Shown here in pieces: positions 1-59,267 of a stretch of DNA of 59,267 bases (its first letter is position 1; every line of letters begins with the position of its first letter). The notes beneath the pieces are model-generated. The model had not been told where the DNA came from, did no database searches, and saw nothing but the letters and a program-made list of their open reading frames with translations. Where the stretch lies: contig JAMPAC010000015.1 in the NCBI GenBank assembly GCA_023667395.1, positions 1-59,267 of the forward strand, given 5' to 3'. The translations under genes were made by a program, and so were the position numbers. Origin of the DNA: Blautia sp. GTDB lineage: Bacteria > Bacillota > Clostridia > Lachnospirales > Lachnospiraceae.

Positions 1-89
1 TTGTCACGGATAGCCAGAAGTTCGTTCTTGGTATCCTGATCGAAATAGTCGTCGTTCAGCCAGAAGTTGAATTCATCCATAAAACTCAT
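1..89 (-). CDS. Probable phospho-sugar mutase (phosphoglucomutase/phosphomannomutase), N-terminal fragment
   Basis: Only the first 29 codons are in the window; the gene continues beyond position 1. The visible N-terminus, starting MSFMDEFNFWLNDDYFD, fits the start of clostridial phospho-sugar mutases, which open with a short helix containing a W-L-x-D-x-x-F-D pattern followed by an L-x-A-I helix. Such enzymes interconvert hexose 1- and 6-phosphates and would supply glucose-1-phosphate to RfbA. An extended -10 promoter lies about 90 bases upstream, so it is probably a transcription unit separate from the glycan operon. The assignment rests on a short stretch, so another protein is possible. 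Confidence 0.6.
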   Translation of the reverse strand, partial: MSFMDEFNFWLNDDYFDQDTKNELLAIRD

Positions 90-130
90 TTTCACATACC
101 CCGTTTCTGCACAGTTTTTCTTCTCACGCG

Positions 131-157
131 GCCTGCGGACACTGTGCGGACGCAGGC
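131..157. other. GC-rich hairpin in the leader of the mutase gene
   Basis: The arms GCCTGCG and CGCAGGC flank a 13-base loop between the promoter and the start codon of the leftmost gene. No T-run follows on either strand, so it looks like a leader stem rather than a terminator. Confidence 0.4.
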
Positions 158-174
158 GCTGCAACATTTAGTTA

Positions 175-183
175 ATTATACCA
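175..183 (-). promoter_or_regulatory. Extended -10 promoter of the mutase gene
   Basis: On the minus strand TGG precedes a perfect TATAAT (-10 at 180-175). No good -35 is seen 17 bases upstream (TAGCGC), which is typical when an extended -10 is used. It sits in the gap after the last glycosyltransferase gene and points at the mutase gene. Confidence 0.65.
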
Positions 184-215
184 TAACTCCCCACTTTGCG
201 CTACAGAAATTTGTT

Positions 216-237
216 AAAAATGCTATCCGTGCATTTT
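216..237 (-). terminator. Weak terminator-like hairpin at the end of the glycan operon
   Basis: AAAATGC and GCATTTT form a 7-bp stem around a loop that contains the stop codon of the last glycosyltransferase gene. The T-run is part of the stem, so it would be a weak intrinsic terminator. Confidence 0.35.
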
Positions 238-2268
238 CAGCGCAAAATCGCTTCTGTCCAGGGAAAAATTGGGATTATAATAGGGATCTCCCGCCTCCAG
301 TTCTTTCTTCCATTTTTCCCGGAACAGTTCGGACTCCCTGTTATACCGTTCCGCCTTTTCACCGCTGTTATCCAGTCCCCTGGATACGGACTCGTAATGA
401 TAAAGCTCCGCAAAGGGCGTAAAAACATTCAGATAACCGGCTGCCCTGACCCTCAGGCAGAAATCCACATCATTCAGAGAAACCGCGAACGTCTCGTCCA
501 GGCCGCCCAGCTTCTCATAAATTGCCTTTTTGACCATAAGACACGCGCCAGTCACCGCCGTCACATCCTGGGCATAACAGAGCCTGCCCATATATCCAAG
601 GTTATTCCTGCTGACGCGGTAATGGGTATGCCCGGCGGTCCTGTGGGCGCCCAGCCCGATCACCACGCCTGCGTGCTGGATGGTCTTATCCTCGTAATAC
701 AGTTTACACCCCACCGCGCCCACGTCTTCCCTCTGGGCGTACATCAGCAGTTCTTCCATCCAGTTCAGCGTGATCACCTGGGTATCGTTGTTCAACAGGA
801 CCACATACTCTCCCTCCGCCGCGGAAACACCCTGGTTATTGATGCGGGAATAATTGAACTCTCCCTCGTAAGTGATGACCCTGACCCGTGGGTCTTTGGA
901 AATTTTTTCATAATATTCAAAAATCTCCTCCGTGGAAGAATTATTTTCCATGATCAGGATCTCATAATTACCATAACTGCTTTTCTCCAGAATGGACGTG
1001 ACACAGCGCGTCAGGTCGTCCACATGATCCTTATTGGGAATGATAATGGAGATTTTGGGCTCTCCCTTAATCTCATACCGGATCCTGAATATGGTCTCGA
1101 AAGCCTTGGTTGACGTGATCTCAAAGTTTTCAAACCCCTTGCTCCGCAAATGATCCGCCACAGCCCCTTTGGCCGCGTCGATGGCATAACTCTTGGCATT
1201 GATATCGGACGCCACGCTGCCCTTGTGGGAACGCCAGTAATAAAGAAGTTTGGGAATATGAACCACCTTATCCGCCCGGTCGGTGAGCCGCAGGATCATA
1301 TCGTGATCCTGGCTGCCGTCAAAGCGCGAACGGAATAACTCCGTGCCCTCCAGCAGTTTCCTGTCAAACATGCTGAAATGGCAGATATAATTGTTGGCGC
1401 GCAGATTGTCTATGGCAAAATCCGGCTTAAAATGGAGCGTAAGCATGTTATCAATGCTGTTGCCGTGAAAGGTAGTCTCATCACAGTATACATAATCCGC
1501 CCCCTGCTCGCAGACCGCTTTCACATATTCGTACAAAAGCGCCGGATGCAGGATATCGTCATGGTCGAAAAGCCCGATAAAATCCCCGCTTGCCATGGCC
1601 AGTGCCCGGTTTGTATTTCCGGAGATCCCTTCATTCTTTTCAAGTTTTTCGTATAAAATACGCCCTCTGTCTCCCACACGCCCGGCCACTTCAGGATGCT
1701 CCTCCAGGTACAGGCGATCCTTTTCCGCATATTCCCTGCACACCGCTTCCACGTACCCATGCTCGCTGTCGGAACCATCCGCCAGACAGAGTTCCCAGTT
1801 TTCATAAGTCTGCGCGATCACGGAATCTATGGCCTGCATGAGAAATTTCCTGGGGGTATTGTACAGAGGCACTAAAATACTCACCTTGATGTCCCCGGGA
1901 AAAACCGCCGCACGCTGTCTTGCCGCCTCCTCCGGCGTGGGAAAACCCGCCGTCCCATGCTGTGCCCTGGCCTTTTTCTCAATGCGCTTGGCGTCCAGCT
2001 TGCGCACAATGCCCCGGATGCTTCCGTAATGACCGATCCTCTCCCTGGTCCTCAATACCCAGTGCACAAAAGCGCGCAGCGGTTTGGACCATTTCCAGAA
2101 GACGCTGCCCTTGATCCTGTCAAGTCTTTGCTGAAGACCAGAAACGGTTCCCTGCTCCTGTGCCAGCTTTTCCTCCAGCACACGCCCTTTCCGCCGTTCC
2201 GCTTCGTACAATTCCTTATAATAGCGGGAACTGCCGCCCTGTTCCGTTGTTTTTCCGGTTTCTTCCAT
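223..2268 (-). CDS. Tandem two-domain GT2 glycosyltransferase
   Basis: This 681-residue cytoplasmic protein begins with a charged, probably coiled-coil segment (residues 15-55) and carries two GT2 domains. The first (about 128-350) starts KVSILVPLYNTPRKF and has FDHDD at 234-238. The second (about 405-640) starts KISIIIPNKDH, has LNNDTQ near 492 and the late NDVDFCLR motif near 599. Tandem GT2 enzymes of this type build rhamnan and related chains from nucleotide sugars, and this fits the rfbABC and Wzm/Wzt genes upstream in the operon. It is the last gene of the run and follows the paralogous GT2 gene after 36 bases. The linkage it forms cannot be told from sequence. Confidence 0.85.
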   Translation of the reverse strand: MEETGKTTEQGGSSRYYKELYEAERRKGRVLEEKLAQEQGTVSGLQQRLDRIKGSVFWKWSKPLRAFVHWVLRTRERIGHYGSIRGIVRKLDAKRIEKKARAQHGTAGFPTPEEAARQRAAVFPGDIKVSILVPLYNTPRKFLMQAIDSVIAQTYENWELCLADGSDSEHGYVEAVCREYAEKDRLYLEEHPEVAGRVGDRGRILYEKLEKNEGISGNTNRALAMASGDFIGLFDHDDILHPALLYEYVKAVCEQGADYVYCDETTFHGNSIDNMLTLHFKPDFAIDNLRANNYICHFSMFDRKLLEGTELFRSRFDGSQDHDMILRLTDRADKVVHIPKLLYYWRSHKGSVASDINAKSYAIDAAKGAVADHLRSKGFENFEITSTKAFETIFRIRYEIKGEPKISIIIPNKDHVDDLTRCVTSILEKSSYGNYEILIMENNSSTEEIFEYYEKISKDPRVRVITYEGEFNYSRINNQGVSAAEGEYVVLLNNDTQVITLNWMEELLMYAQREDVGAVGCKLYYEDKTIQHAGVVIGLGAHRTAGHTHYRVSRNNLGYMGRLCYAQDVTAVTGACLMVKKAIYEKLGGLDETFAVSLNDVDFCLRVRAAGYLNVFTPFAELYHYESVSRGLDNSGEKAERYNRESELFREKWKKELEAGDPYYNPNFSLDRSDFALKMHG

Positions 2269-2304
2269 CCTGCTTTTGTGTTCCTTTCTCTGTCCCGCGT
2301 CCGG

Positions 2305-4653
2305 CTATGCCTCGACCGTCAGCACCTGCTCTGACCACGTCACATACTTCCTGCGGCTTTCCCTATCTTCCGCCAGCATACCCACTTTCCATTGTCCCGC
2401 AGGCAGCTTTTCCCTGGCAAAACGGGATACGAAGCCTGCCAGTAAGATATGGACTTCGTTTGCCAGCACCTTTTCCACATCTTTTCTATACCAGGGAAAC
2501 AGTTCCGTCCGATACAGGGTTCCGTCTTCTTTCTGTAACAGGATCTTTCTTGTGTACCTGGCGTTGTCTTCCCCGGAAAGATAACTCCAGCCTTCGATCA
2601 CCATGATATCCGGTTCGTCAGGCCGGACTTTCCGCTGTTCCCCGGCCTGATCCAGTACCAGATGCATAACGTCCGTTTTGGCCTTTCCCAATATCCCCGC
2701 GTCTTCCGGCGCCACTTCCGAAACCTTTTCTTTCCTCCTATAGTCATACTTAAAATTACAGGTGTAACGAATATTGTCATCATTCAGATTCCTGTTGTAA
2801 AAAGCGTCTTTTCCCCGCATTGCAGGATGCTTCTCATATAATGCCTCTTTCTCATCCAGCAGCCTGGTCCACTTCTCCCCATCATCCTGATCCAGTCCGC
2901 GGCTCATGGATTCATAGTGATATAATACGGCGTCATTGCGCAGTACATTATAATATCCCTTTTCCAGCAGCTTAAAACAGAAGTCCACGTCATTGTACGC
3001 CACTTGCATGGTCTCGTCCAGGCCGCCTGCTTCCAGGTATTTCTTCTTCTCTATCAGCAGGCAGGCGGCGGTCACTCCCGCCATATCATATGTGAGCCAG
3101 TTACGCCCGTAATAATAACATCTGTCATCTGCAAGGGACGCAAGCTTATGGGAAGGACCGATGCCCATGTTGGTAATACCCGTATGCTGGATCCTGCCGT
3201 CGTCCCCATACCACAGCCTGGCGCCCACCGCGCCCGTGCGGGGCTGCATGGCCTGCCCCAGCATGATCCTCAGCCAGTCTTTCTGTATGATCTCAATATC
3301 GTCATTCAACAACAGGACATAATCCGCCTTTGCGTTTCTGACACCCAGATTGCACATGGCGGAAAAATTGAATTCCATGGGCTGGTACAGATACCGGAAA
3401 CCGTATTCTTTCTGCAGTTCTTCCGTTCTGGCCTTATTTTCCGCAGAACTTCCATTGTCAACCACGATCCACTCATAATTGGCGTATTCCGTTTTTTCCC
3501 GGAAAGAAGAAAGGCATCTCTCCAGCAATTCGGGGTGATCCTTGGAGGGAATGATCACAGACACCATTTCGGAAAAGCCCCCGACCCTTCTATCCACATC
3601 ATAGCATACATGGTAGATATCTTCTTCCATGCCAGGTTCCAGATGCGCCCTGATCTTTCTCCGCCTGAGCGCCGCTTCCCTCACATCGCGGTAAGCGGCT
3701 CCGCAGCCATCCATATCATAACCCTTTTCCAGTCTCTCCTGCAGCAGGTTCTCCACAACTTCCAGAACATCCTCCCCGGACTGTTCCGCATCGCTGATCT
3801 GCTTCCGTTCAGCAGCGTTTGGTTCATAACAGTTATGAAATAATACATGTTCTATATTTCCGATCCTGTATGGCAGGGTTGTGACGCCATTTTGCAGGGT
3901 CTGCGCAAGCCTGTCACACTCTTCCAGGGCATGAACCCTTTCCTCCAGCCGGAAACAGAGCGCATAAAAATCGGCGTATGACCCCGTGTCATAGTTTTTT
4001 CCCTCCAACAGGCCATGATATAAGGATTTGTTGACAATGATCATATGCCCCGTGTAACAGAAAGAAAGCAGGGTGTCCGGCGACCAGCACGGCTTAAACC
4101 TGGGATGCATCCTGTTGGACAGGTCTTTCCAGTAATAATCCTCGTCCCCATAAGCAAAAATGCAGCTTTTGTTTTGTTGAAACCAGGATTTGATCCTTTC
4201 TTCCGCCTGTTCATCCACAACGCCGTCCCCGCAGACGATCATACAGAGTCCGCTGTTCTTCAGTTCGATTTTCCGCCAGCCGCTGACCCGGTTCTCCGCC
4301 CGTATCTCCTGCGTATTGCCGGAATGCTCATTTTCCCGGATCCACTGCAGATAGGGATGCTTCTGCCTGAAAACCTCCTGCCGATATTCCTCCACATATT
4401 CTTTCGCTTCGGGAGATGCGGCATATCCGCCGGAGACAGGCCGTCTTTTAAACGCATAATAGCATTTTCTGAAAGGCGCTGACATTTTCCAGAAAATATT
4501 GTTCTCAATGCGTTCCAGATTGGAGCGCAGATCCTCCTCCTTGACCTGGGCATCCGCTATTTTGGCGGCAAGAAAAGTATTTTTCTTTTTTTCCTTTTCG
4601 TAAGCTTCCTGGTAGTATGCCTCCCAGCCATATGAAAAACGCTTCTCTTCCAT
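2305..4653 (-). CDS. Large GT2 glycosyltransferase with degenerate first domain and C-terminal accessory domain
   Basis: The protein has about 782 residues. An N-terminal helical region like that of the next gene (including NNIFWKMSAPFRK against GSVFWKWSKPLRA) leads into a reduced GT2 domain. That domain keeps GDEDYYW near 170 and RFKPCWSPDTLLSF near 186, but lacks the usual nucleotide-binding first strand. A complete GT2 domain follows at about 364-600, with VSVIIPSKDHP, LNDDIEI near 450 and NDVDFCFK near 555. The last 130 residues look like a beta-rich accessory domain. The ATG at 4653 overlaps the upstream TGA by one base (TGATG), which suggests coupled translation; a GTG at 4656 is the alternative start. 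Confidence 0.8.
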   Translation of the reverse strand: MEEKRFSYGWEAYYQEAYEKEKKKNTFLAAKIADAQVKEEDLRSNLERIENNIFWKMSAPFRKCYYAFKRRPVSGGYAASPEAKEYVEEYRQEVFRQKHPYLQWIRENEHSGNTQEIRAENRVSGWRKIELKNSGLCMIVCGDGVVDEQAEERIKSWFQQNKSCIFAYGDEDYYWKDLSNRMHPRFKPCWSPDTLLSFCYTGHMIIVNKSLYHGLLEGKNYDTGSYADFYALCFRLEERVHALEECDRLAQTLQNGVTTLPYRIGNIEHVLFHNCYEPNAAERKQISDAEQSGEDVLEVVENLLQERLEKGYDMDGCGAAYRDVREAALRRRKIRAHLEPGMEEDIYHVCYDVDRRVGGFSEMVSVIIPSKDHPELLERCLSSFREKTEYANYEWIVVDNGSSAENKARTEELQKEYGFRYLYQPMEFNFSAMCNLGVRNAKADYVLLLNDDIEIIQKDWLRIMLGQAMQPRTGAVGARLWYGDDGRIQHTGITNMGIGPSHKLASLADDRCYYYGRNWLTYDMAGVTAACLLIEKKKYLEAGGLDETMQVAYNDVDFCFKLLEKGYYNVLRNDAVLYHYESMSRGLDQDDGEKWTRLLDEKEALYEKHPAMRGKDAFYNRNLNDDNIRYTCNFKYDYRRKEKVSEVAPEDAGILGKAKTDVMHLVLDQAGEQRKVRPDEPDIMVIEGWSYLSGEDNARYTRKILLQKEDGTLYRTELFPWYRKDVEKVLANEVHILLAGFVSRFAREKLPAGQWKVGMLAEDRESRRKYVTWSEQVLTVEA

Positions 4654-6692
4654 CACTGAAACCAGCCCCTTTTCTGCATATGCTTTACCGTTTCCTCAGG
4701 CACTCTTGTGACCTGCATGGACACCTTAAGAAGATTTTCCTGCTTCTGTGCAAGCCGGGACAACTGCAACGTAATATTCGGATCCCTGGTATCGAACGCA
4801 TAGACCCCGTCCCCTATACGAAAACCGTTTGTGGAAACGCATTTTTTAGGAAAAAGCGTCTCATCATTCCAAGTCACCTCCCCGAGCATCACGATGCAGT
4901 AATCGCTGCAGGGATCTATGCGGAGCGCTTTCCGCCCCTCTTCCACCACCAGCTGGAACCGGCCGTTCTCCGCCTGTTCCTCCTCCAGGAAAAAGGAGTT
5001 TTTCTCCGAAAAACCGTCCCCCGTATCCTCGTAGATCTGGACACGGTTCACTTCCTCGGAATCCTGATACTTATGAATCCATTTCCGGGGCGTTATGATG
5101 CGGTTCCCGATACGTTCGCGCATCTCAGCCATGGCAAGGCGGTTTCCAGTGACAAACTTCTGGAATTCCCGCTCCTGTTCCCTGAAATTTTCCGCATCCC
5201 CCTCGGTGATCTGCAATTCATCCAATATCAAATCAAGGTTTAATTTGTTGCGTTTTTCATCCTCCAATAAATAACAGTAGATTGCACGAAACGCAAGTTC
5301 TTTCGTACTGATGGGCTTTCCGAAAGTCCACTCATAATCGATCAGCGTCCAGGTATCCTTATGCACCAGGATATTGGCAAATATCAGGTCGAAATCCGCC
5401 ACCGGATAATCGCTGTTATACCCTATTTTATCCACATACTCCCTAAAATACTTGTGAAAGCCCTCCTGGTCGTCCTGCTCCAGGCATTTGTCCATCAGTT
5501 CCGAAAGGGGAACCCCCGGCACAAATTCGAACTGCGCGTACAATTCCTCCTCTTTTTCCACCAGGGTGCATCGATTGATCTCCAGTTCCCCGCCCTGATA
5601 TTTCTCCGTCAGGTTCTCATAGGCCAGCGCCATCCCCCTGACATGCTCTTTGGAAGCCTCTCCCAGGGGATATTTCCTGACGCTGACATTCCCTTTATCA
5701 TCCCTGCCAATCTCCGTCCTGACGGCATATTCGGGAGCCCGGTCATTGGAATATTTTGCGTATTTTACCTCAAATCCCCTGCCGATCACCGCCAGGTAGG
5801 AATTGGCGAACAGGGAAAACAGTCCCTCCTCCACAACGCCGTCAAAAGCGCTCTTCTCGTCAAAAAGCGCCATCCTTTCCCGGTCAAAATTACGCATGTT
5901 ATTTGACAATTCGCCCTTTCCGGGCAGGTATGCGTCGCTGTAGAGCGTAGTCATGAATTTATAATCGGGATAGGGATAATAGAAATGGTACTCCGGTATC
6001 TTGCAGCTTCGGAAGATCTTCTCCAGCCCCCGCCTTCCGAAAGTGCGCACACCGCCCCCGTCCACATAATTCTCAATGCCTGAAAAATAAGTTCCCAGAT
6101 GATCTTCCTGGCACCCGGCAAAATATTTCATGCCATATTGATTCTCTATGGCTATGATAATCCTGCCATCCTCTCTCAGATGGGGCAGCAGGATATTCAG
6201 GAAATCACGATAAGGCTCATCTCCCCCGATATAACTCTGCCCATATTCAAAGACCCCGATCAGGCAGATATAGTCAAAATCGTCAGGCAGTTCCAGCTCG
6301 ATATCCTTGAAATTACCCACGTGGATGGTCACATTATCACATTCGCTGTGGCGGTAGGCATTGATCAGGCTGCGCTTCTTGGACAGTTCCACACAGGTAA
6401 CGCTTCCCGCTTTTCTTGACAAAACACCTGTTATTGCCCCGCATCCGCTCCCCACTTCCAATACTTTGTCGTTCTTTTTCATGGGAATCCATTCCACAAT
6501 ATTTTCCCGCAGCGGGGACAGATGATACAAGATCGGCCAGCTTTTCCGCTCCTCGATCACTCCTGCGTATTCCACAGGAGACAGATTTCGCGCGATATCC
6601 AGCAGTTCGTCCTCCACCGCGCCGTCGCAGTACAGATCCTCGCCGGAATATTTGCTGTAATCCAGTTTTACCTTGCCAATCTCATCCAACAT
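4653..6692 (-). CDS. SAM-dependent methyltransferase fused to a kinase-like domain
   Basis: Residues about 55-250 form a class I methyltransferase, with motif I VLEVGSGCGAITG at 77-89 and an acidic VELSKK motif that should bind the ribose of SAM. Residues about 300-520 resemble an aminoglycoside/choline-kinase-like fold: DLIFANILVHKDTWTLIDYEW (435-455) has the order of a catalytic loop followed by a metal-binding acidic motif. The remainder (about 545-679) is beta-rich. Chain-terminating methyltransferase/kinase proteins are known in ABC-transporter polysaccharide systems, where Wzt reads the cap, and this gene lies directly downstream of wzt. A capping role is therefore attractive but inferred. 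The SD GAGG lies 6 bases before the ATG. Confidence 0.7.
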   Translation of the reverse strand: MLDEIGKVKLDYSKYSGEDLYCDGAVEDELLDIARNLSPVEYAGVIEERKSWPILYHLSPLRENIVEWIPMKKNDKVLEVGSGCGAITGVLSRKAGSVTCVELSKKRSLINAYRHSECDNVTIHVGNFKDIELELPDDFDYICLIGVFEYGQSYIGGDEPYRDFLNILLPHLREDGRIIIAIENQYGMKYFAGCQEDHLGTYFSGIENYVDGGGVRTFGRRGLEKIFRSCKIPEYHFYYPYPDYKFMTTLYSDAYLPGKGELSNNMRNFDRERMALFDEKSAFDGVVEEGLFSLFANSYLAVIGRGFEVKYAKYSNDRAPEYAVRTEIGRDDKGNVSVRKYPLGEASKEHVRGMALAYENLTEKYQGGELEINRCTLVEKEEELYAQFEFVPGVPLSELMDKCLEQDDQEGFHKYFREYVDKIGYNSDYPVADFDLIFANILVHKDTWTLIDYEWTFGKPISTKELAFRAIYCYLLEDEKRNKLNLDLILDELQITEGDAENFREQEREFQKFVTGNRLAMAEMRERIGNRIITPRKWIHKYQDSEEVNRVQIYEDTGDGFSEKNSFFLEEEQAENGRFQLVVEEGRKALRIDPCSDYCIVMLGEVTWNDETLFPKKCVSTNGFRIGDGVYAFDTRDPNITLQLSRLAQKQENLLKVSMQVTRVPEETVKHMQKRGWFQ

Positions 6693-6724
6693 TTCCTACC
6701 TCGCATATCATCCGTTTCCGCCAT

Positions 6725-8029
6725 TCACACGTCGGCTTCCGTCACTTCCACTGTAGAATCCATATCGTAATACCCCACCGTATTTTTATCGGAGACCACA
6801 GTGATATTGATGGCATCATACAGCCTGTGATAGGCCTCAAACACATCCCCGTTATAACCCGTAACTCCCAGCGAGATCAGGTATTCCCCGCCCTGCAGGC
6901 TCATCCTCTGCGTAAAGGCGATCTCTTTTACCTGTCCCGGTTCCGCACAGTCCAGATACGCTTTCTCAATCATGGAATTGGTTCCGGTAATCTCCGTTCC
7001 CATCACATTCTTAAAAGAAAACGCGAAAATAGGCGCGGGAATATGGTCGGTAAAACGTACACGCATGTGCACCGTAAATTTGCTGCCCTTGATTACCGCC
7101 GTGGTGCGCATTCCCCTGTCATCCGTGACATAGTACTCTTCTATCACCGCCTGCTTCGTGCCATATTCAAGGACGTCAGGATTCACCCCGGAAGCCTTTC
7201 CGGCCGCTGCCCGGACTTCCTCGTCCCCGAGCAGGCTTCCCTCCCCGGGATTCTCGGGGATCTCATACTGTCCCACAAGCACGCGCTTATAGACGTCGAT
7301 CATCTTTTTGGGTGTCCCTTCTCCCAGAAGATTCCCTTTGTTCAGCAGGAAAACCCTGTCGCAGTACTTACTGATACTGCTGAGATCGTGGCTGACAAAG
7401 ACAATGGTCTTTCCCATCTTCTTAAATTCTTCAAATTTATGGTAACACTTCGCCTGGAAAAAAACATCCCCCACGGACAGCGCCTCGTCCACAATCAGTA
7501 TCTCCGGCTCGATATTGATCGCCACCGCGAAAGCAAGACGCACAAACATACCGCTGGAATAGGTTTTTACCGGCTGATACACATAATCCCCTATATCCGC
7601 GAATTCCAGGATCTCCGGCAGTTTCTTATTGATCTCTTTCTCGGAAAAACCCATCATGGTACCGTTGAGATAGACATTCTCGATGCCGTTATATTCCATG
7701 TTAAATCCCGCTCCCAGTTCCAGCAGCGCGGAAATCCGTCCTTCCACATGCACTTCCCCGGAAGTGGGATTGAGGACTCCCGTGATGATCTTCAGGATCG
7801 TGGATTTCCCGGAACCGTTGGTACCGATGATCCCCACCGTCTCTCCCCTGCGGATCTCCAGGTTGACGCCGTTTAAGGCATAATGCAGCTTATGGGTCTG
7901 CTTGCGGCCAAAACCGAACGCTTCTTTTATACGGTCCTTGGGTTTGTCATACAATTTATAGATTTTGACCAGGTCCCTGACCCGGATGGCAGGAATATCA
8001 TCCTGTCTGCTGTTCCCTGTTTCTCCCAT
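6725..8029 (-). CDS. wzt: Polysaccharide ABC exporter ATPase with C-terminal substrate-binding domain (Wzt type)
   Basis: The 434-residue protein has a complete ABC ATPase: Walker A GTNGSGKST at 69-77, signature YSSGM at 157-161, Walker B ILIVDEAL at 177-184 and the H-loop SH at 213-214. The region from about 290 to the end is the extra beta-sandwich typical of Wzt proteins that recognise a modified chain end. It should energise export of an undecaprenyl-linked polysaccharide together with the Wzm-like permease at 9638-10615, from which it is separated by one membrane-protein gene. A good SD (GGAAGGA) lies 4 bases before the ATG. Confidence 0.9.
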   Translation of the reverse strand: MGETGNSRQDDIPAIRVRDLVKIYKLYDKPKDRIKEAFGFGRKQTHKLHYALNGVNLEIRRGETVGIIGTNGSGKSTILKIITGVLNPTSGEVHVEGRISALLELGAGFNMEYNGIENVYLNGTMMGFSEKEINKKLPEILEFADIGDYVYQPVKTYSSGMFVRLAFAVAINIEPEILIVDEALSVGDVFFQAKCYHKFEEFKKMGKTIVFVSHDLSSISKYCDRVFLLNKGNLLGEGTPKKMIDVYKRVLVGQYEIPENPGEGSLLGDEEVRAAAGKASGVNPDVLEYGTKQAVIEEYYVTDDRGMRTTAVIKGSKFTVHMRVRFTDHIPAPIFAFSFKNVMGTEITGTNSMIEKAYLDCAEPGQVKEIAFTQRMSLQGGEYLISLGVTGYNGDVFEAYHRLYDAINITVVSDKNTVGYYDMDSTVEVTEADV

Positions 8030-8061
8030 AACATCCTTCCATATGCCTGCTTTTCCTCAGG

Positions 8062-9612
8062 TCACGTGTCCGCGCCCTTACAATATATGGCTTCCTTGTG
8101 ATACCAGTTCGCCATGGCCCGGTTCTCCTCGCTGTCCGGATTCTCCGACAGATCGCCGAGGCGCAGGAACCACGGGCGGAAATGGTAGGCATCCACCTCC
8201 ACTACCGGACCGCTGTTTTTGATGGTCTCCACTCTTTCCAGATACTCCCTGTAAGATTCATTGGCTTCCCCTGTGTGGATATAATAATACGCCCCGTAGG
8301 AGGAATAATGTCCCGCCTGGTTCTTCTCCAGTGCAAAAGCCGCTAAGATCAGCGCCCCGATCAGGATGTAAAATCTCAGCGAATTATTCTCCCCGTCCGT
8401 GCCAAGGATTTTTTTCAGCCTGTCCCATACAGGGTCAGACGCCCAGGGTTTATGAGCCTCCTGACGCTTCCTGCATACCCAGCCGGTCCAATAGACGACA
8501 TTCAGAAAAAGTAACAGCTGATATGTTATCTTGACCGCGTTCAGCGTCCTGGCAAAGCCGTCGTGTCCCATGGTGTAGAGGGTCGGCGTAAATCCTGACG
8601 CATAGAGACAGAAAGACCATGCCAGCACAAGACCCGGATATGGAAAGCGCAGGGATCCCTTCCTGACCACGTTCCGGATAAAGGGAAACGCCAGCGCCAA
8701 CATGACCAGCGTTGCCGGCCCGGTAAATTCACCCAGATGCAGCGCCGCATCCCTGAACGAAAATATGATGGCAGTGACCGGCGACATCCCGCCGCCCAGA
8801 AAACTGTCCAGCACATCACCCCGCACATGGTTTCCCGGCGCGGACGCGGACTTACAAAAGCAGAAGCCATAGACCAGCAGGGAGGGAATCAGCAGTAACG
8901 CTCTCCTCCTGCGCAGCAGCGCTCCCAGCGCCAGAAAGGATAATCCTGCCAGCAGCCCCTGAAGCGCCGTCACATAATTTGCCCCGCCCGCCAGCATGGC
9001 CCCGATCAAAGACCAGGCCACCAGCAGCGCCGATAAAACGCGGCCGCCGCCGGTCATCAGCCTGACCCATGCCGCCACAAGGAAGAGCAGAAAAGAATGC
9101 ATTCCCACATAATGCACGCCGCCGTTGTACCAATAAAATCCTTGCTGGGCCGAATAAATCAGTTCCACCACCACTGCCGTGAACACCGCCTGCAGCACAA
9201 TGCGATCCGCCCTGCCGCCCTTTAACACGTTTCCAAGCAGGACGCCCGTCAATGTCCACACCGAGAACGTAAGCATCAGCACCAGAAACATCGGCCCCAA
9301 AAAATAATACGGTTCTCCCCATGCCGCCGGCATAAGCGACATGAAAAAAATAGAGGAGAAAGTTCCCTGCCACGCATACCACGACATCCTGGTACACTCG
9401 ACCGCACCGAGGACGGCGCTCTTCACGCTCCGCTCCGCATCCAGGGCGTTTCTCGCATAGATTCCGTAATTATAATCATCATACCATGGCACTGCGTAAA
9501 AAGCCAGCCTGAGAAGCGGCGCCAGCAAAAGCGTCATGGCGCATACCGCCAATATGGCCACCGTCCGCGTACCCGGCCTCCAGTCAAATATCCTTTTTAG
9601 TCTGCCTTTCAT
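8062..9612 (-). CDS. Polytopic membrane protein, DUF6056-like, probable GT-C glycosyltransferase
   Basis: This protein of about 516 residues is almost entirely hydrophobic helices. It has an early extracytoplasmic acidic motif in WYDDYNYG and a following WQGTFSS motif, which I recognise from the DUF6056 family. An Asp-Asp pair in the first outer loop is typical of GT-C enzymes that use polyprenyl-phosphate sugars. I chose the ATG at 9612 because GGAGG sits 6 bases upstream; longer in-frame starts at 9618 and 9654 have poor sites, and the one at 9654 would overlap the wzm stop. It lies between wzm and wzt, so it may modify the exported chain outside the cell. Confidence 0.75.
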   Translation of the reverse strand: MKGRLKRIFDWRPGTRTVAILAVCAMTLLLAPLLRLAFYAVPWYDDYNYGIYARNALDAERSVKSAVLGAVECTRMSWYAWQGTFSSIFFMSLMPAAWGEPYYFLGPMFLVLMLTFSVWTLTGVLLGNVLKGGRADRIVLQAVFTAVVVELIYSAQQGFYWYNGGVHYVGMHSFLLFLVAAWVRLMTGGGRVLSALLVAWSLIGAMLAGGANYVTALQGLLAGLSFLALGALLRRRRALLLIPSLLVYGFCFCKSASAPGNHVRGDVLDSFLGGGMSPVTAIIFSFRDAALHLGEFTGPATLVMLALAFPFIRNVVRKGSLRFPYPGLVLAWSFCLYASGFTPTLYTMGHDGFARTLNAVKITYQLLLFLNVVYWTGWVCRKRQEAHKPWASDPVWDRLKKILGTDGENNSLRFYILIGALILAAFALEKNQAGHYSSYGAYYYIHTGEANESYREYLERVETIKNSGPVVEVDAYHFRPWFLRLGDLSENPDSEENRAMANWYHKEAIYCKGADT

Positions 9613-9637
9613 ACACATCCTCCCGGCCGCTTCCCGA

Positions 9638-10615
9638 TCAGAGTACATCCGCAAAATGAACCTTCAGCCGCTTAAACACCAATGCACCGATGCCAAACAG
9701 CACCACCGTCACGATCCAGAAATACATGGTGGAATAGAAATCCTCAAAGAACCACTGTCTCTCACAGATCGCGCTCCTGTATCCGTTCACAATGTATACC
9801 AGGGGATTGATCTTCAGCGCCACCGCCCAGTCACTGTCGATCTTGCTGATATCCCATAAAATGGGGGTCGCCCACATGCCGATCTGGAGCATGATATTGA
9901 TGATCTGGGACAGATCCCTGAAAAAAACCACTATTGCACAAGTAGTATAACACAATGCCAGCACAAAGACAAACATGCAGACACTGTAATATAATATCTG
10001 TATGGTGTATATTGTGGGATAATATCCGTAAAACGCCGCGATCGCAAGCAATACAATCACAAAAAACGCATGGATAAAAGTAGCGGCGATGATCTTGATG
10101 ATAGGCAGGATGCTGATCTTGAAAACCACTTTTTTCACAAGATAATTATATTCCGTCAGGGCATTGGTCCCGTTGTTCAGAGCCTCGGTAAAAAAGAACC
10201 AGGGCACCAGCCCCGCCGTCAAAAACAGCACATAGGGCACGTCGTCGGCGCCCCTCCCGGGATTGCCCATGATGACCTCGAATACCACATAATACATCGC
10301 CACGGTGACCACCGGCTGTATCATGGCCCACACCGCGCCCATGTAAGAGCCCGCATAGCGTTTCCTGAAATCATTCTTCGCCAGTTTCCAGATCAGGTGC
10401 CTGTTCTGGAACAGTTCCACCGGCAGCGTCGTAAATTTATCATATCCTTTCGCAAAGACCAGGCAGGATATCACAATGACCACGCAGGAAATAATCTTCT
10501 TGATCAGTTCCTCCTGAGGATCCGCATGGGGATTATGATGCACTATAATGATCGCCGCCATCAACAGCAGCACCGTGGAAAAAAGCGTGATTCCCAGCTT
10601 CTTGCTTATCTTCAT
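9638..10615 (-). CDS. wzm: Polysaccharide ABC exporter permease (Wzm type)
   Basis: The 325-residue ABC-2 permease has the family core starting near residue 67 (LFQNRHLIWKLAKNDFRKRY, then SYMGAVWAMIQP) and about six membrane segments after it. It should form the membrane pore for the glycan with the Wzt-like ATPase at 6725-8029. It carries about 65 extra N-terminal residues that contain two hydrophobic segments (about 8-25 and 39-55), which most Wzm proteins lack. The SD AGGGAAAGG lies ahead of the ATG, and the gene starts 15 bases after the rfbC stop. Confidence 0.9.
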   Translation of the reverse strand: MKISKKLGITLFSTVLLLMAAIIIVHHNPHADPQEELIKKIISCVVIVISCLVFAKGYDKFTTLPVELFQNRHLIWKLAKNDFRKRYAGSYMGAVWAMIQPVVTVAMYYVVFEVIMGNPGRGADDVPYVLFLTAGLVPWFFFTEALNNGTNALTEYNYLVKKVVFKISILPIIKIIAATFIHAFFVIVLLAIAAFYGYYPTIYTIQILYYSVCMFVFVLALCYTTCAIVVFFRDLSQIINIMLQIGMWATPILWDISKIDSDWAVALKINPLVYIVNGYRSAICERQWFFEDFYSTMYFWIVTVVLFGIGALVFKRLKVHFADVL

Positions 10616-10630
10616 GTTGGCCTTTCCCTC

Positions 10631-11182
10631 TTACTTTTTCAGGCTGTCAATACCGCCCCATTTTTTATCCCTGTCGGCAAGGATCAGTTCCATGCCCTCC
10701 GGAATGGGCCATTCTATCCCAATGGCAGGATCGTTATAGAGAATCCCCCCCTCGTCGTTAGGGTGGTAAAAATCGGTAACTTTATAACAGAATTCCGCGC
10801 AATCCGACAATACCAGAAAACCGTGGGCAAAATTCTTCGGAACAAAGAACTGCTTTTTATTTTCCTCCGACAGGATCACGCCGAACCACTTTCCGTACGT
10901 CGCAGAGCCCTCCCTGATGTCAACCACCACATCAAAAACCTCCCCCCGGATCACCCGCACAAGCTTGTCCTGAGGAAACTGTTTCTGGAAATGGAGTCCT
11001 CTCAGGACGCCCCGCCTGGAAGCGGACTGGTTGTCCTGCACGAACACCTGGGGAATCCCCGCCGCCTTGTAATCCTCATACTGATAAGATTCGTAAAAAT
11101 ATCCCCTCTCATCCGTGTGCACCTGGGGAGTGATCACTTTCAATCCCTCTATCTCACATGTTTCCACCGTAATCTTGCCCAT
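10631..11182 (-). CDS. rfbC: dTDP-4-dehydrorhamnose 3,5-epimerase
   Basis: The 183-residue cupin enzyme has the expected full length. RGLHFQ at 61-66 carries the catalytic His63, and FCYKVTDFYHP near 131-141 carries the conserved Tyr. It epimerises dTDP-4-keto-6-deoxyglucose at C3 and C5 on the way to dTDP-L-rhamnose. The start is the ATG at 11182 with AGGAG 7 bases upstream; the longer open frame to 11227 only translates the intergenic repeat. It lies in one operon with rfbB and rfbA, but rfbD (the reductase) is not in the window. Confidence 0.95.
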   Translation of the reverse strand: MGKITVETCEIEGLKVITPQVHTDERGYFYESYQYEDYKAAGIPQVFVQDNQSASRRGVLRGLHFQKQFPQDKLVRVIRGEVFDVVVDIREGSATYGKWFGVILSEENKKQFFVPKNFAHGFLVLSDCAEFCYKVTDFYHPNDEGGILYNDPAIGIEWPIPEGMELILADRDKKWGGIDSLKK

Positions 11183-11194
11183 CTTTTTTCTCCT

Positions 11195-11303
11195 ATTCCA
11201 GTTCCGCCTCTTCACTCCAGCGCCCAATGATCTGAAAGTGATGTTCAGACGCCGTGCGTCTGAAATCCCTTTCGGGCGCTTCCGTTCCGAGGCTGTTTTT
11301 ATT
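11195..11303 (-). repeat. Hairpin leader repeat, copy B1 (before rfbC)
   Basis: This is the first of two identical 109-base tandem units. Read on the plus strand, the stems are GCCTC/GAGGC (11206-11210 with 11289-11293), AGCGCCC/GGGCGCT (11219-11225 with 11274-11280) and TTCAGACGC/GCGTCTGAA (11244-11252 with 11256-11264). On the minus strand the unit runs directly into the rfbC SD: CGGAACTGGAATAGGAG. Confidence 0.9.
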
Positions 11304-11412
11304 ATTCCAGTTCCGCCTCTTCACTCCAGCGCCCAATGATCTGAAAGTGATGTTCAGACGCCGTGCGTCTGAAATCCCTTTCGGGCGCTTCCGTTCCGAG
11401 GCTGTTTTTATT
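11304..11412 (-). repeat. Hairpin leader repeat, copy B2 (identical tandem unit)
   Basis: This is an exact repeat of the unit at 11195-11303. It differs functionally in that the minus-strand box CGGAACTGGAATA continues into ATAAAAACAG of the next unit instead of into an SD. Confidence 0.9.
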
Positions 11413-11477
11413 ATTCCAGTTCCGCCCCTTCACTCCAGCGCCCCCGCTCTGCGCTCCCCGTTCCGAGGCTGTTTTTA
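11413..11477 (-). repeat. Hairpin leader repeat, copy B3 (truncated)
   Basis: This third unit keeps the two outer boxes but has lost the central hairpin. It abuts the stop codon of the lysozyme gene, where the minus strand reads TGA then TAAAAACAG. Confidence 0.85.
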
Positions 11478-12743
11478 TCAAAAATAACTGATATCCATAT
11501 CCACATTTCCCTGGATGCCGTCCACACTGCCCCGGGAGGTGTACTGCCACATCTGGTAGTATCCCTGGTAGAGCGGCGCGCTCCTGTATTCCGCAAGCCA
11601 GATACAGTAATTATCCAGCCGGTCGGTATACAGATTATTATTATACCAGTTGCGGCTGGCGTATACTCCCGCGTCGTATCCCGCATTCTCTATGGTACGG
11701 CAGAACGCCTCGCAGACCAGCGTCCTGGTCTCCGGATCCAGGCCGTCAGCCCTTCCGTTTCCCCCGGCGCCCTCCGTATCGATAAAAATGGGATAATCGA
11801 TCTGATAATTCCGAATCAGTTCCAGCACAACGGACGCCTCTTCCACCGCCTCCACCTCGTTTACCGCCTGGGTAAAGAAATAGATTCCCGTCAGCACGCC
11901 GCTGGCCCGCGCCCCCTTGATATTCGCCTCAAAATAAGGATCCACCACCAGGCTGCCCGTAACGGAACCACGGTATCCGGCACGGATGATGGCAAACTGG
12001 ATTCCTGCGCCTTTTACCCTGTCCCAGTCGATCTCCTTATTCCACTTGGACACGTCGATCCCTAGCCGGGCATTGCCGGAGGTGGCCTGGAAGTTCCTGA
12101 TCTCGGTCTTGTCCGCATCCGCCACGGCATCCGCCACGGCGGTATCCTCCGCCTCCGCGTCGATCTCCTCCTCAGTCTTGATCAGCGCCGAGATATCATC
12201 GATGGCCACATATTCAACCTTATCCTTCACATGGACCCGGGTCTCGTTGTTTGGCACGCGGTATCCGGATATGGGCAGCAGTTCCACATAATACTCCCCG
12301 GAATCCAGGTCGCCGATGTAAATAATGCCGTCCTTGTCCAGATCCTTGTACTCTCCCACGTCTTTCAGCGATACATAAAAGCTTTCCCCCGTGACCGGCT
12401 TTCCCTCATTATCCACGATCTGGATACGGAGATCCTTTTCCACGGAAGTAACCATCAGGGACAATCGGTTGGACTGATCCCGTGCGGCCTCCAGGATGGA
12501 ATTGATCTCTGCGTCAAAGAAAGTCTCGTCCCGCATAAATGCTGACAGGTCATCGCCGACCTGTCCTGTGGCGTTATATTCCTGTTCCGCCTGGGGTTCC
12601 GGGCTTGGACTGCCCTGCGTAGTTCCCTCCGCCGATCCGGTATCGTGTTTATGATCCATATTTGCCCACGCCACCAGGATGGAAACCAGCAGGATCACTG
12701 CCATGGAACCCAGGATCGCCAGTTTTCTCAGCCTAGAGTCCAT
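11478..12743 (-). CDS. Membrane-anchored GH25 lysozyme (small form)
   Basis: The 421-residue protein has a short cytoplasmic start, one membrane segment at about 8-27, a helical spacer, a beta-rich module at about 94-185, an acidic linker and a GH25 muramidase domain at 225-421. Catalytic residues are visible: Asp230 in GIDVSKW, and Asp322 and Glu324 in FIDTEG. It should cleave the glycan backbone of peptidoglycan outside the membrane. The beta module is related to one in the larger lysozyme at 15002-17881. The ATG lies 11 bases inside the end of rfbA, so translation is probably coupled. A lysozyme inside a nucleotide-sugar operon suggests a role in placing or releasing wall-linked glycan. 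Confidence 0.9.
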
Positions 12744-13602
12744 TTGCTACCTCAACCATATATTTCCCATAATTTGTCTTCATCAAAGGCTCCGCCAGTT
12801 TCAAAAGCTGCTCCTTGTCAATAAATCCCCTCTTGTAGGCGATTTCCTCGACACAGGAAATATACAGCCCCTGCCTCTTCTGGAAAGCCGCCACGAAATC
12901 GCTGGCGTCCAGCAGGGCGTCATGATTCCCCGTATCCAGCCACGCAAATCCCCGTCCCAAAGGTTCCACATGGAGCGTTCCCTTGGCGAGATATTCGTTA
13001 TTCACACTGGTGATCTCGATCTCCCCCCTGGCGGAGGGCTTTACGTTTTTGGCGATCTCCACCACATCATTGTCGTAAAAATACAGCCCCGGCACTGCGT
13101 AGTTGCTTTTGGGCTTCTCCGGTTTTTCCTCAATGGAAACAGCCCTGCCGTTCTCGTCGAACTCCACCACCCCGTATTCCCTGGGGTCGCGGACATAATA
13201 GCCGAAGATGGTAGCCCCCTTTTCCCTGGCCGCTACTTCCCTCAGCACCCTGGAAAAACTCTGTCCATAGAAAATATTATCGCCCAATACCAGCGCCACC
13301 CTGTCGTTTCCGATAAATTTCTCGCCGATGATAAAAGCGTCTGCCAGCCCCCTAGGGGATTCCTGTATCTCATAGGAAAATTCCATGCCCAGCTGATGAC
13401 CGTCTCCCAGCAATTCCCTGAACACGGGAAGATCCCTGGGGGTGGAGATGATCAGCACCTCCCGGATCCCCGCCAGCATCAGCGTGGACAGCGGATAATA
13501 GATCATGGGCTTGTCATACACCGGCATGATCTGTTTGGATACGGCCTTTGTCAGGGGATACAGCCGGGTTCCGGACCCGCCCGCCAATATGATACCTTTC
13601 AT
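12733..13602 (-). CDS. rfbA: Glucose-1-phosphate thymidylyltransferase
   Basis: The 289-residue enzyme starts [18 protein letters not shown], the pyrophosphorylase signature with its phosphate-binding loop, and has VLGDNIFYG near 108. It makes dTDP-glucose from dTTP and glucose-1-phosphate, the first step toward dTDP-rhamnose and dTDP-amino sugars. The ATG at 13602 has a full AGGAGG 9 bases upstream, supplied by the intergenic hairpin repeat. The open frame continues to 13674 but that part only reads the repeat. Its stop overlaps the start of the lysozyme gene. Confidence 0.96.
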
Positions 13603-13611
13603 AAGATATAA

Positions 13612-13726
13612 CCTCCTATTCCAATCCCGTCTCTTCTCTACAGCCCCCTGCTCTGAAAGAAATTTCATCTGCAAAAAACGCAGCTGAGAATTTCTTTCGG
13701 GGGCTTCCGTTCCGAGACTGTTTTTA
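13612..13726 (-). repeat. Hairpin leader repeat, copy A (before rfbA)
   Basis: The nested arms, given on the plus strand, are GTCTC/GAGAC (13629-13633 with 13714-13718), GCCCCC/GGGGGC (13643-13648 with 13699-13704), GAAAGAAATT/AATTTCTTTC (13655-13664 with 13689-13698) and CTGC/GCAG inside. On the minus strand it begins with TAAAAACAGTCTCGGAACGG and ends in GGAATAGGAGG, the rfbA SD. Confidence 0.9.
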
Positions 13727-13745
13727 GTCTGCGAAAGACACGCCG

Positions 13746-13773
13746 AATGGGAACGACGTCCATCGTTCCCATT
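13746..13773 (-). other. Strong hairpin between rfbB and rfbA
   Basis: AATGGGAACGA and TCGTTCCCATT form a perfect 11-bp stem with a 6-base loop just after the rfbB stop. No T-run follows, so it may protect or process the transcript rather than end it. Confidence 0.6.
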
Positions 13774-13787
13774 TATCCGGTTCCCTT

Positions 13788-14870
13788 TTACTTTTCATAC
13801 ATATCCTGATAATACTTCTGATAGTCTCCGCTGGTCACATTTTTCATCCACTCCCCATGCTCAAAGAACCACGCGATGGTCTTTTTGATACCCTCCCTGA
13901 ACATGGTCTCCGGTTCCCAGCCAATCTCCTTTCTGATCTTGTCAGGCGCTATGGCATACCTGCGGTCATGACCTTTCCGGTCCTCCACATAGGTGATCAG
14001 GTCTGTCGTCACCAGCGCCTTTCTGGGATCGTCCTCAGACAGCATCTCCTGCAGGGTCTCCAGGATGATATGGATGATCTCTATATTCTGTTTCTCATTG
14101 TGGCCTCCGATATTGTAGGTCTCAAACAGCTTTCCCTGCTCCTGCACCATATCGATTGCCTTCGCATGGTCTTCCACGAAGAGCCAGTCGCGGACATTCT
14201 TCCCGTCCCCGTAGACCGGAAGCTTCTTTCCCTGAAGCGCATTGTTGATGATCAGGGGGATCAGCTTCTCCGGAAACTGATAAGGGCCGTAATTATTGGA
14301 ACAGTTTGTAATGTTCGCCGGGAAATGGTAAGTGTCCATATATGCCTTTACCAGCATGTCCGAACCGGCCTTGCTGGCCGAATAGGGACTGTGGGGATCG
14401 TAAGGCGTGGTCTCATAAAAGAACGCGTTATCGTCGTCAGGCAGGGAACCATATACCTCGTCCGTGGACACATGGAGGAACTTCTTCCCCTCCGGGTAGC
14501 TTCCGTCCGGCTGCTCCCATGCCGCTTTCGCGCAGTTCAGCATCACTGCGGTGCCCAGCACATTGGTCTGCACAAAGACTTCCGGGTTACGGATGCTTCT
14601 GTCCACATGGCTCTCCGCCGCAAAATGCACCACCCTGTCGATATCGTTCTCCCCAAAGATCCGGGCGATTGCTTCCTTGTCGCAGATATCCGCCTTTACA
14701 AACGTATAATTCGGCCTGTTCTCTATATCTTTCAGGTTCTCCAGATTTCCTGCGTAAGTCAGGGCATCCACATTGATGATGCGGATCTCGTCCCCATACT
14801 TGCGAAACATATAGTGGATATAGTTGGAACCGATAAACCCTGCTCCGCCGGTCACCAGATAAGTTCTCAT
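13788..14870 (-). CDS. rfbB: dTDP-glucose 4,6-dehydratase
   Basis: The 360-residue extended short-chain dehydrogenase has the NAD-binding GGAGFIG at 8-14, the dehydratase triad segment STDEVYG at 135-141 and the catalytic YSASK at 163-167. It converts dTDP-glucose to dTDP-4-keto-6-deoxyglucose, the branch point for rhamnose (RfbC) and for amino sugars (aminotransferases at 26159-27286 and 47196-48299). I chose the ATG at 14870, where MRTYLVTGG begins the Rossmann fold; the upstream in-frame ATG adds residues not found in the family. A promoter-like TGG-TAAAAT lies about 50 bases upstream. Confidence 0.96.
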
Positions 14871-14915
14871 ATTTCTTTCCCTTTCATCCGCCATAACTGC
14901 CATGGATATGGATTT

Positions 14916-14924
14916 ATTTTACCA
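14916..14924 (-). promoter_or_regulatory. Possible extended -10 promoter before rfbB
   Basis: On the minus strand TGG precedes TAAAAT at 14921-14916, inside the near-palindrome CCATA...TATGG. No convincing -35 is present. It would give rfbB and the export genes a start independent of the lysozyme gene. Confidence 0.4.
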
Positions 14925-15001
14925 TATATTGACATATTATGGCTATCTTTTTTTTAACAGTTCAACCCACTCATTCATAAAAGCATCTGACGCCGCAACT
15001 G

Positions 15002-17881
15002 TTAATACCCTAAATAACTCAGGTTCATATCCACATTTCCGCTGATGCCGTTGACGCTTCCGTTAGAACGGTACTGCCACAGATCGTATCTTCCCGTATA
15101 AGTAGGCGCTGCCGCATACTGGGCCAGCCAGATCTTGTAAGCGCTCAGTTCGCTTGCATTAATCTTGCTGGTGAACCATGTCTTATTGGCATAGATCCCG
15201 GCTGTATAACCAGCCCGCTGTATGGTCTCGCAGAATGTCTTACAGACCGCAGTCCTGGTAGCCACATCGATGGAATCCGCGCGCCCGCCGCTGGGCTCCA
15301 CATCCAGGAATACGGGATAGGATATCTTATATCCCCTGATCTGCTCCAGTACCATGGATGCCTCTTCCACAGCCTCCACCTGGTTCACCGCCTGGGTGAA
15401 GAAATACACTCCGACTTTCAGGCCGGCCGCCGTAGCGCCCTTGATATTGGCGAGGAATTTCGGATCTTCGATCAGGCTGCCCTGGGACGAACCCCTGTAA
15501 CCACATCTGATGATCACATAGGAAACGCCGGAGTTGCTTACTGCCGTCCAGTCGATGTTTCCGTTCCACTTGGATACGTCGATTCCCATGTTGCCGGAAC
15601 CTTTCACCAGGGAACCGTCGCTGGCAAAATTATATTTGGCGCCCTGGATCACCTGTTCGCCGGTGACTTTGTCGCCACTGGCAGTAAAATAGTAGACATT
15701 GCCGTTTAAGGTCTGCCATCCGGTATACCTCTCGCCTACTTCTATGAAAAATTTATCAGCCGTATAATAATCTGCATATCTGGCCGTGTCATACTTGCCG
15801 TCCCGCAGTACAAGCAGCGGATTGCCGCTGTTGTCCTTCAATACCGTGCTGTGGTCATCCTTGGGATGCGCCTTTACCGTAACCGTGAATTCTGCGTGTG
15901 CAGCAGTCTTGCCATCCTCTGTGTAACTCACTTCGACGACCGTATTGCCCGCCTTGACCCCTGTAACCGTGATTGTGGTGCCTGACACAGTTACCGTAGC
16001 CACGCCGGTATCTTTCGACACTGCCGACACTACAGGGGAAGCTGCCGTCGCCCCCGTCGGCGTAGCCGTCACAGTCGTGGCAGTGGTGGCAAGCATTGTG
16101 ATCGCCGATTTATCCAGCGACATTCCCAACGGTGTGGGAGTGGGCGATGCAGAGGGTGATGGTGTCGGCGTTACAGTAGGTGATGGCGTCGGCGTTACAT
16201 CAGGTGACGACGACACCTCAGGGGAAGTGACCGGTGTGGTCGGTTCCTCCGGTGCAGGTTTGTCTGTCGGATCTACAGTAGGTTCAGGAGTTACCGTTGG
16301 TTCCGGTTCAGGAGTTACCGTTGGTTCTGGCGTTGCCTCATCCGGAGAGGGTGACGGATTTTCCGACGTCCCTGACTCCTCTTCCACCCTGTTCAGGCTC
16401 CCCACCCCTCTCGTGGACACAAGCGTGCTGGGATCCGGAATATTGCTCTTGGGCACCTCATTGTAAATCTTCTCTATAACCTTGCTCTCCACCCACGCAA
16501 CCGTATCCTGCAAGACGGACTCCACCTCGGTGACATTCTGCTTGGTATCCTCCTTTGCCGCGTTGACCTCCGATTCTTTCTTGATCTCGTTGGCCACATC
16601 CACCTTTTGATAATCGATATCCTTTTTTACTTCCACTTTCTGGGACTTGTCGGACAGTTGGTAATTACTGTACTGATCGCTGGAAAAAGGCTCCATGACC
16701 ACCGTATAATTGCCGGGAGTGAGATCCTGCTTATAGATGATGCCGTCCATATCATCATCGGACCAGACTGCGCTCTTGCCGTCAGGCCCTGTCACCGTCA
16801 CGGCAAAAGGCACGTTGGAGATCAGCTTGCCATTGGTTTTGTTGATAAACTTGATCTTCAGGTCTTTCTGCACGGATGTCAGGCTCAACGTCACTGTGAC
16901 CTCCCTGCCGTATTCCGCTTCCTGATAGTCCTTGGGCGGCTCTGCAACCTGATCCTGAACGGCTTCCGCCGCCGCCATGCGCGCCAGTTCCGCGTCAGCC
17001 ACCGCCAGCAGTCCCTGCTCCCCGATGGTGTCAATCCCCTCCAGCTGGCTGCCCACACTGACGAAATCGGCCACCTGCGCCTTCACGGTCCGGGAACTGA
17101 TATACATGCCCCCGGTCACCACTGCCAGCGCCAGTACCGCCACGCCCGTGGCCAGGATCACCTTGTCCATGACGCCCATGGAAAGCATCCCCTGCCACAG
17201 TTTCTTAAAGAATCCCCCCTGGGAGGGCTCTTCTAAGCCGTCCTCATATCCGTCTTCCTCAAGCTGGTCTTCCGCGTAATACTCCTGATCCCCCTCATAC
17301 TCCGCTTCCCCGTAATACCCTGCCTCGCCGGATACTGCTTCTTCTGCATCCTCCGCGCTTTCATAATATTCCGCCCCTTCATAAGACGCTTCATCCGCAG
17401 GCTCCGCTTCCCCGTAAGATTCATCATCTTCCGCATCGGCGTAAAACGCCTCGTCCGCAGGCTCCGCTTCCCCGTAAGATTCATCATCTTCCGCATCGGC
17501 GTAAAACGCCTCGTCCGCAGGCTCCGCTTCCCCGTAAGATTCCGCCTCGCCGGAGGCCGCTCCTTCCGCATCCTCCGCACTCTCGTAATATATTGTCTCG
17601 TCGTAAGCCGCCTCTTCCGCAAACTCCTCTTCCCCGTAATATTCCGCCTCGCCGGAGGCCGCTCCTTCCGCATCCTCCACGCTCTCGTAATATGCTGTCT
17701 CGTCGTAAAATGCCTCGTCCGCATCGGCGTAATATCCGGATTCTCCGTCTTCTATAGATTCTTCTTCCTCAAAATATTCTTCTTCCCCTTCATATTCCGG
17801 TTCATCCCAGTCATAATCGTTCTCGTCATAGCCTTTCCAGTCCTCCGTGGGTCGCTTTGTATGGTTGAACAATTTCTTCAT
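15002..17881 (-). CDS. Large membrane-anchored GH25 lysozyme with acidic cytoplasmic repeat domain
   Basis: The 959-residue protein has an unusual layout. A strongly acidic, Tyr/Glu-rich N-terminal region (1-225) with imperfect and exact repeats is followed by one membrane segment (240-261), a beta module (328-430) shared with the lysozyme at 11478-12743, a Pro/Thr/Ser linker (502-585), a bacterial Ig-like domain (587-671), choline-binding/GW-like aromatic repeats (715-762) and the GH25 domain (765-957). Catalytic Asp768 (GIDVSKW), Asp860 and Glu862 (FLDVEP) are present. It should hydrolyse peptidoglycan outside, while the acidic part stays in the cytoplasm. It is first in its operon, with a near-consensus promoter. 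Confidence 0.9.
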   Translation of the reverse strand: MKKLFNHTKRPTEDWKGYDENDYDWDEPEYEGEEEYFEEEESIEDGESGYYADADEAFYDETAYYESVEDAEGAASGEAEYYGEEEFAEEAAYDETIYYESAEDAEGAASGEAESYGEAEPADEAFYADAEDDESYGEAEPADEAFYADAEDDESYGEAEPADEASYEGAEYYESAEDAEEAVSGEAGYYGEAEYEGDQEYYAEDQLEEDGYEDGLEEPSQGGFFKKLWQGMLSMGVMDKVILATGVAVLALAVVTGGMYISSRTVKAQVADFVSVGSQLEGIDTIGEQGLLAVADAELARMAAAEAVQDQVAEPPKDYQEAEYGREVTVTLSLTSVQKDLKIKFINKTNGKLISNVPFAVTVTGPDGKSAVWSDDDMDGIIYKQDLTPGNYTVVMEPFSSDQYSNYQLSDKSQKVEVKKDIDYQKVDVANEIKKESEVNAAKEDTKQNVTEVESVLQDTVAWVESKVIEKIYNEVPKSNIPDPSTLVSTRGVGSLNRVEEESGTSENPSPSPDEATPEPTVTPEPEPTVTPEPTVDPTDKPAPEEPTTPVTSPEVSSSPDVTPTPSPTVTPTPSPSASPTPTPLGMSLDKSAITMLATTATTVTATPTGATAASPVVSAVSKDTGVATVTVSGTTITVTGVKAGNTVVEVSYTEDGKTAAHAEFTVTVKAHPKDDHSTVLKDNSGNPLLVLRDGKYDTARYADYYTADKFFIEVGERYTGWQTLNGNVYYFTASGDKVTGEQVIQGAKYNFASDGSLVKGSGNMGIDVSKWNGNIDWTAVSNSGVSYVIIRCGYRGSSQGSLIEDPKFLANIKGATAAGLKVGVYFFTQAVNQVEAVEEASMVLEQIRGYKISYPVFLDVEPSGGRADSIDVATRTAVCKTFCETIQRAGYTAGIYANKTWFTSKINASELSAYKIWLAQYAAAPTYTGRYDLWQYRSNGSVNGISGNVDMNLSYLGY
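17401..17520 (-). repeat. Exact 60-base tandem repeat inside the lysozyme gene
   Basis: Two identical 60-base copies encode a 20-residue unit (YGEAEPADEAFYADAEDDES), and a partial third copy follows at 17521. Exact DNA identity points to recent duplication and to possible length variation of the acidic cytoplasmic domain. Confidence 0.95.
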
Positions 17882-17948
17882 ATCTTGTATCCTTTCTGCC
17901 TCTCATTCCCCTATGAATACATCATCTTGAGTGTAACAATTCCGTAAC

Positions 17949-17977
17949 ATTATACCATTGCCTGCCTGCTACTTCAA
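17949..17977 (-). promoter_or_regulatory. Promoter of the lysozyme-rfb-export operon
   Basis: On the minus strand TTGAAG (17977-17972), a 17-base spacer and TATAAT (17954-17949), preceded by TGG. This is one of the best promoters in the window and would drive the operon that runs down to about position 223. Confidence 0.85.
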
Positions 17978-18033
17978 GCAAATAACGCATTTCTTCATAA
18001 ATTCTTAATTCTTCTTAAAGTATCTTAATATTG

Positions 18034-18062
18034 TGGACTTTCAATCCGCATAATAGTAAAAT
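18034..18062 (+). promoter_or_regulatory. Possible promoter of the plus-strand SGNH gene
   Basis: TGGACT, a 17-base spacer and TAAAAT stand about 60 bases before the ATG at 18123. The match is moderate. The region 17882-18122 holds this and the divergent lysozyme promoter and no other gene. Confidence 0.4.
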
Positions 18063-18122
18063 AGCAATAGCTTTTCAAAAAGCGCAACAGCAGCAGTTCC
18101 CTGAAATGAAACGGAGATCAAA

Positions 18123-19271
18123 ATGAAAAAAGGACAAGAGCAATACCATTATAATATACCGGAATTGGAGGTCATCGACCTGGAAGACACCGAATCCTCC
18201 GCCGGGCTTTCAGCGGAGGATGGGCAGGAACAGGATGATATTCTTTCGTCTTCCGGACAGCCTGATTCCAAAAAGCGTTTTCCACATATCAATATACACA
18301 TTGTGCTCCTGGTCGTCTTTATTGCTTTCATAGTCGGAATCGCGTATAAGATCATGAATTTTGGCACATATGTGGATCTGGAGGAACTATTCAGGGACGG
18401 ACAGGGAACCTACGATGACACGCTGGACGGGATCCTGCCATTGATGGATGCCGACGGGCACCGTCTGGAGACCAATTACGACGACGGCCTTACCATTGTC
18501 GCTTTTGGGAATTCCCCATTCGCGGATGACAGGGATTCTGATGACAATCTTGTCAACATGATCAGGGAAATGACCGGAGCCACCGTTTACAACTGCTCCG
18601 TCAGCGGCAGTTATCTGGCCTCACAGAGCTCCCTCATCAACGGGGAAGATTCGCCCATGGATGTTTATACTTTCTATTGGCTCTCCCTCCTTACCACATC
18701 CCACAGGGACGCCATCCTGCGCAGTTATAATATGGCCAGGGAAAACCTGGGGGACAATGTGCCTCCCGATGCGGATGAAGTTGTCAACACCCTGTCCACC
18801 CTAGATTTTAACACGGTGGATGTGGTCGTCGTCATGTATGACGCCACGGATTATCTGCAGGGACACCAGATGTACAATGACCTGAACCGCACTGATATCG
18901 AACAGTTCACTGGCAATCTGGAAGCAGGAATTGAAATATTCCAGAATAATTATCCGCATATCCGTATCATCGTGCTGTCGCCGCCCTATGCCTTTTCCGA
19001 CCAGCTTGACGAACACGGGGACTATATCAGCAGCGATATCGCCAGATATGGCTGGGATGTCCTTTCCACCTACGTCATCAAGGAGTTCGATTCCTGCGCG
19101 TGGAGAAGCGTGACTTTTGTAGACAACCTTTACGGCACTATCACGGAAGATAACGCCCGCAAATACCTTGTTGACAATCTGCATCTGAATACCGCCGGCC
19201 GCCAAGAGATCGCCAAACGATTTGCGTATGCCTTATACTACTATGACCAGGATCAGATCAAGGATAAATGA
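18123..19271 (+). CDS. Membrane-anchored SGNH-hydrolase-like protein with altered GDS motif
   Basis: The 382-residue protein has an acidic cytoplasmic tail, one membrane segment at about 57-78 and an outer SGNH-like domain. Block I reads FGNSPFADD (Ser131) where most relatives have GDS. A possible block III lies at DATDY (240-244), and DNLHLN (351-356) supplies the Asp-His pair. Family members remove or transfer acyl groups on cell-surface glycans. It is a lone plus-strand gene between minus-strand operons, with GGAG 6 bases before the ATG. It ends 9 bases from the opposing gene. Related anchored SGNH proteins are at 29923-30795 and 42425-43858. The substrate is unknown. Confidence 0.75.
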   Translation: MKKGQEQYHYNIPELEVIDLEDTESSAGLSAEDGQEQDDILSSSGQPDSKKRFPHINIHIVLLVVFIAFIVGIAYKIMNFGTYVDLEELFRDGQGTYDDTLDGILPLMDADGHRLETNYDDGLTIVAFGNSPFADDRDSDDNLVNMIREMTGATVYNCSVSGSYLASQSSLINGEDSPMDVYTFYWLSLLTTSHRDAILRSYNMARENLGDNVPPDADEVVNTLSTLDFNTVDVVVVMYDATDYLQGHQMYNDLNRTDIEQFTGNLEAGIEIFQNNYPHIRIIVLSPPYAFSDQLDEHGDYISSDIARYGWDVLSTYVIKEFDSCAWRSVTFVDNLYGTITEDNARKYLVDNLHLNTAGRQEIAKRFAYALYYYDQDQIKDK

Positions 19272-19280
19272 GAACGGATA

Positions 19281-20042
19281 TCAGTATTCCAGGCTGAAAT
19301 CATTGTCCCTGTAGATCACATACCCGTCCGCCTGCCCGTGTACGCTCCATCCATACGCGGCAGGATCCCCAATGATGTCCTTATCCTCCGGCAGGATGAT
19401 ATAATGGCACACTTTCTCTTTCGTCAGCGGCGCCAGACGGCTCAGGTCAATGGTCTCTTTCTCCATCTCGCCCGGCAGCGCGCCCCAGACGCTCCAGCGA
19501 TCCACCGTCATCTCCCGCCCATAGGGCATACATATGGTGGGTTCATATTGCCGCACATACTGCACCATTTCCAACGGGAACGCCGCCCGTACTTCCCGTC
19601 CCGGCGCCACGATGGCATCACAGACATGCACCACGCTGTCCGGCATATGATACAGATTGTCCGCCTTCCGAAAGTTCGGATTCCTGTAGATATAGCTTCC
19701 GGAGAGCATGATCACCGCAGCAGCAGCCAGTGCGAACACAGTCCTGCCCTTGTCCGGGATCCTGACATAGAGCGTGACTGCGGCAAAGGCGACGGTCACG
19801 GTCACGGGCAGCAGCCACAGGATCCGGTAATAGATCTCATCACCCACCAGGCTGTACACCACCTTCGCAAACAGCGGGTTAAAAAACAGGATCAGCAGGA
19901 TTACGGGCACATACACAAACAGGATCCTGACATATTTTCTTTTCTCCTTCATCCACAGGTAAAGGATCGACAGCAGGTAAAGGATCATCACCAGTCCCGT
20001 GCCCATATACTCCCGGAAAAGATTTGCCACGATATTCCACAT
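19281..20042 (-). CDS. Membrane protein of unknown function, possible GT-C tail domain
   Basis: The 253-residue protein has about four hydrophobic helices in its first 130 residues and then a soluble, probably outer, domain of about 120 residues with the fragment CHYIILPEDKDII. It looks like the C-terminal half of a GT-C type membrane protein. It follows the DUF6077-like gene after 9 bases, so the two may act as one split enzyme. AGGAGG lies 4 bases before the ATG. I do not recognise a named family. Confidence 0.6.
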   Translation of the reverse strand: MWNIVANLFREYMGTGLVMILYLLSILYLWMKEKRKYVRILFVYVPVILLILFFNPLFAKVVYSLVGDEIYYRILWLLPVTVTVAFAAVTLYVRIPDKGRTVFALAAAAVIMLSGSYIYRNPNFRKADNLYHMPDSVVHVCDAIVAPGREVRAAFPLEMVQYVRQYEPTICMPYGREMTVDRWSVWGALPGEMEKETIDLSRLAPLTKEKVCHYIILPEDKDIIGDPAAYGWSVHGQADGYVIYRDNDFSLEY

Positions 20043-20051
20043 AAAACCTCC

Positions 20052-21116
20052 TTATTCCAGCAGAAGATATAAAACCGCATAGCATACGTCAGGCAGGCAG
20101 CACAGCGCCATGGGGATCAGTATCTTCCAGCACTTAAAGGCAATGGCCGCACACAGTCCCAGGACGCCTGTCAGCAGGCAGCACAACATGGCTCCCATGG
20201 TGCTGCACAGGGCGCCCGTGACAATAACAGCCGCCAGCAGCACATAATATTTCAGGGACACTTCCTCCCCTTTCTGCAGCAGCCTAAGCAGAACCAGAAA
20301 CAACAGCAGGAGCACAGGGATCACGATGCTGCCAAGCGCCGCCTTGCCCTGCCTGCTCCTGGCGATCATGAAATTTTCCACCGTATAAAAAGAATAATCC
20401 CCAAACAGAACCAGAAGTTCCGTGAAGATCAGGAACAGGGGCAGCCCGTCCTTTTTCTCCTCCAGCAGGATGCCTCCCAACAGATAGAACACGCCGTAAG
20501 TCATTGCTATCAGGACCACCGGGACCACCACATGGGCCATGGATACCGCCCGTATCCCCGTCACATCGGCCAGGTACGTGATCCAGATGGGAAACGGCGC
20601 CAGACCATGCCTGGCATCCAGTTCCGTGGTATATCCCGAATACGGATGCTTGCGGTACATTGTCTGGGCATCCTGGGTGATGGAAGAGATCGCCACGTAA
20701 AAAGCGTCGTCCCCATCCCCATAGGTCATCCTGACAGCCTGAACCAGCTGGAAGATCAGCAGCCCCCAGAATATCACCCACAACACAGCCTGCGCGGACT
20801 TCTTCCTGTCGGTTCCCCTGATCCGTGACACGGCGGAAACCGCTTTTCTGTTCCTGAACAACCGGAACACCGCCGCCAGCACGGCCACTGCCACCAGCAC
20901 ACTGTAACCGCCCGCGGCAAATATATAATCTGTCCCCAGCAGGATCATGGGCACGCAGATCAGCTGAAAACAGGCCCATAAAAAAATCTGTCCGCTGACC
21001 CACTGAAAGACCATTCCATGCATATTTTTATCCACACCCCGCCGGAACAGGCTGCCCACGATAACAGGTATCGCCAGCAGAAATATCGCCGCCAGGAAAA
21101 GTTGTAACACTGTCAC
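20052..21116 (-). CDS. Polytopic membrane protein, DUF6077-like
   Basis: The 354-residue, mostly hydrophobic protein has an outer-loop acidic motif in YGDGDDAFYVA and later GYTTELDARHGLAPFPIW, which I associate with DUF6077. Such proteins resemble GT-C glycosyltransferases. The start is GTG at 21116, overlapping the stop of the upstream gene as GTGA. Together with the next gene (19281-20042) it may form one transferase unit, because it ends without the soluble tail domain seen in its neighbours. Confidence 0.65.
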   Translation of the reverse strand: MTVLQLFLAAIFLLAIPVIVGSLFRRGVDKNMHGMVFQWVSGQIFLWACFQLICVPMILLGTDYIFAAGGYSVLVAVAVLAAVFRLFRNRKAVSAVSRIRGTDRKKSAQAVLWVIFWGLLIFQLVQAVRMTYGDGDDAFYVAISSITQDAQTMYRKHPYSGYTTELDARHGLAPFPIWITYLADVTGIRAVSMAHVVVPVVLIAMTYGVFYLLGGILLEEKKDGLPLFLIFTELLVLFGDYSFYTVENFMIARSRQGKAALGSIVIPVLLLLFLVLLRLLQKGEEVSLKYYVLLAAVIVTGALCSTMGAMLCCLLTGVLGLCAAIAFKCWKILIPMALCCLPDVCYAVLYLLLE

Positions 21117-22903
21117 TCTTCCACACCCTTTCTCATCACCAGGATCTCATCCCCATAAACGCCGGGATTGCGCATCATCATCTCTGCCATGCTGAAACCG
21201 TATTCTTCCGAGAGGATCGTCAGGACTTCCATTTCGTCCACCCCTCCCTTGACCAGCAGCACCACCTCGTCCAGTTCCGCAATGCTTTCCCTGTCCGTCC
21301 TGTTTTCCAGTTCTTCCAGCGTCAGGAGCAGCGTCCTGTCATATTGGGTAAATTCCAGCAGATTCTCATAATAGCCCACTCCGTCATAGATACAGATGCA
21401 GGGATGTTCCGCGTATGCCCCGGCGCACTTTCTCTGCAGATCGTATCCTTTATAGAGATAGCTTCCGTCATAATACACCAGATAAAACACCTGGAAGACC
21501 ACCAATATCTCACAGACGGTAAGCGTCAGCTTCCTGGTCAGCCTTTCCGGGTAGACTTCATGGATCTTTCCCAGGAATTGAAATACCGCCAGCATCAAAA
21601 TCAATGCCGCAAAGGGGAAAAGGGGCATGATGTAGCGGTCCACCAGATAAGGGGACATCCTGGCCGCCAGCAGGAAATAACCCGCCACAGGGAACAGGAG
21701 CATCCACCAGAATGCACGGTTTCCCCTTTTCCTGTCGCTGCCTGCGCCGTCAAGCGACACCCTTCCTTTTCTCCGGCTCCGCATGCCCGCCCACAGCACA
21801 GCCGCCAGCAGGATCACCAGGCAGAGTGAAAAATAACCGATGCCCCGGTCCAGCAGGATCCTGCCGAAAGCCAGCAGGCGCGTGCCGTATCCCGACAGTC
21901 CCCGGGACAGATTCCCCAGCGCCTCCACCCCCCTGCCGCTGGAAAACACGTCCGCGATGGCAAAGGGAAACGCCAGCACTCCCACCAGGGCGGCGACCGC
22001 CATGGAACGCACGAAGCAGAACAGTTCCCTCCTGCGCCCCTCCTTTCCCAGGCACACGCTGACCACAGCGGCCAGCAGCAGGCAGTAAAACAGGAAATAA
22101 TACTGCGTCCAGAACCCCAGCATGGTGACCAGGATCAGCCTGCCGTTCTTCCTGTCAAAGGAGGCGTCCTGCCATTTTTTCCATATCAGGTAAAAGTACA
22201 GCACGCACCAAAGCGTCAGCACCCCGTACATACGGATCAGCAGCACCGTCACCTGCGCCCCCGTGGACAGTCCGTAAAAGAGCGCCGTCATCAGCCCCAG
22301 CCTGCGCCCCTCTTTCCCCAGGCCAAGCCCCGGTGCCGTCATGCGGCATATCCTGTACAGCAGCGCCATGACCCACAGAACCGCAGCCATATTGATCACG
22401 CAGCCCATCCACGGGGAAATCCTGCCCTGAAACAGGGAAGATACCGTGTGCAGCAACATAAAATGCAGGGGCGGATGATTGTCGTCCTTGACATTAAAAT
22501 AAACCGACAGATAGTGAAAGGCGTCCCCCCGCCCCACGGTGATATAATCCTGAAACTGCTCCGAAGTGATCCACACCGGCTCCTCATAAACATCCGCGGT
22601 ATATGTCAAAAGCTTACTGTTCCCACGGTTCTCCAGCACATCTTTCACCGTGTCCGCCAGATTGCCCACCGTCTCTCCAAAGGTTCCGCCGTCTATCTCA
22701 TTGTGCACGAATTTGGCCAGCCGCCCCTCCGGCTGGGTGGGCACGATCCAGGGGTTAAATTCCGCGTTGGCCAGTTCAAAGCTGAGCAGTTCATCCATGT
22801 GATAGCCCTGCTTGCACGACACAAAAAAGCAGAACACTGCCGCACAGACCAGCGTCACCAGGATCTCATATGCGTTTTCCTTTATTTTTTTTCCCATTTT
22901 CAT
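21113..22903 (-). CDS. GT-C membrane glycosyltransferase, GT39/PMT-like
   Basis: This protein of about 596 residues has many membrane helices. HMDELLSFELA sits after the first helix and DDNHPPLHFMLLH follows further on; these Asp-Glu and His-Pro-Pro-Leu motifs are typical of the PMT/ArnT group, which transfers sugars from polyprenyl phosphate outside the membrane. The C-terminal soluble part (about the last 130 residues) has DRTLLLTLEEL. I chose the ATG at 22903 with GGAAAG 8 bases upstream; an ATG at 22909 and a GTG at 22948 are also in frame. It starts about 50 bases after the preceding gene's stop. Confidence 0.75.
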   Translation of the reverse strand: MKMGKKIKENAYEILVTLVCAAVFCFFVSCKQGYHMDELLSFELANAEFNPWIVPTQPEGRLAKFVHNEIDGGTFGETVGNLADTVKDVLENRGNSKLLTYTADVYEEPVWITSEQFQDYITVGRGDAFHYLSVYFNVKDDNHPPLHFMLLHTVSSLFQGRISPWMGCVINMAAVLWVMALLYRICRMTAPGLGLGKEGRRLGLMTALFYGLSTGAQVTVLLIRMYGVLTLWCVLYFYLIWKKWQDASFDRKNGRLILVTMLGFWTQYYFLFYCLLLAAVVSVCLGKEGRRRELFCFVRSMAVAALVGVLAFPFAIADVFSSGRGVEALGNLSRGLSGYGTRLLAFGRILLDRGIGYFSLCLVILLAAVLWAGMRSRRKGRVSLDGAGSDRKRGNRAFWWMLLFPVAGYFLLAARMSPYLVDRYIMPLFPFAALILMLAVFQFLGKIHEVYPERLTRKLTLTVCEILVVFQVFYLVYYDGSYLYKGYDLQRKCAGAYAEHPCICIYDGVGYYENLLEFTQYDRTLLLTLEELENRTDRESIAELDEVVLLVKGGVDEMEVLTILSEEYGFSMAEMMMRNPGVYGDEILVMRKGVEE

Positions 22904-22954
22904 AACCATATCTTTCCACAACCTGAAATTCCTGGCAACGCCGGACACCAGGTC

Positions 22955-24733
22955 TTACTGTGTGTCCGTGCCAGCCGGTTCCGGCGCTACCCTGTAGATA
23001 TAGAGCCGGTAATAACTGCCCTCCGTCTCCAGCGGGGTCTCGTTCATCAGGATCAGCCCCTGCTCCTCCCCGTTGGCTATATACGCGGCGGACAACAGAT
23101 AATCGCCGCCCATTTCTTTCAGCGCGCCTGCGTCCAGGCGGTAATCCTGAAAATAAAAGCCGCCCTTTTCTATGGTGTAGTATCCGGGACATTCCGAACT
23201 GAACAGATAGCATCTGTTTCCCCAGCCGTCAAAATATTCTTTCAGATAATCGCTGCGCTCCAGTTCCGGCGCCAGGATACGCCGGAATCCATGCTTGTAG
23301 TCCGCCGGATAATTGTTGGAATAACCGTCCAGGCAGTAAAAGCCATGATACAGCGCCGCCGCCGGGTCTATCCCCAGGCTGACCACCCTGTAGTCTGACT
23401 GCCCCAGCCCCTCCGTCTGCCGCAGGAACGCTTCCGCCTGTTCCATGACGCCGACGGCATAGTAATCCCTGAAACTCAGCAGGCCGTAGTCCGGGTTCCG
23501 AAGCTTCTGGATATTGGACTTGACGTCTCCCGCCAACAGGATCTGGATTCCTGTCACTGCAGCGGCGCAGCCGCAGACCGCGCCCAGCAGGATCCCCGCC
23601 GCTTTTTTCTCCGGGTGCCGCAGAAGTTCCAGACAGATCATCGCCCCGCAGGCAAATGCCAGGTACCAGAACGTGGGAGAGATCCACAGCAGCCTGTCCA
23701 CCTGAAAGGCTCCCAGCGCCGCCAGCCGTTTTCTAAAGAACAGACCTGCCCCGCTGTCCCAGAACGCCGCCATAGTCGCAAGAAACAGATTCCACAGCAG
23801 GCAGATGCCGATCACCCGCTGGAGCCGTCTCACCCGCTCTCCCCGCAGGACGACCCCTGCCGCCAGGGCAGCCAGCGTGACCGCCAGCAGGAAAATATGA
23901 TAATCCCCGCTATGCTGTCCGCCTCTGGTGAGATTCTGCCACAGCGTCCGGAAAAAGGGCGACGCCCCCAGGACATATTCCGACTTATGGGATACCGGCG
24001 CGTCCCTCATCCCCAGAAGTTCCCCCAGCAGACGGCTGTTTTCCGCCATATAGACCCCCAGGAGGAGCAGCCACGCTCCCAGAAATGCCGGCGCCCGCTC
24101 CCGCTGTTTCCGGAAAAGCCAGAACAGCCAAACCAGCCCCATTCCCAACAGGCCAAATCCCACCAGAACCAGGGAGGAAGTCAGCGCATAACACGCCACA
24201 TACATGTAAGATACCGCCATATGACGCTTCTTTCCCAGCTGCAGGACGCACCAGAACAGCAGCGGGATCCCATATTGGGACAGTCCGTACACGGGCAGGA
24301 AAGGAAGATACGCGAATAAGACCGCCGCCGCCATGGCGATCCCCTCCTGCACATCGAACTCCCTGGCCAGCAGATACATCCCCAGATACCCTGTAAGGCT
24401 CCCGATCATCTGCATGCACAGCAGCGCCGCGAAATAATGCCCCGTCAGGAACAGAAGCACAAATCCCGGGGCAGGCATGGTCAGGGCCGTCTTGGACACG
24501 CCTCCCATAAATTCCGGAAGAATATCCCCCTGAAACAGATGCCTTGCCTGTATGATATAAGCGATCAGTTCTCCGTCCAGCTGGTCATGATAGTTAAAAA
24601 TGGCGTCCTCCCCCAACAGCAGGTACGGAACCGCCATAACCGCCACGGCGGCCAGCCCCAGGAAAAACCACATCTTATGCTGTTGGCTTTCGGATCTGTT
24701 CTGGCCACTCACCTTATATGTCCCTTTCCCCAT
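22955..24733 (-). CDS. Polytopic membrane protein, DUF6044-like (paralogue 1)
   Basis: This protein of about 592 residues has an early outer motif FNYHDQLDGELI followed by a conserved ARHLFQGD block, many helices, and a soluble C-terminal domain with GFYCLDGYSNNYP. The same order of motifs is in the gene at 37168-38928 (HDQLDE, ARHLFEG, GFYTVDGYSNNYP), so the two are paralogues. I place it near DUF6044, a GT-C-like family of unknown function. The start is uncertain: ATG at 24733 overlaps the upstream stop, while GTG at 24712 follows it with AAAGGG 9 bases ahead. Confidence 0.7.
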   Translation of the reverse strand: MGKGTYKVSGQNRSESQQHKMWFFLGLAAVAVMAVPYLLLGEDAIFNYHDQLDGELIAYIIQARHLFQGDILPEFMGGVSKTALTMPAPGFVLLFLTGHYFAALLCMQMIGSLTGYLGMYLLAREFDVQEGIAMAAAVLFAYLPFLPVYGLSQYGIPLLFWCVLQLGKKRHMAVSYMYVACYALTSSLVLVGFGLLGMGLVWLFWLFRKQRERAPAFLGAWLLLLGVYMAENSRLLGELLGMRDAPVSHKSEYVLGASPFFRTLWQNLTRGGQHSGDYHIFLLAVTLAALAAGVVLRGERVRRLQRVIGICLLWNLFLATMAAFWDSGAGLFFRKRLAALGAFQVDRLLWISPTFWYLAFACGAMICLELLRHPEKKAAGILLGAVCGCAAAVTGIQILLAGDVKSNIQKLRNPDYGLLSFRDYYAVGVMEQAEAFLRQTEGLGQSDYRVVSLGIDPAAALYHGFYCLDGYSNNYPADYKHGFRRILAPELERSDYLKEYFDGWGNRCYLFSSECPGYYTIEKGGFYFQDYRLDAGALKEMGGDYLLSAAYIANGEEQGLILMNETPLETEGSYYRLYIYRVAPEPAGTDTQ

Positions 24734-26159
24734 TCTCCGCCAGACGCGGTTTGATCGCCGTCCCCTGCGCAAATAACAACACCGACCATGCCATCCACAG
24801 CTGATCGGTCAGCGCCGTATTCTTATAATCCTGCATACCCGCTCCCCGCATGGTGTACCAGAGCATCATCGCCCCCGCCACGGTCAGGAAGCAAAACACA
24901 ATCCCAGCAGCAGTCTTCTTTTCCGCAGGACTGCTGCCCAATGACCGGATTACCTGCAGCAGCGCCGTCAATCCCGCCGCCGCAACGAACCACCAGCAGC
25001 CATAATCCATGTATTTTCCGGACAATTGCGGCGTATGCTCCAGAAAAAAATCATAATTCCTGCTGCTGCAAGTATCATAACACTTTCCCGACAGAAAACG
25101 CTGCAGAAACGCGGGGGACGCGCCATAAGCCAGAATATCCCACATGATCTCCCTCTCAATGACCGGTTTATGTCGCGCCCATGCGGTTTCTATCAGCGTG
25201 ATATAACATGTGTCAGCCTGCTGCCTGGTCATGGCTCCCTCCGCTATGGCCTGCTCCATGGCCGGGAAAAAGAGACGATCCATCTCATCCGCGTATCTTG
25301 CGGTTTCCAGGATGGTTTCCTCATTCACATAGGGATCCACCAGTTCGATCCAGCTGTCGTATTCCTGCAGGATGCTGGACCACGCGATCCGCTGCGTCAG
25401 GATCATCAGGGGCGTTTTCTGCACCCGCCCCCAGGCTCCCTCCGTCTGGGTCAGACTGTGGATTCCCAGGATCATGCCCAGGAAAGCGGCAGTCAGCAGC
25501 AGACCGTAACATTTCATCTTCCCGCGCCCTTTCCACTGACACCATAAGCAAACGCCGGACATTGCCACGGGCAATGCCCCCAGCCAGAGATATTCCGGCA
25601 GCAGCAACGCCAGCGCCAGCCAGCACAGGCACAGTCCGGCAAGTCTTTTTAAAGTACGTTTTTCCGGCCTCTTTATTGCCTCCGCCAGCAGGGACAGTTC
25701 CAACAGCATCAGGGAAGCCGCGAAAGAACAGGGCAGGATCGCCATATGGCACTGCATCACAAGGGGCATTGTCATAAGGGCGAAGCTTCCCCATATCTCT
25801 TTCCATTTTTCCCCATGCCGGAAGACATGGAGAAAACGCCATGCCGCGACATAAGCCGCCGCCAGCTGTACCACATAGACAATATAATGATTTCTTCCCG
25901 TCACCCACAGGAAAAGCGGGTACAGGATCCCCGTGCGCCCGTCACAGCGCAGCGTCCGGCTGATCCGCATGTAAAAAAGACTGTCCTCAAACTGCGGCAC
26001 ATGGGAAAAATTACAGCACATCCAGACCATTCCCAGAACGATCTGAATGCTGACGCCTATGAACAGAACGCCCCTTAATACGGCGGAAACCGGTTCTGTC
26101 ACTTTTTGTACGCTCACTCTACTTTTCACCGTTCTCACTTTCCCCGACGCCAATGCCAT
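24714..26159 (-). CDS. Polytopic membrane protein, probable glycosyltransferase-like
   Basis: The 481-residue protein has about ten hydrophobic segments and the early outer sequence PQFEDSLFYMRISRTL, whose acidic residues sit where GT-C enzymes carry their catalytic Asp/Glu. I do not recognise a named family. The ATG at 26159 shares one base with the wecE stop (TAATG), so translation is coupled. The longer open frame to 26435 is antisense shadow of wecE. Confidence 0.6.
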   Translation of the reverse strand: MALASGKVRTVKSRVSVQKVTEPVSAVLRGVLFIGVSIQIVLGMVWMCCNFSHVPQFEDSLFYMRISRTLRCDGRTGILYPLFLWVTGRNHYIVYVVQLAAAYVAAWRFLHVFRHGEKWKEIWGSFALMTMPLVMQCHMAILPCSFAASLMLLELSLLAEAIKRPEKRTLKRLAGLCLCWLALALLLPEYLWLGALPVAMSGVCLWCQWKGRGKMKCYGLLLTAAFLGMILGIHSLTQTEGAWGRVQKTPLMILTQRIAWSSILQEYDSWIELVDPYVNEETILETARYADEMDRLFFPAMEQAIAEGAMTRQQADTCYITLIETAWARHKPVIEREIMWDILAYGASPAFLQRFLSGKCYDTCSSRNYDFFLEHTPQLSGKYMDYGCWWFVAAAGLTALLQVIRSLGSSPAEKKTAAGIVFCFLTVAGAMMLWYTMRGAGMQDYKNTALTDQLWMAWSVLLFAQGTAIKPRLAENGERDI

Positions 26160-27286
26160 TACAGATAAAACTTCTTTACCCTGTCGCAGATCTCGTCCAC
26201 CTGCTCCAGCGTCAGTCCGTAGTACATGGGCAGGCGGGCAAGACGCTCGCTTTCTTTTGTGGTATATCTGTCCTCCCCGTGGAACCGCCCGAACTTCTGT
26301 CCCGCAGGAGCGGTATGCAGGGGGACGTAATGGAATACCGAGAGGATCCCGTTCTCTTTCATATAGGCGAGGAACGCCGTCCTCTCTTTCAGATCCGCCG
26401 CTTTGATATAGAACATGTGGGCATTGTGCACACAATGCCCCGGAACCGTGGGGAGTTCGATCTTCCCTGCCTCCACAAGGGGTGTCAGGTTCTCCCGGTA
26501 ACGGTTCCAGAGCGCAAGACGCGATTCATTGATCTGATCCGCTATCTCCAGCTGGGCATAGAGATAAGCCGCGTTCATATCGCTGGGCAGATAAGAGGAA
26601 CCGTAGTTGACCCAGGTATACTTATCGATCTGTCCCCGGAAATATTTGCTGCGGTTGGTTCCTTTCTCGCGGATGATCTCCGCCGCCTCCACATCCTTTT
26701 CATCCCGTATCAGCAGCGCGCCGCCCTCGCCCATACTGTAATTCTTCGTCTCATGGAAGCTGAAGCATCCGAAATCCCCGATGGTTCCCAGCGCCTGTCC
26801 CTTGTAGGAGGACATAATACCCTGGGCCGCATCCTCGATCACCACAAGGTGATGCCGCCGGGCGATATCCATGATGGCGTCCATCTCACAGGCAACCCCT
26901 GCGTAATGGACGGGCACGATGGCGCGGGTCTTCTCCGTAACGGCGTCCTCGATCAGCTTCTCGTCGATGTTCATGGTATCAGGCCGGATGTCCACGAACA
27001 CAGGCGTTGCGCCCCGGAGCACAAAAGCGTCCGCCGTGGACACAAAGGTATAGGCGGGCATGATCACCTCATCCCCGGGCTGGATCTCCGCAAGCAGCGC
27101 GGCAAGTTCCGTGGCATGGGTGCAGGAGGTGGTGAGCAGGCACTTGGCAGTTCCCGTCCTCGCCTCGATCCACTGGCTGCACTTATGGGTATAAGCGCCG
27201 TCGCCGCAGATCTTCTGATTTTTTACACATTCCTGGATGTAATCCGCCGCCTTTTCCACATAGGGCGGAACATTAAAATTTATCAT
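26159..27286 (-). CDS. wecE: dTDP-4-amino-4,6-dideoxygalactose transaminase (WecE/RffA type)
   Basis: The 375-residue PLP enzyme of the DegT/DnrJ/EryC1 family matches E. coli WecE closely from memory. Shared blocks include CGDGAYT, GDEVIMPAYTFVSTA, IVPVHYAGVACEMD, the PLP lysine in FHETKNYSMGEGGA, and GEDRYTTKESERLARLP. It transaminates the 4-keto group of dTDP-4-keto-6-deoxyglucose made by RfbB. The family normally reads N-Y-x-x-G-G-E-G-G; here one Gly is missing. It follows the GtrB-like GT2 gene after 8 bases. The amino group is probably acetylated later, for example by the GNAT at 46657-47193. Confidence 0.92.
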   Translation of the reverse strand: MINFNVPPYVEKAADYIQECVKNQKICGDGAYTHKCSQWIEARTGTAKCLLTTSCTHATELAALLAEIQPGDEVIMPAYTFVSTADAFVLRGATPVFVDIRPDTMNIDEKLIEDAVTEKTRAIVPVHYAGVACEMDAIMDIARRHHLVVIEDAAQGIMSSYKGQALGTIGDFGCFSFHETKNYSMGEGGALLIRDEKDVEAAEIIREKGTNRSKYFRGQIDKYTWVNYGSSYLPSDMNAAYLYAQLEIADQINESRLALWNRYRENLTPLVEAGKIELPTVPGHCVHNAHMFYIKAADLKERTAFLAYMKENGILSVFHYVPLHTAPAGQKFGRFHGEDRYTTKESERLARLPMYYGLTLEQVDEICDRVKKFYL

Positions 27287-27294
27287 ATCGATCC

Positions 27295-28260
27295 CTAACC
27301 TTTCCGTTCTTTTTTCCAGGCGCCCGTAACCGAGCCCCGCACATTGTCCGTTACCCTGCTGATGATATATTTGGGCCGTCCTTTCACTTCCTCATAGATC
27401 CTGGCGATATAGTGGCCGATGACGCCCATGCTCAGCATCAGCAGCCCGCCTATGATCAGGAGCAGGAGGATCACCGTGGTAAATCCCTCCACCGCCGTGC
27501 CCATCAGGAATTTGACCAACGTCTGTACCGCCAGCACCACGCTGAACAGCAGGAACACCATGCCCACAACGGTGACCATCTGCAGCGGCAGGGTGCTGAA
27601 TGAAGTGGCGTTGGTCACCGCATATTTCATCAGACTCCAGAAAGACCACTTGCTCTCCCCGTACTGCCTTTCCTGCACCTCATACTGTATGGTTTCCGTC
27701 CTGAACCCCGCCCAGAAAGTCAGGGCCCGGAAAAAGGTATTGCGTTCCGGCAGTTCCAGCAGCACGTTCACTACTTTCCTGTCCAGCAGTTTATAGTCGG
27801 AGGATGAATTCATATCCATCTTGATCAGTCCGCTCATGACCTTGTAAAAAAGGCCTGCAGACAGCTTATGGAACAGGCTCTCTTTTCCCCGGCTGATCTT
27901 GATGCCCTCCACCACTTCCACCCCCTCCTGCCACAGCTTCCACATCTGCGGAATCACTTCCGGGGGATGCTGCAGGTCGCAGTCCATCACGATCACCGCG
28001 TCTCCGGTGGTCAGTTCCAGTCCTGCAAAGATACCTGCTTCCTTTCCAAAATTGCGGCTGAATTCCGCTCCCCTGATCCGGGGATCGGCCGCCGCCGCTT
28101 TCAGGATCTCGTCGTAAGTGCCGTCTTTGGAACCGTCGCTGATGAACACCAGTTCATAATCGATCCCCTTTTCCGACAGCAGCCCCGACAGGACTTTTGC
28201 CGTGTTGGCAATATTCTGTTCCTCATTATAAGCCGGCAGGACTATAGATAATAATGCCAC
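27295..28260 (-). CDS. Polyprenyl-phosphate GT2 glycosyltransferase (GtrB/DPM type)
   Basis: The 321-residue protein has an N-terminal GT2 domain (LSIVLPAYNEEQN, FSRNFGKEAGIFAGL, VMDCDLQHPPEVI) and two C-terminal membrane helices (about 230-250 and 265-285). This is the layout of GtrB, which loads glucose or a similar sugar onto undecaprenyl phosphate. It follows a Glucos_trans_II protein, a natural user of such a donor. The start is GTG at 28260 with GGGAGG 6 bases upstream; the upstream open frame only reads the hairpin repeat. Confidence 0.88.
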   Translation of the reverse strand: MALLSIVLPAYNEEQNIANTAKVLSGLLSEKGIDYELVFISDGSKDGTYDEILKAAAADPRIRGAEFSRNFGKEAGIFAGLELTTGDAVIVMDCDLQHPPEVIPQMWKLWQEGVEVVEGIKISRGKESLFHKLSAGLFYKVMSGLIKMDMNSSSDYKLLDRKVVNVLLELPERNTFFRALTFWAGFRTETIQYEVQERQYGESKWSFWSLMKYAVTNATSFSTLPLQMVTVVGMVFLLFSVVLAVQTLVKFLMGTAVEGFTTVILLLLIIGGLLMLSMGVIGHYIARIYEEVKGRPKYIISRVTDNVRGSVTGAWKKERKG

Positions 28261-28266
28261 GTTGTT

Positions 28267-28327
28267 CCTCCCATTCCAGTTCCGTTTCTGCACTCCAGTG
28301 CCCCTGCTCTCCTCCCGCTACCGTTCC
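28267..28327 (-). repeat. Hairpin leader repeat, copy C (short form)
   Basis: On the minus strand it runs from GGAACGG, which overlaps the end of the upstream coding region, to CGGAACTGGAATGGGAGG, the SD of the GtrB-like gene. The central stem is mostly lost. Confidence 0.75.
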
Positions 28328-29868
28328 CTGTTCTCTGTCTTGATGTACATGATGCCGTCGATGATGCGGATGGAATCTTTGCCCGGAAAGCTGTCCATGG
28401 CCTCGTATTCCTCCGAATAATACATCTCCGCCATGGCCTCCGGGGGCTGTATGTTCAGGGTCGCTCCTAGGTAATGCCTGATAAATTCCCGGTAATTATC
28501 GGCTGTATACAGCAGGCTGTCGCCGTTTAAACCGATCATATTGGAAGTCACCCGCAGGGAAATATCCGTATTGGGATATTGCTCGTCGCTGACGTATCCG
28601 ATCATGGCAATGGGAATTCCGGGATAATACCCATCCGTCTGTTCGATCCGGTCAAGCAGGCGCACACAATAAGCATATGTCTTCTCATAACGCTTCTCCA
28701 GATTGGAATAGGCGATATTATCCGCCACCGCATAATGGAATACCAGCACAAAAGCCGCGCACAGCGCCGCCCACTCCGTCCACACGAAACCCTTTGCCTT
28801 CCCATGGCTCCTTCCCGCAAACGCCAGCATCCCGATCAGGAGCAATACCCACTGATACCGCATCAACAGATGATAATTCACGTCTGGCGAGATCAGGAGG
28901 ATCACATTGGCGATCACGGGAAAAATTACCAATACAAGTGTCATTATAACGAAAAAGAACGAATTTTTCCACCCCTTTCTGTTCCGCATCCCATAAAAAG
29001 CCGCGCCGACTGCCGCCAACAGCAGGAGCAGGCAGGCAGCGGCCGACAAAGCGCTCTGAAAAACCACATTCCCTTTCAGGGAAAAGGCGAAGAAATCATG
29101 GTACATATTTGGGATTGTCTCAAGCAGGCGGCCTGTCAGCCTGCCCGAAGCCATATCATCGATCCCCTGGTAAGAGGCAAGTTCCTTTCCCTGTACCTTC
29201 AACAGGATCTGAAGGATCAGGTAATAAAGCGCCACTCCAATGACACCCATATACAGATAACGTGCAGCTTTCTTTGTTTTCGCCTTTACGCTTTCCTCCC
29301 CCGCCGCCAGCATCAGGATGCCATACGCCGAGAGGATCATGGCAAAAGGCAGGTATGCCTGATAGGTTCCCATGCTGAAAGCCAGGCACACCCCTCCGGG
29401 AAGAAATCCTTTGTTATATTTTTTCGTGAACAGCGCCGCCAGCACCGCCAAAAGCAGCGCCAGCATATACCCGTCCATGGTGAAAACGTAGGCGAAAGTG
29501 GAGGCCAGCGCCGGAAAGGAGACCAGAAGCCCGCCTGTCAGCACAATCGCCCATGTCCGGCGGATCTCCAGGAATTCCACCAGCGCCGCCGCTGCCAGGG
29601 CGAGGAAAAACAGTCCCAGCACCCCGATCAGCCAGGGGATGGTAAAAAAGGAAGAAAATCCACATGCCACCATCAGGAACCATCTGCCGGAAGTGATCAT
29701 ATTCTGGTCGAAATACATGCTGGCAAGCCCGTCATGATTCGGGATGTCCGACAAAAGCACCGGCATATGTATCAGCAGCCCCATGCTGAAAGTCGCAAGA
29801 AATGCTGTTTTCCATTCCCTTTTTACGACCCCCCGATTCAGTTTTCCAAATAATTCTTCCGGTGTCAT
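28318..29868 (-). CDS. Glucos_trans_II-like membrane glycosyltransferase
   Basis: The 516-residue polytopic protein has an early outer loop SDIPNHDGLASMYFDQNMITSGRWF. The acidic residues and the T-S-G-R-W motif are typical of the Glucos_trans_II family (PF14264), which uses polyprenyl-phosphate glucose to decorate surface glycans. Its partner GT2 lies directly downstream. The ATG at 29868 has AGGAG 7 bases upstream, inside a copy of the hairpin repeat. The soluble C-terminal part (about the last 120 residues) is probably outside the cell. Confidence 0.75.
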   Translation of the reverse strand: MTPEELFGKLNRGVVKREWKTAFLATFSMGLLIHMPVLLSDIPNHDGLASMYFDQNMITSGRWFLMVACGFSSFFTIPWLIGVLGLFFLALAAAALVEFLEIRRTWAIVLTGGLLVSFPALASTFAYVFTMDGYMLALLLAVLAALFTKKYNKGFLPGGVCLAFSMGTYQAYLPFAMILSAYGILMLAAGEESVKAKTKKAARYLYMGVIGVALYYLILQILLKVQGKELASYQGIDDMASGRLTGRLLETIPNMYHDFFAFSLKGNVVFQSALSAAACLLLLLAAVGAAFYGMRNRKGWKNSFFFVIMTLVLVIFPVIANVILLISPDVNYHLLMRYQWVLLLIGMLAFAGRSHGKAKGFVWTEWAALCAAFVLVFHYAVADNIAYSNLEKRYEKTYAYCVRLLDRIEQTDGYYPGIPIAMIGYVSDEQYPNTDISLRVTSNMIGLNGDSLLYTADNYREFIRHYLGATLNIQPPEAMAEMYYSEEYEAMDSFPGKDSIRIIDGIMYIKTENRER

Positions 29869-29869
29869 T

Positions 29870-29922
29870 CCAGTTCTCCTATTCCAGTTCCGTTCCTGCA
29901 TTTCTGCGCCCTTCAACACCCC
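29870..29922 (-). repeat. Hairpin leader repeat, copy D (short form)
   Basis: It fills the whole gap between the SGNH gene stop and the Glucos_trans_II start. On the minus strand it ends in CGGAACTGGAATAGGAG and then repeats AACTGGAATG over the start codon. Confidence 0.75.
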
Positions 29923-30795
29923 TTATTGATTAAGGTACGCGGCGATGGTCTCCGCTATCAGCTGGCGGCCGGCGTCATTGGGATGCAGTCCATCCCCGGT
30001 GTAAATCATCCAGTCCTCCCAGGTCTCATGGGGATAAAAGTCATGGTACAAATCCAATACTTCCACACCCATCTCCTCCGCCACCTGTATTTCCTTATTC
30101 ACATAGTCTTCCAGTATGCCGCCCCCATAATCCTTTTCCTCACAGGTCTTTCCCGTCTCTCCCGTATACCAGGCATAAGTGGAAGTCAGCAGCACGATCC
30201 TCGTATCCGGATAAGCTTCCTGCCAGAAAGACAGCGCACGCCGAAGCGCCCCGCCGAAAGTATATTCATTATGGGGATCCCCCGGGTCGTCAAGGGGGAC
30301 TCCCGAATGATAATCATTGACCCCATACAGTGCCAGCAGCACATCCACTTCGGAGAAATCCGTTTTTTCCAGGGTCTCTATCACTTCCGGAAAATACTCC
30401 GTGGCATTTTCCCTGACAATGGTAGTCCGCTGCGACCCGAAATCATCCAATGCCGCCGCCCGGGAAAGTGTCACGAAAGAAAGGCTGTCCTTGGTAAAGG
30501 CAGTACGCCCCGCTGTTTCGATACGGCTGCAGCAGGTGCCTCCCAGGGCCCCGTTGTAGACTTCCTGTCCTGAGAGCCGGGCCAGATATTCGCTGATGGC
30601 GGTTCCGTCACGAACCTGCCCGCAAATGCTGTCTCCCAGCATTACAATCCGGGGAGCATACTCTTTCTCCACTTTTCTGAGCGGAAAAGTCATCAGCCAG
30701 AGTGCGCCAAATAACGCTGCCGAAACAATCCCATATACAATTATCCTGATCTGAATCCTTTTCTTCAAACGTTCCTCCCCTTTTACAATCCCCAT
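29923..30795 (-). CDS. Membrane-anchored SGNH/GDSL hydrolase
   Basis: The 290-residue protein has one N-terminal membrane segment (17-37) and an outer SGNH domain with all catalytic blocks: GDS at 54-56 (Ser56), GVND at 158-161 and DGLHPN at 268-273 (Asp268, His271). It should act as an esterase or acyltransferase on surface sugars. The ATG at 30795 (GAGG 7 bases upstream) overlaps the PseG-like gene by 13 bases. A TTG at 30768 with GGGGAGG 5 bases upstream and no overlap is equally plausible and would give a start of MKKRIQIR. Confidence 0.88.
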   Translation of the reverse strand: MGIVKGEERLKKRIQIRIIVYGIVSAALFGALWLMTFPLRKVEKEYAPRIVMLGDSICGQVRDGTAISEYLARLSGQEVYNGALGGTCCSRIETAGRTAFTKDSLSFVTLSRAAALDDFGSQRTTIVRENATEYFPEVIETLEKTDFSEVDVLLALYGVNDYHSGVPLDDPGDPHNEYTFGGALRRALSFWQEAYPDTRIVLLTSTYAWYTGETGKTCEEKDYGGGILEDYVNKEIQVAEEMGVEVLDLYHDFYPHETWEDWMIYTGDGLHPNDAGRQLIAETIAAYLNQ

Positions 30796-31907
30796 GCACT
30801 ATCCTCACCCGGCGTTCGGTTCCTGTTACTTTCCGCCGCTATACCTGAGGATGCCATGAAAAGCTTTGCCAGTCTTTCAGTTCCCATGCCGTCGATCAGC
30901 TGACGTTCTGTTGCGTAACACTTGTTACGCTTCATCCGATCCATCAGCAGAGCCATCGTCTGCTCCGCAATCCTTTCCAGGACTGCCCCCGGATCCCTGT
31001 GATACGCCCCCGCAGAGAACGCAATGTCCTCCCTGCCAAGATATTCCATTATGTTCTCCTGATTTTCCGCATAGGAAAAACAGATAAAAGGAACCCCCAG
31101 CGCCGCCAGTTCATAGACGGTGGATCCCCCGGCGGTGACTGCCAGATCGCAGCGGCACATCAATTCCGCCATATCACGCACGTTATGGTAAATATGCACA
31201 TCGGGCTGTTGCCTTTCCAATGCTTTCATTTCCTCAAAGTGCGGATTAAACCTGCCAATTATCAGATGATAATTTAATATTCCGTCCGTTATTGAATTAT
31301 TTCCTGCAAATACTTTTTTGGTCTCTTTCTGTATCCTTGTCAGAATCCGCCCCGCAATATTGTCAACATCACCGCCTCCAGCAGTGATCAGGATATCCTC
31401 CGCCCTCTCCCTGATTCTGTAGGTTCTTTCGCGGAACTGCGGCCTCACAGGCGCATAGGCGCCTCCCAGAACCAGTTCCGTACCGGAACCTTTATACAGT
31501 CTTTCATAGTGTTCCCTATCGGCAAACACGTTATAATTGACGACCCTGCTCACGGGAAACCGCTCTTTCCCCATGTCATCCAGCAACGTAACCTTGCCAT
31601 ATTTCCCGATTTCCTGCAAATATCGCTGCGTCACAAAGTAACTGTCTACAATAACATCTGTTTTTCCATTGGGTTCCATAATCCCGCACCATGCGGGAAG
31701 TTCCGCCTCCATCTCCTGCGGATCACTCCCCAGCACAAAGGCATCATACCCCCGCTCCCGTGCCATTTCCGCGGACTGCGGGTCCGCGCAGACAAAAAGG
31801 ATCCTGCGGCTGCCCGCATATTTCCGCAGTTCATCCGCTATGGTCAGGCATCGCATCAGATGACCCGCCCCTATCCTGGCATTGCCGTCCGCCCGAATCA
31901 GAAACAT
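30783..31907 (-). CDS. PseG-like UDP-sugar hydrolase
   Basis: The 374-residue protein has the PseG pattern. IRADGNARIGAGHLMRC at the N-terminus carries the putative catalytic His16, and the C-terminal half has a GT28-like UDP-binding segment TAGGSTVYELAALGVPFI. PseG removes UDP from a 2,4-diacetamido-trideoxyhexose during pseudaminic acid synthesis. PseB, PseC, PseI and PseF partners are not in the window, so the true substrate may be another diacetamido sugar. It overlaps the MaoC-like gene by 10 bases and the SGNH gene by 13, so the three are probably co-translated. Confidence 0.8.
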   Translation of the reverse strand: MFLIRADGNARIGAGHLMRCLTIADELRKYAGSRRILFVCADPQSAEMARERGYDAFVLGSDPQEMEAELPAWCGIMEPNGKTDVIVDSYFVTQRYLQEIGKYGKVTLLDDMGKERFPVSRVVNYNVFADREHYERLYKGSGTELVLGGAYAPVRPQFRERTYRIRERAEDILITAGGGDVDNIAGRILTRIQKETKKVFAGNNSITDGILNYHLIIGRFNPHFEEMKALERQQPDVHIYHNVRDMAELMCRCDLAVTAGGSTVYELAALGVPFICFSYAENQENIMEYLGREDIAFSAGAYHRDPGAVLERIAEQTMALLMDRMKRNKCYATERQLIDGMGTERLAKLFMASSGIAAESNRNRTPGEDSAWGL

Positions 31908-32314
31908 ACTTCTCTCCTGTCATACAAAATCTTTGCGGTACCCAGAATGACACAGTTTTCCTCCTGGTCATACACATTGGTCTCCAGTATGATAATGTTC
32001 TTTTCCGTCCGGATCTCCGTGATCCGCACACGAGCCGTTACCGTATCTCCCACATACACCGGTTTCCTGAAAGAAAGATTCTGTTCCAGGTAAATGCTTC
32101 CCTCTCCCGGAAGCTGTGTGCCCAGCACCCTGGAGATCAGTCCCGACACCAGGATCCCATGGACGACACATCTGCCGAACCTGCCATTTTCCGCGTATTC
32201 CCCATCCACATGCAAAGGATTATCGTCTCCCGAAAGTATGGCAAACTGCCGCACATCCTCCATGGTAAAACATTTGGAAGCCTCCGCTTCCTGCCCTGTA
32301 TAAAATCTTTCCAT
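31898..32314 (-). CDS. MaoC-like (R)-specific hydratase domain protein
   Basis: The 138-residue hotdog-fold protein has the hydratase motif SGDDNPLHVD, with catalytic Asp31 and His35. Relatives hydrate short 2-enoyl-CoA to (R)-3-hydroxyacyl-CoA. It shares one base with the acyltransferase stop (TAATG) and overlaps the PseG-like gene. Sitting between a hexapeptide acyltransferase and a nucleotide-sugar hydrolase, it could supply an unusual acyl group such as 3-hydroxybutyryl for a sugar. That role is inference. Confidence 0.8.
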   Translation of the reverse strand: MERFYTGQEAEASKCFTMEDVRQFAILSGDDNPLHVDGEYAENGRFGRCVVHGILVSGLISRVLGTQLPGEGSIYLEQNLSFRKPVYVGDTVTARVRITEIRTEKNIIILETNVYDQEENCVILGTAKILYDRREVCF

Positions 32315-32916
32315 TATACCGTCCTTTCCCCGTCCGGCGCGGCGCATTCCCGCTCTTCATCCTCGTGCAGCCGTCTTTCCAGTTCCAGGATATCCTTTCT
32401 GCGCTCCCCTTTTTTCCTTGCGGGGATTCCCACATACATGGACCACTCTTCCGTGCTCCTGTTGCAGAGGGTCATGCTTCCCACCGCCGTACCCTCCGCC
32501 ACCGTCACTCCTGGCAGAACCACGCTGTTGCAGCCGATGATGGCATGTTTTTCGATCCTCACCGGGCTGCTGATGCTCCCCGGCTTATATTCCGCCGGCA
32601 CCATGGGATTGGTCATGGAGGCGCCGGAGTAGTCGTCCGATACCGCATATATGGAGCACTTGGAGGAAAGCCCCGAAAAATCTTCCATCACAATACCATC
32701 GTCCCCTCCATAAAGCCCGCAAAACTGGGAAATATGGATATGATCCCCCAAAGTGACTTTTCCGCTGATAATGGTAAAATCATCGATCCGCACATGATTT
32801 CCCAGGCTCAGTTTCTCCGGATTATATAGCACCGCATGCCTGCCGATCAGCACATCTGCGCCATACTGCCTTAATCCAAGTTCTTTCAGTTCCTCTTCTG
32901 ATAAAAAATTACTCAA
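32314..32916 (-). CDS. Left-handed beta-helix acyltransferase
   Basis: The 200-residue protein has hexapeptide repeats from about residue 25 to 160 (I-G-R-H, L-G-N-H-V-R-I-D, V-T-L-G-D-H-I and similar) and a long inserted loop GGDDGIVMEDFSGLSS. It should transfer an acetyl or other acyl group from CoA to a sugar, acting as a trimer. I chose TTG at 32916 because AGGAGG lies 7 bases upstream and it follows the previous stop; an ATG at 32979 would overlap the upstream gene by 35 bases and has no good SD. Confidence 0.85.
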   Translation of the reverse strand: MSNFLSEEELKELGLRQYGADVLIGRHAVLYNPEKLSLGNHVRIDDFTIISGKVTLGDHIHISQFCGLYGGDDGIVMEDFSGLSSKCSIYAVSDDYSGASMTNPMVPAEYKPGSISSPVRIEKHAIIGCNSVVLPGVTVAEGTAVGSMTLCNRSTEEWSMYVGIPARKKGERRKDILELERRLHEDEERECAAPDGERTV

Positions 32917-32944
32917 CTGTCTTCCTCCTGCATCGATTGGTATT

Positions 32945-33973
32945 TCATTGCCGCAGCGACTGCCGTCTTCTTCTGACAAACAGCTTGAAGCGATACCACA
33001 GATAGAAACCCAGCTCCCACTTCTGTTGTAACGCGATCAGCCGCTTCTCCTCTTCGCCTGTGTTCTTCCGGTAATAAATATTCTGTTCAAACAGCGGGAA
33101 ACGCTCCCTGATCCCCGCCTTCAGTTCCCTTACAAAGGACAGCCTGGGACGTTCCACGCCCGTCATGTAGGAAAACAGGGTGTTCACATAGTACAATTCC
33201 GTAAAGCGGTACTCGATCTCACTCTCATATTCTTCCAGAAAACCCCGCTCCTTACACTGATCGTACAGCAATATTGCCGCTTTCATACGATCCCTGCACT
33301 TTTCCTCCGATATATGATGCACTGTGGATACCTGGTGCTGGTAATAATAATACATCGGCTCTTCCACTTTCTCAAACCGGGTGAAGTACAGCGACCACAG
33401 GGGACCCGCACAATTGTCTTCGTAGAAGATCCCCTCCGGGAAATCCAGCCCGTTCTCTGCAATCACTTCCCTGCGGTAAACCTTGATCACCATGCTTCCC
33501 ATGCGCATCAGCAGGCTTTTATGCTTTTCCCTGTCCAGTATGCCGGTCTGGGCCATGGTATTATTTTGCACGATCTTTCCCACTTCAAAGGTGTGCTCCG
33601 ACACCAGGTTGTAATCGCATCCCACCAAATCCGCCCCGGTCTCCTCGCCCTTCCGGATCAGTTTTTCATAAAAATCAGGTGTTACCCAATCGTCACTGTC
33701 AATAAATCCCACCCATTGCCCCCGGGCTGCTTTCAGCCCCTCATTTTTGGCGCCGCCCTGGCGTTTATTTTGGGAATAGGTGATCACCCTGACCTTATCC
33801 GGGTACTTCCGCTCATACTCCCGCAGGATAGCAAGGGAATTGTCCGTGGACGCGTCGTTCACCGCCAGGATCTCATAGTCCCCCACAGTCTGGTTCACCA
33901 GCGAATCCATGCAGTAATTCAGTTTTCCCTCCGCCGCCATATTGTACACCGGCACAATGATACTCAGCTTCAT
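32945..33973 (-). CDS. GT2 glycosyltransferase
   Basis: The 342-residue soluble enzyme starts MKLSIIVPVYN, the GT2 nucleotide-binding strand, and has VNDASTDNS, GGAKNEGL and the DXD-like FIDSDDWV near 90. The tail after about 230 is helical and basic, which would suit membrane association. GAGAGG lies 6 bases before the ATG. It follows the ABC flippase gene after 44 bases. The donor and acceptor sugars cannot be read from sequence. Confidence 0.88.
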   Translation of the reverse strand: MKLSIIVPVYNMAAEGKLNYCMDSLVNQTVGDYEILAVNDASTDNSLAILREYERKYPDKVRVITYSQNKRQGGAKNEGLKAARGQWVGFIDSDDWVTPDFYEKLIRKGEETGADLVGCDYNLVSEHTFEVGKIVQNNTMAQTGILDREKHKSLLMRMGSMVIKVYRREVIAENGLDFPEGIFYEDNCAGPLWSLYFTRFEKVEEPMYYYYQHQVSTVHHISEEKCRDRMKAAILLYDQCKERGFLEEYESEIEYRFTELYYVNTLFSYMTGVERPRLSFVRELKAGIRERFPLFEQNIYYRKNTGEEEKRLIALQQKWELGFYLWYRFKLFVRRRRQSLRQ

Positions 33974-34017
33974 AAACTGCCTCTCTGTTACTGTCCGTTT
34001 GTCGCCACAGGGCGTTT

Positions 34018-35775
34018 TCACAGGTTTTCCAGGCTGCCCCGTTCGATGACCGCCCTGCCGTCCTCCACCCTGTACACCAGGTCGCACTTCTCAATGGTCT
34101 GGAGCCTGTGGGCTATGATGATCAGCGTCTTCCGGCCGTGGAGCCTGTTGATGGACTCCATGATCGCCGCCTCCGTGTCGTTGTCCAGGGCGGAAGTGGC
34201 CTCATCCAGCACCAGCACCTCGGGATCGTGATACAGCGCCCTTGCAATGCCGATCCGCTGCCTCTGCCCGCCGGAGAGGCGGATTCCCCGCTCCCCGATC
34301 CCGGTATCAAGCCCCTCTGGCAGCGTTTTGATAAATTCATCCAACTGGGCTTCCCTCAATACCTCCCACAGCCTGTCCTCGTCGATCTTCTCCCTGGGCA
34401 CGCCAAAAGCCACATTGTTCCTGATGGTGTCGTCCAGCATGAAGATCATCTGGGGGATATACCCGATATTCTTCAGCCATTTACGGTAATTCTGCCTGAC
34501 GTCCACACCGTCCGCGTAAACGGTTCCGCTTTTTGTCTCCAGCAGTCCCAGCAGGATATCCACCACCGTGCTCTTTCCCGCGCCGGAGGTTCCCACGATC
34601 CCAACGGAGGCCCCGATGGGAATGGTCATCTCCGCATGGTCGAAGATCAGCCTGTCCGTGTTTGGGTAAGCATACGTGATATCTTTCAATTCAATGGTTC
34701 TTGTCACGGGAAGTTTTTCCTCTTCGTCCGTGGCAAAGGACAGATCCACCTTGTCCCCCTGTATCTCATCCTGCAGATTATCGCTGACTCCCATGAAGAA
34801 CGGCTCAAAATAAGCGATGGAATTAATCTGGTTGTTGATACGGTTCACAGCGGGAAGCAGGACGATGGCCGCCGCCGCCAGAGTGGCCATTGCCGTCACC
34901 AACTCTTCCGTGGGCATACCCGAGGACACCTGCAGGATCATATATCCCATCATGGCAGCCACACAGGCCGTCTCGATCAGCAGCTTGGGGATGTTATTGT
35001 ACAGACTGTACTTCTGCACCGCGTCCACATATCCTTTCCCGCACTTTTTATACTCGGACACAAAGTACTGCTCTTTCCCGGTTACCTTGACCTCCTTGAT
35101 CCCCTGAACCGTCTGGGAGATCCATTTGAACAGTCCGCTGTAGTAATCCTGGTTATCCTTTCCCGCCTGATACATGATGGGTTTCAGCACCTTTTTGATC
35201 ACAAACATCAGTATCAGCAGCACCACCGCCAGCATGACCGTCATGGTCCCGTTGTTCATGAAGCAGTAGCTTACGATGAACAGGGACACCACCCCGTCGG
35301 ACAAAAGCTGCAACAGGGCAAGGATCAGGGCGTACATATTATTCACATCAGAAGTAATGCTCCTCTGCACCACCGCCGTATCCGCATTGAGGTAAAATTC
35401 ATAGCCCCTGCGGAGATAGTTGCGCATCATCCGCTCCGAGGTGCGGAATTGATTCGTATACACAAAGGCAAATGTCAGTTTCTGCTGGAAGAAGAGGAAC
35501 ACGTTCTTCACCACGAACACCGCCACCAGCAGCGCCATCACCGTTATGGAAAAGCTGCTGTAACTGCTGCTGCCCAGGAAACGGTACAACGCCGCCACCG
35601 TGGCGCTGTTCTCCACCGCATCGGGGTCGATGACCACATCCACCACCTGCACCAGCATCCCCACGCCTGCCGTCTGCAGAAAGGCTCCGATCACCATCAG
35701 CACGATCAGGCCTCCCATGGCGCGCTTCTGTTTTTTATCCAATAAGACCTGGAGTTTTTTAATGATCTTGAACAT
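34018..35775 (-). CDS. ABC exporter of the PglK/MsbA type, probable lipid-linked oligosaccharide flippase
   Basis: The protein of about 585 residues has a membrane domain with six helices (about 20-320) and an ATPase domain (about 355-585) with Walker A GTSGAGKST, signature LSGGQRQR and Walker B VLVLDEATSALD. The overall layout resembles Campylobacter PglK, which flips lipid-linked oligosaccharides. A second glycan export route next to Wzm/Wzt is notable. The start is probably ATG at 35775; TTG at 35787 is also in frame with GAGAGGA nearby. Confidence 0.85.
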   Translation of the reverse strand: MFKIIKKLQVLLDKKQKRAMGGLIVLMVIGAFLQTAGVGMLVQVVDVVIDPDAVENSATVAALYRFLGSSSYSSFSITVMALLVAVFVVKNVFLFFQQKLTFAFVYTNQFRTSERMMRNYLRRGYEFYLNADTAVVQRSITSDVNNMYALILALLQLLSDGVVSLFIVSYCFMNNGTMTVMLAVVLLILMFVIKKVLKPIMYQAGKDNQDYYSGLFKWISQTVQGIKEVKVTGKEQYFVSEYKKCGKGYVDAVQKYSLYNNIPKLLIETACVAAMMGYMILQVSSGMPTEELVTAMATLAAAAIVLLPAVNRINNQINSIAYFEPFFMGVSDNLQDEIQGDKVDLSFATDEEEKLPVTRTIELKDITYAYPNTDRLIFDHAEMTIPIGASVGIVGTSGAGKSTVVDILLGLLETKSGTVYADGVDVRQNYRKWLKNIGYIPQMIFMLDDTIRNNVAFGVPREKIDEDRLWEVLREAQLDEFIKTLPEGLDTGIGERGIRLSGGQRQRIGIARALYHDPEVLVLDEATSALDNDTEAAIMESINRLHGRKTLIIIAHRLQTIEKCDLVYRVEDGRAVIERGSLENL

Positions 35776-35823
35776 TATCCTTAACAATCCTCTCTGCCGT
35801 GAACAGCCAGAAAACCGGAAGAA

Positions 35824-35852
35824 CTTAGAAAATCTTCATTCCGTGCGCACTT
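35824..35852 (-). repeat. 29-base repeat at a stop codon, copy 1
   Basis: This segment matches 45633-45661 at 28 of 29 bases. On the minus strand it begins at the stop codon of the GT52-like gene and reads AAGTGCGCACGGAATGAAG and onward. Here only half of the larger hairpin seen at 45.6 kb is present. Confidence 0.8.
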
Positions 35853-36936
35853 AGATTTGCTCGTTCTGCCTGTGGATCAGCGGATCTTCATAGGCATCCA
35901 TGAAGTCCGTTCCCAGGCGGACTGTCTCCTCCGCATAGGACAGGCTCTTAATCTCCGTGAAAACACTCACCACTTTCCGAAAACGCACCCCCGGGAAAAA
36001 CTGCAGCATCTCCATGGGAATCTTTCCGTCAAACTGAGGATACTCAGGAAATTTCTCCCGGTAGTCCAGCTCATCCCTGGGATGGGGCTTGATAAATATC
36101 TTCCCCTCCGGCTCATACATCCTGATGATATCCCGAAAGATCCGCTCCCTGACATCCAGCGTGCACAGGGGATCCGTCAGGATCAGGATCTTATCCTCCC
36201 CCTGCCCCCCGTACAGCTGCCTTTTCAGAGTCTCCATATCCCGGATGAACACACCCAGGATCCGTTCCTTATCCTCCTCCGTGAGCCTGTCCACCAGAGC
36301 CTTTCTGGGGACTTCGACGTATTGGGGACAGGGATACCGTATGGCGGAGATATCGTTGACTTCCATATCCAAGCAGTATTTGCCGTAACCATTCTGCACA
36401 AAGATCAGGTTCAGCTTTCGGGACAGAAAGACCTTCAGCTTAAAATGACCCCTGTTATCATACCGTGCAGCATCAAAATTTTTCAGGCAGTTCAGCCCGT
36501 CCTCCACCGCGTGATAATAGATCTTATTCTGGTTCAGGTAATATCCTATGGGATCGGAATCACAGTAGACATAAATATCCTCATAATCCCTGAAATCCAC
36601 CGGTACATAGGGGGCTTCCAGTTCCGCATACCTTTTGGTGAAGCGGATGCGGTAATAGAGGTTCCCCAGGGCTCCCCCCGTCCCTTTCCTCCACTTTGCC
36701 AGTTCAGGAAAGAAATCCTCCCGCTTCTCGTCAAATTCCACAACCTCCCGAAACAGCCCCGACGCTTCCGCACGGCTTTTCAGATCCTCAAAATCATTGG
36801 ACATGCGGGAGAGCACCAGCGTTGCCTGACCCTGCTGCCCTTTGGGAAGCTTCAGTTCTTTTAACAAAGTCACATATACGTGGTAATACGTGTGACACAC
36901 ATAGATCCTTGTATGCTTTTTCCTGTTCTTTTCCAT
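35851..36936 (-). CDS. GT52/sialyltransferase-like glycosyltransferase
   Basis: The 361-residue protein begins with a Rossmann-like strand and CHTYYHVYVTLLKE. It has the two short motifs shared by several bacterial sialyltransferase families: an E-D-G motif in YYHAVEDGLNCL and an H-P motif in IFIKPHPRDELDY. This suggests a CMP-activated donor such as a nonulosonic acid, which fits the PseG-like gene in the same locus, but no CMP-sugar synthetase is visible. It has its own promoter (36988-36960). The ATG at 36936 has GGAG 6 bases upstream. Confidence 0.7.
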   Translation of the reverse strand: MEKNRKKHTRIYVCHTYYHVYVTLLKELKLPKGQQGQATLVLSRMSNDFEDLKSRAEASGLFREVVEFDEKREDFFPELAKWRKGTGGALGNLYYRIRFTKRYAELEAPYVPVDFRDYEDIYVYCDSDPIGYYLNQNKIYYHAVEDGLNCLKNFDAARYDNRGHFKLKVFLSRKLNLIFVQNGYGKYCLDMEVNDISAIRYPCPQYVEVPRKALVDRLTEEDKERILGVFIRDMETLKRQLYGGQGEDKILILTDPLCTLDVRERIFRDIIRMYEPEGKIFIKPHPRDELDYREKFPEYPQFDGKIPMEMLQFFPGVRFRKVVSVFTEIKSLSYAEETVRLGTDFMDAYEDPLIHRQNEQI

Positions 36937-36959
36937 GATCGTCTCCACAAGTCTTTCCT

Positions 36960-36988
36960 ATTTTAACACAATTTACCGATATAGTAAA
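36960..36988 (-). promoter_or_regulatory. Promoter of the GT52-like gene
   Basis: On the minus strand TTTACT (36988-36983), a 17-base spacer and TAAAAT (36965-36960) with TGT before it. It lies 24 bases upstream of the start codon. Confidence 0.7.
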
Positions 36989-37021
36989 ATAAATCATGAA
37001 TTACTTGTAACCGTTCAGCAC

Positions 37022-37158
37022 GCGCCATTCGTAAAGTCGCGCCTGTGGCGCTTTCCGCTGTTTCACAGCTCCCTTTACTCATGAAATGGCGCTCCCTCAG
37101 TCCATATAAATTTCGTAAAATTCGTGCGAGCACGATTTTTCTCAATTTACATGGACTG
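37022..37158 (-). ncRNA. Branched structured intergenic element
   Basis: An outer stem GCGCCATTCGTAAAG with CTTTACTCATGAAATGGCGC (37022-37036 and 37073-37092) encloses two perfect hairpins, GCGCCTGTGGCGC and GCTGTTTCACAGC. Next to it is a long hairpin (37098-37112 with 37144-37158) with an inner CGTGC/GCACG stem. It fills most of the gap between the DUF6044-like gene and the GT52-like promoter. It could be a structured RNA or a repeat-derived element. Confidence 0.55.
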
Positions 37159-37167
37159 GCTGAACTG

Positions 37168-38928
37168 TTATACTCCATAAACCCAAATCCCCCAAAAACT
37201 GGTATCCGTCTCATAATATCCCAGGAAAGTCAGTCCCATTTCTTCGCTGTCCAGGATCTCTCCTGCGGAAAAAATGTACTCGCATCCCAGTTCCTTCAAG
37301 GCCTCCATATCAAACTCCAGGCCTTCATATTTGATCCCCATCATTTTCCCAAGCATCCACGCATTTCCCGTGGCGCCGTTAAACAGGTAGCAACGCCCCC
37401 CCCATTCGTCAAAATACAGCCTGGTCTGTTCGTTCTTGACCAGTTCTTTCGCGATCACCCTGCGGAACCGATGCTTGTATTCCAGCGGATAGTTGTTGGA
37501 ATATCCATCCACGGTATAAAAACCGTGCATCAGGGAGGGCGCGGGACTCATCCCCAAATGCGCCACCCGGTACTCCGCCATATCCCTGCCTATCGCTTCC
37601 TCGATCCGCCCCATCAGATCCTCCGCGTAATAGCTTTCCCATGTGATATAGCCCGTAACCCCGGAACCGTTATTGATCTGGTTCACATTCATGTAAAAAC
37701 AGGACTCCAGTTCAATGTCCCGCATCGTGGGCAGTAAGACCAGCCCCAGCGCCGCCAGCTTCACCAGCGGCGCATTCCACAGGGCATTTTCCGCCTTTCC
37801 CTCCGCGCGCCACCACAGGGAGAAACAGAGGACGAACTCCAGATACCAGCCCGAGGGATACAGCCAATAATACCGCTCCAGCTGAAAATATCTCAGGAAC
37901 CCGCTGCAGCCGTTTTTCCACTCCGCCACCGGGGAAGAAAGGCAGCAGCCATACAAGAGCGCAATCCCCGCCAGAACCCCCATCCCCAGCCACGATGCCA
38001 GAAGCCTTGCCCTGCCTCCTTTGTCCAGCCTCCGGCGGAACACCAGCCCCAGTACCAGCATGACCAGAATGGGAAGAATCAGCTTCCTGTGCAGCGAGGG
38101 GGCATGCTGGGCGCTGTCCAGGAATACTCCTTTCACCGTCTCCCAGAAAGGCGCCGCATGGTTGACCAGTTCCTCCCTGTGGCTCACATAGTTCCCTCTC
38201 CCAAACAGGAACTCGGCAAACAGGCTATGGTTCACACAGACATAAACGCCCGTCAGCCCCGCAAATCCCATATATATCCACTTGTTGTACTGTTTCCGCG
38301 CAGTCATCCACAGGATCGCCAGCAGCCAGAAACTCAGCGCCACATACCCGATCAGCACCAGATGGGTGGTCAGCCCGAAAAACAGGATGCCCGCAAAACT
38401 TCCCGCAATATGTTTCCTCCGGTACAGGCACAGGAAACAATACAACAGCAAAGGCGCCCCCAACACGGACAGGCCATATACGGGCTGGACGGGCAGCAGG
38501 CAGAAGCACCCGGCCGCCGCCACCGCTAGGATACTGCTGCCTGTGATCTCTTTCACGCTCCCATACATTCCCAGAAAACCCGAAAGGCTGACAATCAGGA
38601 ACTGCACTACGAAAGCGGCAAAAACAGGCAGCAGCCTGTACAGGGGGATGAACAGCGCCGCCGAAGGCTGCATGCCGCTTGCGTTGATCCCTCCCAGCAT
38701 TTCCGGGAATATGGCGTCCCCGCCCTCAAAAAGATGCCTGGCGTTTAAAACATAGGACATGATCGTCTCGTCCAGCTGGTCATGTATGACAAAGACGCTG
38801 CCCTCCCCCAGGATCAGGTATGGGACAAAGGTCACCGCCAGGAGCAGGATCCCCACCCACCACAGGGGCAGTTTGTCCAGCTTCCCCACGCACTGATTCA
38901 GTTTCGCCAGCCATTTATGGTTCTTCAA
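37168..38928 (-). CDS. Polytopic membrane protein, DUF6044-like (paralogue 2)
   Basis: This protein of about 586 residues is a paralogue of 22955-24733: FVIHDQLDETIMSY after the first helix, ARHLFEGGDAIFPEMLGG, many helices, and a soluble C-terminal part with GFYTVDGYSNNYPLEY. It is probably a GT-C-like enzyme acting outside the membrane. The start is probably TTG at 38928, with GGAG 9 bases upstream; it overlaps the previous gene's end by 14 bases. A longer TTG start at 38946 is possible. Confidence 0.72.
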   Translation of the reverse strand: MKNHKWLAKLNQCVGKLDKLPLWWVGILLLAVTFVPYLILGEGSVFVIHDQLDETIMSYVLNARHLFEGGDAIFPEMLGGINASGMQPSAALFIPLYRLLPVFAAFVVQFLIVSLSGFLGMYGSVKEITGSSILAVAAAGCFCLLPVQPVYGLSVLGAPLLLYCFLCLYRRKHIAGSFAGILFFGLTTHLVLIGYVALSFWLLAILWMTARKQYNKWIYMGFAGLTGVYVCVNHSLFAEFLFGRGNYVSHREELVNHAAPFWETVKGVFLDSAQHAPSLHRKLILPILVMLVLGLVFRRRLDKGGRARLLASWLGMGVLAGIALLYGCCLSSPVAEWKNGCSGFLRYFQLERYYWLYPSGWYLEFVLCFSLWWRAEGKAENALWNAPLVKLAALGLVLLPTMRDIELESCFYMNVNQINNGSGVTGYITWESYYAEDLMGRIEEAIGRDMAEYRVAHLGMSPAPSLMHGFYTVDGYSNNYPLEYKHRFRRVIAKELVKNEQTRLYFDEWGGRCYLFNGATGNAWMLGKMMGIKYEGLEFDMEALKELGCEYIFSAGEILDSEEMGLTFLGYYETDTSFWGIWVYGV

Positions 38929-40639
38929 TACAATATTCTCCGTCAAAATAATAGATTAGATAAGGAACGCCGTTGGATGCGGTAAACCCGTCACATACTT
39001 CCGGACTAGCCCCCGTCCTCTGCGCCAGGTGGACGACGCCGGGATGCCCCTCTCCCCTGCCATCATCATATACAAGGAAGTAAATGCCCCCCCCATTTAG
39101 ATATTTTGCGTTATATCGCCTGAGGTTCGGGCTGTTGGAATACCAGCTGCCCGAAAGGATATAGTTCCTGTCCCGATAGATATCACTCTCCAGGGCGCTC
39201 CCATAATAATATGCCACTGCCCCCATATCAACGATATATCTGTTTTCCGGGTGTGCGTTACAGTACTCGCCGATCTCCCGCAGGCCTGCCATATAAATCT
39301 CCTGCCCGCCGTTTCTGTCCATCACATAGCGATACTGCTGCCTGCCCGCTGGGATCACCGTCAGGCACAATCCCGTCAGCAGGCCAAGGACGAACCCATA
39401 CCGCAGACGCTTCCCCAGGCACTCCCCATATGTCAATACCAGCGCCGTCAGCAGCATGATCTCTCCCGCCAGCAGGGGCATACTGATCCGCAGAGGAAAA
39501 CGTCCCTGATACAGCAGCACTCCCCAGGTAAACAGCTTGCCGGACAACAGCGCGAGGATCGAAAGCAGCAAGGACAGCTTCCGCACAAACAGCAATTCCA
39601 CGACTGCAGCGACCCAGAGGAAAAGCAGCACATATTTCAGCCCCCAGTGGGTATCCCGCCATATATTCTGCCCCATTTCCTCCCACCATCTGGACATGCC
39701 CATCTCTTCCCGGTGTGCCGACGCGTACTCCGCGACCTCCTCAGCACATTCCGGGGACAGCACCCAGTCCAGGATTACATAACTCCGATAAGCGTTATAG
39801 TCCGCCTCCGTGACCTGATATTTGTCCAGGATCCCTTTGACCTCCTCATATGCGGGCGCTCCGACATAATCAAATAATACCGTTTCCGCATCAATGAACT
39901 TATGATACGCTTTCCATCCGTCGTCGCGATACACAAAAGCGTCCGCCGCCAACAGCGCCAAAATCACTGCCACCGCTGCCAGCGTCACTTTCCCCGCTGC
40001 CAGAAGATATTCCCGGCACAGTCTTTTGACATCGGATATCTGCCTTTTATCAGGCATTTTCAGGCTGCCCAGCGCTATGCCCCAGGCCAGGGCCATTCCC
40101 ATGGGCTGCATCATCAACATGGCATTCATGCGCATCATTCCGCCCAGGGCTTCCAGCAGCACAAAATAAATCCAACGCCGCTTCGGATGCCTATGGGTCA
40201 ACAGACAGAAATATCCCCCTGCAGTCAGCAGCGCTGCGGTGGATGTAAATTCAATGCAGCCTGTAATATACAGATTTGCCAAAAGCAGCAATGCCGTCAG
40301 CGCCGTTCCCGCAGCAGCTTCCGTCTTTCTGGCACAGCGGCTGTATAGGCTCTCCAGAACCGCCCCATAGGTCAGGATATGGAGCAGTATCATGGTCATT
40401 CCATACCAGGGGACGCCGGGTGCAAGCCTGTACAGCCAGGACAGCGGCAGCGTCAGCAGGTAACTGACATATACCGCGCGGGCTTCCGGTTCTCCCGTTT
40501 CCAGGCCGCACAGGATCTCTGTAATATATTTGTCGTCATTGGTTTCAAAATAGATGCCCGTCCTGCCCCACACTATGGCTATCATCACAAATGCCAGAAC
40601 CGGAGCGGCAATCCTCTGATACTTTTTAAAAATGTACAA
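38915..40639 (-). CDS. Polytopic membrane protein of unknown family, GT-C-like
   Basis: The 574-residue protein has about ten membrane helices, an early outer motif GIYFETNDDKYITEIL with an Asp-Asp pair, and a soluble C-terminal domain of about 130 residues. This is the GT-C plan, but I cannot name the family. The start is TTG at 40639, overlapping the end of the upstream gene by 14 bases with GGGGG 9 bases ahead. Both ends overlap neighbours, so the three genes (40626-42287, this one, 37168-38928) are tightly coupled. Confidence 0.65.
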   Translation of the reverse strand: MYIFKKYQRIAAPVLAFVMIAIVWGRTGIYFETNDDKYITEILCGLETGEPEARAVYVSYLLTLPLSWLYRLAPGVPWYGMTMILLHILTYGAVLESLYSRCARKTEAAAGTALTALLLLANLYITGCIEFTSTAALLTAGGYFCLLTHRHPKRRWIYFVLLEALGGMMRMNAMLMMQPMGMALAWGIALGSLKMPDKRQISDVKRLCREYLLAAGKVTLAAVAVILALLAADAFVYRDDGWKAYHKFIDAETVLFDYVGAPAYEEVKGILDKYQVTEADYNAYRSYVILDWVLSPECAEEVAEYASAHREEMGMSRWWEEMGQNIWRDTHWGLKYVLLFLWVAAVVELLFVRKLSLLLSILALLSGKLFTWGVLLYQGRFPLRISMPLLAGEIMLLTALVLTYGECLGKRLRYGFVLGLLTGLCLTVIPAGRQQYRYVMDRNGGQEIYMAGLREIGEYCNAHPENRYIVDMGAVAYYYGSALESDIYRDRNYILSGSWYSNSPNLRRYNAKYLNGGGIYFLVYDDGRGEGHPGVVHLAQRTGASPEVCDGFTASNGVPYLIYYFDGEYCIEEP

Positions 40640-42287
40640 TGATATAATCCCCCATATCCACTATGGAACCCTCCCGGGGAAATTCGGGCAGGTCCAGGGA
40701 ATATGTCTCCGCCGCCGCGTAATTCTCCTGCGCAAGATACGGGTGAAGCTCATATCCATGCATATGAAAGAACCGGATCAGTTCCTCATCCGTATCAAAG
40801 GCGTACCGTCCCCAGTCGATCACCGACAGGGCAGGCGTCTGCGCCACCCACACGCCATAGTCCCGATAAAACTTGTCCAGCAGATGTTCGTCCACGGGAT
40901 CGGTCCACCGCTTCATGCGGTAAAAAGTTTCCGAATTATAGGGCACATAGGCATCCTGAACCAATCCCCGGGGAACCTGATACGTGCCGGTGAACATGAC
41001 CGGCTTGTCCACTGTGCCGTATTCCCGCTCCAATTCACAGGCGATCCTGCCAGCCGTCTCCTTTGCCGCTTCATATTTCATATAATCCACATAAAACCAG
41101 CGGTTCATATCCGCGCACTGATTCCAGAGGATGACACAGAGCGCGAAAATGGCCGCCCCGCCGCAGAACTTTCCCAGTCCGGCCCGGCTGCGGACCGGAC
41201 GGCTGTTTCTCAGTTCCTGCAGACACAGGCACAGCAGGAGCGCCCCGTATCCGCAGATCACCGGCAGGAACTGCGCCGACCGGTATAACGTGGACTTCCC
41301 CTCTACAAGGACCAGCAGAAAGGACACGATAAAACTGCCCACGGTCAACAGCAGGATCCTGAAATCCCTTTTGCGGATACTGCCATAGATCCCATATGCC
41401 AGCATCAAAAGCGCCGCCAGCACAAAGATCCTGACAGGCAGATAGGCAAACGCAAACACGCCGTACATGACATAAACGCGCTTTAATACCATGACAAACT
41501 CCGCCGCTGCGCCAGGTTCCAGCATCCAGGAAGCCATTTCCGCAACAGACCTCTGCACCGCTTCCTCTTTCATGGAGCCAAGCCCGAATATGCCCGTCAC
41601 AGCCGCGATCATCAGGCTGCGCAGCGCCATGGCACATAACGCCGCCAACGCCGCCATACAGAGCGCCGGAAACACCCTGCGCTTCGCCCCCCCTGCATGG
41701 CGTTCCGTCAGGAGCAGCAGGAACACTCCCAGCAGCCATACCACCATAAAGGATTCATAGCATCCCAGCGCCGCCCACAGGAAACACACCGTTCCCGCCG
41801 CCATGGAAAACCGTCTGGGGCTTTCCAGCCATCTTCCCAGAAAGCACAGACTAATCCCGGCGCACAGGTAACCGATGGATATCCCGTTGTGAAGAAAATA
41901 AGTGTAGACCTCGCTGATCAGCGGGCAGGACAGAAAAACCGCCGCAAAGAAAAGATATCCCCACTCCGGTATCTTCCCTTTCAGCACAGTGCGGAACAGG
42001 GCCGCCCACACAGTCACCGCCGCCATGAGGATCAGCACTCCCGCCAGGTCCGTCACCAGCGGCGCAAACTCACCGATGAAAAAGATCTTGTTCAACAGGT
42101 ATAACGCCCAGCGGCCCACCACAGCCGCCAGCCCCTCCTGGAAATAGAGGGCATACGGAGTATCGTCGATCCCCACCGTCGGGTGCGTCACCATGAACCC
42201 GTAAGCGGCCGCAGCCGTCAAGGTCAGGGTCAGCAGGTATATTCTGTTTTTGCAGAGGGCAAGGAAATTCTCTTTATATTCTTTCAT
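40626..42287 (-). CDS. Glucos_trans_II-like membrane glycosyltransferase
   Basis: The 553-residue polytopic protein has THPTVGIDDTPYALYFQEGL and VVGRWALYLL early on; the acidic pair followed by G-R-W is the signature of the Glucos_trans_II group. About ten helices and a soluble C-terminal domain with VWVAQTPALSVIDWGRYAF follow. It should use a polyprenyl-phosphate sugar made by one of the DPM-like GT2 enzymes in the locus. It is the first gene after a good promoter at 42358-42330; the ATG at 42287 has only a weak SD. Confidence 0.72.
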   Translation of the reverse strand: MKEYKENFLALCKNRIYLLTLTLTAAAAYGFMVTHPTVGIDDTPYALYFQEGLAAVVGRWALYLLNKIFFIGEFAPLVTDLAGVLILMAAVTVWAALFRTVLKGKIPEWGYLFFAAVFLSCPLISEVYTYFLHNGISIGYLCAGISLCFLGRWLESPRRFSMAAGTVCFLWAALGCYESFMVVWLLGVFLLLLTERHAGGAKRRVFPALCMAALAALCAMALRSLMIAAVTGIFGLGSMKEEAVQRSVAEMASWMLEPGAAAEFVMVLKRVYVMYGVFAFAYLPVRIFVLAALLMLAYGIYGSIRKRDFRILLLTVGSFIVSFLLVLVEGKSTLYRSAQFLPVICGYGALLLCLCLQELRNSRPVRSRAGLGKFCGGAAIFALCVILWNQCADMNRWFYVDYMKYEAAKETAGRIACELEREYGTVDKPVMFTGTYQVPRGLVQDAYVPYNSETFYRMKRWTDPVDEHLLDKFYRDYGVWVAQTPALSVIDWGRYAFDTDEELIRFFHMHGYELHPYLAQENYAAAETYSLDLPEFPREGSIVDMGDYIIVHF

Positions 42288-42329
42288 GACATTTTTCCCA
42301 TCGATTCCGGTTCGCAACGCGCCATATCC

Positions 42330-42358
42330 ATTTTACCCGAAAATAGAAATCTTGTAAA
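42330..42358 (-). promoter_or_regulatory. Promoter of the 42.3-37.2 kb operon
   Basis: On the minus strand TTTACA (42358-42353), a 17-base spacer and TAAAAT (42335-42330). It is divergent from the plus-strand SGNH gene. Confidence 0.75.
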
Positions 42359-42383
42359 TTCTCTTTCTTTTAGATTGAAAATA

Positions 42384-42392
42384 TGCTATAAA
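42384..42392 (+). promoter_or_regulatory. Extended -10 promoter of the plus-strand SGNH gene
   Basis: TGC precedes TATAAA at 42387-42392, about 32 bases before the ATG. The -35 region (TTTCTT) is weak. Confidence 0.5.
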
Positions 42393-42424
42393 ATTTATAT
42401 CATCATTTCGTTGGAGGAACCTGC

Positions 42425-43858
42425 ATGACACCGAAAAAGAAGATCCTTTTGTCCGTTATACTCGTCCTTGCCGCGGCCGTCGGCTGCTTTTTTTGTTATT
42501 ACCGTATGCGGAACGGCTCCATCCCTTTATCGGATCTCCGGCATTTTTCGCGGGACAGTTACGACAGCGTATTCCTCTCCATGCATTCCCCGGCGGGCTA
42601 CTCGCCGGAGGAATTTTCCACTTACCACGGACTCAATACCCTGGCCGCCTCCCATGAAGTCCGAAATATGGACGAACTGGAGCGTTACCTGGACATCGCG
42701 TTCTCCACGGACAATCTCGTGAATTACGTGTTTCTTCTGCTGGATCCCGAGATCGTCTGGAATTCCTGCGGGCAGGATGATTCCCGTTGGGATGCCGAAC
42801 TGCAGCAGGGGCTTTTTTCCTTTGTGTCCGCCCATCCCGGAACGATCTTTGAGATCCTGCTGCCTTATCCGTCGCTGGCTTACTGGATGGACAGGGAACC
42901 GGCCGACCTGGAAAATACCCTGGCCGTTTACGGTTCTTTCGTTGAGGACGCGTATGAGTACACAAATGTCCTGACTTCCTTTGCAGGATTTGAAGACTGG
43001 CTGCTGAGTAATCCCGCCAACTATGTCTCTGATTTTGACGTGAACGAAGAGATCACCCACTACATCCTCCGCTCATGCTTCTGCGATAACGCGTACCAGG
43101 TCACTCCCATCAATGGCCCCATCCTCTTCGGCTGGCTGCGTGAACTGGCCGACCGGGAACGCACTTTTCCCAGCGTATATCCCGATCTGTCCGACCGTTG
43201 TCTCGTCTTCTTCGGGGACAGCGTCATCGCCAACTGCGAGGGCAGCTATTCCATCCCGGGATGCATTGCCGGACTCTCCGGCGCGACTGCCTATAACTGT
43301 GCCATCGGCGGATCCGCTGCCAGCGCCAGTTCACCGGACAGCAACGATTTCCCCAATATCCTGGACGATTTCCTGGCGGATTACTGTGTGGAAGAAAACG
43401 GAGTTTACCGCTTTGCCCCGGAGGGAAACGATATGTCGGATAAGAGACTCTGCTTTCTTTTAAACTTTGGCCTCAACGACTACTTTGGGGGATCCCCTGT
43501 CAAAAATCCGGACGATCCTTATGATATCACCACCTATACCGGAAGCCTCAGAAGCTGCCTGAACGAGTATATGACCCTCTTTCCTGACGCGGACTTCATC
43601 ATAATGACCCCCACTTATACCAATTACTTTTTAAGCGGTACGCAGCGCAACAGCGATGTGGGCGGCATCCTCACGGATTATGTGATCGCTGCCAGGAGTC
43701 TGGCTGATGAATTAGGCATTTACTGTATTGACAATTATAACGATCTTGGGATCGACGACTCCAATCTCCTGGACTACTCCTCTGACGGATGCCATCCCAA
43801 CGGGAAAGGACGCATCCTGATCGCCCGCCACATCATCAGCTTTCTGGGCAGCTTATAG
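42425..43858 (+). CDS. Membrane-anchored SGNH hydrolase with extra N-terminal domain
   Basis: The 477-residue protein has one membrane segment (about 7-25), a domain of about 220 residues that I do not recognise, and a C-terminal SGNH domain. FFGDSVIAN (near 260) carries the Ser, FGLNDYFGG (near 350) is block III, and DGCHPNGKG (near 457) carries the Asp-His pair. It probably edits acyl groups on surface glycan. GGAGG lies 7 bases before the ATG. It is a single plus-strand gene with its own promoter and ends 15 bases from the convergent membrane-protein gene. Confidence 0.85.
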   Translation: MTPKKKILLSVILVLAAAVGCFFCYYRMRNGSIPLSDLRHFSRDSYDSVFLSMHSPAGYSPEEFSTYHGLNTLAASHEVRNMDELERYLDIAFSTDNLVNYVFLLLDPEIVWNSCGQDDSRWDAELQQGLFSFVSAHPGTIFEILLPYPSLAYWMDREPADLENTLAVYGSFVEDAYEYTNVLTSFAGFEDWLLSNPANYVSDFDVNEEITHYILRSCFCDNAYQVTPINGPILFGWLRELADRERTFPSVYPDLSDRCLVFFGDSVIANCEGSYSIPGCIAGLSGATAYNCAIGGSAASASSPDSNDFPNILDDFLADYCVEENGVYRFAPEGNDMSDKRLCFLLNFGLNDYFGGSPVKNPDDPYDITTYTGSLRSCLNEYMTLFPDADFIIMTPTYTNYFLSGTQRNSDVGGILTDYVIAARSLADELGIYCIDNYNDLGIDDSNLLDYSSDGCHPNGKGRILIARHIISFLGSL

Positions 43859-43873
43859 AGAAACGGCGCCCTG

Positions 43874-45517
43874 TCAGTACGCCTGATAGAGCGCCATATT
43901 TTCGTCCCGGCTTAATTCCGCGTATCCGGCTTCCCTGCACCTGGCGTCCACCTCGCCGCCTGCCAGGGTCGCGATATAACGGCTCTGCAGTTCCCCAAAA
44001 TGTTCCAGCACATATTCATTGTCGCAGCAGCTGATCCCAAAGCCCTCCGGAAGCGCATATAAAAACTGCCATTTCAGATACACATACGCGTCGCTTTCCA
44101 CATCCTGATCCCAGATCACCCAGATCACGGAATTCTCATAACCGGGAGACGCCTCCCTGTCCAGCGTCAGGACGCCTTTCATGTTTTCCTGCCACTCCTC
44201 CACCTGAGCCATTCTCTGTTCTTCCGCAAAAGGAACCTGATAATCATACGGATCCGCCGCCATGTAGGAATACAGATACGCAAACGCCGCGCCCATCATC
44301 ACCGCTTTCTTAAAAAACCTCGTCTCCATCATGCCGATCAGGAATACCCCTGCCGCCATGAAAGTAAGCAGGTGTTTGCTGCCCTCCGTCAGCTTATACA
44401 TCAACAGCAGCGCAAACAGCATTGCCACAAGGCTGAACACGAAATGCACCTCTATGGTCAGCTGCTTTTTCAGGCTCCCGGTGTACTCCGCCGCCCGCAT
44501 TTTTTCCGTGTCGTTCTCACTGCCCTGCTGCCGCTTCATCCGCCACAGCAGGTACATGTCTTTCACACTCTGCCCTGACATTACCAGCAGCATGACCAGG
44601 TATCCCGCAAAGAACGCTCCCGACGCCAGGCCTGTGCGGATCCCCTGGACCGTATGTCCCTTAAAGGATGACGCCATATAGCGGAGTTTCCCCAGGGTGA
44701 ACCGGATCCCCTCGAACAGCCCCTGCTCAAAAAAGGCCTCCACCCAGTCCGTAAAAAATAAGGGTGCAAAATACTCCGCTCCCAGATAATGTTTGACGGC
44801 TGCATAGGCCGCCAGCACAACCGCGAACACGGCGGCGGAACCGGCAAAGCCTTTCCATTTACTCTTCCGGATCCAGAAATAAGCCGGAAGCAGCATAAAG
44901 AGCAGCATATAGGGCCGCATCAGCGTCAAGATTCCCGAAAGAGCAAACAGGATCGCCAGCTTGTATCCCCTCTCCCTGTTCTGGTAATTGACCGCAAGGC
45001 TATAGAAAATGATCAGCAGACTGAAACAGATCACCTCCGGCATCACCGACAGCATGTACCGCACGAAAGGCGTGTACAGGCAAAACAGCAGCGCGGTAAC
45101 CCCCACCTGCTTCCAGCCCGGTTTCACCAGCCATACGAACAGAAAGCAGGCCAGCGTCATCAGCAGGATATTGCAGATCACCGGGGACATCATGTTCCAG
45201 CCGAACAGAACGCCCCAGATGACCCAGGGCAGCACCAGGACGGGGCTCCATGCCGCAAAGGACAGCTTCAGGGCATGGCTCTCATTGAACCCGAAATAGC
45301 CCTGCGGATATCCATAGTGCACAATGCCCTCCACCTGCTTATAATAAAACAACTCGTCATTCCATTCCGAACATGGCAGGTATACCTCACCCAGGCTCTT
45401 CCCCTGCATGGCGCAGTACACCAGGCAGCATACCACCGGCAAAAGCGCCAGCAGCACGGCTTTCGCCATGGTCAGATATCTCTTATCCTGTTTCCACCAA
45501 TCCTGAAACCTTTTCAT
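43874..45517 (-). CDS. Polytopic membrane protein, GT-C-like
   Basis: The 547-residue protein has many helices and an early outer sequence CSEWNDELFYYKQVEGI, with acidic residues placed as in GT-C enzymes. A soluble tail of about 110 residues follows the last helix. It lies downstream of the polyprenyl-phosphate GT2 gene at 45662-46588, which may make its donor. GGAGG lies 5 bases before the ATG, directly after a row of strong hairpins. The family is not recognised. Confidence 0.65.
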   Translation of the reverse strand: MKRFQDWWKQDKRYLTMAKAVLLALLPVVCCLVYCAMQGKSLGEVYLPCSEWNDELFYYKQVEGIVHYGYPQGYFGFNESHALKLSFAAWSPVLVLPWVIWGVLFGWNMMSPVICNILLMTLACFLFVWLVKPGWKQVGVTALLFCLYTPFVRYMLSVMPEVICFSLLIIFYSLAVNYQNRERGYKLAILFALSGILTLMRPYMLLFMLLPAYFWIRKSKWKGFAGSAAVFAVVLAAYAAVKHYLGAEYFAPLFFTDWVEAFFEQGLFEGIRFTLGKLRYMASSFKGHTVQGIRTGLASGAFFAGYLVMLLVMSGQSVKDMYLLWRMKRQQGSENDTEKMRAAEYTGSLKKQLTIEVHFVFSLVAMLFALLLMYKLTEGSKHLLTFMAAGVFLIGMMETRFFKKAVMMGAAFAYLYSYMAADPYDYQVPFAEEQRMAQVEEWQENMKGVLTLDREASPGYENSVIWVIWDQDVESDAYVYLKWQFLYALPEGFGISCCDNEYVLEHFGELQSRYIATLAGGEVDARCREAGYAELSRDENMALYQAY

Positions 45518-45525
45518 CCTAACCT

Positions 45526-45652
45526 CCAGACCGCCTCCGGCGGCACAAACAATCGGTGCAAGTCTGGAAGAATCCGCAAAGCGGATTCTTCCCGGAATGA
45601 CTTAGATTTTCTTAGGTCGTGTACTTTACGACCTTAGAAAATCTTCATTCCG
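45526..45652 (-). other. Row of three strong hairpins between two glycosyltransferase genes
   Basis: The first has arms CCAGAC/GTCTGG around CCGCC-TCC-GGCGG (45526-45567). The second is a perfect 12-bp stem GGAAGAATCCGC/GCGGATTCTTCC with a 3-base loop (45566-45592). The third is a nearly perfect 24-bp stem at 45593-45619 with 45629-45652. No T-run follows. They fill the gap up to the SD of the membrane-protein gene. Confidence 0.75.
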
Positions 45653-45661
45653 TGCACACTT
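45633..45661 (-). repeat. 29-base repeat at a stop codon, copy 2
   Basis: This segment matches 35824-35852 with one mismatch. On the minus strand it follows the stop codon of the GT2 gene and forms one arm of the long third hairpin. Confidence 0.8.
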
Positions 45662-46588
45662 TTACCAGCCGATCTTCTCACGGATCACATATTGGGGCGA
45701 ATTGTTCAGGCTGATATAGATGCGCCCGATATACTCCCCGATCAGTCCCAACATGAGCATGATCATGCCTCCAAAAAATACGATCGCCGCCATGGTGGAA
45801 CTGAAGCCCATGGGCACGTCCGGGTTCACCAGCCTCTTTACGATCGTATAAATACCGTATAGGAATCCTGCGGCGGCACAGAATCCACCGATACCCGTGG
45901 CAATCCTCAGGGGCTTTACAGAAAATGCCGTGAAACCGTTGAACCAGAGCCCCATCAGCTTTTTAAAAGTATAGCCGGAAGTTCCCTCCTCCCGGTCCCT
46001 GTGATCCACAGGCACATTGGTGATGTTTTTCGTGGCGCGCAGCACCAGTCCGATCACATAGGGATAAGAATTCTCATACCGGATCATATCGTCCGCCACG
46101 AACCGCCTTACGGCAAAATAGCTGGATACATACAGATCCGCCGGTTTTCCCAGCATCACGCGCGTCATCCGCTCATTGACCATGCTGCCCAGATTCCGGA
46201 AAGCGGAATGGCGCTTATGCTCATATTTCGCATAGACGGCATCATAACCTTCCTCCAGTTTATCCAGAAGCCTGTCCACCTGGTCTGCGGGGGTCTGCCC
46301 GTCGTCATCCAGGCACACCACATAGTCCCCGCAGGAATGCCGGATCCCTGCCATCAGGGCAGAGTGCTGTCCGAAATTTTTCGCAAAACCGATGCCCCTG
46401 ATATTGGAAAATTCCCCGCAGAGCCGCCGTATGGTTCCCATCGTATTGTCCGGGGAACAGTCGTTGACCAGAATGATTTCGTACTCATACCGGTTCATCG
46501 TTCTCATCTTTTCGTTGATCTCCGCCACCACATGCGGGAGCGTGCGCTCCGACCGGTAGCAGGGAATCACAAAACTTATCTTTTTCAT
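45662..46588 (-). CDS. Polyprenyl-phosphate GT2 glycosyltransferase (ArnC/GtrB type)
   Basis: The 308-residue protein has a GT2 domain (MKKISFVIPCYRSE, LVNDCSPDNT, FAKNFGQHSALMAG, CLDDDGQTPADQ) and two C-terminal membrane helices (about 230-250 and 262-285). The order and motifs are those of ArnC/GtrB enzymes that load a sugar onto undecaprenyl phosphate. It precedes a GT-C-like gene, separated by the hairpin row. The 68-base gap before it holds only a short AAAACGCGTTTT palindrome. Confidence 0.9.
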   Translation of the reverse strand: MKKISFVIPCYRSERTLPHVVAEINEKMRTMNRYEYEIILVNDCSPDNTMGTIRRLCGEFSNIRGIGFAKNFGQHSALMAGIRHSCGDYVVCLDDDGQTPADQVDRLLDKLEEGYDAVYAKYEHKRHSAFRNLGSMVNERMTRVMLGKPADLYVSSYFAVRRFVADDMIRYENSYPYVIGLVLRATKNITNVPVDHRDREEGTSGYTFKKLMGLWFNGFTAFSVKPLRIATGIGGFCAAAGFLYGIYTIVKRLVNPDVPMGFSSTMAAIVFFGGMIMLMLGLIGEYIGRIYISLNNSPQYVIREKIGW

Positions 46589-46656
46589 CCGCTCTCATTC
46601 CTCTTTATTTATAACGTTCCAAAACGCGTTTTCAAAACCAATACTGAACAGCATTT

Positions 46657-47193
46657 CTATCGCCCACAGCCGTCCGAAACCGCCGCCATCCACTGAATAT
46701 CGTAATATTCCCCCTGGATCCTGACATCGTCTCTCAGAAGCCCCTCCCTGACAAATCCCGCCTTTTCATAGCTGCGGATCGCCTGTATGTTAGAGGCGAA
46801 GGCGCGCAGGTAAACACGGTGGAGCCTTTCTTCCTCAAAACAGTACCGCAGCATCAGCCTGGCCGCCGCCGTGCCGATGCCCTTTCCCCTGGCATCATCC
46901 TCGCCAATGAAGATACCGTACTCCGCCTTGTTGTGCTGCCTGTCGATATCCCGGATATAGACGGAGCCCAGGGGTCGTCCCATAAGGATATGGCAGATGA
47001 TCATCTGCACTACCCGCCCTGTCTCCACCTGATTCCTGACCCAGTTCTCATGCCCCTCCCTGGTAAACAGTTCCTGGTATATGAAATTTTTCCGCACGGC
47101 ATCCTTATTCCGCCATGATACGATCAGATCCGTGTCCGCCGCCGTCATCGGCCGCAGGAAAATACCTGCTGTCTCATCCTTATACTCTCTCAA
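46657..47193 (-). CDS. GNAT N-acetyltransferase, probably acting on an amino sugar (PseH/RimJ-like)
   Basis: The 178-residue protein has the GNAT CoA-binding motif in DDARGKGIGTAAARLMLRY and a C-terminal SYEKAGFVREG. Its position 2 bases after an aminotransferase gene suggests it acetylates the amino group that enzyme installs, as PseH, WecD or FdtC do. The start is TTG at 47193 with GGAGG 8 bases upstream, overlapping the previous stop region; the longer frame to 47280 is a shadow of the aminotransferase gene. Confidence 0.85.
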   Translation of the reverse strand: MREYKDETAGIFLRPMTAADTDLIVSWRNKDAVRKNFIYQELFTREGHENWVRNQVETGRVVQMIICHILMGRPLGSVYIRDIDRQHNKAEYGIFIGEDDARGKGIGTAAARLMLRYCFEEERLHRVYLRAFASNIQAIRSYEKAGFVREGLLRDDVRIQGEYYDIQWMAAVSDGCGR

Positions 47194-47195
47194 AC

Positions 47196-48299
47196 TTACC
47201 GCCTCCAGCCATTGCACAGTTCGATAACCCTGGCGATCTCCTCCTCCCGCATCTCCGGGAACAGGGGCAGCGTGACGCAATGCTCCGCCAGATATTCCGC
47301 ATTGGGACAGTCGCCTTTTCGATAGCCAAGATTTTCATATGCTTTCTGCAGATGGCAGGGAACAGGATAATGCATGTTGCACTCCACATCCGCCTCCGCC
47401 ATATATTTCAGGAACCCGTCCCTGTCCTCCACCGTGACCACAAACAGGTGGAACACCGGTTCCGTATTTTCCGGATGCCGCTGCATGGTGATCAGGGGAT
47501 TTACGATCTCTTTCAGATACCGTCCGCCGATCTCCTGCCTCCTTTTCGTCCACTCTGGCAGATATTTCAGGCTTACGCCCAATACCGCCCCCTGGATCCC
47601 CTCCAGGCGGTAATTATAACCCACCTCGTCATGATAATATCTCACGTCGCAGCCCTGGTTTTTCAGCCTGTAAATATGTTTATAGTAATCCTCCCTGTCA
47701 CAGGTAACGCTGCCTCCCTCGCCAAAGGCGTAAAGGTTCTTGCCCGGATAGAAACTGAAGCATCCCATCTCCCCCAGGGTACCCACATTCCTGCCCTCGA
47801 ACCGGGCGCCGTGGGCCTGGGCGCAGTCTTCCACCACAAACAGGCCGTGCCTGTCCGCGATTTCTTTCACCGCCCCATAGTCAAAGGGCTGCCCATACAG
47901 GTGGACGCCGATGATCCCCTTTGTCCTGGGCGTGATCTTTGCCTCCAGCGCCGCAGGATCGATCTCCCATGTATCGGCGGTGCAGTCGGCAAACACGGGA
48001 ACCGCGCCCGTATAGGTAACGCCCCATGCGGTGGCGATATAGGTATTGGCAGGCACAATGACTTCATCCCCCGGCCCCACCCCCAGCGCCAGCATGGCAA
48101 GGTGCAGGGCGGAAGTGCCGTTGTTCACGCCGCTGGCATACTTCGTGCCCACATAAGCGGCAAATTCCCTGTCAAAAGCCTCCGCGTATTTCCCGCCGGA
48201 AAACGCGGTCTCCCGGCATACCTGTGCGATGGCATCCTGATATTCCTGTTTATGCGCCTCATAATCCCTGGCCAGGTCGATCCTTTTGATATGCGCCAT
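47196..48299 (-). CDS. DegT/DnrJ/EryC1 sugar aminotransferase (FdtB-like)
   Basis: The 367-residue PLP enzyme has GVNNGTSALHLAMLALGVGPGD, GVHLYGQPFD, the PLP lysine in FSFYPGKNLYAFGEGG, and GYNYRLEGIQGAVL. These resemble the 3-keto-sugar aminotransferases FdtB/QdtB more than WecE. Such enzymes need a dTDP-4-keto-6-deoxyhexose 3,4-ketoisomerase, which is not in the window, so a 4-keto substrate remains possible. The adjacent GNAT should acetylate the product. AGGAGG lies 6 bases before the ATG, supplied by the hairpin repeat. Confidence 0.88.
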   Translation of the reverse strand: MAHIKRIDLARDYEAHKQEYQDAIAQVCRETAFSGGKYAEAFDREFAAYVGTKYASGVNNGTSALHLAMLALGVGPGDEVIVPANTYIATAWGVTYTGAVPVFADCTADTWEIDPAALEAKITPRTKGIIGVHLYGQPFDYGAVKEIADRHGLFVVEDCAQAHGARFEGRNVGTLGEMGCFSFYPGKNLYAFGEGGSVTCDREDYYKHIYRLKNQGCDVRYYHDEVGYNYRLEGIQGAVLGVSLKYLPEWTKRRQEIGGRYLKEIVNPLITMQRHPENTEPVFHLFVVTVEDRDGFLKYMAEADVECNMHYPVPCHLQKAYENLGYRKGDCPNAEYLAEHCVTLPLFPEMREEEIARVIELCNGWRR

Positions 48300-48305
48300 A
48301 ATGTG

Positions 48306-48590
48306 CCTCCTATTCCAGTTCCGTCTCTACACTTCAATGCCCCTGCACTGAAAGAAATTTCATCTGCATAAACCGCAGCTGGAAATTTCTTTCATGTGCC
48401 GCCCTCTGGCACATTGCATTTACCGTTCCGAGACTGTTTTTTATTCCAGTTCCGTTCCTACACTTCAACGCCCTTTGCGGGGAAGAAATTTTCATCCGCT
48501 CCTGCGTCTGAAATTTCTTCCGGGCGTTTCCGTTTCGGAACTGTTATTCCAGTTCCTGCTTGCAGGAACTTGTTCCGGTCTCTGCACTGC
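48306..48590 (-). repeat. Hairpin leader repeat, copies E1-E3 (tandem, diverged)
   Basis: Three units in a row fill the gap between two genes. E1 (about 48306-48440) has GTCTC/GAGAC, AATGC/GCATT and GAAAGAAATTTC/GAAATTTCTTTC plus an inserted TGTGCC/GGCACA hairpin. E2 (about 48441-48545) has GTTCC/GGAAC, AACGCCC/GGGCGTT and GGAAGAAATTT/AAATTTCTTCC. E3 (to 48590) is reduced to AGTTCCTGC/GCAGGAACT and a diverged tail. Confidence 0.88.
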
Positions 48591-48591
48591 T

Positions 48592-49317
48592 TTATATATT
48601 CTTCCTGATGTAGAACTCCCTGAACAGCCTGGCGATCTGTACCAGGTAGTTGCAGACGGTCTGAAAGACTTTTACGGTGGTGTTGTAATCCTCCTGCCAC
48701 TCCACCGGGTAATCCAGTATTTTCACGCCCCGCTTCTCCGCCCGGAGCAAAAATTCTATCATGTAGAACCAGCCGTTATCCTGGCTGCATCCCGCGATCA
48801 GGGACAGCGCCGTCTCCCTGCGCACAAAGGTAAAACCGCAGATGGCATCCGTGGACTTCATCCTTAGGAACAGTTTTAAGAGGATCAGAAGCCCCTGGGA
48901 AGTGATCCTGCGGTACCACTTCCTGCCCCGGGTATCGGATTCTTTCGCGAAACGGCTGCCATTGATATATTCCACCTCGGGGCGGTTTTTAAAGATATGG
49001 ATGGCCTCGCCCAGGTGCTTGATGTCAGTGGACAGGTCGATGTCCATGTATCCCACCACCTGGCCATGGCTGAGTTCCACGCCTCTCCTGAAAGCGGCTC
49101 CCACCCCCCGGATATCGATGCGCTCATATTGAACATGGTCATACTTTTTGCACAAAGTCCGGGCAATCCGGGGCGTCTCGTCCTCCGAGCCGTTATCCAC
49201 GATGATGATCTCATAATCCGAAAAAGATATCTTCTCCAGATACTCAACCGTCCTCGTGATGCCGCTTTCCAGCCGCAGCCGCTCATTTAATACGGGAAAG
49301 ATAATCGTCAGCATCAT
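48592..49317 (-). CDS. Soluble polyprenyl-phosphate GT2 glycosyltransferase (DPM1-like)
   Basis: The 241-residue protein is a single GT2 domain without membrane helices: MLTIIFPVLNER, VDNGSEDETP, GVGAAFRRGVEL, GYMDIDLSTDI and the late EWQEDYNTT. This is the layout of soluble dolichol/polyprenyl-phosphate mannosyltransferases. It starts inside the stop of the previous gene (ATGATG over TGA), so the two GT2 proteins are made together and might form a pair, one with and one without a membrane anchor. Confidence 0.85.
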   Translation of the reverse strand: MMLTIIFPVLNERLRLESGITRTVEYLEKISFSDYEIIIVDNGSEDETPRIARTLCKKYDHVQYERIDIRGVGAAFRRGVELSHGQVVGYMDIDLSTDIKHLGEAIHIFKNRPEVEYINGSRFAKESDTRGRKWYRRITSQGLLILLKLFLRMKSTDAICGFTFVRRETALSLIAGCSQDNGWFYMIEFLLRAEKRGVKILDYPVEWQEDYNTTVKVFQTVCNYLVQIARLFREFYIRKNI

Positions 49318-50264
49318 TGTGTCAGTTTTTCCACTCCTTCTATTACGTACCGCTGTTTCTTAAAACCCATGTTCAGCAGCACGGACAGATATTTCAATAT
49401 CAGGGTCAGCATGATGGATACCATAAAGAAGCCGAATGCCATCAGCATCATGATGGACAGCCAGCCCTCCACCGGACGCACCTTGCTGAAAATGGACCAG
49501 ATCAGGTAGATGAACATGATCACCAGTGCCCCCAGCAGCACCGCGCTGACCGTCATGGACAGTTTTTCCAGCACATTGGTGAAAATGATGATGGTATCCG
49601 CCGCCAGCGTGGTCCTGTTTCCTCTCTCTTCCCGATTGCGGCCCTTTCCCGCTGCGTCCAATTTATTATCATACACGATGGTATCCGTCTTCAGACCGCT
49701 GTTCATGTACATGGCCTTGCGGTATGGCACATAGGCGTTCATCTGATTGACCCTGTTCACCGCGCGCCTGGACACGATCCGGAAGCGTTCCTGCCGGATC
49801 TTTGCCCTGTATTTACTGCCCCAGTTGTACACCAGGTAAAACAGCCTGGATGTAAAGGACACCCCATATCTGGGAGCCGCCGCCACCACATCATAGCCCT
49901 GCAGCGCCCTGTGATACACTTCCATGATCAGGGCAGGCTCAAAATCCATCCTGCAGCTGTCAAACTCAAACAGGAAATCTCCCACCGCCAGGTCACAGCC
50001 CGCATTCATGGCGCACTCCGCCCCCTGGTAATAGCTGAGATTGATCAGGCTCACAACGGGATGCAGACTGCTTTCCGCCGCAAACGCTTTCACCTGCTCT
50101 ATGGTTTCGTCCACACATCCGTCGTTGACGCACACCACCTCATATTTTTCAAAATTCTCCTGCATCACCTGACAGATTTTCTCCAGGAAATCCCTCGCCG
50201 TATCTGCCTCGTCGTGCAGATACACCACGCAGGAGACGAAATTTTTCTCTTTGCCTTGTAACAT
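49314..50264 (-). CDS. GtrB-like GT2 protein with altered metal-binding motif
   Basis: The 316-residue protein has the fold order of GtrB (CVNDGCVDET, LINLSYYQGAECAMNAG, two C-terminal helices at about 230-250 and 265-290). Where active relatives have an Asp-x-Asp followed by Q-x-P-P, it reads FEFDSCRMDFEP. It may be inactive and serve as a membrane partner of the soluble GT2 it overlaps, or may have changed its donor. The SD is weak (GATAAGAA), because the box at the end of hairpin repeat F has mutated. Confidence 0.78.
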   Translation of the reverse strand: MLQGKEKNFVSCVVYLHDEADTARDFLEKICQVMQENFEKYEVVCVNDGCVDETIEQVKAFAAESSLHPVVSLINLSYYQGAECAMNAGCDLAVGDFLFEFDSCRMDFEPALIMEVYHRALQGYDVVAAAPRYGVSFTSRLFYLVYNWGSKYRAKIRQERFRIVSRRAVNRVNQMNAYVPYRKAMYMNSGLKTDTIVYDNKLDAAGKGRNREERGNRTTLAADTIIIFTNVLEKLSMTVSAVLLGALVIMFIYLIWSIFSKVRPVEGWLSIMMLMAFGFFMVSIMLTLILKYLSVLLNMGFKKQRYVIEGVEKLTQ

Positions 50265-50271
50265 ATGTTTC

Positions 50272-50379
50272 TTATCCCAGTTCCGTCTCTTCCTTTCGAT
50301 GCCCCTGTCCTGAAAGAAATTTCATCTGCCAAAACGCAGCCGGGAATTTCTTTCGGCATTTACCATTTCGAGACTGTTT
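50272..50379 (-). repeat. Hairpin leader repeat, copy F
   Basis: The stems, on the plus strand, are GTCTC/GAGAC (50285-50289 with 50370-50374), ATGCC/GGCAT (50299-50303 with 50355-50359), GAAAGAAATT/AATTTCTTTC (50312-50321 with 50345-50354) and CTGC/GCAG. On the minus strand the box TAAAAACAG contains the stop codon of the upstream oxidoreductase gene. Confidence 0.9.
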
Positions 50380-51507
50380 TTAATTTAAATATTCATCCAG
50401 ATCATAGACCGTGTTGATCTTTCCTGACAGGACGCTTAAGAACACGGGATCCCGGGACACATACCGGATCACCGTGGGCCTGGAGTCGTCGATCTCGGAC
50501 GCCTTTAAAATGGGCTTCATGGAAAACAGCGACCTCTCATAGGCGAACCCATATTCGTCCCTCACATACTTGCGGGCCAGGGCGGACATATAATCCCACG
50601 CGCTCTCCGGCCTGTTCACACAATCATTGCAGTTTCCAAGCCAACGATCCGTACAGTTCCCCCCTTTCATGCAGGGGAACAGGGGAACCGTGTCATAGCT
50701 GGTCTTATGGGGCGTAAAAGTGACGGAGGTAAGGGAATGATATCCCGTCTTTCCAAAGGGCATGATGGAAAAGAAAGGTCCATCCATCACCGTAAGCCCG
50801 ATATCCTTCAGCTTATCTTCCACCTGACACAGAATGATCTCGCAGAGCTCGTACTTGATCTTAAAAGGCTCCGCGTCCACTCCCTCCAGGCGGTTCAACA
50901 CCTGGTTCACGGATGCGTAAGTGGCATTGAGCACAAAAGGCGCCCGGTATACCTCCTCCCGCCCGTCGTGCATCGCCACGATCTCGTAATGGCCGGAACC
51001 TTTCACGATGCGCTGTATATCCCTGTCATAGCAGATCTCCACATGGGGATATTTCTTCAGTTCCTCCAGGAAATAATCCCTCAGGATATGGGCGTCATAG
51101 GTATACTCTTTTGTCAGGAAAGCGCCGTCGCAGCTTCCCTCCCTGAAATATCTCTCCACCGACAGCAGGTCGCAGGGAATATCCGCATCCCTGCAGAACT
51201 TCTGGAATTCAACGGCGTCCGTCCAGGAAAAATGTTTTGAGGTGGCATAGATCTGCTGGAAATCAAACAGGATGCAGAAAGCATAATCTTCCACGAACCG
51301 TTTGAAATACCCTGCGGATTTCATCGCCGTGGAAAGAGAACGGGGATAATGATATCCCATATGCACCCTGGCCTGATTGATATAGGTAGCCCTGCCAAAG
51401 GGTTCCCCGTCTATCTCCAACACCCTTACCTGCTGCCCCTTTTTTGCACAATACAGCGCCGCATACAGACCGTACAGCCCCGCGCCGATAATCAGTTTAT
51501 CTGTCAT
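50380..51507 (-). CDS. FAD-dependent oxidoreductase (DAO-like)
   Basis: The 375-residue protein starts MTDKLIIGAGLYGLYAALY with the dinucleotide-binding GAGLYG and an acidic residue at the end of the second strand (VLEID). A conserved NQARVHMGYHYPRS block follows. The C-terminal half has a Cys-rich patch (FPCMKGGNCTDRWLGNCNDC). It resembles amino-acid oxidase-type FAD enzymes found in some surface-polysaccharide clusters; the substrate is unknown, perhaps an amino or lipid-linked sugar. GGTGAG lies 7 bases before the ATG, 56 bases after the DUF6020-like gene. Confidence 0.78.
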   Translation of the reverse strand: MTDKLIIGAGLYGLYAALYCAKKGQQVRVLEIDGEPFGRATYINQARVHMGYHYPRSLSTAMKSAGYFKRFVEDYAFCILFDFQQIYATSKHFSWTDAVEFQKFCRDADIPCDLLSVERYFREGSCDGAFLTKEYTYDAHILRDYFLEELKKYPHVEICYDRDIQRIVKGSGHYEIVAMHDGREEVYRAPFVLNATYASVNQVLNRLEGVDAEPFKIKYELCEIILCQVEDKLKDIGLTVMDGPFFSIMPFGKTGYHSLTSVTFTPHKTSYDTVPLFPCMKGGNCTDRWLGNCNDCVNRPESAWDYMSALARKYVRDEYGFAYERSLFSMKPILKASEIDDSRPTVIRYVSRDPVFLSVLSGKINTVYDLDEYLN

Positions 51508-51563
51508 CTTTTTTCTCACCCCGCCGTCCGGGCGGCTCCATATCCCTGTGGTGCATACCCATA

Positions 51564-53081
51564 TCATTCCGGATCAGTTCCGGAAGCGCTGCATCTTTCT
51601 GGACGGTTACATATACTCATAGTGAGCGCAAAGGGAAAAGACGCCATCATGGGATAAATATACCGCAGCTGCACAACCGGCCCCAGCAGCAGGGTGGCAT
51701 AATACCCCAGAACCAGCGCCAGCGGCAGACACCTGCCATACTCTTTCCTGACCACAAGCCATCCGGCCAGAAGCAGGTAAAGCCATACCCATATCCCCGG
51801 CATGAACAGATATCTCAGCACCGGTATCTCCAGATATCCGTTCCCGTCGGCCCAGCGTTCCATGCGTCCGTGGAGCCACTCCCATTTGGAGTCCTTGTAA
51901 ATGCCATAGTTTGCAAAGACTTCCTCATTCCACCTGGTCTGCACATACCCCATGCCCTCAAGCCCCTGCTCCGCGTTCACATAAGCGTGGGTCACATCTC
52001 CCGGATACAGGTACCCCGCGTCCACCGCCAGCGCCGCATTGAGGAAGTCGCCGGGGTATCTGCCCAGCAGCCGGAAATACGTGACGGCAAAATCTTTCAG
52101 ACGGTATCTGACAACATACGTATTGGTATGCCGCTTCACCGGGTCGGAGATCGCCGGGTCATATTCCCGATATCCTTCGTCCAGTATGAAGTCACGGATC
52201 AACGCCTTATCCGTCTCTTCCATGGTATTGTCATCCTCCGGCAGCACACCTGCTCCGCCATGATAGATCATACAGCGCGCCAGCTGCTGGATGGGCATGC
52301 TGAGCATCTCCCTTTTATCGCCCTGCTGGGCGTTTATCAGCCCGAAAAGCACCGCCAGCGCCGCATTCCCCGCCAGAAAGCCTGCCATGGACCATAGGAG
52401 CAGCTTTCCGGCCCGCTTCCTGTCTTTCTTCCCAAACAGGATCATCAGCGCCAATACCCCTGAGAATACCAGGAACGCGTATTTCCCATTGTTGCGGAAC
52501 AATATCATACCCACAGTGGAACAAAAAAACAACAGTTCCCTCCAAGTGATCCGCCCCTGATCCGGAGCCTTGTACAACAGTTCATATACGGACAGAACCT
52601 GCAGCACAAAGAACGCACTGAATACCGTATCCTTTGTGACGCTGACGCTCAGGTACGCGTTAAAGGGAAATATCATCAGCAGGATCAAAAGCAGCGTCAG
52701 CCATAAAGGTCTTACACCATGGCGGTACAACCGCAGGATGCCAAAGGCAAAAACCGCTGCCAGCAGGAATATCTGTAACAGCGCATATGCCGCGATCCCC
52801 CCGTTGACGCTGCCCAGCACATTCCTCCCAAATTCCATCGCTCCCTTGATCAGCAGCGTATGGGCAATGGGATGATGGTCAACAAAAGCATTCTCCGCGA
52901 TCTGCCCCACCTGGATCGGGGAATCATAGGTGCAGATCGCCGGATAATACGCCAGATATCCCGGCAGCCAGCCCAGCACAAGCAGGAAGAAACCGACTCC
53001 AAAGACTGCGCCGCCCGGCAGGTTCCCCAATTCCGAAGCTTCCCCCTTACGGCTGTTCGCTCCGGATGCCAGCCGATACAT
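51564..53081 (-). CDS. Polytopic membrane protein, DUF6020-like, probable GT-C enzyme
   Basis: From the ATG at 53081 the protein has 505 residues with about ten helices and the outer block YYPAICTYDSPIQ then DHHPIAHTLLIKG, which I associate with DUF6020. That ATG lacks an SD at the right distance. The same frame is open to about 53303 and encodes two further hydrophobic segments (SYILFAVTGFLFVFC and GYLFRILSVSLLAGG), so the real N-terminus is probably longer. No ATG, GTG or TTG occurs in that stretch, so a rare start codon near 53288 or a sequence error should be considered. Upstream is a polyprenyl-phosphate GT2 gene. Confidence 0.7.
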   Translation of the reverse strand: MYRLASGANSRKGEASELGNLPGGAVFGVGFFLLVLGWLPGYLAYYPAICTYDSPIQVGQIAENAFVDHHPIAHTLLIKGAMEFGRNVLGSVNGGIAAYALLQIFLLAAVFAFGILRLYRHGVRPLWLTLLLILLMIFPFNAYLSVSVTKDTVFSAFFVLQVLSVYELLYKAPDQGRITWRELLFFCSTVGMILFRNNGKYAFLVFSGVLALMILFGKKDRKRAGKLLLWSMAGFLAGNAALAVLFGLINAQQGDKREMLSMPIQQLARCMIYHGGAGVLPEDDNTMEETDKALIRDFILDEGYREYDPAISDPVKRHTNTYVVRYRLKDFAVTYFRLLGRYPGDFLNAALAVDAGYLYPGDVTHAYVNAEQGLEGMGYVQTRWNEEVFANYGIYKDSKWEWLHGRMERWADGNGYLEIPVLRYLFMPGIWVWLYLLLAGWLVVRKEYGRCLPLALVLGYYATLLLGPVVQLRYIYPMMASFPFALTMSICNRPERCSASGTDPE

Positions 53082-53284
53082 GGCAAAGCATAACGCGCTT
53101 CCTCCCGTCCCGCCGGCCAGCAGACTGACTGACAGGATCCGGAACAGGTATCCGCCCGTCCACAGGATATTTCCTTCCGCCGCCAGTTCCTTCCCCGTGA
53201 GACAGCAAAAAACAAACAGGAAACCTGTTACGGCGAACAGAATATATGAAATTTGTTTACCCGCTCTTTCGTTTGTCCTGAATA

Positions 53285-54217
53285 TTATATCTTCCTCTTT
53301 TCTTCATTGATCTTTGCCAGACGGTATTCGAAGTCACGCTTGTCCTTCGCCGCCATGACCTGGAGGATCATCCCCGAGAAAAATGCCTGTATCCCCGCAA
53401 GAGCGATAAAGCCGCTGACGATCAGCGTGGGGAACCGGGGAACCAGCCCTGTCCTGATATACTCATTCACAATAGGCAGCATCAACGCCAGCGCCAGCAG
53501 GATCAGTACCGCGCACAAAGCCCCGAAGAAATGCATGGGCTTATAATTCTTGTAAAGCTGCAGCATCTTATGGATCACTTTCATGCCATCGCTGTAAGTA
53601 TTCAGCTTTGACACGCTGCCCTCCGGGCGGTCCCTGTATTCCACCACCACATTTTCCACCTGCATATTATAATTGACCGCGTGTATGGTCATCTCCGTCT
53701 CAATCTCAAATCCCTTGGAAAACACGGGAAACGTCTTCACGAACTCATAGCTGAACGCCCGGTACCCGGTCATGATATCCTTGATATTGGAATGGAACAG
53801 GCGATTGATCCCGGTGCGCATCAGGCTGTTCCCAAAATTATGGAAAGGACGTTTATTCTCCGTAAAGTAAGTGGAGGACAGCCTGTCGCCCACCACCATA
53901 TCCGCATTGTGTTTCAACACCCTGTCCACCATTTCCCGGGCGCAGTCAAGGGGATAGGTGTCGTCCCCATCCAGCATCAGATAACATTCCGCGTCTATCT
54001 CGCGGAACATCCGGCGTATCACATTGCCCTTGCCCTGCTTATATTCATGGCGGACCTCCGCCCCGGCGCCGACAGCCCGTTCCACCGTCTTATCCGTGGA
54101 ATTGTTGTTATATACATACACCACCGCCTCCGGCAGCGTTTTTTTCACATCCGTCACCACTTTGGCAATAGTCTGCTCCTCATTATAGCAGGGGATCAAC
54201 ACGGCTATCTTATCCAT
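53285..54217 (-). CDS. Polyprenyl-phosphate GT2 glycosyltransferase with C-terminal membrane helices
   Basis: The 310-residue protein has a DPM1-like GT2 domain (IAVLIPCYNEEQT, YNNNSTDKT, GKGNVIRRMF, MLDGDDTYPLD, RDRPEGSVSKLNT) and two helices near 232-252 and 262-285. It should make a polyprenyl-phosphate sugar, probably used by the DUF6020-like protein encoded next. AAAGGA lies 7 bases before the ATG, and an extended -10 promoter is about 45 bases upstream. Confidence 0.9.
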   Translation of the reverse strand: MDKIAVLIPCYNEEQTIAKVVTDVKKTLPEAVVYVYNNNSTDKTVERAVGAGAEVRHEYKQGKGNVIRRMFREIDAECYLMLDGDDTYPLDCAREMVDRVLKHNADMVVGDRLSSTYFTENKRPFHNFGNSLMRTGINRLFHSNIKDIMTGYRAFSYEFVKTFPVFSKGFEIETEMTIHAVNYNMQVENVVVEYRDRPEGSVSKLNTYSDGMKVIHKMLQLYKNYKPMHFFGALCAVLILLALALMLPIVNEYIRTGLVPRFPTLIVSGFIALAGIQAFFSGMILQVMAAKDKRDFEYRLAKINEEKRKI

Positions 54218-54258
54218 ATCGCAATCCTTTCACATACATCTCCGGTCATTACTTTTCT

Positions 54259-54267
54259 ATTTTACCA
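54259..54267 (-). promoter_or_regulatory. Possible extended -10 promoter of the 54.2-43.9 kb operon
   Basis: On the minus strand TGG precedes TAAAAT (54264-54259). The -35 (TGGCTG) is poor. It is divergent from the plus-strand gene at 54367. Confidence 0.45.
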
Positions 54268-54308
54268 CGATTACTTTTTAACAGCCACTGTTTTTATAAA
54301 TTTAATTA

Positions 54309-54317
54309 TGATATACT
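54309..54317 (+). promoter_or_regulatory. Extended -10 promoter of the plus-strand GT-C gene
   Basis: TGA precedes TATACT at 54312-54317, about 50 bases before the ATG. No clear -35 is present. Confidence 0.5.
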
Positions 54318-54366
54318 CTAACAGTGCACTGGTACATTTGTCCATCCATTGAATGTGAGGTTTTTC

Positions 54367-55953
54367 ATGAATGCTTTCTCACAAAAACTATACTCTTTTT
54401 CCTGCAGATTTATACAGGTCTGCGGCCTGCTCCTGACTTTCCTGCTGTTTGCGGGCGCTTTCCTGTGCACCTGCTACAGTGAAAATATGGAAACACAGCT
54501 GGTTCTCGCCAAATGGGACAATCCGGTTTTCGGGCTCCTGGGCATGGCTGCCTTTTTATTGCTTTTCAGCGGGATCATTCATTTTCTTTTCAGACATACC
54601 AATTCTCCCGTGAAGATCCTCCGCATGCTGACCCTGCTCTGGTGCGTGGGTCTGGGCGGAATATTGATCCTGTTCGGCCGGACCGTTCCTGCGGCGGACT
54701 CCCTGTCCGTCTATTCCATCGCCGAAACGCTGGCAGCAGGGGATACCTCCGTGATCCATCCCACGGAATCCTACCTTTCCTACTATCCGCAGCAGGTGGG
54801 GCTGACCGCTTTTTTTGAAATACTGATCCGCCTCTGGAAGCTGCTTCCCGGAGGACTTCCCGCATATCATTTTATCAAATGCGTCCATGCAGGGCTGCTC
54901 TGTGTCATTATCTGCTTCCAGGAACAGACCGTACACTTATTATGGGAAAATGAAAAAACCGACTGCATCTATCTCCTGCTGGCGGGTTTCCATCTGCCTT
55001 TCATCATGTACAGTTCTTTCGTATACGGTGAAATCCCGTCTTTCGCCGCCGTGTCGGCAGGTTTCTATTACCTGCTGAAACTGCTCGCCCGGCGCGATGG
55101 TTCCGAAAACTTTCGCCCCGCCGTCCCTGCGGTACTATGCCTTTCCCTCGGCGTCATGCTCCGCAAGAATAACCTGATCCTGCTGATTGCGGCGCTGATC
55201 GTGATCCTGCTGGAATGGCTCCGGAGCAGACGGCACGGACTGCTGGCAGTGGGACTTGCCTGCCTCGTATGTGGCCTCGGCATCCTGCCAATGGTACAGA
55301 AAAGCTACGAACTGCGGGCCGGAAGCGAATTAAGTTCCGGTGTCACCGCCACGTCCTATCTGGCCATGGGAATGCAGGAATCTTCCCGCGCGGAGGGGTG
55401 GTACAACGGCTTCAACTTTAACACCTTTCAGGAAGCCGGTCTGGATCCCGGCCTTGCAGACGAGATCAGCCGACAGGCGATTTCGGAACGGCTGCAGTTC
55501 TTCCGGGAACACCCCGGATATACCGCCCGGTTTTATCTGCGCAAACACCTGTCCCAATGGGCGGACGGCACTTATGCCAGCCGACAGGCCACCCTTGCCA
55601 CCTACGGAGGCCGGAGCAGTTTTTTCATCTCACTCTATGAGGGCTCTCTCAGCCGCTTTTTTATCAGCTGCTGCAACGCGTACCAGAATATCCTGTATCT
55701 GGGCGCCCTGATCTGTTTCTTTACGCTTTCCAGGGAACGACGCAGGGTCAAAACCGCTCCTGCCCTGGGGAAATATTTATGCTTTATCGCCGTCCTGGGC
55801 GGCTTCCTGTTCCATATTTTCTGGGAGGCAAACTCGCGTTACATTTTCCTTTACAGCCTTTTACTGCTTCCTTATGCGGCCTGCGGGATCAATAGCCTGA
55901 TACGGCGCGTCAATAATACATCTGCCCGCGGAGAAGTCCCAGGAAATAATTAA
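54367..55953 (+). CDS. GT-C membrane glycosyltransferase-like protein
   Basis: The 528-residue polytopic protein has an outer-loop sequence PAADSLSVYSIAETLAAGD, then SYLSYYPQQVGL, as in GT39-type enzymes. The later NREHPGYTAR-like helix reads FREHPGYTARFYLRK, and NSRYIFLYSLLLLPY lies near the end. It probably adds a sugar from a polyprenyl carrier outside the membrane. The ATG at 54367 has GAGG 6 bases upstream; a TTG at 54349 is in frame but poorly placed. Its 3' end overlaps the convergent gene by 44 bases. Confidence 0.72.
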   Translation: MNAFSQKLYSFSCRFIQVCGLLLTFLLFAGAFLCTCYSENMETQLVLAKWDNPVFGLLGMAAFLLLFSGIIHFLFRHTNSPVKILRMLTLLWCVGLGGILILFGRTVPAADSLSVYSIAETLAAGDTSVIHPTESYLSYYPQQVGLTAFFEILIRLWKLLPGGLPAYHFIKCVHAGLLCVIICFQEQTVHLLWENEKTDCIYLLLAGFHLPFIMYSSFVYGEIPSFAAVSAGFYYLLKLLARRDGSENFRPAVPAVLCLSLGVMLRKNNLILLIAALIVILLEWLRSRRHGLLAVGLACLVCGLGILPMVQKSYELRAGSELSSGVTATSYLAMGMQESSRAEGWYNGFNFNTFQEAGLDPGLADEISRQAISERLQFFREHPGYTARFYLRKHLSQWADGTYASRQATLATYGGRSSFFISLYEGSLSRFFISCCNAYQNILYLGALICFFTLSRERRRVKTAPALGKYLCFIAVLGGFLFHIFWEANSRYIFLYSLLLLPYAACGINSLIRRVNNTSARGEVPGNN

Positions 55954-57133
55954 GCCCGCACACAACATGCCCCAGATATGCCAGCCACTGCAGCCCTGTC
56001 AGCAGCGGCTTTTGCTTTTTCTCCCCCATGGATCTTACAAGAACCAGCAGCGCCTCCATGTGGCAGAAAAAAATGCCGTACATATATCCCCAGGAAAAAT
56101 TAAAGTCAAACATCCGAAAACCTTTTTCATACAGGAAAAACGCCATGGCAAAACTCATCAGATACATCTGCCATGAAAAACGATACCCTGTATTTTCTTT
56201 CAGTTCCTTAAAATTCAGGAGCAACACCAGGATCGGAAATCCTATGGCAAAGCAGACAGCCAGCGGCAGGTTGGTACAATACTGCGCCCATACCTGGCCA
56301 AAACAGAAGCCAATCCCGCCTTCCGCCCCTTCCGCGGGCACGAATACCCCCTTAAACTGATAAAGCAGATCTATAAAAGTGGGGATAAAGCAAAGCCCCA
56401 GCTGCAACGTAGGCACAAAATTACGAAACCCTGACCGGAACATGCGAAACAGCATGATCAGTCCCGCCGTTCCCACCAGCACAATGGTGAAACTGGGCTT
56501 GGTCATGGTGGCAAGCAGCAGGAACAGGGAGAAAAGGATATAATCCCCAATCTTTTCTTTTTCTCCGTGAAGCCCCTCCTCATAGACCGGCAAAAGTTTC
56601 ACATACCAGAGGAACGCCAGGATCGCAAAAGGCCTTGCTGCCATATAAGTGGCATTGTGAAAGGGGTTAGCCGTAAAAACCCCCAGATATTTGAAACGGA
56701 TTCCCGGCAGGGATATGCCGGACGGCAGATACAGCATGGAAATAAAAAAAAGTGAGACCGCCAGTACGCTCAGAAATATCCTCCCCTGCCATCTCGACTT
56801 GATCGCAGGAGCCGCCAGCCGGTTAAAGCTGAGTTTCACGATCCATATGGACAGACTGTTCAAAAGCATGGTAGCAACAGCCACGGCCATCTCCGGCGAA
56901 ACAAACAGGTCGAGCAGCGCCGCCAGTTTAAAAAAGATCGGATAGGGAAAGCTGTAACCGCTGTCCAGTCCCTGCATTTCCAGAATATATGCTTTCATGT
57001 CGGAATGATACAGTTCCGAACTTCCCGTGGTCTGCCTGTAAAACAGCCACAATGTGACTGCAGACACAAACAGCAGCAGCGCTGCAAACAGGCTCCAATC
57101 TATCATCCGGTTCCTTTTTTCAGTTTTCTTCAT
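55910..57133 (-). CDS. Polytopic membrane protein of unknown family
   Basis: This protein of about 407 residues has about ten helices, an outer motif ELYHSDMKAYILEMQG after the first helix, and PFHNATYMAARPFAIL later. The layout suggests a GT-C type transferase lacking the usual soluble tail. I do not recognise the family. The ATG at 57133 has GGAGG 10 bases upstream; an ATG at 57142 is too close to it. It ends inside the convergent plus-strand gene. Confidence 0.62.
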   Translation of the reverse strand: MKKTEKRNRMIDWSLFAALLLFVSAVTLWLFYRQTTGSSELYHSDMKAYILEMQGLDSGYSFPYPIFFKLAALLDLFVSPEMAVAVATMLLNSLSIWIVKLSFNRLAAPAIKSRWQGRIFLSVLAVSLFFISMLYLPSGISLPGIRFKYLGVFTANPFHNATYMAARPFAILAFLWYVKLLPVYEEGLHGEKEKIGDYILFSLFLLLATMTKPSFTIVLVGTAGLIMLFRMFRSGFRNFVPTLQLGLCFIPTFIDLLYQFKGVFVPAEGAEGGIGFCFGQVWAQYCTNLPLAVCFAIGFPILVLLLNFKELKENTGYRFSWQMYLMSFAMAFFLYEKGFRMFDFNFSWGYMYGIFFCHMEALLVLVRSMGEKKQKPLLTGLQWLAYLGHVVCGLNYFLGLLRGQMYY

Positions 57134-57169
57134 TGCTTCCATTCCTCCGGGTCATCTGTTTCCCTGAAC

Positions 57170-57192
57170 AGCCACCGGCCAGGCCGGTGGCT
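57170..57192. other. Near-perfect GC-rich palindrome in the leader of the membrane-protein gene
   Basis: AGCCACCGGCC and GGCCGGTGGCT flank a single base. It lies between promoter and start codon; no T-run follows on either strand. Confidence 0.6.
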
Positions 57193-57207
57193 ATGGTCCC
57201 TGCCTAT

Positions 57208-57236
57208 AGTTTAGCAGGAATTCCCGGCACTTACAA
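57208..57236 (-). promoter_or_regulatory. Possible promoter of the 57.1 kb membrane-protein gene
   Basis: On the minus strand TTGTAA (57236-57231), a 17-base spacer and TAAACT (57213-57208) with TGC before it. It begins just after the TIR gene stop. Confidence 0.45.
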
Positions 57237-57242
57237 GCAGAA

Positions 57243-57983
57243 TCAGCACAGGTATCCGTAAAGCGCCGCATTCAGCAGCAACAATGCCTGTCGCTCCAAA
57301 ATAATGATCTCTCTTTCATCCACCGGGATCTGAAGTCTGGCCACATCAAAAAGTTTATGGATACCGATATGATAAAACGGGGGAATTGTATTGATATTGT
57401 ACGAGCTTTTGATATAAGTATACAGAGCATATAAAAGTGAAACTTTAATCTTCTGATTCCTGTCATCCACAGTGCTGTAGGCGTTGAGTATCCTGACCGG
57501 GTAACTCATAAGCGGAATGTTCTGATTATGCAAAATAAATGTCTGAATCTCTCTGAACGGGTATTTATCTAACTCATCCATCAGGATGTGACAGATAATG
57601 TGATTACAGATACCATAAATCTCCGATTCTTCCATTGTTTCATAGTACATCACTTTTGTCAAAAAACGCCATTTGGGCGGGAGCCCGTCAGCTTTCATTC
57701 CATACAGGATCGGAAAGATCACTATATTCTTATTTTGATATCTGGTATATATTTGTTGGATTTCTTCCTGAATACAGGCGGATGAAACAGAATTGGGGGT
57801 AAGCAGCAGAATCGCATATGCGGCCTTTTCAATCCCTTCTTTAAAGCCTTTCAGATTATGGTCATCATCTGCTGAAAGTCTTTCCGGGTCATACAGCGTC
57901 GGCAGTTCGAACCGCTCCACACAATGCAGCACCTCTCCCAGCGGCCCCTGCACGTCCTTAGACGAAAAACATATAAATATCAT
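57243..57983 (-). CDS. TIR-domain protein
   Basis: The 246-residue protein is a TIR domain (1-135) plus a helical C-terminal region of about 110 residues. The first strand IFICFSSKD, the loop LYDPERLSADDDHNL, the strand AYAILLLTPNSV and the helix CIQEEIQQIY fit the TIR pattern; Glu73 or Glu74 would be the NAD-cleaving residue. Bacterial TIR proteins act in phage defence or make NAD-derived signals. The gene is divergent from a BlaI-like repressor with which it shares a mirrored promoter motif. The ATG at 57983 has AAGGA 10 bases upstream and overlaps a short upstream reading frame. Confidence 0.85.
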   Translation of the reverse strand: MIFICFSSKDVQGPLGEVLHCVERFELPTLYDPERLSADDDHNLKGFKEGIEKAAYAILLLTPNSVSSACIQEEIQQIYTRYQNKNIVIFPILYGMKADGLPPKWRFLTKVMYYETMEESEIYGICNHIICHILMDELDKYPFREIQTFILHNQNIPLMSYPVRILNAYSTVDDRNQKIKVSLLYALYTYIKSSYNINTIPPFYHIGIHKLFDVARLQIPVDEREIIILERQALLLLNAALYGYLC

Positions 57984-58059
57984 ATTCTTTTTTTCCTTTT
58001 CTTTTCATAGTATTTTCTGACATGATCTCCTTTCATACCATTCAAACTGCGCTCAAATC

Positions 58060-58083
58060 CTATGTTTTCCTGTCAAACCACAT
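58060..58083 (-). CDS. Possible 7-residue leader peptide of the TIR gene
   Basis: MWFDRKT, then TAG. AGGAGG lies exactly 6 bases before the ATG, one of the best ribosome sites in the window, and it is in the TIR transcript leader about 50 bases after the -10. It might be a coincidence, since no function is evident. Confidence 0.3.
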   Translation of the reverse strand: MWFDRKT

Positions 58084-58142
58084 ACTCTTCCTCCTCTCGT
58101 TTCAGATATGCGTGTCGGTTGCAACAATCGCATTCTGTATTT

Positions 58143-58171
58143 ATAATAGTACTTTTTTGCCTTTCCGTCAA
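58143..58171 (-). promoter_or_regulatory. Promoter of the TIR gene with putative repressor site
   Basis: On the minus strand TTGACG (58171-58166), a 17-base spacer and TATTAT (58148-58143). The -10 lies in AAGTACTATTAT (58154-58143), the mirror image of the sequence at the BlaI-like gene's own -10, and so a likely operator. Confidence 0.8.
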
Positions 58172-58199
58172 TATCATATTGTCATTAAAATTAATTTTA

Positions 58200-58228
58200 T
58201 TGACTTATTGCAGACTAAGTACTATAAT
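58200..58228 (+). promoter_or_regulatory. Promoter of the BlaI-like gene with putative repressor site
   Basis: TTGACT (58200-58205), a 17-base spacer and a perfect TATAAT (58223-58228). The -10 is part of AAGTACTATAAT (58217-58228), which matches the TIR promoter copy at 11 of 12 bases in opposite orientation. This would allow autoregulation. Confidence 0.85.
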
Positions 58229-58258
58229 AGGAGACAGTAACCAAGGAGGTAAGCTAAC

Positions 58259-58654
58259 ATGACGCAGATGAACCCCAGAGAACTAGACGTTTTAAACATT
58301 TTATGGAAGACGGACGAACCCATGACTTCCACCGATATCGTGAACGAGCAGAGGGGGCTGACCCAGAGTACAGTGATTGCTGTCCTGCGGAAGCTTTTGA
58401 AAGATAATCTCGTTGAGGTAGCCGGTGTAACGCATAGCGGAAAAGTTCTAAGCAGAACCTATCGTCCAACAGAAACTTCCAGAGAACTGATCCTGCAGTA
58501 TTTTCAGGATGACTACCGCAATTTCTGTAATGTGATTCCCAAATCCACATTGTGCGCGGCAATCCTGGAAATCGACGAGGACACCACAAAGTCCAAGGAT
58601 GAGATTAAAAAATTAAAATCCATTCTGGCTGACTTTGAAAAAAAGAACAAATAA
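58259..58654 (+). CDS. BlaI/MecI/CopY-family transcriptional repressor
   Basis: The 131-residue protein has the family winged helix: LDVLNILWKTDEPMTSTDIV, then LTQSTVIAVLRKLLKD as recognition helix and a wing near 60-70. A helical dimerisation tail follows. Classic BlaI repressors are cleaved after a membrane sensor BlaR detects beta-lactams, but no sensor protease gene is next to this one. Its divergent neighbour is the TIR gene, which it may control together with itself. GGAGG lies 9 bases before the ATG, and a strong terminator follows. Confidence 0.92.
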   Translation: MTQMNPRELDVLNILWKTDEPMTSTDIVNEQRGLTQSTVIAVLRKLLKDNLVEVAGVTHSGKVLSRTYRPTETSRELILQYFQDDYRNFCNVIPKSTLCAAILEIDEDTTKSKDEIKKLKSILADFEKKNK

Positions 58655-58696
58655 GGCACAAAAGAAACACAGACTGTTCTACCATGTTCTACAAAT

Positions 58697-58726
58697 ATTC
58701 CCTGTGTTGAGCAGGGAATGTTTTTT
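58697..58726 (+). terminator. Intrinsic terminator after the BlaI-like gene
   Basis: ATTCCCTG and CAGGGAAT form an 8-bp stem with a 7-base loop, followed by G and six T. Confidence 0.92.
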
Positions 58727-58861
58727 AGGGATACATCACAGTTCATTATAGCACATTATTTTTTCAGCCTAAAATGATTGTTGCATTATACCGAGGTTAC
58801 GTCATGAACAGGATACTTCCGGAATGCCGGGTATCAAATATACAAAAGATGGAGGTTTTTT

Positions 58862-59116
58862 ATGAAACAGAGAAAAATCAGCAAATTTGTAGGTCTTATG
58901 GGGGCAGCATGCTTATCTTTAAGTATGTTCTTCTGCCCTGTGGCAACACTTCCCGCACAGGCTGCAGTGCCTGATGTAGCGGCGCCTTGTTCTGACATTA
59001 TTGAGTGGCGGTATATATTCAGTGATGGAAAAGTGTATAAGTGCCTTTACAATTGTTCTACCGCTAACTGGGTTGGCGAATGGATCTATGTCTGCGACCT
59101 TCCTACCAGGGATTAA
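58862..59116 (+). CDS. Small secreted Cys/Trp-rich protein
   Basis: The 84-residue precursor has a classic signal peptide: basic start (MKQRK), hydrophobic core, and cleavage expected after AQA at about 35. The mature part of about 50 residues has four Cys and the pattern IIEWRYIFSDGKVYKCLYNC then NWVGEWIYVC. The aromatic-rich repeats look like a small beta-sheet domain, possibly with two disulfides. GGAGG lies 6 bases before the ATG, and the gene has its own terminator. It could be a secreted peptide, toxin or binding module; I do not recognise it. Confidence 0.85.
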   Translation: MKQRKISKFVGLMGAACLSLSMFFCPVATLPAQAAVPDVAAPCSDIIEWRYIFSDGKVYKCLYNCSTANWVGEWIYVCDLPTRD

Positions 59117-59145
59117 GTTTTTGTTCATATTGCATGTTGTTTTCT

Positions 59146-59175
59146 AATGGGAGCATATTGCTCCCATTTTATTTT
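59146..59175 (+). terminator. Intrinsic terminator after the small secreted protein gene
   Basis: AATGGGAGCA and TGCTCCCATT form a perfect 10-bp stem with a 3-base loop, followed by TTATTTT. Confidence 0.93.
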
Positions 59176-59214
59176 CGTGGTTATATGATATCATTATTAC
59201 CCTGTGCCACGCTA

Positions 59215-59243
59215 TTGACGATTTTTGTCGGAATTTGTATAAT
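59215..59243 (+). promoter_or_regulatory. Promoter at the right edge of the window
   Basis: TTGACG (59215-59220), a 17-base spacer and a perfect TATAAT (59238-59243). It reads out of the window toward a gene that is not visible. Confidence 0.8.
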
Positions 59244-59267
59244 ATTGGTATCCAGAACCAAATATCC

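Follow-up and report, generated by a model that had tools for sequence, protein, structure and literature searches.

The Blautia genome analysed here harbors a dispersed family of modular, folded intergenic repeats that end directly in front of SD sequences. Its members share a structure, lie in one orientation at gene starts, reach high copy number, occur patchily among genomes and are present, absent or swapped at orthologous sites whose SD is kept. On balance, we lean towards viewing them as an unnamed, tolerated repeat which docks 5´ of SDs and whose fold keeps clear of them.

An earlier note on the window, by which we mean the whole stretch of 59,267 nt that was analysed (Blautia sp., GCA_023667395.1, contig JAMPAC010000015.1, positions 1-59,267, forward strand), had described about ten units at six places. 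Exactly ten are indeed present there, all on the minus strand, together with every outer and middle stem it quoted, and seven of the ten were recovered by a covariance model. The opening and closing sequences ascribed to each unit hold as a consensus only: the opening is found with at most 3 mismatches in six units (exactly in four of them), the closing at five places (exactly at one). An additional weak match to the closing sequence lies at 21262, separate from the six places. Arrays often begin at the previous stop codon, as had been noticed; at five of six places they start at it, directly after it or overlapping it, and the exception, at 13.7 kb, starts 61 nt beyond it. That they end at the next SD is true of five places, where a clear SD and a start codon follow, and has to be weakened for the place at 50.3 kb, where the SD is weak (TAAGAAACATATG).

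The first place (all coordinates refer to minus-strand features) consists of a short unit with P1, purine loops and P2 and without P3/P4, directly after the upstream TGA (11412..11477), and two full tandem units (11303..11411 and 11194..11302). The latter is closest to the start codon (11182) of a dTDP-4-dehydrorhamnose 3,5-epimerase gene, and the SD AGGAGA (11189..11194) adjoins it. A full unit (13617..13726) stands ahead of a nucleotidyl transferase gene (start 13602), which is served by SD AGGAGG (13612..13617). The decayed unit at 28273..28332 has lost most of P1 (AACAGGGAACGG), and the upstream gene ends inside it (stop codon 28318-28320); the unit is followed by SD GGGAGG (28267..28272) and the GTG start, at 28260, of a glycosyltransferase family 2 gene. 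Directly after an upstream TAA, a 5´-truncated unit (29881..29922) precedes SD AGGAGA (29875..29880) and the start (29868) of a GtrII-type glucosyltransferase gene. The next array begins with a 5´-truncated unit with the short hairpin AGTTCCTGCAAGCAGGAACT, again directly after an upstream TAA (48546..48590), and continues with a full unit with outer stem GTTCC/GGAAC (48442..48545) and a full unit bearing an inserted hairpin AATGTGCC..GGCACAT (48311..48441); SD AGGAGG (48306..48311) then serves a DegT/DnrJ aminotransferase gene (start 48299). In the last full unit (50273..50382) the first TAA is the stop of the upstream gene, and the start with the weak SD is at 50264.

The unit is an RNA-like hairpin composed of a 5-bp outer stem, two purine loops with a covarying 2-bp step between them and three further stems, and the tail CGGAACUGGAAUA closes it directly 5´ of the SD. 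The extra covarying pairs between the purine loops are 13-88 and 14-87. Unit ends read CAGTCTC... and ...GGAACTG and are not simple inverted repeats. The nested covarying structure proposed earlier was confirmed on units of other assemblies, which had not been used in deriving it: 95.0% of 3094 cells were paired and 23 of 26 pairs had changes on both sides, a value reached in none of 500 shuffles. Compensatory pair changes, a feature of structured RNA leaders, are present in this repeat family. In model-fitted alignments GU outnumbered AC by 62 to 33 in the own genome and by 87 to 16 in other assemblies; a MAFFT alignment of 148 units and 18 pairs gave 81 versus 44, with 20 of the 81 GU coming from one pair. 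Judged from these alignments, the covariation likely reflects selection at RNA level, with a GU excess over AC that is just modest. Tandem arrays with identical units exist, as well as hairpin-less derivatives joined at GGAAC.

In the 4.4-Mb own genome, at least 134 covariance-model matches were obtained at E<=0.01 when 150 of 3270 candidates were scored, one of them being an antisense overlap. The tail 11-mer GGAACTGGAAT occurs 146 times, its reversed pattern twice. The family is thus far more abundant than expected by chance. Of 138 genomes of the genus, 27 gave a match and 111 did not; 288 sampled genomes of other genera of the same order gave none, so that in the searches run it is a dispersed modular repeat family of one genus with patchy occurrence. 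Patchiness was also seen in an exact-pattern scan of genome contigs, a strict scan biased toward GTCTC outer stems. An exact-pattern scan of viral contigs found no match, and blastn of 11194-11411 found none in phage and plasmid records. The whole window had no match in Rfam 15 at the gathering threshold, and relaxing E up to 5 for 11180-13760 gave five weak matches, none fitting; the one overlapping a unit was the ylbH leader, with 16.4 bits against 50 needed. Among the papers listed by the literature searches, none describes the repeat; the supplements of the microbiome structured-RNA survey PMC8040213 may list it unnamed.

Because a simple ORF caller misjudged some neighbours, position was re-tested with a rule that asks for an SD-like motif (down to AAGG or AGGA) plus a start codon within 90 nt in sense. 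By this rule an SD-like motif and start follow 175 of 186 assessable arrays in the sense direction: 91/97 in the own genome and 84/89 in other assemblies, one array of which was counted twice (L132 and L135). The antisense control gave 9/183 (7/102 own, 2/81 other), and random points gave 194/1020 and 165/920, respectively. A start codon is still visible by eye in most of the 11 failures, excepting L109 and L129. The suspected tie to translation starts holds across the arrays assessed, which are not scattered without relation to start codons. Such strict orientation means either directional insertion or a 3´ part acting at the SD. The genes involved were also described earlier as always sugar or glycosyltransferase genes. 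This is correct for all six places in the window, where Pfam identifies sugar-nucleotide, sugar-aminotransferase or glycosyltransferase genes. Pfam was confined to window genes; elsewhere the downstream genes, named by eye, are mixed, without a functional theme, and include essential ones. The sugar-gene pattern is a matter of the make-up of this window, a polysaccharide locus, and not of the family.

Alternatively, the family might constitute a post-transcriptional regulon, in which purine loops and the CGGAACUGGAAUA tail bind an RNA-binding protein or the 30S subunit and more than 100 genes are co-controlled at translation initiation. We regard this as a less likely possibility. It would agree with the strict sense orientation of arrays at the SD, with the conserved purine loops and their extra covarying pairs, and with the tail, which is kept even in 5´-truncated copies. 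GGA motifs are numerous beside the SD, and, of 16 genomes with the element, 14 encode CsrA homologues; however, these are also encoded in 10 of 13 genomes without an element match. Presence of the gene does not track the element, and CsrA is not favoured as the partner. (CsrA matches numbered 6 in the own genome, G000, 5 in its relative G061 and 0-3 in other genomes.) The regulon is further disfavoured by the lack of a common function, by eye, among downstream genes, by the restriction of the element to just 27 genomes of the genus and by variation of its sites between close species.

This variation was followed between G000 and G061, whose long alignments have a mean identity of 91.2%. From 22 arrays tried, 15 had both flanks paired, yielding 10 distinct orthologous sites. 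Five sites carry model units in both genomes, four of these differing in interiors or arrays, and the other five carry model units in one genome only. At four sites without a recognisable element in one genome, GGAGG is retained there, displaced by no more than 1 nt. Neither GGAGG nor AGGAG occurs at any of 77 junctions inside tandem arrays. Because the SD stays in the species without a recognisable element, we conclude that the element abuts the SD and does not supply it, and the earlier claim that it provides the ribosome binding site is not supported. Two indels did not enter the tally of empty sites: indel 4, where the start region is missing in G061, and indel 7, where G000 has a whole extra gene. 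Indels 3, 5 and 8 were dismissed as chance motif matches outside elements. At polymorphic sites, loss of the element rather than gain is possible.

We suggest that copies would arrive or spread through a DNA- or RNA-level process with an SD-anchored 3´ end. Recombination and slippage between repeated GGAAC/GGAAT motifs may afterwards lengthen or shorten the arrays and exchange their interiors. The hairpin would close 5´ of the SD and usually leave it open; insertion could therefore be tolerated even ahead of essential genes, and any effect on translation or mRNA stability would be modest at most. In predicted folds, the mean probability of an unpaired SD is 0.58 with the native element and 0.47 with a shuffled one (native higher in 102/143), against 0.69 without the element (native higher in just 40/143); it falls below 0.5 in 43/143. 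Sequestration of the SD by the element was discarded, as the SD is predicted to be less hidden than with a shuffled element, though more than without any. Several aspects speak against this reading. Firstly, a parasite that is just tolerated would need neither so nearly perfect a sense orientation nor a conserved tail. Secondly, the SD is predicted to be more accessible when the element is missing. Thirdly, some orthologous genes, only 72-79% identical, both carry the element; it is not shared by other pairs of comparable identity, and this comparison is biased because loci were chosen for containing elements.

How the repeat might move is approached by its traces. No mobilising gene was found, no general target duplication is apparent among 179 arrays, and approximately 1.1 Mb contained no ORF-bearing or autonomous version: of six long candidates, none is, by eye, an element around a transposase. 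These results count against the spread proposed above. They also make it improbable that the family is a classical MITE, descended from a DDE-transposase insertion sequence and non-autonomous, with conserved 5´ and 3´ ends and preference for SD-like DNA, even though the element is interspersed, polymorphic and conserved at its ends. A MITE would also fit flanking repeats of 13 bp at one site (L031 and its ortholog L122) and 10 bp at another (L182), each of which includes SD-like sequence, and remnants such as TGGA before AACAG at 7/77 internal junctions. Shared flank words of at least 12 were found in nine of the 179 arrays, against 2.65 expected per shuffled set; however, neighbouring element modules account for seven of these arrays, and the remaining two represent the single orthologous site L031/L122. 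Shorter words equal shuffled pairing, and the ends do not form simple terminal inverted repeats.

Back-copying of a transcript with an SD-anchored 3´ end would leave copies that all stop at the same 3´ position but vary at 5´ and are often truncated there. The 3´ end is in fact fixed at the SD, in sense, target duplication is not general, and about 1.1 Mb, read by eye, contained 14 copies (12 distinct loci) truncated at 5´ and one at 3´. Selection against deletions running into the SD yields the same asymmetry, however, and identical tandem units suggest recombination, so we consider RNA-mediated mobility by itself very improbable. Somewhat less doubtful, yet still unlikely in our opinion, is a structured RNA element that is mobile and targets its insertion to SD sites, spreads into leaders of a few percent of genes, perhaps by RNA copying with an SD-anchored 3´ end, and is used or tolerated by more than 100 genes as a module for translation initiation. 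REP/BIME elements with their RAYT are likewise clustered palindromes between genes, and ours are palindromic, intergenic and in head-to-tail clusters. Nevertheless, mobilisation by such a Y1 transposase is hardly credible. PF01797 has matches in three element-bearing genomes (G014, G020, G026) but none in the own genome, which is 94% complete, or in G001, G019, G021 and G025, which also bear the element; it is present in 12 of 41 genus members, nine of which lack R1 matches. REP/BIME elements also differ from the present family in the placement of the latter at the SD.

MITEs typically have terminal inverted repeats and target duplications, neither of which was found as a rule here. The family does share with prokaryotic MITEs (reviewed in PMC10969869) the character of small, interspersed, non-coding and polymorphic repeats. 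Like cis-regulatory leaders in Rfam it is a structured, covarying 5´-leader RNA, but it has no Rfam 15 match in the window, precedes mixed genes (by eye), is present in high copy number and differs between close species. TAACTGA direct repeats of marine Beggiatoaceae, according to PMC4679880, form 170 sets in one genome, are patchily distributed and lie mostly in one orientation just 5´ of the start codons of genes that are unrelated and in some cases essential, 132 of the sets toward a start codon being without an RBS and 15 with one. Orientation, gene choice and patchiness are alike in our family, which, in contrast to these heptamers, is a covarying hairpin with the SD kept.

The best-described comparable repeat is BOX of Streptococcus pneumoniae, similarly modular, folded, intergenic, variable in length, and present in many copies in few related species. 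PMC3049150 reports that arrays differ in length from strain to strain, that clear links to gene function are few, that spacing from the nearest gene follows the general intergenic pattern and that BOX is over-represented between convergent genes (16/86 counted in Table 1). Compared by distribution and not by sequence, the present family is different: it sits almost only at starts, in a single orientation, ending at an SD-like motif. A covarying repeated hairpin, we caution, is not necessarily a regulatory RNA. The family precedes unrelated, often essential genes and yet varies between close species, which raises two testable questions: whether a repeat can be targeted to ribosome binding sites, and whether a genome can rewire the leaders of more than 100 genes without loss of fitness.

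The unit measures about 107 nt and is described here in the orientation of the downstream gene. Its 5´ end carries an A-rich run and CAG, followed by the outer stem P1 (GUCUC/GAGAC and variants), inside which a purine part places GGA-AC-GGA opposite GNA-GU-GNA. Next come stem P2 (AGCGCCC/GGGCGCU and variants), stem P3 of about 9 bp, stem P4 and the tail CGGAACUGGAAUA, and the Shine-Dalgarno motif (SD) usually lies immediately 3´ of the tail. The stretch from GGAAC to the final GAAU may hold a short second hairpin; by a perfect-stem rule there are 74 instances in 30 distinct forms, mainly of AATTGCC or AGTTCC types. At two loci (L036 and L048) the tail alone stands in short tandem repeats (GGAACTGGAATCAAG...) directly before the SD. 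All ten units at six places claimed by the earlier note were found in the window, and a covariance model recovers seven of them, the other three being decayed or truncated. The fixed opening and closing sequences ascribed to each unit hold as a consensus, but the opening appears with at most 3 mismatches in six units only, and the closing at five places. At 13735-13770 of the window the minus strand has another hairpin, GGGAACGATGGACGTCGTTCCC, separate from the unit and placed after the upstream stop but ahead of that unit.

The own genome comprises 206 contigs with 4.43 Mb; 47 of its units, four of them in the window, served to build the covariance model. Run on this and other genomes, it made the observation larger than first claimed: there are at least 134 own matches at E ≤ 0.01 among the 150 of 3270 candidates scored, one match being an antisense overlap. 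The tail 11-mer GGAACTGGAAT occurs 146 times, versus 2 for its reversed control; of 20 such places inspected by eye outside model matches, 13 are directly before an SD or start, and 7 in coding sequence. The matches and the tail counts thus make the unit a member of a genome-wide repeat family and not a feature of the sugar locus. All six window genes behind the units are indeed sugar or glycosyltransferase genes, because the window is a polysaccharide cluster, but elsewhere the downstream genes are mixed. Judged by eye on the first residues, they include genes of infB, prfA, glyS, obg, der, purA, carB, murD, alr, fabF, greA and atpE type, as well as permeases and regulators, and no common theme was apparent on inspection. 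Two own loci (L265 and L267, contig C33) represent a subfamily in which the outer stem is GCATC/GGATGC and the interior differs, whereas tail and SD position are unchanged.

A pattern scan of genome_contigs, with one genome per species for 84,980 species, returned 77 stretches; the twelve assemblies that carry them bear the titles Lachnospiraceae, uncultured bacterium or bacterium D16-50. By model search, 8 of 61 relatives were positive, all eight belonging to the genus; within the genus alone, 27 genomes out of 138 were positive (own included in both). In an order-wide sample of 295 genomes, none of 288 from other genera was positive and the own genome was the sole match among seven genus members. 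These large searches used stricter filters and scored only 13-64 candidates per genome, and so overlook copies that are weak or scarce. Searched singly, eight named assemblies gave 19-134 matches each. The exact pattern had no match in viral contigs, nor did the units at 11194-11411 among phages and plasmids. In contig CANOFQ010000042.1, one array with its downstream gene occurs twice in opposite orientations (L132 and L135), which is either a true inverted duplication or an error of assembly.

The position of arrays relative to start codons bears out the expected tie. An SD-like motif and the start codon of an open frame follow within 90 nt, in sense, at 91 of 97 assessable own arrays (102 in total) and at 84 of 89 assessable arrays of other assemblies (92 in total, one array duplicated, L132 = L135). 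The same arrangement is found at 194/1020 and 165/920 random points, and antisense, outward from the 5´ end, at 7/102 and 2/81 arrays. Visual inspection still reveals a start codon in most of the 11 failing arrays. The position of the 5´ end varies more: for open frames of at least 100 codons, a co-directional upstream stop lies 0-5 nt from the array in 18/97 own and 8/74 other cases, and within it in 8 and 5. On the minus strand of the window, the gene upstream of one unit is terminated by the TAA with which that unit opens (50380-50382). A decayed unit encodes at its 5´ end (28318-28332) the closing codons of the upstream gene, N-R-E-R-stop, and so seems to have replaced a C-terminus.

Does the element supply the ribosome binding site, as was proposed? 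We compared the own genome, G000, with the related G061 (assembly JAMPFQ) over about 165 kb of long alignments (mean identity 91.2%), later about 310 kb. Among 22 arrays tried, 15 had paired flanks, representing ten distinct orthologous sites, and 7 had none. At five sites both genomes carry model units, which differ in interior or array make-up at four and are nearly identical at one; the other five carry a model unit in one genome only, and at three of these the other genome keeps a tail, a short unit or a short-hairpin remnant. Overall, one genome is without recognisable element at four sites. G061 is empty near 44.8 kb of G000 C55 and near 44.0 kb in the examined part of G000 C111, where its leader may hold decayed traces; G000 is empty near 31.7 kb of G061 C22 and near 53.6 kb of G061 C6, the latter copy being 5´-truncated. 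Two further indels were excluded, one with the start region missing in G061 and one involving an extra gene. All four empty alleles have GGAGG, and its distance from the start agrees with that in the occupied allele to within 1 nt. The SD therefore belongs to the gene and the element abuts it, and the proposal is not supported.

Identical tandem units point to recombination. In derivatives such as AACAGTCTC-GGAACTGGAAT the whole hairpin is absent and the ends are joined at the repeated GGAAC. At L275, L271, G000 C55 near 47343, and in G061 C22, all of the element that stands before the SD is CAGTCTC with GGAAC or GGAAT, which looks like a deletion of the hairpin between short repeats. By eye, we read 14 copies at 12 distinct loci as 5´-truncated, their tails still at the SD, against a single 3´-truncated copy, a bias that selection for keeping the SD predicts equally. 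Array flanks reveal no general target duplication, with two exceptions: a 13-bp direct repeat GGAGGAAGCATGA, containing SD and start codon, flanks the array at L031 (1549-1768) and its ortholog L122, and at L182 the array stands between two copies of the 10-bp word AATAGGAGAA, whose core is SD-like. GGAGG or AGGAG occurs at none of 77 internal array junctions; 7 begin with TGGA or TGGG, including the single one with GGAG, and this is a possible remnant if new units arrive on the SD side.

When 148 units with less than 90% likeness were scanned pairwise for covariation, seven helix pairs ranked at the top. The scan adds two pairs within the presumed loop, 14-87 (C-G 122, U-A 10) and 13-88 (A-U 103, G-C 7, but A-A in 25/148); some high-ranked columns, e.g. 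97-101 and 3-23, are not base pairs and probably reflect subtypes. Among the own units (47), pairing holds in 96.5% of 1218 cells and 18 of 26 pairs have two-sided changes, with further pair types not clearly above shuffles (51/500 as high). Units of other assemblies (132 distinct rows, partial and antisense rows included, one assembly a close relative) lay outside the structure derivation, but were aligned to its model; pairing there extends to 95.0% of 3094 cells, 23 of 26 pairs have two-sided changes, none of 500 shuffles reaches any of five measures, and sliding destroys the signal. Such cells come from related sequences and are not independent events. A DNA palindrome maintained by templated repair could also yield paired changes. 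Selection on RNA is addressed by the strand test, in which GU exceeds AC by 62 to 33 (91 own units) and 87 to 16 (106 others) in model-fitted alignments, and by 81 to 44 over 18 pairs of a MAFFT alignment, one pair supplying 20 of the 81; this evidence is only moderate. Single-step intermediates are scarce (column pair 41-53: TA 88, CG 53, TG 3), which fits spread or swapping of whole types. Of the suggested selected structure tied to translation starts, the tie and the pairing are supported, and selection may act at the level of RNA or of DNA.

Predicted folds close before the SD. Over 143 units, the mean predicted probability of an unpaired SD is 0.58 for native leaders, 0.47 with the element dinucleotide-shuffled and 0.69 without it, and it falls below 0.5 in 43. 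A self-contained leader fold that would neither free nor fully hide the SD fits these predictions. CsrA binds GGA motifs; its gene is present in 14/16 element-bearing versus 10/13 element-free genomes. CsrA-family matches number six in G000 (contigs C120, C40, C143 and three on C130; five weaker copies score alike, 54-58 bits), five in G061 and 0-3 in other genomes tested. As to a mobiliser, PF01797 transposase is absent from G000 and present in three other element-bearing genomes, and about 1.1 Mb contained no element with an inner gene.

Rfam at its thresholds had no match in the window, and our searches of open-access literature, which cannot prove absence, gave no description of the repeat among the papers listed. 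BOX repeats resemble the element in modularity and variation, but their preferred location is between convergent genes (PMC3049150). TAACTGA repeats share with the element its position and the mixture of genes, but they are heptamers that mostly lack a ribosome binding site (PMC4679880). We place the element among the dispersed intergenic hairpin repeats, with its strict docking at the SD as the surprising property.
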